Source: Branchiostoma floridae (Eukaryota; Chordata; Leptocardii; Amphioxiformes; Branchiostomatidae). From it: a stretch of 64,000 nt of DNA. Every line of letters begins with the position of its first letter. The stretch's first letter is position 1. The translations under genes and the position numbers were made by a program. The stretch covers positions 17,274,404 to 17,338,403 of the forward strand of contig NC_049996.1 of assembly GCF_000003815.2 (NCBI RefSeq), read 5' to 3'. The notes beneath the pieces are model-generated. The model worked only from the letters and a program-made list of their open reading frames with translations, had not been told where the DNA came from and did not search any database. This document shows, piece by piece, positions 1 through 64,000 of the stretch.

Positions 1-1787
1 CGCCGCCCGCATACACAGTTCTCACAACCGTTATCACACAGACACGCCTTCAGACATCATACCTGTGTATTTTTCCACGACGTTATCAGTACACCCCCTT
101 CCCTCTCCACCCCAGCCGGGAGACGGTTTGTTTTCGCGCTGAGGTGACCAGAAATGACCCACTTGAACCTTGTACAGTCTGTACGCACACTTACTGCGTT
201 CTACACTACAGTAGAGCCTCGGTACCAGCCTGCGGAAAAGGCTTTGTTTTCATACAACCGTTGTTTTGGTAATTCACCAAATCACTCGGTCTAGATCACC
301 CCCAAAAACTTGGCTCTCCTTTTCCTCCAATCCTCCGTTGTAGCAACCAGGGAATCTTTCTTCAGGCTTCAGTGTCTTCTAAGGTTCTCTGATGTATTCT
401 TTCTCAGACTTTTCTCGGCTCTTCTTCTCATGAGTATTTTCTGTGCTGTTTCTTACTGCTATCGTATTTTTAAGGGTACGTCTTGGAAAAGAAACGTGCT
501 GTAAAAGTACACTCTCAATTGGTTGTTGGAAAAATAGACCTAATAGACTGAAAATGATATGCCAGAAGAATTCGCTGGCCATAGAGTTATAAGTTAGAAC
601 CATTTGCAACCCACGGAAAATTGTTCCTTCACGGTCACATTATTCAGTCTGTTCAACCAACTTTTACGTTTTTTAATAGCGACCTGTGGAATCTAAAAGA
701 GACTAATAAAAACTGAAGAAATCAGAACACGTCAAACAGACAATCAGAAAAAGAACGCACACAACAATAACAAACGGCACAACCATGTGGCCTGGCAGAA
801 GCCTGGAGTCGAGGCTAACTTGTTAGTGTGGGGGTTTGTTTACCCACACTTCAGTTGGTTTAACTTGTGAGAGTGTTTTTGTGTTGCAACATGGTTTCAC
901 GTGTGTGGTCAGGTCGTCTTACCTCACCTGGCGTCAAGGTAGGTATAAGGAGTCGGGAAGACATGTCTCAGGACCTTGGAACGGAGTTAAGACGTCTTGA
1001 GTTTTGACGTTTTCTTGGTTGGTCGTATCCCATATTTCATTGTCTTGCTACTATGCGTAGTTTTTTTTATCTCCAAGCAGATGTTGGGAGGAAAGATCGT
1101 AACATTCTACCTCCAACTTATGACAAAGAAAACAGAGAGGTGCTAGAAATCTTTGCCGTCTTCCTCCCAACATCTGCTTGCAGATGCGCAGCTTGTTGTA
1201 AGAACTCCTGATTGTTCATTACTGTGTGAAGTACCGACGGCGGGTGGGATGATTGACAGGGTAGTCCTCATTACCTGATGTAGCTGTGTAGAAACACAGC
1301 AGTAGGCAATAGCGACGTGGGAACTGCATAACTGATATCCGTATACAATAGCACACCCTTTGGGCACTGCTTTTATTCCTGGGTATTTGTTACTTGTAGA
1401 AGTATTCCTCTAGCTTTATTTCATAAATACGATACATAACATCCACACTTACACAGTATGTTATGCCCCCAAAGTATAACTGCATTACATAGTACATAAT
1501 ATATACAAATAGAAGGTCGATACAATGTATTATATTCTGCATGTAGAAGACAATACATGTCAAGAACTGAAACGTGTATTTATGCAACAATCAATTTTGA
1601 TATATCTTATCATATCTTCAGATTCTATATCATTTATGAATGTGTTTCCATTCGGCAATGACATTTTTGTATTGCCTGAAATTAACTTGTGTTCGACTGA
1701 AATGATATTTTTGTATATTCAAGTACCAGTCTGTCAATAAAGTAATTCATTATTGTACCCCACGCATGCGCAGACCCACCTCCTGTC
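1..1787. other. Upstream region, no gene recognised
   Basis: No exon is convincing. It contains a 19-bp perfect inverted repeat (1075-1093 with 1161-1179: AAGCAGATGTTGGGAGGAA). It probably contains the promoter of the exon 1 transcript, but no TATA or initiator is certain. Confidence 0.5.
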
Positions 1788-1925
1788 ATGACGTCAGAGT
1801 CGCCCCGTTCGGCGTTCCGAACCTTTGGTGACGTCACCGACAAACCGGAAACGGAAGTGAAGAAAACGCCGTTCGGTGTGCTGCGCAAGATCATCACCAG
1901 GGGGCATCCACTGCTGAGGAGACAG
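1788..1925 (+). CDS. Exon 1 (putative start exon)
   Basis: ATG at 1788 opens 46 codons ending at CAG followed by the donor GTGAGA, phase 0. The peptide begins MTSESPRSAFRTFGDV and ends RGHPLLRRQ, basic with no recognised domain. The frame is open upstream only to 1746. An acceptor-like CAG at 1771-1773 means it could instead be an internal exon; I prefer first exon because of the ATG and the CRE-like octamers around it. Confidence 0.6.
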
Positions 1926-4900
1926 GTGAGAGAAAACTTTGACTCACTAATGACGTCACATTATCAGTAAGTCAAGTGACAGAGGTGATTTAGTTCATCT
2001 TTTAGAAGAAGAACGAAACAATTCAACATTAAGCGTTTTCTTTTCGGTTTCCTTTCTTTTCTATCCGGCCCAATCTCTAAGGGTCCACCAAAGTCGCTAG
2101 CAGATTCGTATTTCTGTAACGGTTTAATAATTAGCACAATGCTAAACTTACTTCCAATCAATCCAGAACTTAACACGTGATCTTATTAACGTTCGATCTT
2201 GTGGATACGTGACGTCAGCAATTGGTCAAACGTGCCAGGAAGTTTGATATGTTTTAATAGCATCGACTTAGTTGTAACGCATATCTAGCCCAATGTGAAG
2301 TAAAATTCTTACCTTCTCTAGAAAGTTATGTTTTCGGTAGCGTTTGTGTGTGTGTGCGTTGTGTGTGTGTGTATGAAGTTGACCAGCATAACTCCAGAAA
2401 GATGGATTGTCTTGATATTTGATACGTGGATAGGTCTTGATGACATCTTGTTGAAACGATTATATTTTGGGCCCCTTATAGTGTTGTTATGGTAATGCAG
2501 CGGAACTTTTGGGTTTGCTATCTCGAGTTCTGAACATGTTATGGTCGTGATTTTTTACTGGTAGATAGCTCTTGTTTAATATAAACCCGTCCTTTCCAGG
2601 ATGCCCAGGAGCAGGAGGCGCCGCTGTTCGAGCGGAACTTGTCGGACCAGGAAGCCGAGGAGGGCCGAGAGGCGCGCTTCCGCTGCACGGTGTCGGGCCT
2701 CCCGGACCCCGCCGTCTCCTGGCGCAAGGACGGACGTGACGTCACGCACGCCCGGAAGTACGTCATGGAGAGAGACTCGCACGGCGGCTGCTCATTGGTG
2801 GTTCCCATGGTAACGAGAGAGGATGAGGGAGAGTTTGCCTGCGTGGCTAAGAACGAGGCTGGCAAGGCTAAGACGTCGGGTCGGCTGAAGGTCAAACCTC
2901 AAGGTGAACCGAGTTTTCTTAGACATTGCGGGTTGAGAAACGATGTTACAAAGTTGATAAGACTTCAAAAACAGAAACCACTTCGTTTCACCGATTCAGG
3001 GACATTTGTATTTGTCTGTGCACTTAGTATTGTCACCCCCTTGTGATTTTCGACAGACATGCAACTGTATTGATAGAAAATTGTGAGTGCAAGACTTGTG
3101 AGTTCCATTTTCTTTACTTGTTGTTACTTTTTGTTTGTTTACAAAGCCTATTGCAAGTTGTATGGAGTTCCATTTTGTTTACTTATTGTTTGTTTCCATC
3201 AGGTTCCACGATGCCGAACGCGTTTGACACGGACATCACGCGCGTGCTGAGCCGCATGCAGGCCGCTTCTCTCTCCGCGCAGGAGATAGACCCGGTGGAC
3301 GCCAAGCTGCCCAGGTGAGGACTCTGTTGTGTACAATCAAGGAGCTTTCATCATCGATAAAAGCTTCTTGGTGCAATCTGCTGCAACTATTGAATGGCAA
3401 AAAGACGTACCAGATAACATATAAAGGGAAGATGCTCCGCAAGGTTTTGCCGTATTATATAGCATGTGGAAACAATCGTTGCAAAGTTCACTGTCATCTT
3501 TACAGCTCATTGACCTAGCTCATTATCTGCTCATCATCAGCAACAGCTGTGCACAAATAACAGACAAACGTGATGCTACATCAAGATCTGCCAGCGTATT
3601 TCGTGCAATTATCCGGATGGTGCAACAAAACGAAGTTATCAAGCTGGACTGCACCACCACGGGCTTTTGGAATTCAGTGCAGTTAACAGAAGTGTGCGGT
3701 TGTGGTAGTAAGGTTTTGCTGACATAAGTGTTGTGTCTAACGCTGTGCCCAGGTTTGAGAGGAAGATCACGGACACGGAGGCGCGGGAAGGCGGCAGGGC
3801 CAAGTTCAGGTGCAAGGTCACCGGGAAACCCCCTCCTCAGGTCAGAACTTGGACTCGTCCGCCAGAGATGTTTACTTACTTTCGTGGTATAAGATAAGAG
3901 TTCTAGAAGCGCTAGACACTAACATTTCTTAAAACGCGCCATAATCATATTTGTTCCTATTCTCTGTTTTGTGCTAATTAAAAATGTAGCCGCAACACTT
4001 TTATTCACGTCAAGTGTACAATTAAAGATCATGACTGTGCTACGAAATCTTATAACGTTTGCAGGTCACGTGGTACAAGAACGGCCAACCAATCTCCGCC
4101 AACAGCAGCAAGTACGTCACCATCCATGACGCGGACGGCACATGCGCACTGCTCGTCCTCAAAGTGGATGACGACGATGACGCAGAGTACGTCTGCAAGG
4201 CCACGAACTGCGCAGGCGCGGCCGTCTGTAGTGCGGAACTGATTGTTGAGCTCGGTAAGACGGGCCGGGACAAGTCACTTCACTGTTTCATGTCAAAGCA
4301 ATCTCATTCTCCATTTTATATATGGGAGGCATTTTGTAATTATTCACGTTAAGTCAGTCAATTCTTACGTCGATGAAGGTTAGACATCCAGGTAATAAAA
4401 CACGCCAAGGAGGTTGAAAAAAGGCTCAAGCAACTGGATATCATTTTGGAAACTGTCAGACGTTTCAGATGACGAAAGGTAGCGGATGTAAACTGAAACG
4501 TTTCCAAAATAATATCCAGTTGCTATTGCTTTTTGGCAAAATTCTTGTTTTCTATCACTTACAGTTCAGTTTAACGCTAGCTGTTTTTTAACTGACAAAC
4601 CAATAGCAAAGGAGTCACTAGCATTACTCAATAGTTCGTTTAAGATTTCTTTAAGAAGCATTAAGAACTCATAATGATACATCCATGCAACAAATAGATC
4701 AGAGAATAGATAAGTTGGAATATGATAAATATAAAGATTGTATTTGTCACAACCTGAGTAAAGTTAAAGTAAAAGTTATTAATTTTTTTTTAATTTGTGC
4801 GTCCATCTAGCGTCTGACGGCAGAGACGACACGGACACGGAGGAGGGCGCCACCATGCGGCGGTCTCCCATCTCTGCATTCCACCCTTTGTCGCCCCGGC

Positions 4901-7900
4901 GGACCCCCCTCCCCACCATCGCGCCCGTTACCGTGGTGGAGACGGGGTACGAGGCCTCCATGGACTCATCAGGTGTGTGAAAAACTCAAGTACTTCTGAA
5001 TCATCCTCCTAAGCCCGGTCCCCAACGGCTAGCTGACTCAGCCTATAGGCTAATGCCGTTGGGGACCGGTCGTTAGGAGGATGTTCTGAATAAACTTAGA
5101 CTGTTACTTCCAACGCAATAAATTTGACTGCTCAAGTCCAGTCTTTGTCAGTTGTAAGGAATGGACAATACACTGCTTCTGTGATGCCACGTTATGTAGA
5201 TAGCACACGTGACTCAGTGAGCAGTGGATCATAGAAGTATTAGATTGTCCATTGCTTGACAAAGGCCGGCGTCGATTAGTCGAAAAGTCCAATTTCGTGT
5301 TTAACTTTATTGAGAATGACTTCTACCAACACAGATGAAGTTAAGATTAAGATCTCAAGTACATATGTAGTATTTGATGTGAAATTTACATCATATTATC
5401 TATGCTAGACCTCAGCTCGGACATGTAAGGGATTTCACTCGTCATTTTGGATGATGGCGTAAAGCCGGCGGCCCTGTGTATAAGCAGGTTTCAGGGGTTA
5501 TCCTCAAATGCAAGTGTCAAACCTCTCACGCAAAAGAATCAACTAGATCTATCTTTCTTATCACAAAAATCAGACAGCGTCATAGATGAGTCCAAATACT
5601 GAATTTGTCAGTGGTATTTTGAAGCACTTTCGTAAGAAACCAAGTAGTGACCACAGGAAGAATAGCCTCTGAGGAGGCTAAATGTGGATCATAATAAACT
5701 AAAACTAAAGTATGGTTGATTCCTTGCGGCCTAAAAGTGACAAAAGTTGATTTTATAATCTGTTTTTCCCGCCAGCCGCCCAGGACAGTGACGCCGCTGA
5801 CGAGCTGATCTTCCCGGTGATCCTGGAGACCGGCCCGTTCGTGTCCGTGCAGGAGCCGACCGACAGCAGCTCCCTGTCCCGCCCCGACTCAGTCTCCTCC
5901 GCCGCCTCCCTCAACACCCAGCTGGTCATCCGCAAAACCAGCCCCAGCCCGTCCGAGCAGGACCGGAGACTCTCCCCGCTCGGGTATCGAGATACCTCTG
6001 ACTCCGTGGTGTCCACGGACACGCTGGGTGTGCTAGGTAATGGCAATGACAATGGTCTTTATTACATGCCCAACATCGACTAAATGCATTTAGTGCTAGT
6101 AAGGTAACTAAAGTAGAAATGTTGAGAGGTTACGTTGTTTTCCATCTAGATTTACAGAGTCTCTTCCCTCTTTTGAAAACATGTGTCCATAAACAAATTA
6201 AACAGAGCTTTCTTATTACATTGTAGACGACATAATATGCATGAATATTTCTTCCTTTGTCAAACGAGCATATTTGAAGTCTAGTGGAATGGCACGTGCG
6301 AGAGATGTGCGCATATCTGTGGACAGTAAGTATCTAAAACAAAAAGTACTTCGTTTTGTACATGGTTTATATTTTTACAAAATGTACATATTCTGTCCCT
6401 TGCAGGTAAAGGTAAGGGCAGTACCAAGTCCAGCAGGAGCGCCAGTCCGAAGTCACGACATCGCCTCTCGCCGAAAGCCTTCTCCGATCTAGACGAAAGA
6501 AGGCTGGTGAAAAGAAAAAGTAGCAGATCCGGTTTAGACAGTCCTTCTCCGAAACAGATTTCTCCAAGACTCAGGAGAAGATACAGCACCAGTTCTAGCC
6601 CGCCATTTAAGAAGCATCTCTCCCCCAAGACAAGACGAAGAAGCAGCAGTAAGTCCAGTCGCAGCCCCAGCCCCTCCCCCAAGCAGTTCTCCCCAAGACT
6701 CATGAGAAGGAGTCTTCAAGAACTGGACTCCAGCAGCTCGGACTCGACCATGACCTCCCCGCAGAGGTCACCGAAGCTGAGAAGACGCAGCAGGAAGCTC
6801 AGCAGGAGCCCCAGCCCGGTAAGACGGAGGCGCTCTCCTCAGCCGGTGACTCAAGACGTGGAGGCGACCATGCAGGCCCTGAGTAGGACCAACAGTCCCG
6901 GGCACAGACGCTCGCCCAAGCCTGTGGTGGGGATAGAAGTCCAGGAGTCTATAACTGGTGGGAGGAGGTCTAAGGAGGCTAGCAGGAGGGGTTCTCTGTC
7001 TCCGACCATCCTACCCTTGTTAGAAAATATGGTTACAAGCACGCCGATCATTAAAGACGGCTTTCTGAGCCCCATGCACGGCCTCAGTAGAACTACGAGC
7101 CCGTCAGAAGCGCCCCCAGTGCCGACTATTGGTGTTGCAGTTGCAGGAGGCCGGCGGTCAGCTGGCTCCAGTAGAAGCGGGTCTCGCGGCATTTCTCCCA
7201 CCCCTTCCATAGAGATAGAAGTTTCGGAGAGTAAGACCGGAGGCAGAAGATCGCGGGCCTCCAGTTCCGCCAGTTCACGCGCCATGTCGCCAACACCCTC
7301 CATAGAAATCGAAATCATTCCAAGATCTCGGCCCTCCAGCGCGGCGAGCTCTCGCGGGATCTCGCCGACTCCGTCCCTAGAGGTGGAGGTCTCCGAGAGC
7401 AAAACGGGAGGTCGAAGGTCAAGGACTTCCAGTGGGGGAGCGTCTCCAAGTCCTTCCATAGTTCTAGACGAGTTCGAGACGGTAGAAGAGGAGCCGGACT
7501 TGGAGAAAGGACCGGATTTGGCGAAGGATCCGGAGTTCCATTTTCTTAGAGTTCCGCCGAGGTTAAGTTTCGGAGGACATTCCAGACCTTCCAGCTCTGA
7601 GTACGAGACGCCAGATGAGGAACCTTCTGAAAGGTAAGTCTTCTTTTTAACCTCCTTGGTCTTGTTAAATCTTCTTGAGATTTGAGTAAAGTAGACAGGC
7701 AAAAGTATTTAGCTTGCTTCCTTGGTTTCCTTAAACCCCCTTTTCTATTTCGTTTAAGAATGGGAAAAAGAAGAAAGAAAAGGAATGAATACAAGTAAAA
7801 ACAAGCGAACAGGCGAACAGAAATGAATTTTTTTCAAAACCGCTTTGGTCCCAAAACGTGCACACGGCAAGGATTTTCAAATTTCCCGCCAACATTACCC

Positions 7901-10900
7901 ATCATGCTGTGCGGGAAATCCGCCATCTTTGTTTTCGACGAGGCACGAAGTAGCAGACGACAGTCATGATCGTGGTGCAGATTTGTCCAATTTACCGCCT
8001 TCCGTGCGATACAGGGAATCTGAAGGTGCTTGTTTCGGTCCATGGAAGTCCCATAAGTATCGTTTAGAAACCACTGGCTGGGGAACGGCCATTTTAAACT
8101 GTTTTCGGAGTTTTCTTGTTGTTGTTGTTGTTCGGTGGGGAGGGGGGCGTGGTTGCGAAGTTCGGAGTTCTATTAAAAGTAGGTCAGTTCATAGACTGTA
8201 GCCTTCTGTAGTTTATATGTTATTAACTCTAAGTTAGAAGAATTTTCTGTGCAGATTTGAGCATATTTGGAGCATACAAATCGCCAAAACTAGCGAGTTG
8301 ACGTGGTCCTTGTTTTCTGCACTTCAGCCCTGAGCCGACAGAGGACGCGACAAAGCCAGGGAAACTCCACCTGCCCAGACCTCTGGCAGGTATGTCAGGA
8401 TTGTTTTATTTTCGCTTGCATGTATTTATCAGCTTTACTTATCAAAGTATCAAAATATCATCAGTATTGATATTCAATGATGGGTTTGGGGAGCATGACT
8501 TTGTTAAAGAAATAATTATTGGCATAGAAATCAAGAAATTATTTAATGAATCATTTCATTTATTACTTCATCCTTCCATCCATCATTTATCTATCTAGCG
8601 CTTGATCAGTTCATATTGAACATCCTTTTTTCAGTTCTATGACTTGTCACCATTTCTGTGTTTGCATCCATGGCTTTTTTTTTTACTTTTAATGCTATTT
8701 TTTGGGATGACACACAAAAAGATGCAAACACTTCTATGTACTACTACTATTAGAAGCTTGGTATGATCAAAGTAAGTAAACCAAGGATATTACTGAAAAT
8801 TTTTGTGTGTCTTTGTTCTGCTTGATCAGAATACCTGTTATGTCAGGAGTTTTTCCCTTTTCCTCCTTTGAGCATATTTTTATGTAGCTAGAGAAGATGA
8901 TCAACTGATATAATTTATGCAAATGACGGCCTCATTTGTAAAATCATCAAAGAAACATTTACATTAGGTCACTCTTCACTCACAAGAGACCCCCGTTTAT
9001 GTTGACAGCAATGCCCTACAAACATTCATCGCCAGGCGGATGGAATATGAATACTAAAACACATCAACAACAATCATCAGTATTTATAAACAATAAGGCC
9101 GTCACCATGGCAATAATTTATATTGCCCCACTTTTTCCCTTTTCCTCCGCAGGTCCAGACAGAGAAGGGTTCCTCCCCAGTGGCCGGCGGAACCTGGCGG
9201 TGCAGACAGCCGAGTTCACCGAACCACTCAAGAACCTGTCTGTCCAGGAGGGGTCAGAGGTCAGACTGGACTGCAGGGTCGCAGGTCAAGTAGTGCACTA
9301 CGTTGTCATGTCAAAGTTCAACTGTAATCATACAGTTATAGGAAGACACCTTAACATATGCCCTTCACAAAAAGTCTTAGTTTTGAAACTTGCGCTTGTC
9401 AATACCTTAGTATGTATCTCTGAATGAAGGAAATATGGATCAGTAGAAAATCTTCTGGAGTTGGCTTGCCTCACCCTCAAATTTTAGTCCTCACTTAAGT
9501 TCTCGGTGGGAATAATCACTTGGAGTTTTACAAGAAGAGCCTTAGATTCAGAAAATTGAATCCTGATTTTTCTCAGCTAACAATGTCAAAAGAAACTGTA
9601 CGTTGATGAAGGTTAGACGTCCAGGTAATAAGATATAGCAAAAAGCAGTTACCCAAGCAGCTGGATATGGTTCGGTCAGATGTTTCAGGCACCATTCAAT
9701 GTCTTTCCCCTGTGTCACCAACGAAAGAAACCTAATGGGCTGACCGTTTCCAAAATCATATCCAGTTGCTTGAGTAACTGCTTTTTGGCAAATAAAACTA
9801 GTTTTCAAACATGCCTCTGCTGCATGTATTGTTGTTTGGTTGTATCTTCAGTCTAAAGTGTTGTTGTTACCCTGCAGGCCTTCCCAAGCCCACCGTGTTC
9901 TGGTTTAAGGATGGGAGCGAGGTGCGGCCGCTCAGACTGGGGGTGGAGATCAGGACTGAGGAGGATCGACATACGCTCTACATACCTGTGGCACAGAACA
10001 GGTGAGCACCACACACCTGTACATACCTGTGGCACAGAACAGGTGAGCACCACACACCTGTACATACCTGTGGCACAGAACAGGTGAGCACCACACACCT
10101 GTACATACCTGAGGCACAGAACAGGTGAGTACCACACACCTGTACATACCTGTGGCACAGAACAGGTGAGCACCACACACCTGTACATACCTGTGGCACA
10201 GAACAGGTGAGCACCACACACCTGTACATACCTGTGGCACAGAACAGGTGAGCACCACACACCTGTACATACCTGTGGCACAGAACAGGTGAGCACCACA
10301 CACCTGTACATACCTGAGGCACAGAACAGGTGAGCACCACACACCTGTACATACCTGTGGCACAGAACAGGTGAGCACCACACACCTGTACATACCTGAG
10401 GCACAGAACAGGTGAGCACCACACACCTGTACATACCTGTGGCACAGCACAGGTGAGCACCACATACCTGTACATACCTGTGGCTGAAAATAGGTATGGT
10501 ACAACCAGGGCTCGAAATACCACCTGCATATGCAGGTTAGTGCAGGGAAAATTGGAGCTGTGCAGGTAAATTTTCCCTGTCTACCTGCACCTAATCTGCA
10601 CTGGTCCATGTACTGGGTTTTATACATAAATGTCCTATAATGTACTAGTAGTGGTCCAAGTAAAATGTGTCTGGTGCAGGTAATTGTCAATGTACAGGTA
10701 ATACTATGCAGAAAAAAAGTATTTCAAGCCCTGACAATCGATCTTTCTTTTATGAGTTGTAATTATATCCAAGGCACAGGAATGGTCTTAATGTGGCAAA
10801 TATTCAGATTGACTTACTTTCACCTCAGCACGCCTTCTTCTTGCATCAGTGTATGTACAGAGCACCAAATTGAGAAAAATTTCTCTAATTTACCTATTGC

Positions 10901-13900
10901 ACTTCACTGACATAGTGGCCATACAAGGACATGAGCAGTGTATGTATAACTTTTTATGTCATACCTGTGACGCGAAAACGTTCGATACGGGTGTTCCGGA
11001 CCGGGCCGTATGCTTCCATATCGCACAGGTTCGAAAGGCGTATCACACAGGCTCCATTCGAATAAATCGTACTGTTTCGAGCGGGCCGAATACGGCACGG
11101 TTAGCAATTGGAATACCTGATTCAGACGTTGGAACATTGCTGTTGCAACACTTTTCTGTTCGAGGGCACCAAATTTGTTCAACTTCTGGCGCATTTCGCA
11201 TCAAAACATGGGTTTTCTCAGGTGGCGATCCGACCCGCGGTCGGGCTGATACCTTGGGTGATACGGAATACACCGTGTTGTATTCTATATGTATAAGTTG
11301 AGATGTGCAGGCACCTAGTTAGCTTCCAATACTGTACACATCTCAAGGCATTTATGGGAATCGATAATGATAATATTTGTATTTTCCAGCCACGAGGGAG
11401 TGTACATGTGCCGTACTGAGAATGCAGCAGGGGTGGCCACCTGCAGTGCCATGCTCCACGTACAGGGGGCGCCGGTGGAGCGCTCCACTAGCTCAGGGGA
11501 GGAACACGTCAGCAGCTGCATCAGCAGCTTCTCGCCTATGACCAACACCTCAGGGTACGAACTTTGACCTCTGAACTAGAGCACTCTCACCCCTGAACTA
11601 TAGCACTCTCACCTCTGAACTATGGTATTTTCACCATTGCGCTATGGCAATCTCACCTTTCAATTATGGTACTGTCAACTCTGAACTATGGTATTCTTAC
11701 TTTTGAACTTTGGCATTCTCACCTTCGAACTGTATGTTTTTTCACCCTTGCACTGTGACACACACCATCACCTCTGAAATCTATGGAATTCTTCTTACTT
11801 TTGAACTTTCATTGGCATTTTTACCCTTAAACTTTGGTATTTTCGCCCTTGAACTTTTTCACCTTGTAATTTGGTATTTTCACCTCTTAACTTTGACATT
11901 CTCACCCCTGAACTATGACATTCTTGTTTATTTTTGCAGAAGCTCGACCTGTGAGAACCTCACGGACCACACTTCGGAGACGAACTCGCAGGAGGGCTGG
12001 TGCACGCCGGAGCAGCTGTCGGATGTGGAGGGGTCACCGGAGTTCATCAAGGAGCTGGAGTCTCTCCACGCCGTGCAGGGCAGCAGCGTCATCTTCGAGT
12101 GCGAGGTCACGGGGTCACCCGCGCCCACCGTCACCTGGTACAAGGTACGGAGGGGCTGTTCAGTACTGGCTGTGGGTAGGGGGTAAAGAAGGGACTGTTC
12201 AGTACTGGCTGTGGGTAGGGTATAAAGAAGGGACTGTTCAGTACTGGCTGTGGGTAGGGTCTAAAGAAGGGACTGTTCAGTACTGGCTGTGGGATGGGTT
12301 TAAAGAAGGGACTGTTCAGTACTGGCTGTGGGTAGGGTCTAAAGAAGGGACTGTTCAGTACTGGCTGTGGGTAGGGTCTAAATAAGGGACTGTTCAGTAG
12401 TGGCTGTGGGTAGGGTATAAAAAAGGGACTGTTCAGTAGTGGCTGTGGGAAGGGTGTAAAGAAGGGACTGTTCAGTACTGGCTGTGGGTAGGGGATAAAC
12501 AAGGGACTGTTCAGTAGTGGCTGTGGGTAGGGTGTAAACAAGGGACTGTTCAGAAGTGGCAATACAGATCAAGGGTATAAAGTAGGGACTGTGAAACATT
12601 GGCAGTGGGAAGGGTATGAAGTTGGGACTGTTCAAGTTTGGCAACTTGGATATGGTATTAAGTAGGGACTGTTCAGCATTGGTCCTTGTGGGACTCGTTG
12701 CTCATATTTCTTGGTTTTAAGAAACTTCTTGCTGTGCTCTTGCTCTCCCCAGGATGGCCAGCCACTAGTGGAGGATGGAGACCACGTCTCCTTCGAGTCT
12801 CGAGACGATGGTACCTTCCTCCTTACCATCATCGATGTACAGAACCTGGATGTTGGGACCTACACCTGCCGGGCTGCCAACAGTGTGGGGGACGTGGTGA
12901 CACATGCAGACCTGCTGGTCTCAGGTGAGAACACACCTGTACACACCTGTACACACCTCCACTCACCCGTAGAAACATGTACACACACCTGTACACACCT
13001 GTACAAGCCTACACCTGCCGGGCTGCCAACAGCGTGGGGGACGTGGTCACACATGCTGACCTGCTGGTCTCAGGTGAGAACACACCTGTACACACACCTG
13101 TACACACCTGTATACACCTACACCTGCCGTGCTGCCAACAGTGTGGGGGACGTGGTGACACATGCCGACCTGCTGGTCTCAGGTGTGAACACACCTGTAC
13201 ACACCTGTACACACCTGTACAAACTTACACCTGTCGAGCTGCCAACAGTGTGGGGGACGTGGTGACACATGCAGACCTGCTGGTCTCAGGTGTGAACACA
13301 CCTGTACACACCTGTACACACCTGCTGGGCTGCCAACAGTGTGGGGGACGTAGTGACACATGCAGACCTGCTGGTCTCAGGTGTGAACACACCTGTACAC
13401 ACCTGAACACACACCTGTACATACCTGTACAAACTTACACCTGTCGAGCTGCCAACAGTGTGGGGGACGTGGTCACACATGCCGACCTGCTGGTCTCAGG
13501 TGAGTACACACCTGTACACACCTGTACAGACACTTACACCTGCCGGGCGGCCAACAGTGTGGGGGACGTGGTCACACATGCAGACCTGCTGGTCTCAGGT
13601 GAGAACACACCTGTACACACCTGTACAAACTTACACCTGCCGGGCTGCCAACAGTGTGGGGGACGTGGTCACACATGCAGACCTGCTGGTCTCAGGTGAG
13701 AACATACCTGTACAGGTCTGTACTCACGCACACACCTGTACACACTTGTACACACATGCACACACCTGTACACCTGCACACACATGTACCTGTAAGAACA
13801 CACCTGTATACACCTGTACACCTCGGTATTAAGCTCCAGCAGTAGTTTTTAATGCTATGGTTTGAAGCTTAGAAATGTCAGGTAATCTTAATCTCAGTTT

Positions 13901-16900
13901 TTATGTTCATTTTTGCTCCTGAAGTGATTTTGTCTTTTACGTCTTTACTTTTAGTGAGTGGAGGAAAATTTGCTTTCATGTTACAATGGTAACAATTCAT
14001 TCCCATTAAACACAGATTCTGTATGATTGTGTACAATGGATATAATTTGTAACCACTGAATATTTCCTAAGGTCTTCTGAAACCCAGAGCAACAATTAGA
14101 ATGTCTAATTACCATCTTTAATGAGCAATAATTGGCTAGGCCTTTAATAGTTGAATGTAAGTTCATCTGTGACGGTACTTAACATAATGATACGATTTTT
14201 AAGACTTTATATCCGTACACAAAAATAAAGCGCTTACCAACAAGCTTTCGATCAGTCCTCTGATCCTTCTCAAGTTGTAATGACCCAAGACCTAAGTCGC
14301 ACTTCCGGAACGGACGTGCGACGTCAGTAAAGGGTCAAAGGTGCTTGACAGTCGGTATCGGCCCCCGTCTCGGTTGAGGGAAGGTTGGTGGGCTCTGATG
14401 TAAATGGCCTCTTTCACTCCCCTGAGAAAGTAATCCTGTTCGGAATCAAGTATCTCCACCTTGTCGAAATCCACAGAGTGTCCCGGAGATTCTATGTGAA
14501 TGTGTTGTGCCACCTCCGATGTTTTGACTGAGCTGGGCCGTCTATGCTCTAGAAACCTGGTTCTGAGAGCGCGGCTAGTTTCACCTACGTAGGACTCCTG
14601 ACAAGGGCCACGGATGTTTTGGCCTTGGCAAGGAATGTGGTAAATGACACCACACTTATCAGCCTTTGGAGTTTTATCCTTAGGTGCAACCAAATACTGT
14701 CTCAGGGTCTTTGTGGGTTTGAAGCACGTTTTGACTCCGTGCGTGTCAAAGATTCTCCTGAGGGCCTCTGAGAGGTCTTTTACGTACGGGAGTATGACAA
14801 AACCTCTGTTGACACGACCAGGATCACGGTTAGTAGAACTGGGTTTCTCTATACGGGGTAAGTCTACCTTGTCAATGGCCCAACCAGGGTAGCCACATTG
14901 TTTAAGCGCGGAAACCAGATGTTCCTTCTCTGACAGTATATCTTCTTGTTCCGAGATCACAGTTTCAGCTCTATGGAACAAGGTCCTAACCACTCCGAGT
15001 TTATGGTCAAGAGGATGGTTAGAGGCAAAATTAAGATATTGATCAGTGTGGGTGGGTTTTCGGTATATCTTGATGCGGAGAGAACCGTCTTCTTGAATCA
15101 CAGTCAAGGTGTCCAGAAAAGGTAGTGACTTATTCTGTTCCTCCTCTGTCGTAAACTTGATGTCAGGATCTAAACTATTGAGGTGATCTAGGAATTCTTG
15201 TGCATATATCTTCTTGAGTTTGGTATTGGTATCATCTACATACCTAAACCACCACAAGGGAGGGTGGGGGGCGGTGGTAATAGCCAACTGTTCTAAGTGT
15301 TCCAAGTAAAGGTTGCACACGATGGGACTGACTGGAGATCCCATGGCGGCACCATGGATTTGTTGGTAGAACACCTCATTGTATACAAAGTAAGTGCAGT
15401 GCAAACAGACTTCTAATAACTTTACCACATGTGTAGGAGTCAAAGATGTGCGTTTATTCAAGGTACTATCGTCCTTTAGCCTCTGTAGGATAATGTCTAA
15501 AGCTTTGGGCACCGGGACTGAGGTGAACAGAGCAGTGACGTCAAAAGAACGTAATTCCTCGTCAGGTTCCACCCGTTTGTCTTTGAGAAGTTCGGCAAAA
15601 TGTTGGGAATTTTTGACGTGATGTGACGAATTACCAACTAGCGGTGAGAGAATTTCCGCCAAGAATTTTGAGCTTTGGTAGGTGATAGAGTCCACACTAC
15701 TCACGATTGGTCTGAGTGGCGTCCCAGGTTTATGAATCTTCGGGAGACCATAGAACTTTGGCGGAGTTTCCGTTGTCGGGTAGATCTGTCTATACGTAAT
15801 ATTACTGATTGCCCCGTCTGTTAAAATAAGTTGCAACACACTAATCAACTGTTTCTTGTACTCCCCCGTGGGGTCCTTCAAACACTGTGATAACAGGGAC
15901 TCATTAAGCCTCGTTTGGCCTGTAATTAACTAACGATGCTGGTAATTACGAGCACCCCTGGGGTCAAGCTGGCCTTGGGTCATGTTTGTGACAGACTCGG
16001 TCACACACTTGCAGGTATTTCTGTCACAAACTTGTAGCACAGATTCTGAAGTGAAGCTAAAATGTTGAAAACAAAAGGAAAATTGACAATGTGCAAAATT
16101 ACGTGTTGCAAGCAGGTAGACATAAGGTTAAACAACAATGCAGATACACAGTGAAGGACTGTTTAGGAAGATGCGTTTGCTTGGAAAAACTCTTTTCAAC
16201 CAAAAAGTTGACAAAAACACAAAGAACAACATGCAAGTCTCTGACAGACCCCTGAACATGTTTTAAATTTGATCACGAAAAATAAAAACAAAGAAGTTTA
16301 AAGAAACCAAAGAAGCCAAATTGGGAAAAGGTCAGAGGGGTCGTTACTATGGTAACCGGTAGGAATAATGACCAGTTATTATGGAGCATGTAGTGAGGGG
16401 TTATAGCTGTTCGTGGGACGGCAGGTGAGTTTAATAACAGACCCGGGATGTCAGAGAGGTTACCAGAGTTCCAGGCAGCTGCTTCAGACATGGTTGAATT
16501 TTAGAAGTCTACGGGAGTGTACGGGTACAGAATGAGGAAACTGTTCAGTTTTTCCTACTGGGTTCCGTCGGTGAACGATCCGGTGGTCACGGACGATCCT
16601 GTTGTGCTGATATCATTCAAGTTGGACAAAGAGGCTGGTGAGAGTGAAGGTGGGAGGCCGAGTTTTAATCTGAACAAAGATAAACATAGTGGAGGGGGGT
16701 GGGTATGGTTAGATTCAGTCAGAAACAAACACTTTCTCATTCATTTTTCAGTTGCGTCGAGCAGTAGAACAACATCGGTGAGCTCCTACAAGGCGTCAGG
16801 GCTGGATGAGCTGCCTTCAGGGCAGTCCTTCGAAAGTCTGGGGACCAGTAAGGAGGAGGAGCTACAGATACTGGAGCTGTTACCTGCAGTGGGACCGGAT

Positions 16901-19900
16901 GTCTTACATCTCAGGAGAGGTGGGACGTGTTTGTTTGTTTGTTTGTTTGTTTGCTTGAGAGTCTGCCCAGCGTTTGATGGCAAAGGGTAGTTATCATATT
17001 GGCTGTACATACACATACAGATACAGATACAGAAGCTGGTGTGTTACACAGAAGGGCAGTTATACCATCTATGCAGATATACAAATTCACATGCTTAAGT
17101 TTGGTTTTACCAAGTACACAGATACTGATTCTTCTGTTTCTGGTCTCCATAGGAACGACCCCGCCCCGCCCGGGGTCGCGGCCGGACAGCTCAGCATCCT
17201 CCGACTCCAACCCCATCAAGAGGCTTCGGCTGGAGCACGACTTTGTGTCTGACTTCAGCGAGACAGAGGACTCTACTAAGGTACTGTTCACTCATTCATC
17301 CATCCTTCATTTATTCCTTCACTCCTTCGGCTGGAGCACGACTTTGTGTCTGACTTCAGCGAGACAGAGGACTCCACCAAGGTACTGTTCATTCTTTCAT
17401 TTATTCATTCTTCCATTCATTCCTTCCTCCATTCCTTCACTCCTTCGGCTGGAGCACGACTTTGTGTCTGACTTCAGCGAGACAGAGGACTCCACAAAGG
17501 TATCACTCATTCATCCCTCCTTCATTTATTCCTTCACTCCTTCGGCTGGAGCACGACTTTGTGTCTGACTTCAGCGAGACAGAGGATTCCACAAAGGTAT
17601 CACTCATTCATCCCTCCTTCATTTATTCCTTCACTCCTTCGGCTGGAGCACGACTTTGTGTCTGACTTCAGCGAGACAGAGGATTCCACAAAGGTATCAC
17701 TCATTCATCCCTCCTTCATTTATTCCTTCACTCCTTCGGCTGGAGCACGACTTTGTGTCTGACTTCAGCGAGACAGAGGACTCCTCTAAGGTATCACTCA
17801 TTCATCCATCCTTCATTTATTCCTTCACTCCTTCGGCTGGAGCACGACTTTGTGTCTGACTTCTGCGAGACAGAGGACTCCTCTAAGGTATCACTCATTC
17901 ATCCATCCTTCATTTATTCCTTCACTCCTTCGGCTGGAGCACGACTTTGTGTCTGACTTCTGCGAGACAGAGGACTCTACTAAGGTACTGTTCATTCTTT
18001 CATTTATTCATTCATTCATTCATTCCTTCCTCCATTCCTTCACTCCTTTGGTGGGAGCACGACTTTGTGTCCGACTTCAGCGAGACAGAGGACTCTACCA
18101 AGGTACTGTTCATTCTTTCATTTATTCATTCTTCCATTCATTCCTTCCTCCATTCCTTCACTCCTTCGGCTGGAGCACGACTTTGTGTCTGACTTCAGCG
18201 AGACAGAGGACTCTACCAAGGTACTGTTCATTCATTCAATTTCATTCATTCATCCATGCATCCATCCATCCTTCAGTTTGTTCATTCCTTTATTCATGCA
18301 TTCCTTCCTTCATTCCTTCATCCATCCATCCATCAATTGATTCATTCATGCATTCATTCATTCATCCATTTTTCGCTCATTCATTTGCTCATCCATTCAG
18401 TAATTTGTCCTTTCATTCATTCATTTATTCATTAGTCTGCCAAATGATATGAAAGAATTTGTTCTTTTCAAAAAAGGCTGATACATATGAAACTGAAGTT
18501 TATATTAAGTATCTTCAGATGTTCGTTTAGAAGCTTGAAACTTCAATGCCAGACTTACAATGTGAAAGTTTTTTATGTATCATTTACTTCACAACTGGGG
18601 TAACAAATATATGACTACTTTCACTTTAACGACTACTTTGTAATTTGCTTGTCTTCCTATATGGAGACATTGACGTCATGCAACAATCAGTATTATTATC
18701 AGGATCCGAACCTGGTGCAAAGACTCGGAATCAGGTTAAAAGGATGAAGCATTGTAGTTTTATAACTCCCCGTCCATCCCTTAAGGTGTTTGAGTTGGTC
18801 AGGTTTCCATATTTGTACTGCTTTCTTCCATTTTTTCCATCCTATGTTGTTTTAGTCAGAACAACCCTGAAGCTATTTTGGTGGTTATGTAGAATTGTAC
18901 TATATTTGGCAGGTTCTCCGTCTAATTAGTGTGTTAATTAAAGGGTTAATGACGTACAAATAACTCAGCGGGACAGGTCACAGACCATGTTGTTAACCAC
19001 AAAGTTAATGAGTATGGTCGTTAGACAATTACAGTGATTTTTCCTGTAAACCACTAATTCATGAAATGTTTGGGATTAGACATTAAGTATAATGTTTACT
19101 TGCTCATGTGTGCGTCATCTGAAGGTGATTTAGGGCATTTTCAACCATTCTTAACTTTTGACTGGAAATGAAGCTTTTCTTGTATCGTAAACGTACATGT
19201 ATGAGGGTGCTTCAGGCATTTAGCCTCAGGTGTCAAACCTCTACATGTAAAAGAACCCCTAGCTTGAAAATTGCTTTTGCAGAATATGAAAAGACAATAT
19301 CCGGGTGAATCTTTACATAATAGATTATCACTTACTCATTCACTTTGTGTTTTATAGTCGATCATTTCTGTCTTGGTTTGACTTGCTTGATTTTGAAGTG
19401 AAATGTTCATTATAGCCATAGATTTTGTAACCCTCTCAAGTTTTGGTTCAAGATACTCACTGCAAAACTGTAGAGCATTGAGGACATGTAGAAATTTCTG
19501 TAGTATTTTGTCTGTAAAGCCTTTTTCTTGTCCCCTTCTGTCTTGATTTTAAACTCATGTGTTTGTTATAGCCATAGATTTTGGTTTAAGGTTAACTCTC
19601 TGATAAATTGTAGATGACAAAAGGCAGTGTGAAAGTTTTTCTCTTCCCCATGCAGAATGCAGATCAGTTACTAACACAGTAGGTTAGACATGTGAGAGTT
19701 TTGACTGTTTTTTCTTGTCCCCAGAGTGCTGAGCAGTACACAGTAGTGAGTGACTACACACCTGATGATACAGAGCAAGACAGGGTTCCGCTGAAGGAAG
19801 GTATTACTAAGAGTTTCTACTTAACTCACCTGATTCGTCCGGTGGGGTCGTGTGGTTGTGTGGGTGTTTGGCACAGAACCCAAAGGTCCTGGGTTCAAAT

Positions 19901-22900
19901 CCTATCATGATGCTGATCTTGGGCTACTATGAAATTCACTCCAACAAATATATTTTAAGCTCATTCCTCTTAAATCAAGGAAAACAAAATAACAGAATAA
20001 CAACAATACATGTATGTCTTACGCAGATATTGTGTTCTTACTAGTACAATAGTTGCCATCTGTTCACTGATTTGTTAGTTCTTTCTTCTTTCTTCACCCT
20101 CAAACAACACTCACATTTAGTTGCATACATGGTTCCAAATACCACTATTTTTTAATCATTTTAAAAGTTTTCACAGAATTGTGAGTCACCAGTTAACAAT
20201 ACAACAGGGAAAGTATAAACCTGACAACTTTCTACATCACACCCCCAACCCACGAGTTGCCCATCCAGTATGTCATGTTGTATATATCAGGATTTTTTTT
20301 AAAGACTGAGACTAACTTAATTCAGCCATGTTTACAGCAATGTATAACAGGCTGCAACGTTGTTTCAGTATGTCCTTGTATGTATATGTATATATGTATG
20401 AATAAACCATTGATATATCCTGTTATTTAGTATAGGTCAGGGAAAGGTCGCACAGTGCGGAATTATCACTCATAATAACATATCATCACCTACATGGGTG
20501 ATAACATGTAAGGGCACTGGTGAGTTGAACAACCAGTGCAAAATTACATGTTTGAAGATTTTATCGGTAAAAATGGCAACAAAGTAACAAATCAGTGAGC
20601 AAATTGTTGTAATGATGACAGTCATACAAGACATTCAGTGTAGCAAATTTCCTTGATACAATGGTCTCATACTCTAAACCTTAGAGCCTAAACCAAAGAC
20701 AAATAAAGAATGCTTACTTGTAGAAGCCAATGCAAAAATCTTTTAGTCTCAAGGTACATTACAATTAATTATATTAAAATCATAAAAAGAAGGCAAACTT
20801 ACCAGACTGAGTTTGTCTAGATATCCCACACTAGTATCTGAGTAGATGTGAGTAGTCTCTTTTTATAATTATGCAGTAACCATAGTCCATTTTCCCATGT
20901 ACAAGTATGTCCTTTATGTTTCTACCATGCACTTGTGATTACCTTGAACTTGCAAATAAACTTTCTTTAATTATTTCCTCCTCCTCCTTACAATACACTT
21001 TATGTAGTTACGCAGAAAAAACACACTGAAGATGTCCCCCCCACAGGTCAGATGGTGGAGCTGTTGGACTCATGTATTTGATAGACGTACTTTATGGAAC
21101 TGGAGTTCTGGACCAGTAGATGCCATATTTTGTGCTTGTACAATTGCCATACAATAAAGTTATTACCAGTCACTATCATCACTATTATCTAAAGATGTAA
21201 GCCAGGCTGAAGACGTCTTGTCCCCCCCTCAGGTCAGATGGTTGAGGTGTTGGACTCGTCCAGCCCGGACCTGTGGCTGGTGCGGACCGTGCCCTCCCCC
21301 CCTGAACCCGCCCAGGGCTGGATCCCCCCCTCCTTCCTCCAGACCCTCCCCCACTCCCCCTCCACCCGCAAAGGCAAGTCTGAGACGTCTTGTGAGACGT
21401 CTGGAGACGCCGAGAAGAAACAGCCGAGGAGGGGCAGCAAGGAGATGGAGGCAAGCAGTAAGAGAAGGTGCAGGATGACTTAAGAAAATTCGGGATGTCT
21501 TAAGAAAAATCAGATTGTCTTAAGAAAAATCAGGATGTCTTAAGAAAATTCAGGATCTCTTAAGAAAAATTGTGTCTTAAGGAAAAACAGGATGTCTTAA
21601 GAAAATTCAGGATGTCTTAAGAAAAATCAGGTTGTCTTAAGAAAATTTGTGATGTCTTAAGAAAGAGCAGGATGTCTTAAGAAAATCTTACATCTTAAAT
21701 GAAACTGACTGAAATGTTGCTATCTTCTCTTTCCATCATATATCACTGCTATGTAGACTGTTAAAAAAAGTGTTTTTATAGTTTGCTATATTTTGGAGAT
21801 ACCTCTGAAAACAAAACTTTCTATCTACTTTCTCAAGCACAACTATCTATGTCTGTCAATTCCTACTTTAATAGGGTACATCTCTGCAAAATTCTCTGCC
21901 TCTTGCCTCCTTACCTCTGCCTCTGCCTCTTCCTCTGCTTCTCTTCTCCATTCTCCATGTTTGATGTGTTCTGTACTGTGATGTAGTTTGTAGCAGGCTT
22001 GTTGGTAAGTTCTTCTTTCTTCTTTGACTTGACTTTCTTTCTTTCTTTCTTCTTTCTTGGAAGCTTGGTCTACCTTCAAATGCCTATATTTGATCTAACT
22101 AAAGGATACCTTTTTTAGTATCTCAGTCCTCTTTTATACCATTTGTACCAAAGTTTCTGTTCCATGACAACTGAAACACGTATGATAATAGCAGTAAAAC
22201 ACACACACAAGAAGACAGTCAAACACCATTTGTGCTTTAATGGGCTTCCCAAAAACTTAAAACTTGAGAAAAAGTCTTCCATCAGTGCATATTCAGATTT
22301 GGCATGGGATTGACAAAATATTTTTTACAAAACGACTATTTTTTTGTAAGGAAATGTCTTTTCAACTTTCTCTTTGTTATTTTTCTTGCCCCAGGTTTGT
22401 CCTGGAGGAACTACTAAGGATTTTTATTTCAGCAAGAAAATGTCTTAAAGTTTGCTTTTAACTTTCTCTTTGTAATTTTTCTTGCCTCAGGTTTGTCTTG
22501 GAGGAACTACTAAGGACGGAGGGTGACTACGTACGGGACCTGAAGTTTGTAACCGACCACTACATCGACATGTTTGACTCCCACACGCTGCCGTACCTAC
22601 TCAGGGGGAAACGGGACATCATCTTCATGAACATAGAACAGATTTATGACTTTCATAGTAGGTGAGTTAAATAACACCCCTATGTGTAGACTGGTTTGTC
22701 CCAAAATATGGTCTTCTTGACTGAATTTTGGGTGATGCCACTTTATCTCGGGGGAAACGGGACATCCTCTTCATGAACATAGAACAGATTTATGACTTCC
22801 GTAGTAGGTGAGTTAAATAACACCCCTATGTGTAGACTGGTTTGTCCCAAAATATGGTATTCATCACTGAATTCTGGGTGATGCTACTTTATCTCGAGGG

Positions 22901-25900
22901 GGAAACGGGACATCCTCTTCATGAACATAGAACAGATTTATGACTTTCATAGTAGGTGAGTTAAATAACACCCCTATGTGTAGACTGGTTTGTCCCAAAA
23001 TATGGTCTTCTTGACTGAATTCTGGGTGATGCCACTTTATCTCGGGGGGAAACGGGACATCCTCTTCATGAACATAGAACAGATTTATGACTTCCATAGT
23101 AGGTGAGTTAAATAACACCCCTATGTGTAGACTGGTTTGTCCCAAAATATGGTCTTCTTGACTGAATTCTGGGTGATGCCACTTTATCTCGGGGGGAAAC
23201 GGGACATCATCTTCATGAACATAGAGCAGATTTATGACTTCCATAGTAGGTGAGTTAAATAACACCCCTATGTGTAGACTGGTTTGTCCCAAAATATGGT
23301 ATTCATCACTGAACTCTGGGTGATGCCACTTTATCTCAGGGGGAAACGGGACATCATCTTCATGAACATAGAACAGATTTATGACTTTCATAGTAGGTGA
23401 GTTGGGAGAAAAATATCCCCTATGTGTAGACTGGTTTGTCCCAAAATATGATATTCTTGACTGGGAATTTCGGATGATGCCACTTTGTTTCAAGGGGAAA
23501 TGGGACATACACTTCATGAACATAGAACAGATTTATGACTTTCATAGTAGGTGAGTTGGGAGAAAAATTCCAAATTTTACCCCACTTTTTTAGACTGGTT
23601 TGTCCCAAAATATGGTCTTCTTGACTGAGTTCTGGGTGATGCCACTTTATCTCGGGGGGGAAATGGGACACACCCTTCATGAACATAGAACAGATTTATA
23701 ACTTTCACTGTAGGTGAGTTAAATAACACCCCTATGTGTAGACTGGTTTGTCCCAAAATATGGTCTTCTTGACTGAATTCTGGGTGATGCCACTTTATCT
23801 CAGGGGGAAACGGGACATCCTCTTCATGAACATAGAACAGATTTATGACTTCCATAGTAGGTGAGTTAAATAACACCCCTATGTGTAGACTGGTTTGTCC
23901 CAAAATATGGTCTTCTTGACTGAATTCTGGGTGATGCCACTTTATCTTGGGGGAAACGGGACATTATCTTCATGAACATAGAGCAGATTTTATGACTTTC
24001 ACTGTAGGTGAGTTGGGAGAAAAATTCTCAATACACCCCTTTTTTTAGACTGGTTTGTCCCAAAATATGATATTCTTGACTGAATTCTAGGTTGTGCCAC
24101 TTCATCTCAAAATATGATATCCATGACAAAGGTATGACTGAATATTCGGAGATTCCACATTATATTAGGGGAGACAGAGTATCATCTTCAACCTAAAAGA
24201 GGTTTGTGATTTTCATACATGTAGTAGATGACTCCAACAGATTAATTTATTTCAGATTGTGACACAACCCGTTTTATGTTCCAGTATATTTATCCATGAG
24301 CTGGGAACGTGCAAGAATGAGCCCAGCAAAGTTGGCAAGATTTTTGTAAAATGGGTGAGTGTTCTGTTAATCAGTATTAAGATACTAATTACAAAATGTG
24401 AAGAAGATAAGATAGTTCAGTAAAGGATCAAAATTGTTCCATAAACTATGGTCCATTAGGCAAGTTGAACTTCTTAGATGCTGTCTTTTGATTTTTAATT
24501 TTTTTTTAGATGAATCTTGAAATGAATTTTTAGGGGTTTTTATACGTGGAAAATCTTTGCTAACTTCTTTCTACAGCTATCGTTGCTAATTTCCATCTAC
24601 AGTATTTTTGACATGTGCACTAGCAGCCAATATCTTAACACTTACATGTACATAATTAAATTAGTATATTTCAAGTGAATTTTGAAAATGTTGTATGTTT
24701 GTTTGTTTGTTTGTTTGTTTGCAGCAACACAAGTTTGACATGCATGTGGAGTACTGTAAGAACAAGCAGAGATCAGAAACGCTTCTGTCCACCAGTGCAG
24801 CCAGGAACTTCTTTGATGTGAGTACCTGACAGTGTGTCTGTGTTTAACTTACAGCAGTTAGTTACTTAGTTAGAGTCTGTATGGTACCTATGGCAGTGCC
24901 CCTCTCCATTTCATTTATCCCTTTGGCCACACAGCTTTCCTGAATTCTTGCTGACTGGACAGCCCACAAAGCCACAGCACTGTTGTCTGTACTAAAACCA
25001 CCTGTTATGAGAACCTGCAGTACTGCTGGCCAGAGTTAGGGGGCACTGCGGATCTTTGTCAGAATCAAGACAGAGCAGAATCAGCAAATCTCAGTGTCAT
25101 GATGTTGTTTCTAAACTCATGAATGTGTTTATTGATATTGTTGTCCTTCCCTACTGCGATCCAGTCCATAGAAATAAAATCTTTCACTTCGGCAAAAATA
25201 GCCAAAGGAAAATTATTGACACATGCAACATTTTGTAGACATTTTTCTCTGAAATTGGCTGCATATTGATGATCTTTCATAGATTCTTTGGGCCACTTCA
25301 ATTTTATTCACTGGATTGAAGATTAAATACTTGATGGAAACAGAGTCTGAGGGCTTCACCTTAGTACCAAAAAAATATCAGGAATTAAATATTCCTTTAG
25401 TCAAGTTTTACTCCCAGCTTTCTGTTTTGTACTTGAACATTTGTCAATTTCTTTTACATTAAATGTCCAAAAACCAAGGGAAGAAATTAGTTTGGCTCTG
25501 CTTAGTAAATAAGACATCATGTAAGGAAGTTGTCTTATTCTGTTTCAGGACTACACCAAGAGAAATGACGAGAGGAAGCTGACTTTATCAGACTATCTCA
25601 TCAAACCAGTACAGAGGATCACCAAGTACCAACTCCTGCTCAAGGTGAAAGTGGCCTCCAGTGCTTTAAGACCTGTACTTATCACTACCTTCTTCATGAT
25701 ACTGTAAATGCATTTAACTTCACGGGGATTTAATTTCATGGTAGCGGAAAATGGGACTTTTCGCGGGGGTTTTAATTTCGCGGTTACACCGTAGACTGCG
25801 GTCTAATACCATAATAGAAAAATGTTGGCGTTGGTTTTAAGTTTGCGGTGAAGTGGTCACAAAAACCGCGAACATTAATCCACCGCGAACATTTCTGCAT

Positions 25901-28900
25901 TTACAGTACATCTTGAGATGCATGAGCACTTGGCAGCTCTGAATTGGAGTACTAACATTGTAATCAAATCATCTTTGTTTTCAGGAGCTGGTTAAATATA
26001 CCACAAGAGCCAAGCTGGACAGCACTGATTTAGAGGTAAGGTATTTTTGATATAAAACAATATCAGGACTTAAATCTAAAATATGTATTATGTTGTTTGT
26101 AATTTTCAATGTTAGTAGCAACAGTATTTCAGTCTTATAAAAAAACTGCCCATGTATATGATCAAAGAGCCATAGGTCACCTGAGGTCAAGGTTTCTAAA
26201 GTAATGACTTCACACAGATTATATATCCATTGTTGACTCCAGTGAACCAACTCTAAAAACACTTTTTGGGCTCTGTTTTTGTGAAATCTGTCCAAGACTT
26301 ATGTAACAGTAGTGTGGTTTACAACTGAACAGTTTTCATGATGGGCTAAATAATGTCCGTATAGAAAAGTCAGAAAACTTAATCTGTCCGTGGAAACTGG
26401 TTGACGCAGATTGACGTTTTTGATAAATATGTCGGCAGAGTCGAGTGTCGGTTGCGCGTGTTTTACAACAAGCACGAGTGTTAACATGCCGCGCGCCCTT
26501 TCATCTATTGTGTGTGGCACAAAAACGGCAGCGATTTCTTCTGTAATCGGGTTTATTTTAGGCCGGGACTCGAGTTACGTTGTTTACAGTAAACAATGGC
26601 GTGTTACGTATGGCTGTTGTTATATAGACAGTACCACCGGCGTGTGGTAAAGACCTGCCTGTTGAACGTAGCTGCTGTGGTTTTCCTCGTTCGTCAGACT
26701 TTTGTGTGAAGCAAACGTTGTGGAAACAGCTATGCTGTTACTGTTTTTTCCCGTCCGTGTAACACATCAGAAAAACACAAAATGTTTTCCCAGATAAGAC
26801 CTACCAGTGGTACTCTTTTTATACTGCACAGTACTACTGTACCAATCCTCGATAAATTCGAAAATTCTGAAGCTCCTCTGCAGTTCAGTACAAAATGTGA
26901 AATATCTTAATCCCAAGCAAAATAAAATCCCCTAGGATTACAATTATACACACTTATAAGAATTTTGTCCTGCTCTCAGAAAAAAATGCTTTTATACCTA
27001 TGTTTTGGTCAAGAATTTCTAGACTTTTTCATTGACTTTCCTCAAACTTGTAGAAAAATACTATTGCCTCCCATACTGACTGAGCAAAAGGTATCCCTCA
27101 TGTGTAAATTGGCGTTTTAGTGGATTAAAAAAAAAATCATTTTGTATACCATAGGTGTTTTAGAAGCCAATGTTTGCGGTTCACCTGGGGCTATCCCATC
27201 ACACAGGTGAGCACACCTGGTCATGTATCAGCAGGTGATCATGAGACACGCAGGTGTTTACAGGTGACAAAGTCTGGGAAAACTTACTGAGCCAGAATAG
27301 CAAATTTGTGTCTTCCTGCCCAAAAGCCAAAAAAGAAGTTGAACAAGAAACTTCACAAGTACTTGTAGATCAGATGATAGCTAAGGAAGATGAGCAGTTT
27401 GTTCATGTATTTAGATGTCTGTGACTATTTTTCTTCATATAACTAAATAATTCCATCAGGTTGGTGGAATATAGGATATAGGAGAATTCTTCTACACACT
27501 CAGTCAGTATGTACTTACTTTGCATACGTTTTGATGTCTCTCAGACACCTTCCTCTGAGGAAGAATTTTTTTAATGAAATATATCTTTAGATATTTAGAC
27601 TTTTTTCATGGTAAAACTTCATTTTCCTGTTGTTCCATCCCAGCATGCCCTTGGAGTGATGGTGGACGTTCCCAAGCGAGCCAACGACCTTCTGCACATC
27701 AGCATGATTGACGGTTTCTATGGTAACCAGGAAAACGTCGGCAAGCTTCTGAGACAGGTAAGTACTAAGGATTGGGAGCTCTTGTGTGATACGTGCACTG
27801 GATTAACACAAAAATTACTTTCTGAACTAGTCTTTCAAAGGCAACATATAAGCTATAATGAATGGATGAAGAACTTTATTGCACATTTTTGCCCTACTGG
27901 GCTAAGTACAGGTCACATGGTAAGGAACATATATATGTAACAATGGAAACAATACACATACACATCTATATATGTAGATATGCGTCTAATCTATTTTAGG
28001 ACAATCGACTTCCTCTCGCAATGTAGGTTTTTGAGTAAACAATAGGCACAAGGATTACTCTAGATTGGAGAAAATGTAGTGACCGCATCAAGATTATGTC
28101 AGAAATTTAAACTGCTGTGCATCATGAATCAGTTTTTGAAATCAAAGCCACAACCATCTAACATGTCTTTATCAATAGTATAACCAGTGGCACAGTATAA
28201 TTATGTAGCTCTTTGTATCACATCGTAAAAGTAGCTTGAGATAGATGTTATTGTTTCCTTAAGACTGAATGGTTGTGAGGTCTTGAAGCAGGTCTGAGTA
28301 CATTTCATAAGCCTGTAAATCTCGATATACTTCTTGCATATCGTTGTGGAGCAAGACATCTTCTTTTGATAAGTAGGGGCACCCTGTCCTTGGTGCTGAT
28401 TGCCATCCACAAAAACAGTATTTCAATGCAATGAAGCCAAAAGCAACAGTGAGTTTTGTAGTATTATAATATAACATTAGATATGTCTGACTGTGTCCTT
28501 TCCTGGCTTGATCTGTCTTGCCAGGATTCTGTCATGGTTCACTGTCAGTAAACCTTAGTAAACTTATTTCATATTACAGAGGAGTCATTTAAGTCCTGTC
28601 CTTGGTGCTGAATGATATGATTATACATCAATGAAACCAAAAGTGGCCGTGATTTTTGAAGTATCATAATGTAACGTCAAACATTTCTGACTGTGTCCTT
28701 TCTTGGCTCAATCTCTCCAGGATTCCTTCATGGTTTGGGACGGGAGGACGACCAAGGGTCGCGGGAAGGAGCGGCACATTTTCCTGTTCACCAACATGGT
28801 TCTGTTCACTAAGCGCAAACGCAACTCCCTGGAGAGCATCGAATACTCCTACAAGGGCCTCATGAGGGTAGGTAGGGGGAAATGTGGGGACACTGTTCAC

Positions 28901-31900
28901 CAACATGGTTCTGTTCACCAAGCGCAAACGCAACAGTCTGGAGAGCATCGAATACCCCTACAAGGGCCTCATGAGGGTAGGTAGGGGGAAATGTGGGAAC
29001 ATTGTTCACCAACATGGTTCTGTTCACCAAGCGCAAAATTTAATGAAACAGCCTAGAAAATATCAAAATTTAAGGGCCTCATGAAGGTAGGTAGGGCGAC
29101 ATTTGGGTGTATGGTGGTAAATTTGAAAAACATGTTTTCATACTATTAGTTAGATGTTAATAAGCCATATTCGGTTAAGATTAAACTAGAAGCACTCACT
29201 CACTCACTATCCATGTTTGATTATACTGCTGCTGGAGTCCCTGACGCAGGGGCAGGCAGCAGTCGGCCAGTCTTCACACCACGCCTCCATGCGGCTCTGT
29301 CCTTAGGACTTAACATTATGTCTTTGGAAATTGAGGTTTAAGGGGACAGTAGACAATATCGGATACATTTCTTAGCTTGAAAAGAGCACTTTTGGGAATT
29401 CCAAAGACTATATTTTAGCAGTACCATGAGAGTATGTATTGTAGTCATGAAATGCACTTTGAATCATGGCTTGCCTCTCTCTCCTCCTCAACAGTTACCA
29501 GGTATTGGAGTGACAGAAGACGTGGAAGGTGACAGCCGTAAGTTTGAGATGTGGTACGGCAAGCCTGACTCTTCAGAACGGTACACAGTACAGGTGAGAC
29601 ACTGTCAAACAAACAAACAAACAAACAAACAAACAGGGTATGAAGGAAGGTGACAGCCGTAAGTTTGAGATGTGGTACGGCAAGCCTGACTCTTCAGAAC
29701 GGTACATAGTACAGGTGAGACACTGTCAAACAAACAAACAAACAAACAAACAAACAAACAGGGTATGAAGGAAGGAGACAGCCGTAAGTTGGAGATGTGG
29801 TACGGCAAGCCCGACTCTTCAGAACGGTACACAGTACAGGTGAGACACTGTCAAACAAACAAACAAACAAACAAACAAACAAACAGGGTATGAAGGAAGG
29901 ANNNNNNNNNNNNNNNNNNNNNNNNNNNNNNNNNNNNNNNNNNNNNNNNNNNNNNNNNNNNNNNNNNNNNNNNNNNNNNNNNNNNNNNNNNNNNNNNNNN
30001 NAGTTTGAGATGTGGTACGGCAAGCCTGACTCTTCAGAACAGGTACACAGTACAGCTGAGACACTGTCAAACAAACAAACAAACAAACAAACAAACAAAC
30101 AAACAAACAAACAGGGTGTGAAGGAAGGAGACAGCCGTAAGTTTGAGATGTGGTACGGCATACCTGACTCTTCAGAACGATACACAGTACAGGTGAGACA
30201 CTGTCAAACAAACAAACAAACAAACAAACAAACAAACAGGGTATGAAGGAAGGAGACAGCCGTAAGTTTGAGATGTGGTACGGCAAGCCTGACTCTTCAG
30301 AACGGTACACAGTACAGGTGAGACACTGAAGTAACAAACAAACAAACAAACAAACAGGGTATGAAGGAAGGAGACAGCCGTAAGTTTGAGATGTGGTACG
30401 GCAAGCCTGACTCTTCTGAACGGTACACAGTACAGGTGAGACACTGTCAAACAAACAAACAAACAGGCAAGCAAACAAACAAACAGGATATAAAGGAAGG
30501 AGACCGTAAGTTTGAGATGTGGTACGGCAAGCCTGACTCTTCTGAACGGTACACAGTACAGGTGAGACACTGTCAAACAAACAAACAAACAAACAAACAG
30601 GATATAAAGGAAGGAGACCGTAAGTTTGAGATGTGGTACGGCAAGCCCGATTCTTCAGAACGGTACACAGTACAGGTGAGACACTGTCAAACAAACAAAC
30701 AAACAAACAAACAGGATATAAAGGAAGGAGACCGTAAGTTTGAGATGTGGTACGGCAAGCCTGACTCTTCAGAACGGTACACAGTACAGGTGAGACACTG
30801 TCAAACAAACAAACAAACAAACAAACAAACAGGGTATGAAGGAAGGAGACAGCCGTAAGTTTGAGATGTGGTACGGCAAGCCTGACTCTTCAGAACGGTA
30901 CACAGTACAGGTGAGACACTGTCAAACAAACAAACAAACAAACAGGGTATGAAGGAAGGTGACAGCCGTAAGTTTGAGATGTGGTACGGCAAGCCTGACT
31001 CTTCAGAACGGTACACAGTACAGGTGAGACACTGTCAAACAAACAAACAAACAAACAAACAAACAAACAAACATCTTAGATGCAGGGTTTTGAAGAGAAC
31101 ATCATTCTGCAAATGATATGGTGATGTGGTTTGGTGGTTGTAGATTTGGTATAATATTCATCATTAGCTGTGAACAGCAGATATATAAAATTTCAGAATA
31201 TGTATCACCTGTCATTGTTCAAGAATGCAGGTATTCAGTATATTGTAGTGTAATCAATAAAAATGCAATGTGGCAAATTTACAGAAAAATTAAGTGCTAA
31301 ATGTTTTGCTGTATCCATTTCAGGTGCTGATTGTAACACTGATAGAATTCTTGCCTATCATATAACAATATGATGTTGATCTTTAACACCTGCTCCCCAG
31401 GCCAAGACCATCTACGTGAAGCAGGCCTGGGTGAAGGAGATCAGAGACATCTTAGACAAACACTCACAGGAGGCACAAGGTAAGGAGGCACTTACAGTCT
31501 CTCAAGGACACTTGGGATTTTCTTAAGGATGCCTCAGGTTTATTCAAGGACACACTGTTTTCAAAGAGGCAAGATGCAAGCTTTTGAAGATGGGAAAAAT
31601 TGTTTTAGTAGTTGAAATTGTTGTAATCATTGAGAAAAGTCATGAATACACATATATATAGTTATGATATCTGTTCTTGTATTTTATGTATATTATGATT
31701 CGATGTATCATTGTTATGTTTAAGGTATGGCGGCTTCGAAAAGGTGTCTTTTGACACCTGTTCCGCCATACCCTCCAGTGTGGTGAATCCAAATAAATAA
31801 ATAAATAAATAAACACAAATAGAATGTTTGAATTATGATCATGGTTATGTTGTAGAATTTTGCATCTGATCTTAACTGCCCTCAGGAAGATATATCAATT

Positions 31901-34900
31901 ATTTTGTGGATTTGTTTTTAACCATGATGGCGAGGAAGTGTGTGTTGGAAGCTACTGTGTTTACAATTGTTGACAGTTGAAAATAGAATGTTATGTTGTT
32001 AACGATTCTTTTTAATCTTTTACCGTTTGTGTAGATGTGAAGTCTGCAGTTGAAGCCAGAATATCAGCGATGGAAAGCACCAGTAAGTATACAGTCTAAA
32101 ATTGTAGATGTCCATTTTCATGTGCGATATCATAGAAGAAAGTATGTTGAGATCCTACATATACGACAATGTAATGAAATATAGGTTTGTAAGAATGAAA
32201 CTTACATTGTCCTATATATATAATCCTTTACTCTTGGTAAGAGTTTTTATCTGAACTGAATATTTTCCAACAATTTGTGGCCTGTGCTACACTGCTGCCG
32301 TTATTGTTGTTCCTTCGTACAGTTGCTATGGTGACAGTCTCCATAGAAACCCTGTTGTTATCTTCTGCTCCCAATATAACAGATTCCAACATTTGCAGCC
32401 TGCACAACACTGCAGTGCATGCTGTAATATAATGTCAGGGTCATTTTGCTTGTACCGACCGATGATGATGACAATCTCGCAAACTATTCCAGTTGCCATG
32501 CCGACTGTTTCCATAGTAACCATGTTGTCCTTGTCCCCAGGCTCCCTTGGCTCCTCCATTGACACCCCCAGCACCCCGACAACGCCCTCCAGCTCTGGGA
32601 GGTAAGGAAAAATAACAATCATACATTTATCCGTAAATAACTTCATTGGGTTAGCAATTATTCATATAGCATTTCTTTAGGCACAACCAAAGAGTATTTA
32701 CTTCCAACGTTTCGATGTCTATCAGACACCATCATCAGGGTTAGAATGACTGGATACTACTTCTTGCTGCTGCTTATAGCCGATGTAGGTGGCGTTGCAG
32801 CAGCAAGAATGCCGTCCCAAACGTGGCTCAGCTTGTATCCCCCCTCGTCTCTGTTCATGACTGGAGCTGATTTTCTGATCCAGTCTGCCTCCTTAATCCA
32901 CCGTGTCCTTCTGTTTTCCTCTCTGTCGATGACTCTAGCATGCGTTTACGGAAGGTCTTTATTTCTGCCACAATGCGTACGTATGGAGGGATGTCCCTGT
33001 GGCTCAACTGGTAGCAGCCTCACAGTTGAGCTCCTGGTCCAAATTAGGCTTAGGTCACATTTCAAAACCGGGGCCTGGCCGGGATGTTTAAAGAAATGAA
33101 AAATTAAAATGTATACCTAGAAATATACGTATGTAATTTCCAAGAATCTTATGTTGACATTTCGTGTATTTTGATGTCCTTTATATCATTCTTTTCCCTC
33201 TCGAAAGCTGCCCGGTTGGGCCCCGGGATGGCAATTGTGACCTAGGCCTTAGTTGGTAACTCAGGGAGACACTGTTCAATCCTGGAAGGGGTATCTTGTT
33301 TGGGACTGTAACTGTCTTCTTTGCACCTGCTTTTTGGAAGGGATGTGAAAATGGGAGTGCCTTATCTAAGGAGGTGCCTGTTAAGCATGTTATTAAGGGG
33401 AAGGGCTAGCAACGTCCCCCTGCTACAGAAACAGCAACTTGAGCAAGGAAACTTGCTGCTTTGCATGTGTGCCACTACAAGGGTCTGAACAAATGAACTG
33501 AAAAATTGCATACATGTACATGTGTCTGTGTACCTGTACCAGGGCTCAAAATACTTTTTTCTGCATACCTGTACTGGTGCCAGTAACATTGAAAATTACC
33601 TGCACCAGGCAAATTTTACCTGCACCACTCTGAATTTAAGAAGTATGGATCATACTAAAATTGTTCAGGAATCATTGCTATTTTGTCTTTTATACTCTAT
33701 AGCTATTACGTGGTAGCAGTCAAATGAATGCAGCTAATCCATACACACCTACATCATAGGACATTTATGTATAAAACCCAGTGCATGGACCAGTGCAGGT
33801 TAGGTGCAGGTAGACACCAGAAGTACCTGCACAGCTTCAATTTTACCTGCACTAACCTGCATATGCAGGTGGTATTTCGAAACCTGTGTACAGAAACATG
33901 TAGCTGACTCTGCTCTTCCCAGATATCTATAACCCATGCTGCCAGACCACAGGAAAATCCTTCAACTTTCAAGATATTAATTTTCAATCTCTCCTGACCT
34001 CCCTGATTGAATAGTCCCCCCAGACCAATTTTCCGCCGTGCTATTTTTACAGCCCCGTAACAGGAAGCCATGATTAGTCTGCTGACGTGCAGATGTAACA
34101 TGATACCTCAAGGGTCACGCTTACCTCACGTTGCCATGGTAATGGCAGGAGATTGCATCATTTCCAGTGAAAGTATAATGTATAATATGTTTCTGCAGCA
34201 GACAGAGGCACGTGTCAGGACCGAGCCCTCGCCGCCGCGGCAGTAACGTCTTCAGCGAGACCAGCTTCGACTCCCTCATACATGCTGCTGAGGTGAGACG
34301 TCTTAGGGATTGTCTTTAAGATTTATCTAATGAGATTTCACATCAGATCACCTGAGATGTGTTGAGGTTTCTTTAGTCTGCTCTGATAGAAGATTTGAGG
34401 AAAATTTACCGTCATACCTTTCTTAGGTGGCACCATCTTAACACTGCTAAGGTAAGACATTTTAGACAATATCTTAAGATACTAAGATGCTGCGATAGCT
34501 GTAAGATTTATTTAAGGAAAATCTACTAAATCTGTCTTCACTGACACTTATCGTCATACACGCAGCTGAGGTGAGATATCTTATACAAAAATGTCTTTAA
34601 GATGCAGTGATAGCTGTAAGATTTATTCAAGGAAAATTTACCAAATCCGTCTTCAATGACACCATCTTAACACCGCTGAGGTAAGACATCTTAGATATCA
34701 ACTTTAAGATGCTGTGATTCTGATGTAAGATTCAGTGACACTTAATGCCATGCACACAGCTTAGGTGAGATGTCTGAAACATTGCCTTTAAGGTCCTTTA
34801 ATTCAACCAAGAAAATCCTTTTAGGTCTTTAAGGCACTTTGATGATGTTCAAGGCAGGGCTCTAGCCAGCGTCCGTTTTTCCGTCAATTGACAGAAACTT

Positions 34901-37900
34901 GCTGCGTGTGACGGAATTTTTTTAAACCAATCCGTCAACCTTGGCGGACAAAGCTCCTTGGTGGAAGCTACAGGCGGCTTGGGGACGCTGTCCATGGTCG
35001 GAAAGCCACACACTGTTTGTTTTGCTATTGTTATGACTGTTGACTTATTGTGTCTGCGCCCTTTCGCATATGGTAATCTCATTAAAAACCTGTTTTTCAA
35101 GGTCTCAGTTCCGTCTTTGTAACTCGATTTTCGCGACAATGGGAATCGGCTGACAGAAAAAAATTTCAAGCTGGCTAGAGCCCTGGTTCAAGGTGAACAA
35201 AAATTATCTTCAGTTGTATAATAAATGATAAATGTTGGTCTGAAGACTGGGAAGTATCTAATACTGAGTTTCATAAAGAACATGCGTATATTTCTTTCAT
35301 GTGTCAGTTACCCTTGGAAGGGTATTGCCATACATGAATAAACAATTATAGTGAATATGGAGCCCTTCTAGTGACTAGTGAATAACAATACACTTCTGAG
35401 AAAGGTGATATTGAAAAATGTTTTATGTATTTGCTTGAACTTCCATTTATTCAATAGGACATGAGAAGCTCAAATTGACCTGCAGGCTGCTTTTAGATGT
35501 ATGTGTTAATCAAGCTTTTGAAGTATGTTGGTGTCCCCCTAAACTCAAATGTTACGTAGTTATTAATAGATATTATTTTATGTTCTTTCCTTTCCCGATC
35601 CTAGTAGTGAGAGGCTAGTATGGAGTGATTATAACATATTTTTTTGTGCAAAAAAGCTATATTTGACTAGTAAAGCATCTAAGACATCTTGTGGTATATC
35701 CCCTTACAGACCCTTGTAGTTGGAGGCTTGTATGAAGTGTTGGAGACCGTCATCGTGGACGGGACGGACGAGTTAGAACTGCACAAGGGCGAACAGGTCA
35801 AGGTCGTCAGGAGCGGGGGCGACGACTTCTACCTCGTGGAGGTCAGAGTTCAAAGTTCATTATCTCAACTTTTATCTGTAGTTCTTAAAATTGATATCAA
35901 TATGTATCATCAATCTAGTTTTTGCGTTGAGCAGTCACTATTACTAACTCACTATCTGATTTTAGAGCAGTTTGCAGTTTTGTCAGCAAGTTTATACCTT
36001 TAATAGATGAAGTTGGCTGGAGAGAGGGCTGGGTTCCAGGCTAACATGTGTGTTTCTGTAGCCTATAACAGATAAAGGGGAGTTAGCTGGAGAGAGGGGC
36101 TGGGTTCCAGGCTAACATGTGTGTTTCTGTAGCCTTTAACAGATAAAGGGGAGTTGGCTGGAGAGAGGGGCTGGGTTCCAGGCTAACATGTGTGTTTCTG
36201 TAGCCTATAACAGATAAAGGGGAGTTGGCTGGAGAGAGGGGCTGGGTTCCAGGCTAACTTGTGTGTTTCTGTAGCCTTTAACAGATAAAGGGGAGTTGGC
36301 TGGAGAGAGGGGCTGGGTCCCAGGCTAACTTGTGTGTTTCTGTAGCCTTTAACAGATAAAGGGGAGTTGGCTGGAGAGAGGGGCTGGGTCCCAGGCTACC
36401 TGCTGAAGAAGACAGGAGGAAAAGAGATGGCTGACGGTGAGTTGGCATGGTGAGTGTCGGCAAGCACTCCTCTTTTTTGTCTTCTTTCCTTCCCTACATC
36501 ACCAGTGTTACCATTTATCATGTCTTATTGTTTATTTGTCTCATTTCATCTTTCAAGTCCTATTCCTTTACCCAGTGCCCTCCCTTTTGCGTTCTTTTAT
36601 TCCCTTGTTCTATGGAAAAATCATAGTAACTGCCTAGAAACTGAGTGCTAGGTTTGGTTTAGTTTTCAACCTAGCAAAGAAAGCCTGGAAATGCGTTACT
36701 GTTGTACTCCTGAGTTAATTGAAAAGTAGATGGTTAACTCACAGAGTAATGAAAATGATTAAAAAATTTTGAAAGGCCACAACCAGATAACTGACCTGAA
36801 ATGGCCTTTCTAGAACAACAGTCAGAAAGATCTCGGCTGTTTAAAGGACAAGTTTCTTGTACAAAATAGCACCCAGGAAAAGGAAGGGTCGTACATTGTT
36901 GTACATGTAGGACTATGTAACAGCTGTTGGTGTGACCTTCTTTGTTGAATAGAAATGTAGAACTAGACAACCACCTGTTGCACAGACACTTCTGATCGGT
37001 TGCAGAACCTAAAGCTGCAGTTTCTGCTTTTTCCTTGGTGGTAAATGGATCGGGAATATGGGCAACTGTAGCTTCAGGTTACGCACACGTATGAGTTTTA
37101 GTTTCATTTCTTGTAACGATTTGGGTTAGTTTGCTACATGTCATGTTTCTAATGATGATTACTGTAAATACATTTAAGTTCGCGGGGACTTAATTTCGCG
37201 GTAGCGGGAAAAGGGACTTTTCGCGGTGGTTTTAATTTCACGGTAGCACCATGCACTGTAGTATCTTAATGCCATGGAAAAATGTTTGCGGTGGTTTTAG
37301 ATTTGCAGTGAAATGGCTGACGCGAAAACCGCGAACATAAATCCACCGCAAACATTTCTGCATTTACAATCATATAGTTGATATGTGACAATTTTGATAG
37401 GTCCATGGAATAGCAAAACAAGATGATTTTTATATTCTTTTATCCTTTCCATTGTAAAAATTGTAGAAGTACCAGGGCTCAATATAGTGCCTGCATAATG
37501 CAGATTAGTGCAGGTAAAAGTATTTCGAGCCCTGGTACTGTGTTCCTCAGATGATAATGACTTAATAGATATTATAAATTGACCCAGTCTGCGTGTTTCT
37601 GACCCTAGTAAGTTCTTAGGAAGTAGATTGTAAATTGTGTCTCAGATGGATATTAAGATTGGCCTTTCCTGTCCCCAGATGCCGCCCACTTCGTGACGCC
37701 GCTCCGAGAGCTCACACACAGGGAGGGGGAGACCGCCACCTTCTCCTGCCAGTTCGCGGGAACTAAACCCATCGTCGTCTCGTGGTTCCACGACGGCGTC
37801 ACCGTGGAGACCGGCGACAGGCTGTCAGTCATCACCACTGCGCAGCAAAGCTCGCTGCTGATTGGTCGAACCTTGCCAACGGATTCGGGGAGATACGAGT

Positions 37901-40900
37901 GTGTGATCAGTAATGAAGCTGGGACGGAAACTAGCCTAGCAGAGCTGGATGTCAGGCAGAACAGTGAGTTTCTTTCTTAGAAGAAGAAGAACTTTATTGC
38001 ACGACAACTGTAGAGGATACAGTGTTTGGCAACTTGAACATACAATACATACAGAACAGAACACTACATGAGTTACTAGTATCTAAAACTCTAACAGACT
38101 AATCTATTTTACACATGGTATATAATATTTACAGTCAGGCTATCATTATGTGCTGGTTCATGATAGTATAATATCGTCACGTTTTTTAAATGAGTTATGT
38201 ATAAATTGACCGACATAGGCAGATATATCAGCAGGACATGATAGTAACATATTGAACATTTCTGTCTTGGTAGGTGGTAACATAGTATCAGATTTGCATT
38301 TAATAGACTGTAACATTTTTTGTCCTTATGATAATATGCCACCAGGGCTCGAAATACCACTTGCATATACAGGTTAGTGCAGGTAAAATTGGAGCTGTGC
38401 AAGCATTTCTGGTGTCTACCTGCACCTAACCTGCACTGGTACATGTACTGGGTTTTACACATAAATATCCTATGATGTAGGTGTATATAGATTGTTATTA
38501 GCTGCATTGACTGTTACCGCCTATAGAGTATAAAAGAAAAAATAGCAATGGTTCCTGAACGATTTTAGTATGATCCATACTTCCTAAATTCAGAGTGGTG
38601 CAGGTAAAATTTGCCTGGTGCAGGTAATTTTCAATGTTACCTGCACCAGTGCAGATATGCAGAAAAAATATTTCGAGCCCTGGCCACACATACTTTGATC
38701 TCATGGTAGAACTACATGGGTAGCTACATCCAGTGTAAAACTCACAGAAACTATCTTGGCCCCTGGTTAGCTCTATAGCTGATTATCCATGACCAGTTAC
38801 GCCGCCCATAGCTGTCAGCTCTGTCCGGGCCCTCTAGTGTCTGTTTGACATCTCTGCCTATTAAGTAGGTCCTCACAAAGCTGGATGTCAGGCAGAATAG
38901 TGAGTTTCTTTCTTATCATCTCATGACACCAAATTCAACATGCAAAATGTCCGTTTTGATAACAGAGCCCTAAAACAAGCTAAAATCCCAGATACACTAC
39001 TATTGCAAACTCACCTCACCTCACCAGTCCCAAAGTCTGATTGCAGATTATAGACTGGTTGATACCTTTTATATCCTGTTTGAAATATTCAAAGACTTTT
39101 CCATATATTCTAAAAGTGCCCCAATGCCCATTGTGGTTTTTCTTTTTACCACAAAAGAAAACAGAAAAGCACCCTTTTTGGTAGAGTTGTATCTTGCAGT
39201 TACTTTTTTTGTCTTGTGAAAGTGAAATCATTTATCCAGTATAGCTCACTGAAAATCTAGTCTCCAACAGGTGCTATGTACAGTATTTACAGGTTAACTG
39301 TACCGGGGAAATTCCCCTAGCTCTTTTCAACAAGCACAATGAACAATGGACCACGGCTTATAACGTCCCATCCTAAGGACTGCAACCCTTTCCAGTATAC
39401 TAGTACTGTGCATTTGGGGTGAACGACACAGCCGCAAGCAAACTTGCAAATCTGAAGCTTTTAAATACAGTTGCTGAGAACTGTTGTGTTTAATTGACTT
39501 TGCCTGGTGTGCTGACAACCGACCAGCTTCATTGCTGTGGCCTGTCCCAACTGCCTGTACTGTCTGTACACACACATGCACAGGAAGTCACGTCTGTCTG
39601 GGTTTGCCGACCTAACCTTCACACGTTTACTCCTAACACAGAAACATGGAGGACCATTTCCTGACACTACATTATACCACATGTGGGGCAAATAAGGGGG
39701 AGGGGTCATAAATTATTAGAAACTTGTTATAAGGAATCTAAAACGCATTTGCAGGACCTTACTTTTAAAAGTTTACTCCTGGTACGTAAGCAGGGTTTGA
39801 AATACACATACTTAACATGCAATTTGCACACAATTTTTTGAGATTTGCATGTAAAATTATTCTGAACTTGCAATCTTGCATGTTGAAAATACCTGGCCTA
39901 TTGTAGAAATACTGAGGAATTAGACACCCTACTCTTAGACTAGACAAGAAGACATATGGACGTCTGTCTTTGTCCTTCCTTATTTTTGCCAGTAACTTTC
40001 TCTGGTAGCTTTACTAGATGTAATCAAAATTCACCGATTCAAGCTGGCGATACTCGTCGCCATCGCCGCCTAGTTGTATTTTGCATGTTACTTTTTCAAA
40101 TTGCACGTAAAATTTTTGCCAACTTGCAATTTTGCATGTAGCAAAAAAAAGTATTTCGATCCCTGCGTAAGCATGTCAGACCATTTACTATATATATATA
40201 TATATGATATTTGAATGTCTGTTCAACATGCACACATTTCACAAAAATATTGGAAAACGGTAAGTAATGTCATAGAATGCTAATATCAATGCGAAGGTCA
40301 ATGAAGAAGATATGAAAGAACCAAAATGAACTCTATTGTTTGGTATACCATATTCTTGTGTTTTTAAGTCATTTATTTTGTTCAACCGTCCTGACCACTT
40401 AGATTTGATAATGAAGGCAACATTTTAGGGGGCCAAATTTCTGTAGATTTCAAATTTTGTTGGCATGCTCGCATCAATTCTGGGGTTCCCGGAGGATGTG
40501 ATCCATATTATCAAATCCACATGGCCGAGGGAACAGGAAAAGTCCTGCCCTTATCAAAGATCTACAGGCACATTTCAAGTGTTCCTGTACAGACTAGTTC
40601 AAGTGTAATGAACGAGCCTGGCTGAAGTCCTTGTGTTTGGTACAACACAGACCTGCATGGGTGCTGCAAACATCCAAGACTTGTCCTCATGAGGGTCTGC
40701 ATGGGGGGGCCTGACAATGAATTTTTGCTAAATTTGGGATGGCTGACTACGCTTTATGATAGATTCACGAAAGCTACCAACATTTTACGCTTCATCCCAC
40801 TACGAATTACGTAAAATAAAATAGCTTCCCTACGCCTTACGAAAAAGCATGCAGACCCTCTGTCATGTTTTGTCTGCCAGATTACAATACTCTTTGAAAT

Positions 40901-43900
40901 TAATCTTAGCTCATTTTTAGCATCTTTCCATGGCCTCACAAAAACTGCTTAGTGGTAGGTCTTACAAATATATATGGTACTTATTCCACACTTCTTGACA
41001 TTGCAAGATAGGGTTACATTAAATACATCAAAGACCTAACATCAGTTTCAAGACTCTGTGGCTTTGTAGAAGGTTTAAGTGTTTAAAAGCAAACTTATAG
41101 CCCAGAACTGTTGTTTGGCTGCTTAGGGAATGGAAACTAACATCCTTGTTTCCCAAATCTTTCCAAAATCAAAGAGTTTTCTCTTCTTTCAGAGGAAAGC
41201 AAATTTGATCTTGAGCAAGTACAACACTGCTTGTCTCTCTTTCCTTGCCTATGATTGGCTGTTGGAGTTTGCTTACCCTTGTGTGATTGGCTAACAGGTT
41301 CAGGCTTACTTGTCTGTGATTGGCCACAGAATCAGTCCCACTAGCTTAAAGTTGTCTGTGATTGGTTGTCTATTTGAGGCCAGGTTGTTTTACAAGGAGC
41401 TGTTCAAAGCAGAGTTTTGGGGAGGCACAGGAACAGAAAATCTGTTGGGGCAAACAGCCGGCCGGGTCTGGGAGGGTGGACTCAAAACGGTTTCTGTCGC
41501 CTGTGAACTTGGGCACTCCATTTTGGATCAGGTAAATGCAATCTTTATCACTTTGTGTCACTATATCAAGTTTAGAACAAAATTTTCCACTGTCTCTGAA
41601 AAAGAAGTTGAAGCCAATAACCGGATAGCTCAGAGAATTTAGAGTTAGCTTCAAATTAGACCCAGACATGTGCTTCATTAATTTTTTGTTAGACTTTTGG
41701 TCTGCAATTACCTGCAATTAGCCTACAATTTGCAATAAACCTCATTATAACTGAAGTATTTACATACATGTAATGTGACATAAACATTTTTTGCTTTCAA
41801 TTACATTCTAACTTTGTTTTACTGTTTCCATATGCTCTGCAAAAAAACCTAGTAACTTTGCTGTTAGAGATTTGACTTTTAATGACTATAACAACATTCC
41901 ATAATCCACATTTTCTCTTTGAAAAAGTTGTCTGATTTGCAGCAAGGTTTGGTTGAACCATATCAATCCATTGTTTGGTGTTCAGATAAAATGTAATGCT
42001 AGGCTTTAAATCAGCATGAAACAGATTTTGAGGGAAAGTCAATACTCAAATTGGTACATCCAGGGAAGCACTGTTTAAAGGCAGTTAAATTTCTACAACT
42101 GGATTTCTTAGTTATAGTAACTGTTATAACTGTTATCCAAGATACGTCGATGTAGGTTAGACATCCAGGTAATAAGATACTGTTTGGCGTTATAGTTATT
42201 CAGTTATAGAGATTGAACTTTTAAATCAAATTTGGTACACCCAGTTTTAGGGAGTGAATGTCAGTTCTTTAAGTGTACAGATGACCTCTTGGTAAAACTA
42301 AATTACTTACAAATGTCAGAGAGCAGGGTGAACTCTATTGGCTGAACGTGGCAGAAATGTTGTCGACAAATTGCCATTTCCCCCGCCCGCCCATTCCTGC
42401 TGGGTGTCCTGGATACTTACATGACACATTCAGGCCAAGGGTGATTTAAGGTGGTTCTGTACATGTACTTTGCAGATGGGCCCTGTCTAAGGTAATATCT
42501 TTAATACTTTCAAACTTATTCAAATACAATTCGTTCTGTAAAACTGGATAAAAACGGAGATTTACTTCTGGATGTTTCAAGTGACATCCATCACTCTTCT
42601 TCAGCGTCACTAAAATGAACTGGCAGAAACAATTCAATACAAGTACAGCTAACTGATTAAACAGGCCAATTCACTAACTCCTAAGGAGTGTCACTCAAAT
42701 GTAAATCATGTTTGTATAGTTCCCTGTGGTACGACAATGCCATAGGAAAAGTTATTGTGCACCGTGCACACAAAGTCCTCCCTTCCCGTTTAAGGTGGAC
42801 TCCTATCCTTATTAATGAGATAAGGAATCTGTACACAGTTGTGGTGCAGAGTTACCTTATAGGTAAACATTTGTACACAGGGAGTATCAAATTCCTCAAA
42901 CAGGGCTGGAACCATCACCAGTGATGGGGAAATGCTTATTTCAAGCAACCAAACTTTGAAAGAAGTCAAAACAATGTTCGCAAAACATTAAGGTCTTCTT
43001 CAGAAGACTCAGATACAGACTTCTCTGTCCTCTTGCAAAGTGAAATCCATTCATGCTAGCTGTGGTCCACTCCTTTAGAAAATGATGGAGTTTCTTTGCG
43101 TTGAATTCTGAGCATGACTGGGTCTATCGCAAGTCGAGGGCTAACTTATGATGTTTAGTACTCTCTACTCAAATAAACTCGAGTCTTTGGAGAAACTTCA
43201 ATAAACATGTTCCTTTTTAATGACATTCCTTTCCTAGATGTGAACCTGAGCAGAGAACTTGTTAATTTAATTAACTCTATTTTCATTGAAAATTTGGCTC
43301 AGTATCAGCACATTGAGGGGACCCTTTCCTACAAACATGGAACTTCCAGAATCACCAGAATTTTTAGGACAACTGGATGTACTGTAAATGCATTTAAGTT
43401 CGCGGGGATTTAATTTAGCGGAAGCGGGAAAAAGGACTTTTCGCAGTGGTTTTAATTTCACGGTAGCACCATGCACTGTGGTATCTTAATGCCCTGGAAA
43501 AATGTTCGCCGTGGTTTTAAATTCGCGGTGAAATGGCCACGCGAAAACCGCGAACATTTATCCACCGCGAAGATTTCTGCATTTACAGTATCTCATTTTG
43601 ATGGGGATACTTCTGGACTGACAGAAGCTAACTTAAAGACATTTGTCAGGAAAAAAAGGAAAACTTAGTAACAGTAATTACAGATTAAAGAGATGTTGAA
43701 TCAGGACAAATTTGAATGACCGCCACAATGTAAAACCATAAGATCTGGTGTGTTCATGTTTGAACATTTTCCCACGCTGAGACACATTCACATCACCCAG
43801 CTTAACAAGGACACTTGTGCTCAAATTACCCGTCTGCCTGACGTAACCTTCCAAGGACCCAAACCAAGGTTTACAAATTACATTATGTAATTTTATAGAA

Positions 43901-46900
43901 AGGACCTTAAGCTTTTTCAATTCTTAGATTGGAAAAGTTGGTTGACATCAGATTTCTGCCTTTACAATTTTCTTCATTTAATTTCCAGCTTTTGATGACC
44001 AAATGTGAAACTTAACCTGTAAGTTTATTCAAAAAGTCTCTAAAAAAAGATTTTAGTTTTTAAACTTAACAGTTCATTTTCCAATCTTGCCGATCTAGCT
44101 AGATGCAGCATCCAATCTTGCCAATCTAGTAAGATGCATCAGATAGTACCCAGTAGTGCCTGTGGTTTTTGATAGGAGAGTTACCAACTTCTGGGGATAG
44201 TGGTTTCTGATAGGAGTGTTACCAAGGGGATTTCCCCACTCAGAAGTGTTGCTGACCCTATCCAGACTCAGGAAATACTAAAGATAAGACTGGGCAGTGT
44301 CTTAAGAGGCTTCCTGTAGGAAATTTTTAACTTAAGTGGCCACTTCTGCCTGTATACCCTATTCACTAGGGTAATGTCACATTACCAAACAGGGACCTGG
44401 CTAGGCTGTAGAAATGAAAAATACAAATGTATAATGTAAAAGACTGTACACAAATAATGCCAATGGCTATTGTCTTTACGTCTTGTGTAGTTTGGTGTCT
44501 TCTATATCATACGTTTCGTTCCCGATAGCTGCCCGGCCGGGCCCCGGTTTGGAAATGTGATGTCGGCCTTTTAAGTAATATTTACTCACCAAAAAATAGA
44601 CAGCCCTCACAGGAGACAAATCTATCAAAGACACATCTTGCAGATGTTGTATATGTACAAACAGGTGGAAAAATGATGAACTCTGTTCAAATAAAGATTT
44701 CTCATGAAAGTAAAATTAACATTTCACATTTTAAATGGTCTCCATCTAATTTTGGCACACAATTAGCATTAAGGCTTTGCAGTCTTGCTATTTTGGCCCT
44801 AAACAAACAAATCTCAAAGACTTATCTGTACACATTTGGACTCGTTAACAAAGACTATTTCATGATAAACAAAGCAATGTCCTTAACCAAAACAGCGTGC
44901 AGGCCCAAATGAAATGAATCTGGATCCTCTAAGTGTTTGTGATTTCTACAAAACACCTCTGAAAACGACCCCTCTTACAGTATGTGCACACAAAGACCCG
45001 GCCTGCCCGCACTTGACCCAACAACTCCAGGCTTTGTTTGCAGAGCCTGTCCCGGATCGACTTACTCTCCTTATAGGCTGTAGAGGATCCGTAGTGCTGG
45101 GACCACCCTGGTTAGCAGGAGCTCACGGGTGCATATTGCAGGGGTACTCACCTTAAAAACTTGTCAGGAAATCATCAGGTATGCCTAGAAGATGTGCATC
45201 TTGTCACCTGTTAGTGTTAAAGGTGTTTCTTTATTTCTTTATTTCTTTATTTGAATTTACCACATGCAAAAACAAGTGGAAGGGAGGACAAAACAGGTGT
45301 ATCAACACCTTTACAAGTTGTCCTCCCAAAATGTTTCATGTTAGTCTAGAAAGAGTATTGTGATACTGATACTCTTTTGTTCCAATTGATGGACAATTCT
45401 TAGACTATACTATCAGGTCTATTGTTTGAACAGCTTGGAATAATCACTCTGGAAAAGCATGATGTAGGAAAAGTGTAAATTTTTTCTTGCATGTTCAGAA
45501 TTTCTTCTCTTTCACTTTTATTGAAAGAAAACAAGACAATTCACTTGAAGCAAAAAGCTCAACACTAAAAGTCGTAGAGTACCATGTTGGGAACCAGTAA
45601 CCAAGAAATTGCATTAGCCTGGCCCTGTGCATTGTCCCAACTCTTCTGGGCAGCCTGGAGTGTACATAACTGAATGGCAGCCTTCCTTGCTGTGAGAGAA
45701 TGAAGTCTTTAGGTTGAGATTTTATAGGTAAACCATTGAGCATGCACATAGAAGCTAATTGTGTGGCCGTCTGTGTTATAAGCACTAGTGCGTCAGGCGG
45801 CATTGTGACGTATGTTAGCCTGGGCAGGCAGCTTTTTTTTTATAAAAGAATGAACAGGTTTAGATCTAGAGGTGGACATGTATGTATGGAGAGTGGGAGC
45901 TTTATACAGCCTTTTCATCAGGTTTGCCATCATTTTTACTTGGTAAAGAAAAGTTTACTTTTGACTGATATCGATGTGTTTCTGTGTGTGTTTCATTGTT
46001 TCATAGGACTGTCTCAGAGTCACAAATTGGGTTAAGGGCTGAAGTATACCATCTCTGCTTGCATTTTTTTTGTAGGAACTTATGCCAAGATTTAGAAAGG
46101 TGCACAACATTTAAGTACCTCAAACATTTGGAGGTTTTAAGGGCTGCTCTAAAGTCTGTTATAGAGGCTTCAATGTTATGGTTTGGAGCTGTTTTTTATG
46201 GTAGGTTCTCAAGTGTAGGTTTGCTCATGATTTTAAAAGGTAGATTGGATGTGTGACTTAGGTTTTGGGTCTTTTCAACTTGAGAAGGATCAGAGGACTG
46301 TAAGTGTTTTATTTTGTGTATGGATATAAAGTCTTAAAATTGTAACTTAATGAGACTAAAACGTTTGGCTTACTGAACTGATTTTAACACTGCCTACAAC
46401 CACTTAAACATCCTGTCATTCTGGACATGTATTGTTAACTCTGTCAATCCATGACTTCCTTGACTATTTATCAATTCGTCCACTAAAGGACCCTGAAACG
46501 AGTTAAGCTTGTTTGGCCTGACATGAAATACGGCCCGTACTGTGGAACGTGATAAACACAGTGGAACAGGTAGGTGTAATGAACTAGGATAATGTTTATA
46601 CTCCCCCCCCCCCCTCCATGGTTGGGTCGGTCACACCTGGCCACCTGTGAACTTTCCTCAGGTAAGGTGAGGGTTTTTCTGTGGTTTATTAGGCTTTTAG
46701 CAAGTTTGTCTCTGCATGGATCAGATGGTTTGGGTCTAACTCCCAGCCTAGTCCTCAGTCTTAGAAATAGTAACTATTATGTGACAGGTACATATTTGTC
46801 AGATTGATAGAAGCAGCACTAGTTTTGAGTGACTAAGTAATTAAGAACTTAATAATAGTAGAACAAAAACTTTATCACACTGCAAAACTGTGCTGTCTTG

Positions 46901-48645: not shown

Positions 48646-51600
48646 GTAAGTCACCAAACAATGCTTCTCAGTCTCAGTACTAGTCAGTATTTTACTGTCT
48701 GTGATCCTTGTATTGTTGGGTATTCAAATCCAACTTACTCAAGACTTTCCGTAACGCCTTTCTTGGACATATACATTCTTGAGTTCACCCATTTCCTTAC
48801 ATACTTGTCATACCTTACAAGATGCTTTCACTGCCAAAGCTTTGTCTGAAATGGTTTCAATCTTGCCTTTTGGATCAACTTCTTCTAACTGTTTAATAAA
48901 AAATTTCTTGAGATTTCTAAAGCATTGGGCTTTTCTATTTGTCACACCCTTTGCCATTGCGTAGTACATTTCGCTGCTCCTTACTACTTTTAAAAGTGTT
49001 TGACACCAAGATGCAAGTGCAAATACAATCTAATCACAAACTGAAGACGTCTTGGTATTTTTCTTCTCTGTGACAAGAATGTCTTGCCGATCGTGTCAGT
49101 GTGCGTCTCGGTTCCTCACGCCAAATTTACCGTTTGCAGACGTTTGTTGACACTTCTGTCGGATTGTTGCCAGTTGTGGAAGTGACAGAAGTTCTCTCGG
49201 AGACTGATTCACAGTCAAGTGTCGTTCAGGGAGTTAATTAATCATCGACATGTCACTTCATCCTGTCAATATTTACTCCGGTTACCATGGTGACCTCCGC
49301 TGGTCGTTTATTTCTAGATTTTATCCTCGCAGTTTTGGCTCGTAGAAGGGTCGGATGTTGCTGAGTGTGCTGTTTTTCTTTCAGTTTCCTGGTGTCATAT
49401 TACATGTGTGTGGTTCTAAAAACTTTAACTGTGTGTAAGAACAATATACTTATAGGTTGTGTACTTATAAATCGTAAGTTTGATATGTTAACTCTTGTTG
49501 TATACTGAGTTTTTAAAGAAGTCAAGAATTACTTCACTTAGTAAGTGAAATATAGTGTGCCTGTAGAGTGTTCCGATGGTCTTGTTTGAAATGGTTAAGA
49601 AACATGTTGTTTCTTAAGTTGTGTCTGTAAGATAAAGGCGTCTCCAGACATTCTAACATCCAGGGGTTGGACCCATATTTAACTTAGAGGACCTGCCAAA
49701 TGGCCACACAAGAGTCACTAAGTTTTTAAACAATTTTGAAGGTGCAAAGTTTAAGAATGCATTTTGCTTGTAAATTTGATAACTGAACATGATATTTCAG
49801 TTTCGTTTGCAATTAGAACAGAAAGTAGAATGTGAAAATGTCCTTTTTAAGTCCGTGAATAGTTTCATCATGTTGGTATGTCACTGAATTAACTTGAGAG
49901 ACTCTATTTACTCAAACTGAGCTTTATTTTAACCAATATATCGGTGACCATCTGACCCCTTCTCGAGGGAAATTGATTCTAAGTATATTCCATTTAAAGT
50001 ATTGACAAAATAGAACAAGAAACAACTTACTAACTTCCCCTGGCCACCATAGACCCTTACTACTACTCCACACAAGGTCAAACTATTTTCCCCTGGGAAT
50101 TTGAACACCGCACTTGAACTAGCCGTGTACTCAAGCCAAGAGCACTCCAGCACCCCTACTGTACAACTCCAGCATGGCTGGAATTTACTCTGTACAGTCC
50201 TCAGTTTGGACTCAAGTATAAATATGTTATAACAGACCATAAATATTTGCTCTGACTAAGTTGTAGGGGGCTTTTATTATTGGGTCTTATGAAAATATTT
50301 GCTAGTCGATTTTTAACTTTATAAACTGTTTGTAGTTTGAAGTGATTGGGAACAGAGAGAAGTTCAACGCATATGGCTCTATCTTGTATTCATTATCATT
50401 ATGATGATATTAATGTTTGTCTCATTGGAATCCTGCAGAGCCATTGAAAACTGTCCAAGAAGAGAATTTATCATGATGATAGAATTTATCAATTCTAGTG
50501 GCAAAATTGGAATTGCCAGCAGAAGACTAGGCTGTAAGACTTCTTGGCTCAGCAGTTCTGATTTTGTTATAGGGAGATTTTCTTTGAGATTATTCTTATA
50601 ATCAACTGTCACTCTTTCTAGACTATATCTCAATGGGTTTCTTACTGGGGCAAGTTCGGCTGAAGAAGAGACTATGAATTTGGGACCTCGTCTGAAACTT
50701 TTTGAGCCAATGGTGACACTTTAGGCAAATATTTACAACAGAACACATGATTTTTATCATGTCAAAATTCAAGATTCCCAAAGAGAAAGGCTTGCTAGAT
50801 TTCAATAGTATTAACAGGTAAAAAGTCACTGCACATGTAAAGTGTATTATACTTTGAACTTAATTATCATTTTAATGAATTGAATAACAGAGTCTAACCA
50901 TTTTTGTATCTGTTCTTTTGTTCTATTTTGGCTAGCATCAGAAAGGTTAAGTTTTGGGTGCCTGGGGTTTGTTTATTTGTTTGTTTGTGGACAGTACAAT
51001 TTAAGAAGAATGCCTGTGCTTACCCTCCCCTCCATGTAGAATGGACCGGCCCACCGTAGAGCTTTGCTACTTGTACATTTAGTGGTGAAACTGTTACTGT
51101 GTCTGTTTGTCTGTTGTCAAGGGTTTGGTCTGATATTATAAAGGATTGTTACCATGGCAACTGGTAAGTTTTGCGATTTTCATGTTCTGCTTGTTTTGAT
51201 ATTAATATGCTTTTAAGTTGCAGACTTTGAGTGTCACTGTTGTCTGGTACATGCATGTTTGCTAGTGGACTTTCTAGTCAATGTGTAGGATAATTCTTTG
51301 GATAATTCTTTGGAAAAAAGACTAGGTGTTTTTTTGTGATTTGGGACAAAGTGATTTCCTTTGTTTTTTTCTTTGCCTGGCAATTATATTTTCTTCATGT
51401 GCTTGCATACTTGCCTTTCATTTTTGTTGCTGTATGTACAATTACTAGTACATTTTATTGTGTGAAATGGACAGGTTGTCACTTGTGTAAAGGTATTGAT
51501 ATGCCAGACCCAGTTGCAGAGTTTTTATCAAGCAGAAACCTTAGGCTACCTTTTTCAAAGAAATTGAAACTGATTTCTTACCAGTTCCTGTGGCCAGGCT

Positions 51601-52700
51601 GGAAACCCTTCCTGTGGGTCCCCAAAGACCATACACAGATAAAACTGTTTATACCTGCTGGTGGAACGTGATTGCTGTGCAGTCATGCCCCCTAGCAGCC
51701 CAGGGTGGCATTACATCCTCTCATTGAATCTTCATGATGGTAAATGCACAGCTTTTGTTGACCTGTTTGGAATTTTTGACTGGCATTGACACGAAAAAAT
51801 CATAGAAATCATACCAGAAACGAATATGTTTGAGTTTAGGTGTACAACCATGTACCGTTAACACTTTTATCCATACTACTTCATGTACCTGCATCATACA
51901 TATAGACACTGGGGGGTCGTGGATAAATACTGTGTTCTGCTACCTTGAAAAGATAATAGAAATTTACAGCAGCCCAAACAACAGTCCTTGGTTTTTGGCC
52001 AAGACATGATTCATCCAGCAGATCATAGTAATCTGACTTGAACTGGCCTTGCAAAACTCATTGTTTTTCACAAAGCGTTGCCCCCTGCCATTCTTCTCCA
52101 ACTTTTAAAGTTTTAATCTTTGTTCTTTACAATCATTCTACAAGATCAAAAGAACAAAGTGATCAGATCATCATTTGAGGCCTGACAGATCTCATTTGTC
52201 ACGAACTGTCCTCTCTACTGTTTTTCTATAACTTTAAAAGTTATTGTCATAGTTGTTTTCAAGGATCCTACAAGATCAAAAGAGGTCAAACAACATTTGC
52301 CAAACTTTGACTTTATTCAGATCCACATTTAGCTAACAACAATATTATGACTGACTACTTGTCACAAACTATACTCCTTGCCATCTTTTGCTAGCTTTAA
52401 AGTTGTTATCACAGTCCTTTTTAAGAATTCTACTAGATCAACAACATTTGCTGCCAGCCCAACATACACGTACAGATCATGACTTGAAGCCTGCAGGACT
52501 GACTATTTGTCACAACTGTAATCCTTGACGTTTTTCGCTAACTTTAAAGTTGTTATCATAGCCCTTTTTAAGCCTTCTCCAGTCCAAACAGCCAGCCTTT
52601 CCTGACATGATGTATACGTGAAGTGCTGACCGTAGCAGTCGGGTATGTGTGTGCTGTTCTCACTATGCCCGGCTTCCCGACACTAACGTGGAAATATTTA
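48646..52700. other. Downstream intron, no exon recognised
   Basis: About 4 kb of AT-rich sequence. Degenerate repeats of about 140 bp occur at its 3' end (52060-52585). No open segment with phase-1 acceptor and coding character was convincing; 51336-51671 is open on the plus strand but resembles no family I know. Confidence 0.5.
52060..52585 (+). repeat. Diverged repeats of about 120-150 bp
   Basis: Four copies share a block like ACTTTAAAGTTGTTATCATA GTCCTTTTTAAG, CTACAAGATCAAAAG and GACTGACTA(C/T)TTGTCACAAAC. They sit just upstream of the candidate first exon at 52834. Confidence 0.75.
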
Positions 52701-52833
52701 GTGCTCACTTTGACACACTTAAACTTAAAGGCAGTCGCCGCCGCAGTCTTAGAAATGATTTAACGGCTTGGGTGGGGCAAGACGTTTACAGGGAGCTGGT
52801 AAGGAGCATTGCCAAGGAGTCTTGAGAGCTGCA

Positions 52834-53029
52834 ATGGCGTCTTTAGGGAAGAGGTTGTGCCGAAAGCGGCGGCCGAGGTTTCTCAAGTCGGCACCCATCT
52901 TGCCCGTGTGTAGGGAAACCGGAGAGAGAGAAGGAGAGAGTGGAGACAGGGAGGGGAAGAGGGAGGTGATTGTGGTTGAACCGGACGACGATGTTTTTGT
53001 GTCGTCACCAGAATCTCCCAGTAGTCCAG
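52834..53029 (+). CDS. Candidate alternative first exon (65 codons, phase 1)
   Basis: ATG at 52834 (context GCAATGG) encodes MASLGKRLCRKRRPRFLKSA, then REGESGDREGKREVIVVEPD and a Ser/Pro end, and stops at the consensus donor GTAAGG at 53030. Local GC rises sharply over the flanks, as in the true exons. Phase 1 equals that of exon 34, so it could splice to the same next exon beyond the window and make a short isoform. The upstream 52640-52830 with CAGTCGCCGCCGCAGTCTTA could hold the promoter. The basic N-terminus (CRKRRPR) resembles a nuclear or membrane-targeting patch. Confidence 0.6.
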
Positions 53030-53149
53030 GTAAGGGTTAAGACTCGGGCGACGTTTTGGTAGGAGTCTGTAGCCTATTCATCCACCCTTACAAACAATAG
53101 GTCATTCTGCCTTAGAAATATTTATGGTTTATATCTGTGGTCTGTTCTG

Positions 53150-53290
53150 GTTAAGTGTTATCTATAATAGAAACCCTAACTGCTATGCTTTGTAATCTTC
53201 ACCAAGAAGGCGTCTTTTTTAAGTAGCATGATTTTTTGTGATTGTGTCTGAATAGCATGTCGTTACTGAAGAATCTATGGATGGAATGTT
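53150..53290 (+). repeat. Dispersed repeat family G, copy
   Basis: TTATCTATAATAGAAACCCT ... CTTCACCAAGAAGGCGTCTT ... GCATGATTTTTTGTGATTGT ... CTATGGATGGAATG. Related copies at 54306-54425, 2316-2480 and 55010-55180. Confidence 0.65.
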
Positions 53291-53699
53291 GTGATGATAC
53301 TTAAGTAGCTTGAATTGTCCATCCATCTTATTGGAAAATACAAACATGTAGATCTCAAGAAACATTTGAGTTGATATCCTAGGATTTTACCTGTATCCTG
53401 GAGTCTATTGTAGTACTGGCTTTGGATACACAAGCAGCCCTGTGTGATACAAGCCACCGAATTTGCCTGTATCTGTATCATGATGGTTTTGTATTATCCA
53501 GCTAGTAATTTGTAACCCCAGAATATACCACACCAGCTTCACAGGCACTGCATATATCTACATGTGCACTGTACATGATGTAGCTGTAAACATTATTTAC
53601 TACTATCTGATGAAAAGGCTCTCAACGTATTTGATAAGTATTATCTCTCTATTATAGGTCAGGATTGTTAAAAACTTAAGTTGTTTTTGCCAGCAACCC

Positions 53700-53840
53700 T
53701 TTCATGTCTGGTGGAGCAGAACGCACCTCTGACATTCTATCACAACAAAATTAATCAAACCGCAGCGGGAATCGAACCTTGATGGGAAACAGGCCCCCTG
53801 TTGCTGCGAACTTGACATTGGTGTCAGAGCAAATTAGTCG
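53700..53840 (-). mobile_element. tRNA-like SINE head, minus strand
   Basis: On the minus strand CATCAAGGTTCGATTCCCGC TGCGG carries a perfect B box, preceded by GGCGCCCTACACGACTAA. The acceptor-stem and anticodon arms are not convincing, so I call a SINE rather than a tRNA. Confidence 0.5.
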
Positions 53841-54305
53841 TGTAGGGCGCCTGCCAAGGTCTCATGTTGGACAGGAGTTTGCAAAAATGTTGGGCAAGAA
53901 TTTTCATAATCCCAACATTCTTGGCAAGGAGGATATGATGCATTCCTACATGGCAACGATTATTAGTTAATAAATCATGACAGAAAATTATTTCCTGTTT
54001 TGTTGAATTGTCTGAATTCAGATGTGAGAAAGAGCTCAGAGCTTGTGAAAATTCCGTTTTCATAATCTACTTGTTAACAACAGTTTAACTTGGTAATTAG
54101 TTTGAATATAATAATTCCAGACTGGAAGATCTACATGAAAACAGAGTTTTAGGAAAGACTGTACCTTGGTACACACACTCAGTGAATATTACTAAATTCA
54201 TGTTTTTTTCAACCCATTTTTAGATCATCTTGTGTCCATACCAAATTTTGTACTTTCAAACTTCAGAGATTGATACAAACAAATCACACTGCCAGAGAAA
54301 TGCGG

Positions 54306-54425
54306 TTAGTGTTATCTATAATAGAGAGCCTTTAGTTACTGTTATGCTCTGTTATCTTCACCAAGAAGGCTCCCTTTTTCAATAGCATAACTTTGCGATT
54401 TTGTGTGTGAATAGCTTGTTACAGC
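54306..54425 (+). repeat. Dispersed repeat family G, copy
   Basis: GTTAGTGTTATCTATAATAG, TTATCTTCACCAAGAAGGCT and GCATAACTTTGCGATTTTGT TG-type text, parallel to 53150-53290. Confidence 0.65.
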
Positions 54426-54451
54426 CCAGTGTCTCAGCAGTCAACACTAGT

Positions 54452-54563
54452 CAGGGCTTGAAATACCACCTGCATATGCAGGATAGTGCAGGTCAAATTG
54501 GAGCTGTGCAGGTATACGTATATCTGGTGTCTACCTGCACCTAACCTGCACTGGTCTATGTAC
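54452..54563. mobile_element. MITE family B, cut by assembly gap
   Basis: CAGGGCTTGAAATACCACCT GCATATGCAGG through ACCTGCACTGGTCTATGTAC, then N. The other end is missing from the assembly. Confidence 0.8.
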
Positions 54564-54663
54564 NNNNNNNNNNNNNNNNNNNNNNNNNNNNNNNNNNNNN
54601 NNNNNNNNNNNNNNNNNNNNNNNNNNNNNNNNNNNNNNNNNNNNNNNNNNNNNNNNNNNNNNN
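54564..54663. other. Assembly gap, 100 N
   Basis: Placeholder gap falling inside MITE family B. Confidence 0.99.
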
Positions 54664-56140
54664 TCTGACTGCATTACACCCCAGTCTGGCAGGAACGTGT
54701 TGATGAACATGGCGATGTTTTCCCCCGACCCTTTGGCCTCGCTATTTTCTGTGTGTACAGTTTAATTTGCGAGCAGCCACAATACGTGACCGCTACGCAG
54801 TAAAGTACGCACAAGTTTGCTCGTCATAAGTCCTGGTATGCCGCTAGTATGTCTGGAATTCGGCTCTGAGCTTCCCAGCTTTCCAAATATCTTCAAGTTA
54901 GCGTCGGCCCCTTTTCTTAACGTCAAGAGTGTGGCGTTGGAAGGTCACAACGTTTTAGCTCTTACAGCATGTTAAACCTACTTCAATGAAAATGTGATTT
55001 TTATCTGTTAACCTTTGCCATGAAGGTTGTGCTTTTGGTAGCGTTTGTGGTTTAATTAGTTCCTTTGTGATCAAATAGCACAACTCATGAAGCTATGGAT
55101 GGATTGTCAATGATATTGGCACATGGTTACGTTGTGACTCTATGAAGAATTGACTTGATTTCGGGCCCTAGCAAGGTGCATAGCTTGTTAGCTACTTCTC
55201 AAGTGACCAGTATTTTGATTTTCAAGGAAAAAAGCAAAAGAGCAGCACTAGTTGTCACTGATTTGAACTTGAGCTGGAGGGACAGAACCTAGTCATTACC
55301 AAAACCGAGGTTGTGAGATATTGATCTGATCATAGATGTTTTCATCTGTAAGGTGTGACAACAGTAAATATGCCCATCTTGTTATCCCTTTATTTGGAGG
55401 AAAAACGAAAGTTACGACCATTTTATGACAGAGGCAAGCCATAAAACCAAGATCTGCAAGGACACGCCAGTTAAAGCAGTTTGTTTGCTCATTTGTTGAA
55501 GTTTTGAATTGAAACTTAGCAAGAGATCAAGATGAAAACAGAGAGGCTTGAACTGACCATAGTTTAATACTCCCTAAAACTGTGTGTACAAAGCCATAAA
55601 CTCTCTATTCATGTTGATATTACAGTCTATCATTACTGTTGTAAAACTGCCATCCAGCTAACATGATAAGGTGTAACAGCAGTAACTATGCCCCTCCTGT
55701 GCTTGTGTAATGTCTCTAATAACAGAACAGGAGTCCCCCAGGGTGACATCTGTTATTACTGCTATCAGTAATGCCATAATAACCGGTTACTCATCATTAG
55801 TGTCCTAACCAGGTGTCCTGGAGCTTCTGCCCTGTAATCACAATTTGATGCCGAAAGAAAAAGACTATTTGAAAGAGTGACCAAAATCACACCACCATCA
55901 TTAAATATGCCACAAAAGATTCTCTTCCTACTAAGATCATCTAATTTTCAACTGTCTTCAAAGAAGAAGTCAAACCCCATAATAGATTTAGTACTCTGTT
56001 AGAATTTAGATTATGTACATGTATTTAGACCACATTCATTCATTTCATTTATCTAGTCTTTCTTCACTTGCAATTTGCCCCATAGGCATGAATGCGCAAT
56101 AAAACATTATTGTTGTAATCACATGTAGATAGTTGTTACT
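54664..56140. other. Non-coding stretch with repeat family G
   Basis: Contains a family G copy at about 55010-55180 (TTTTGGTAGCGTTTGTGGTT, GCTATGGATGGATTGTCAAT) and otherwise AT-rich unique-looking sequence. No exon seen. Confidence 0.5.
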
Positions 56141-56679
56141 CAAGCAACTGGATATGGTTTGGGAAACTTTGAAAAGAAACTTTGAAAAATTCTGAAAGCA
56201 TGCCCAGTAACTGCTATTTATTTGTCGTATGGTTCAATTTTTTCTTTTTCTTTTTAAGTAGTTTTGACAACGCTATATCAGAACTAACATCCTATGCCAT
56301 GAAATGACTGATCCACAAATACTGTGTGTGAAAAAAATTGAATTGGACTGCTGGCCACTTTTCACTGAGGTCTTGAGGGAAGAGATAAGGGTTAGAAAAA
56401 AGAATACAAAAGAAAGTTTGTTTAAATTTAGTATATGACAAAGTTTGACAAAACACAACAAACTGTAGTCTATAGTATAGGCTCAGTTCGTCCCAAGAAC
56501 CCCTTGAATTAGCTGTGATCAACTCATTATAGGATACCTGTGTCAGAGCCTTTGGCATAAATGCACTAATAACAGAGACAGTAGTCCTAGCAGGAGTGAC
56601 AGGTATAATGAATTGTCCCTGGAGGCACTGCCTAATCACCAGCTAGTGTTGGTAATGAGCTGTGATGGGCTGATAGACT

Positions 56680-56995
56680 GGGACAGTCCATTACACAGCT
56701 GGGGGTATGTATGTGGTGTTGAGTTGATTGACTGGGGACTGTTCATTACACAGCTGGGGGTATATGTAGTGTGGGGGGACTGTTCATTACACAGCTGGGG
56801 GTCTGTAGGAGGTGTGTAGGGACTGTTCATTACACAGCTGGGGGTATGTAGGAGGTGTGTAGGGACTGTTCATTACACAGCTGGGGGTATGTAGGAGGTG
56901 TGTAGGGACTGTTCATTACACAGCTGGGGGTATGTATGGGGTGATGAGTTGATAGACTGGGGACTGTCCATTACCCAGCTGGGTGTGTGGGGACA
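56680..56995 (+). repeat. Minisatellite of about 45-58 bp
   Basis: Six to seven copies of GGACTGTTCATTACACAGCT GGGGGTATGTAGGAGGTGTG T with variable length. No exon sequence involved. Confidence 0.93.
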
Positions 56996-58085
56996 CACAA
57001 AATGTAGCATGGGGTGGATTACATGTACATGCAGTGTTTTTTTTAAAGCCTGCCTGACATGGAAGAGAGTTTGTTGGGAGTATAGGAATGGAATTACTTT
57101 TTAGCCTTCTTTTAAGAAAACTGTATTTGGGGGATTTTTTTTGTCATAAAATGTTTGAGGAGACTCCACCATACTCTTTGATATGAGTAGAGGTATACAT
57201 ACGCCCCATTTTACAGCGGACCAAACTGTAACACATCTTAAACTTGAAAACTAGTACTAGTACTTTATGTTAGTGTTTTTCTTGTGGGCAGTCTTGCCTA
57301 TAAGGGAGTTGTGAAGGGAATAACCTCAAAAGTCAATAAACAGAAATTCTCTCTTAGCAAAGAGACAGAAATTCTTTCTTTGGAGACAACTCAGCCAATA
57401 ACACAGGTGACTTCCCATCTCCACAGGTGCGGGGAAAAGGTTAACAATGTTCTTTGTTTTCATGGATAACAACTTGAGTCAGTTAATTACTTAGAAATCC
57501 TCCAATTTGTACGGATTTTCCTCAGAGAATACCTCCACATTATCAAAGTAAAATAAGAAAAATAGCCTGTGACTTAGCATTGCCTAACGTTACATGTACT
57601 TTTCTTTCTTGCTTTTGGTCTCTGGTCTTTTGTTTCTTTTGTACGTTTTGGGTTCTGCTTGTCTAACCAAGGAGGTTGAAACTCAAGAAAATAGACCATT
57701 TCTGGAGAATCACTATCATGATGGTTTCTTTGAGTTTGTAGGTTTATCAGTTTTACAAAGAAAGGGAAAGAATTCCTTTGTTTGAGATTTGCACTTTGTT
57801 TTGGTTTCGCTTGTTGGCCTTCCGTCTTTTGTTACATTTTGCATGATGCTGAGATTCCACAGGAAAATACATGTACATTGTAACATGTTTTCAGAGCTGT
57901 ATTACACAAGTTTAGAGGTTTACCAAAGAAAAAGGAAAAATTTCTTTGTAGTGAAAGGTAAAGAATTTTGGGTTTTGCTCTTTGTCCTTCCGTGTTTGGG
58001 TAGATCAAGGTAATGTCATTGGGTATATTTAGTATTTTGCTGGGCTTTCACAATAAAATAAACTATTTTCAAAGGGTTTTTGTAA

Positions 58086-58418
58086 CAGGGTTGTAGCCAG
58101 CACCTGTCCTTCAGTCCTTTGAAGGAATTTTGCAGCTGGGGGCTGAAAAAAGTTTTCCCCATTCCGTCCTCTGGGACAGACAAAAATTGATATATAAAGA
58201 TTTAAAAAAAAAATTAAACCCATGTGTTCTTCTTCACCAAAACAGATGCCATTGAACAGCTTAGTCTACAAGCAAAATTTGCAACTCAAAATGCAGGAAA
58301 TAGTGTTTCAGAGGGTCTTGATTTAAACATTTTCTGGGACCCAGACCCCCTAGAAATGATAGGATTCCCATTCAAAATCAACAGGACTGAAAATGATTTC
58401 AGGCTGGCTACAACCCTG
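58086..58418. mobile_element. hAT-like MITE, family D relative
   Basis: Ends CAGGGTTGTAGCCAGC and GCTGGCTACAACCCTG are perfect 16-bp inverted repeats, similar to the 34855 element. Flanking duplication is imperfect (TTTTGTAA on the left; GTTTGTAA displaced by 2 bp on the right). Confidence 0.8.
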
Positions 58419-58699
58419 GAGTTTGTAAGCTTAGAGGTTTCAGTGAAGAACTTCTCAGGTCTCCAATAGTGGAAATCTCAGTTAATGTTAAACGGCTTTG
58501 ATGTATTTTTGAATAGTCAGAATGTTGAAACAGACATTTCTCAGTATTGTGTGTGTCCGTACTTAGTTGTTACATGCCTAAAGCTTTCTGCACGAAGAAC
58601 GGGTACACACGTACATCCTGTTTATGTTACAGACTCTTTTCTTTCCCACGACCAATTCCACATCTCTTACTAGCTACAAAACCTTGACTGAATGTCAAC

Positions 58700-58900
58700 T
58701 GGATGATTAGCATTGTTTTCTGTACCATCATGGCTGATGTGTATCGGGTGACGTCACGTTGAGGTGGTTACCCCGGTGTTTAACGCCCATTCAACACCGG
58801 TAATGCCACTTTTCTCGCATGGGTGGGCGAACAGGCGTCATAATCACGTAATGGGTCTCCACCAAATGACATCACGGTGGGAAACTGCCTGAGGGGGGAG
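58700..58900. promoter_or_regulatory. CpG-rich block with a CRE octamer and palindromic core
   Basis: TGACGTCA at 58749-58756, then GTGGTTACCCCGGTGTT facing AACACCGGTAATGCCAC. It stands out from AT-rich flanks. It could be a promoter or enhancer for the first exon at 61305, or a small palindromic element. Confidence 0.3.
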
Positions 58901-59596
58901 CATTTTTGACATGTTATTTATCAGCTTCTTTTTCCACTTTTCCTGTTTCCTCAAAGTATCACAGTTAAAGAATGAAACTAATTTTTCTTCTTCCTATTTA
59001 TGTCTCAGAACTAGAGTTGTTTTTTACATTGCTGTAATTGTGTGTGGTGATAACGAGACCTCCCCACACACCCCCTGTGGTGATAATGGTACATCCCCAG
59101 GTGTGGCCGTTGTCGTTGTTTCCCAGCTGATATCACCTGTTCCTAAACACACCTGGTGTGAGACGTCTCAGACTGCCATCATTCCCACACCTCTTTCTTG
59201 AAGAAATGCCACAAGACGCGAGGCCTGAAGGATCGATGGCTAGGAGGTTTCTCCAAGGAAGAATTCCGTGAATATTCTGCGTGGACGGAGTTTTTGGAGT
59301 CTCAGACTTTTGCCAGAAGTTGTCCATTGTTTCCCCTTTTGTTTATGTGGAGGGGAGTACCCATCGCAGGAGGGTCTTCCAACATCTGTGTAACACAAAC
59401 TCCGCTGTCCAGGGCTGTAACTAGCCCCTAGGGGGCCGGCGGATGTTTGGCGGGCTGCTATAAGCGAGATTTAATCAGGCGAGGTCTTCCAACACCAGTT
59501 GTCATGCAGGGATGATGTGCACTAGAATTCCTAACACAGATTTCGGAAACAACATTCCGACGGATTCCAGACCGTCGCATCTAGATCTTTGAGTTC

Positions 59597-59696
59597 NNNN
59601 NNNNNNNNNNNNNNNNNNNNNNNNNNNNNNNNNNNNNNNNNNNNNNNNNNNNNNNNNNNNNNNNNNNNNNNNNNNNNNNNNNNNNNNNNNNNNNNN
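59597..59696. other. Assembly gap, 100 N
   Basis: Placeholder gap of exactly 100 N. Confidence 0.99.
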
Positions 59697-60396
59697 CTTT
59701 CTTGTCTAAGATTCCTGACAGAGTTTCGGAAGTGACTTTCCTAGCAGACGTGTTTGGATTTCCCATCCTCTCCCGTCACCAGACCTTCCAAAGCTGTTTG
59801 TTGTCCTATGATGAGACAACTCGTGCTTTATTGGAATTCCTGAAGACATTCCGGAAGCTTTCCTCTCTTAGATTCCCGTAAGCGAACAGGAAGGATCGTA
59901 TCCGTCACCACAGCGATCCATCTGGGGTCAAGACGTCCTGTCAGCGGTGGGGTCTTTCTTAAGTAGAACTGGGACAGTCTTGAAGAAGGGCTTGATCCGG
60001 GATGTGTCGCACAAATCACGTCTTATAGACTTGTCACCACCAGCAGATGGACAGCTGTTGCAACTGAGGTATCTCAAGATCGGATTTCTCCTCGAGATGT
60101 TTAACCAAGACTTCTTCAGACTTGTGGCTCCAGGAACATCCCCAACTGCTTAAGATCACAGGAGGAATTTCTGATAAGAGGATTTTGTTAACCTGGATTT
60201 TCTTATTTGTCCAGCTGCAAGACTTTTCCAGAAGCTGTCAAAGTTGTCTTAGAAAAGATATCAGATCTGCGGACTTTCTTAAGAAGTCACAGCCCAAGGC
60301 ACACAGATCTTAAGGAAACCTGTAACTGGTTAGTGTTACTGAAGGGTTCTTAAGACAAGCTGAATTCCTCCTGGTCTGATTAAGGAACGGCAGGTC

Positions 60397-60609
60397 TTGG
60401 AGAGCTCCCTGCGAGCGCAGACATCTCTGAACAGATCTGGAGTGTGTGATTTAAACCCCACGTTGTTGAGTCTGTCTCCTGACACGTTTCTTCAGCTGGG
60501 TTTGAGTGATAGCTGTGAAACTTTAGTTGCTTCCATCATCTCAAAGTTAGAAACCACAAACCTACAGCCAGCTAGAAGCTGTAAGGAGTTGTACAGGGAG
60601 GCTAAGTGA
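60397..60609 (+). other. Short ORF upstream of the 61305 start, unknown
   Basis: A 70-codon open stretch (SLSPDTFLQLGLSDSCETLV, LQPARSCKELYREAK) with fairly coding-like composition. It ends inside a 70-bp triplicated segment. No family recognised; it may be an upstream ORF in a long 5' leader or chance. Confidence 0.2.
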
Positions 60610-60758
60610 CCTGGTGTTGGAAACCACAAACCTACAGCCAGCTCGAAGCTGTAAGGAGTTGTACAGGGAGGCTAAGTGACCTGGTGTTGGAAACCACAAA
60701 CCTACAGCCAGCTAGAAGCTGTAAGGAGTTGTACAGGGAGGCTAAGTGACCTGGTAGC
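60550..60758 (+). repeat. 70-bp repeat, three copies
   Basis: GAAACCACAAACCTACAGCC AGCTAGAAGCTGTAAGGAGT starts at 60550, 60620 and 60690, almost identical. Confidence 0.95.
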
Positions 60759-61160
60759 CTCCAGGCAGTTTTAGGTTTAATCCGCCACCTTTGGAGCCAA
60801 ACCCGAGGTATCCAGTACAGGGGCTTTGGTGGAGAGCTGTGCATCGTAGCTAATAATCTGTTCCTCTGGGCAGCTTTAAGGGTACATGTTTGTCTTTTGA
60901 GACTGTCTCTGAGCCCGAACCCTGAGGTATTCCGCACAGAAGGCTTTGGAAAAGCCGTGCTAGGCATCGTAGCTCCCTCTAGGCAGTTTCAGCGTGTAGA
61001 CCTTCATCCGTGGTGATTATTTCTGTGCTCCGAACCTGAGATATTCCGAGGAGAAGGATTTTCAGGAGCCGGGCCTGGCTCCGTAGCGTTACTCTCCCCC
61101 TGTGGGCAGCTTTAACGTGTAAACGTTTGAGACCGTCTCTGTGCACATCCTGAGGATAGA
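60758..61160 (+). repeat. Diverged repeats of about 120-150 bp, three copies
   Basis: Blocks of type CCGAGGTATTCCG ... AGAAGGCTTTGG ... GCATCGTAGCTCCCTCTAGG CAGTTT recur around 60790, 60910 and 61030, ending in GGGCAGCTTTAACGTGTAAA. Confidence 0.7.
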
Positions 61161-61304
61161 GAAAAGCTGTACCAAACTCTACCCCTCGCTGCCTGCCAGC
61201 CAACAAGCACTGCAACCATCTTGACTCCATCTTGCAGACAAGCCAAGACGGCCAGCCAGAGAAATCTCAAGCACTTGGCTGCCGGTTCTTAAGACGTTTG
61301 CGCC

Positions 61305-61353
61305 ATGCTCAAGTCAAAAGGGAAGATGATGAGTGCGTTTCTTGAAGATGAAG
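61305..61353 (+). CDS. Candidate alternative first exon (16 codons, phase 1)
   Basis: ATG at 61305 in the context GCGCCATGC encodes MLKSKGKMMSAFLEDE and reaches a good donor GTAAGA at 61354 with one base left over, the same phase as exon 34 and the 52834 exon. Inferred to be the start of another short isoform joined to exons beyond the window. The sequence from about 60360 to 61304 is GC-richer and could be its leader. A chance ATG with a donor is possible. Confidence 0.5.
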
Positions 61354-62059
61354 GTAAGACCTTTGCGACAGCCCCAAATAAGTGCCAAGATGTTGAAGGT
61401 GATTATAGATAAGGAGGGGAAATTATTTTAGACTTTCTGCAGGTTTGTTTAGCTACAGGGGTCCTGTTGTTGTGGAGGGTTTCAATTGGTATTGATTTCA
61501 TACTTCTAAACTAACTTTATGTTCTAAATATTAATGTCATAATACACAGTTGTACATAGATATTACCTGATTTTTAAGTGTGCTCTAGACGTCATTTAAT
61601 AGTTTTTAGTAGACTTTCATGTTAACATTTGCTTCGTGTGTTGTATTGTAACTTTTCATTACTGAGGAATTTTTCAGTGTGGTGCAATGTAGGAAAGACC
61701 AAATATAAGATGATAGCCATGTGAGCTGGACATTACCTCTTTCTATACATGGTTTGATAAAGTGTGCCTTTTAGTGTTGTCCTTCCAAGTTCTGTATCCA
61801 GAAAAAGTTAATTTATTCCCCAAAGTCCACAGCTAGCACAGGTTGTGCACGGATGAGGAGGATGGGTGTTCAAACAGTAAAATAGACAAATACATTATAC
61901 AACTTTTTTTTTTTTACATTACTTTTCAACCATTGTCCATATGCGTACAAACTTAAATGTTCCTGAGGTATTCAGCCCGAGCCAGGCCCATCAGTAAGAG
62001 AAGTCTCCCAGCTGTTAGTGTAGGGGAAAGGTTGGGAAAGTTTGGCACGGAGAGGTGCC

Positions 62060-62145
62060 TGATTGAAAAGTGAGTGTGTACTGTATACACACCAGGGTCA
62101 ACTGGGCTCCAGGGCTGTCAGCTGTCACTCACAGGGTCAACTGGG
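62060..62145 (+). repeat. Two-copy 43-bp repeat
   Basis: AGGGTCAACTGGGCTCC(A/G) GGGCTGTCAGCTGTCACTCA twice in a row. Confidence 0.9.
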
Positions 62146-62164
62146 CTCCGGGGCTGTCAGCTGT

Positions 62165-62840
62165 CACTCACAGGATGGTACTGGGGGGAACGGGGTGTTT
62201 CTGAGGTATTGGAAGGGAACAGGGTTACCGTATTTCTTGAGGTTACTGGGGAAGAAGGATATTTCTGAGGTATTGGGGGTCGGGATGAACGGGGTATTTC
62301 TGAGGTATTGGGGAGAACGGGGTATTTCTGAGCTATTTGGGGGAACGGGGTATTTCTGAGCTATTTGGGGGAACGGGGTATTTCTGAGGTATTGGGAAGA
62401 ACGGGTATTTCTGAGGTATTTGGGAGAACGAGTTATTTCTGAGCTATTGGGGAAGAACGGGGTATTTCTGAGGTGTTGGGGGGAACGGGGTACTGTAAAT
62501 GCATTTAACTACATGTACGCTGGGATTAAATTTCACGGTAGCGGGAAAAATGACTTTTCGCGATGGTATTAATTTCCCGGTAACACCATAGACTATAGTC
62601 TAATACCATAATAGAAAAATGTTCGCAGTGGTTTTAAGTTCGCAGTGAAGTAGTCGTCGCGAAAACCGCGACCATTTATCCACCGCGAACATTTACAGTA
62701 TTTCTGAGGTATTGGGTAGAACAGGCTATTTCTGAGGTATTGGGAAGAACAGGGTAATTCTGAGGTATTTCAGACGTATTGGGGAAGAACGGGTATTTCT
62801 GAGGTATTGGGAAAGAACGGGGTATTTCTGAGTTATATAG
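62165..62840 (+). repeat. 26-28-bp minisatellite interrupted by a MITE
   Basis: Around 15 copies of GGGGTATTTCTGAGGTATTG GGGGAAC with indels. MITE A at 62493-62698 is inserted into one copy. Confidence 0.95.
62493..62698. mobile_element. MITE family A inside a minisatellite (exact insertion site visible)
   Basis: GGGGTA then CTGTAAATGCATTTAACTAC through CCGCGAACATTTACAG then TATTTCTGAGG. The uninterrupted repeat reads GGGGTATTTCTGAGG, so the element added itself plus one TA. Confidence 0.95.
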
Positions 62841-63295
62841 TTAAAGGTATACGTATTTCCCATACTCTAAGCTATAGTGTGTTACATAGGTGGTTATCAG
62901 GTTAAGCATAGAGATTCTGATGCCCATCATAATTTTTGCCAATATAAAGAGGACCTGCCTGCCTTGCCAGCCTAATTAAAGACTTTGGTTCCGGACTAGG
63001 TTGTTAGGTTTATGTATAAAACCACAGGAAGTTATTCTAGCGCAACTAGAGCTTTGCTGGTCCTACATATACATGCCCACATGTGGGGAAGACTCGTAGA
63101 TTGAACTCCATCCAGATGATGTGGATTTAGAGGGTCGATTCTGTGCCTCTTTTTGGCTCAAATTACTTCGTTATGCAGGGACAGGCTCAAGCCGTTGAGT
63201 TGAAATTTTGTCATTCTCAGTCTGACAGAAGATTAAATTAGCATCTTGATATCAGAAAGAAAAGCTATTATTAGTTTGTGCTACCTTATCAGCTA

Positions 63296-63512
63296 GACCC
63301 CATTTATACCAGGATTTGTGAATCTGGATATCCAGGAAGGGGATTGATCTCAATTTAATCCACCAAATCCACCTCCGGAGGTGTTTTGGACAGATCGGGA
63401 TTAACCCCCCTCAGAGCTAGATTCCGAACTTTCATACCAGGATTTGTGGATCCGGATCAGTCCTGTGCCAGGGCTTGAATCCCATCTTGTAAACCCTGGT
63501 ATGAACAGGGTC
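63296..63512. mobile_element. Palindromic MITE with ATACCAGG subterminal repeats
   Basis: GACCCCATTTATACCAGGAT TTGTG faces AAACCCTGGTATGAACAGGG TC. The internal copy CATACCAGGATTTGTGGATC CGGAT is also present. No ORF. Confidence 0.75.
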
Positions 63513-63957
63513 CTCGTAAAAGACATTGTTAGAAATATGAGTTACAAAGTGTCCCAAGCACACTACGTCTGAACATTTCCCATGCAAGGTTTGCTGGAAC
63601 CTTTGTTTATTCATGATAGCTCAAATCAGCAAGGGTCAACGGCAATATACATGACAGATCTAGAGGTACAGGGGACATTATAGACAAATAGATAAAAGCC
63701 TACTTTCTAATCAGATTAACTTTTGCTCCCCGATATGTTAAGAATTTCTGTGTTCTAAAACTTGTGTCTGTCCACAGGTTTGTCCTGCTATATTAGGACA
63801 GGAGTGTCAGCTGGTGGTTTGTTATTCTCCCTGTGAGAAACATCCTGGTTCCATGTTACCGTGGGTGATTTGTTGGTGATGTCTGTAGCTCTAAACCTGG
63901 CATTCCAGTCAGGATAGGGCCCCGGCAGGGAGGGGGAGGGGGGGGGACTGTGTGATA

Positions 63958-64000
63958 CTGTAAATGCAGAAACTTTTGCGGTGGATTAATGTTAGCGGTT
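63958..64000. mobile_element. MITE family A, cut by window end
   Basis: TA then CTGTAAATGCAGAAACTTTT GCGGTGGATTAATG: the other terminus of family A in reverse orientation, running off the window. Confidence 0.85.

Follow-up and report, generated by a model that had tools for sequence, protein, structure and literature searches.

Duplicated exon borders in an obscurin/UNC-89-like gene

Why should tandem repeats recur at the exon–intron borders of a single gene, and do such duplications favour borders at all? The question is raised by a 64,000-nucleotide stretch of the Branchiostoma floridae genome (NC_049996.1, positions 17,274,404 to 17,338,403; hereafter the window), in which exon ends and their splice sites reappear in the adjacent introns. 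Exons are numbered as in the original prediction on this DNA. The region analyzed covers exons 11-33, giving 46 scored borders. Because these 23 exons join in one frame with 0 stops, their borders are well supported without RNA.

9878-37963, plus strand: exons 11-33 of the obscurin/UNC-89-like gene (Ig, SH3, RhoGEF, PH, SH3, Ig), from open frame, Pfam and structure matches

Pfam matches were obtained for I-set, RhoGEF, PH and SH3_2. The first SH3 domain matched the obscurin structure 1v1c, and the best matches of the DH-PH region among solved structures were Trio/Dbs/Kalirin. Ig, SH3, RhoGEF, PH and further Ig domains, as looked for in an obscurin/UNC-89-like gene, were all found. Judged by domain content and structure matches, the predicted product is obscurin/UNC-89-like with a Trio/Kalirin-like DH-PH. 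A 545-aa open frame lies inside the intron after exon 14 (14295-15929, minus strand); its reverse-transcriptase match of 23.9 bits is below the cut-off of 29.6, and we read it as a putative transposable element.

Border-spanning copies were found in the adjacent intron for 15 of the 46 borders. Donor arrays follow exons 11, 14, 16, 19, 25 and 26, and a degenerate one follows exon 30. The acceptor side has an array at exon 32 and single copies at exons 18, 19, 25 and 31. Acceptor 17 and donor 18 are two weaker cases among the 15. The features, all on the plus strand, are as follows.

9979-10484, plus: donor array of exon 11, 12 copies of a 41-bp unit with 23 exonic and 18 intronic bases, GT in 12/12
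12858-13843, plus: donor array of exon 14, mostly 97-109 bp units, 7 aligned copies
17224-18398, plus: donor array of exon 16, 97-118 bp units, 10 copies
21233-21467, plus: borders of exon 18, one diverged acceptor copy 186 bp upstream; the donor touches a 20-bp array at 21468-21698
22380-22530, plus: exon 19 acceptor, copied 96 bp upstream
22600-24110, plus: donor array of exon 19, 10 copies of a 147-bp unit, 62 bp of it exonic
28383-28735, plus: exon 25 acceptor, copied 212 bp upstream at 73% identity over 157 bp
28784-29107, plus: donor array of exon 25, 3 copies of a 109-bp unit, the last partial
29524-31073, plus: donor array of exon 26, units of about 114-125 bp, 12 aligned copies, with a 100-N gap at 29902-30001
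34270-34800, plus: donor array of exon 30, degenerate, the 4 intronic copies being 27-30% diverged, GT in 4/4
35598-35740, plus: acceptor of exon 31 and a diverged copy 112 bp upstream
35997-36401, plus: exon 32 acceptor array, five acceptors repeated with a 71-bp unit
37935-38915, plus: donor of exon 33 and a single copy 936 bp downstream, 36/40 identical

The donor arrays were checked by TRF, self-BLAST and alignment of their copies. All seven had been named in the original prediction and were confirmed, that of exon 30 by alignment, as it was too diverged to be picked up by TRF or self-BLAST. The displaced donor copy of exon 33, also named there, was recovered. Borders were further scored by matching 80-base border probes to the neighbouring 600 bp and to dinucleotide-shuffled versions of it (n = 200). 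Acceptors 18, 19, 25, 31 and 32 scored above every shuffle. Thus four of the five acceptor duplicates originally proposed stood (18, 19, 25 and 32), whereas acceptor 17 was weak (P = 0.01, under the shuffle maximum); the exon 31 copy is an addition. The donor 18 probe beat all shuffles, yet its match spans only about 9 exonic bases. Donors 12 and 13 and acceptors 13 and 29 also exceeded all shuffles; these matches include no exonic bases and hence were left uncounted.

The intron arrays at 11567-11922 and 12151-12693 contain no border. The second of these begins 7 bp past the donor of exon 13 and has a GGGACTGTTCA core in common with a window array at 56735-56943, the units being 39 and 43 bp, respectively.

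Border preference depends on how duplications are counted

In a per-base map, where a border was called duplicated at an identity of at least 28/40, 11 of the 46 borders of the window gene were duplicated, compared with 6181 of 22095 intron positions (28%). The rotation test gave a mean of 11.9 borders and no excess (P = 0.66). The excess is absent by this measure because the arrays fill the introns, such that a 12-copy array counts twelve times. In the event-level test each duplication family was counted once and re-placed at random; placements that engulfed an exon, lay wholly inside one or overlapped one by more than one unit were barred. Nine of 11 families in the window gene lay on a border by this count, compared with 1.72 expected, in a gene that was picked for its arrays.

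The same test was applied to a sample outside the window comprising 54 superloci (21 myosin, 23 RhoGEF and 10 kinesin) with 174.6 kb and 237 predicted exons. Ten of the 14 families were on a border (4.08 expected, P = 0.0008), and 7 of 11 after removal of the densest gene, L045 (3.29 expected, P = 0.015). A version using TRF arrays only gave 9 of 20 (3.5 expected, P = 0.0024), but without L045 the result was not significant (4 of 14, 2.35 expected, P = 0.19). When families with units of at least 45 bp were considered, a cut chosen afterwards, 8 of 8 in the window and 10 of 11 at the other loci were on borders.

Several choices define these results. Event-level families were hand-edited from self-BLAST, with the second L045 cluster divided into two families. 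Dropped from the set were L040 and window 7166-7433 as coding and L048 as exon-internal. Window array 21468-21698 was scored as non-border, predicted exons lying within arrays were left out of the null, and the TRF-only test excluded two L040 arrays as coding. Exons outside 9878-37963 are ab initio predictions. The predictor called 22 of 23 window exons exactly, with no false plus-strand call in 9500-39000, having been partly trained on them, and recovered 63 of 70 homology-matched exons. On the window minus strand it made 11 calls, several of them opposite plus-strand exons. The kinesin sample consisted of 10 exons taken from every 12th row of a profile listing by hand count (row 109 for 108). 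Five random 10-kb stretches contained few predicted exons and entered no test. A search of the kinase family, which was set aside, returned matches that were mostly near-full-length and single-exon.

From these data we conclude that over-use of borders appears only when each array is treated as one event, and that it is uneven between gene families. The original claim that splice sites are over-used therefore holds for events and fails per base. The genome-wide test proposed with it was run on a sample of loci, where the preference was clear for RhoGEF loci and absent from the myosin loci and the kinesin sample.

Border duplications at other loci

Border duplications were frequent in RhoGEF loci (L039-L068) and absent in myosin loci (L009-L038). 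All ten non-window border families fell in RhoGEF loci (10 per 98 predicted exons); the 120 predicted exons of the myosin loci and the 19 of the kinesin sample had none. The RhoGEF loci are relatives of the window gene, which belongs to the RhoGEF genes too. Four RhoGEF exons were fetched later; three of these loci had no long local duplication, and at the fourth, L087, two were present, each on a border of the same exon.

Nine loci beyond the window carry border duplications. The densest, L045, has two acceptor arrays, one donor array and further border repeats within 3.2 kb.

L045: acceptor array, 15 copies of 72 bp divided between two blocks
L045: second acceptor array, 39 bp
L045: donor array, 77 bp

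One or two border duplications each were found at L043, L049, L050, L057, L065, L067 and L087. The kinesin gene L084 has an acceptor array at 151 bp; it was spotted via the profile listing and was excluded from all tests.

The two blocks of the 72-bp L045 array are separated by an unrelated insert (oriented positions about 460-900). Donor arrays occur at the PH-domain exons of L045 (2176-3130) and at window exons 25-26, apparently at matching intron positions; the intron parts are unrelated, and chance or a shared weak spot could explain the coincidence. L040 contains coding-looking repeats (1-435 and 1172-1248, oriented) with units of 36 and 27 bp which, in contrast to border arrays, are multiples of three. 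A motif like TTCAGCACCAAGGACAGG, on either strand, recurs across minisatellites of unrelated loci as a dispersed minisatellite core (L010 3200-3496, L064 2721-3107, L083 8-105 oriented, window 28383-28620).

Intronic copies carry an excess of synonymous variants

Copy alignment took in 22 borders. L067 gave no variant, and the aligner did not recover the acceptor 19 copy, though the duplicate map and the shuffle test show it. When the exonic part of intronic copies was compared with the working border, 80 of 157 unique substitutions were synonymous, with 40 expected. To allow for substitutions in the working copy, which could by themselves raise the synonymous share, the analysis was restricted to variants whose working base recurs in another intronic copy. 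In this set 52 of 115 were synonymous, with 29 expected (P = 5e-6 at transition weight 2 and 8e-5 at weight 4), P values that are optimistic since the copies are related rather than independent. The window gene alone gave 36 of 74 (18.3 expected), and the other loci a modest 16 of 41 (10.7 expected, P = 0.047; P = 0.11 at transition weight 4). The exon 14 array was the clearest case, with nine synonymous unit variants and one non-synonymous; the exon 19 and exon 30 arrays had no synonymous excess.

Only 2 of 53 alternative sites (49 donors and the 4 acceptors of exon 32) would be in frame and open, one at exon 14 (+258 bp) and one at exon 16 (+219 bp), and translation of the copies in place is an unlikely source of the bias. 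By this frame analysis the exon-proximal site would normally be the only productive one, as originally proposed. As the copies would hardly be translatable in situ, the simplest reading is that the copy lineages once occupied the translated position, and the arrays appear to be seeded anew from the working border or to exchange with it. In none of 5 arrays did divergence change significantly with distance from the exon. This result does not favour a one-way conveyor with an age gradient, and exchange would fit better.

Origin of the arrays

We lean towards the view, which we rate as somewhat probable, that the arrays are mirages, i.e. DNA-level tandem duplications spanning one border, with the working border as their recurrent source. 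Arrays of this kind would be tolerated, since splicing still proceeds at the exon-proximal copy and the other copies are intronic. Unequal exchange or gene conversion may draw copies from the working border or pass them through it; the exon would provide the matched stretch for exchange, and the array would hold past synonymous exon variants. Amphioxus is extremely polymorphic. In such a genome exons might be the best-matched stretches between homologous chromosomes, and recombinational repair that starts in exons could fail where homology ends, whereby the border would be re-copied. The fuller proposal of a copying process specific to exon borders, in which the translated copy would be a perpetual template, exons would be homology islands and introns would record past synonymous alleles, is speculative and strikes us as unlikely.

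The main competing explanation requires no special mechanism. Random tandem duplications would arise anywhere, those internal to exons would be purged, and those confined to introns would blur faster as both copies drift; border duplications would remain recognisable since the exon changes slowly. The border position within the unit appears spread out, which is consistent with such survivorship. The absence of a per-base excess and the non-significant TRF-only result without L045 count both in its favour and against a recurrent source at the border. Also against a recurrent source are the lack of border families in the myosin loci and the kinesin sample, the modest synonymous excess outside the window and its absence in exons 19 and 30, and the fact that a single duplication yields some synonymous excess via changes in the working copy. 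However, several border arrays are young (2-10% divergence), an age at which survivorship bias is small. In addition, intron-only families with long units are lacking: of the 19 with units of at least 45 bp (a cut chosen afterwards), 18 are on borders. Survivorship also leaves unexplained the synonymous excess among variants segregating within arrays. We regard it as a serious but doubtful alternative.

The remaining explanations carry far less weight. Extra splice sites might have been selected to buffer mutation, to serve as decoys or to tune splicing. Splice dinucleotides are indeed intact in 86 of 89 intronic copies compared with 77.5 expected, a slight excess that is confounded because the copies are related. 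A frameshift or stop would follow from 51 of the 53 alternative sites, and the myosin loci have 0 border families. The buffering and decoy functions raised in the original prediction thus found no direct support, and we consider a selected function improbable. Transcription- or RNA-linked copying through an R-loop, reverse splicing or template switching on the transcript draws on border position only. The intron sequence within the units rules out spliced RNA as the template, leaving the reverse-splicing route first suggested unsupported, and RNA-linked copying in general seems very improbable. An assembly artefact of repeats or merged haplotypes would accord with the N gap within the exon 26 array and with one globin mirage that, according to PMC3087553, was aberrantly assembled in an old draft. 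However, a globin mirage has been reconstructed from traces, and Illumina data have borne out the PGBD5 repeats (PMC3087553 and PMC3902484). Array copies in the window carry distinct variants and indels, and border duplications are also present at the nine other loci, making an artefact the least probable explanation of all.

Comparison with known mirages

In PMC3087553 and PMC3902484, mirages are reported in Adh3, the globins BflGb6 (acceptor) and BflGb9 (donor), troponin C and PGBD5, the name having been given at Adh3 according to these citing papers. PMC3087553 already includes both acceptor- and donor-type mirages and gives unit sizes of 10-160 bp. It also reports length instability, proposes that mirages act in intron gain and calls their mechanism unclear. 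The likeness pointed out in the original prediction is borne out: in the window, too, tandem units span the border on the donor or the acceptor side, AG/GT is kept in many copies, and the border arrays, at 41-147 bp, are within the reported range of unit sizes. As in the mirages already described, normal splicing from the exon-proximal copy would be consistent with the frames. Splicing and length instability are reported for the known mirages; the window gene is represented by one haplotype. A search for a second haplotype returned, among 40 scored out of 5266 candidates, the window itself and otherwise one short dispersed repeat.

Two other systems bear comparison. Human internal tandem repeats (PMC2812944) also alter gene structure; they differ in being found in segmental-duplication paralogues. 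The Rogers model, as cited in PMC3087553, derives intron gain from tandem duplication of AGGT sites. Duplicated splice signals such as those described here could similarly create new introns, although the window gene shows no new intron.

In the papers cited, mirages have been treated gene by gene, and a genome-wide survey or test was not found in the literature searched. About one-third of the examined borders are affected here. We conclude that the window arrays belong to the known mirage kind, to which they add a density of 15 of 46 borders in one gene, an event-level border test and a synonymous signature. Together these additions yield measurable predictions on the origin of new units, on a possible scaling of border copying with heterozygosity and on its possible contribution to intron growth and intron gain.
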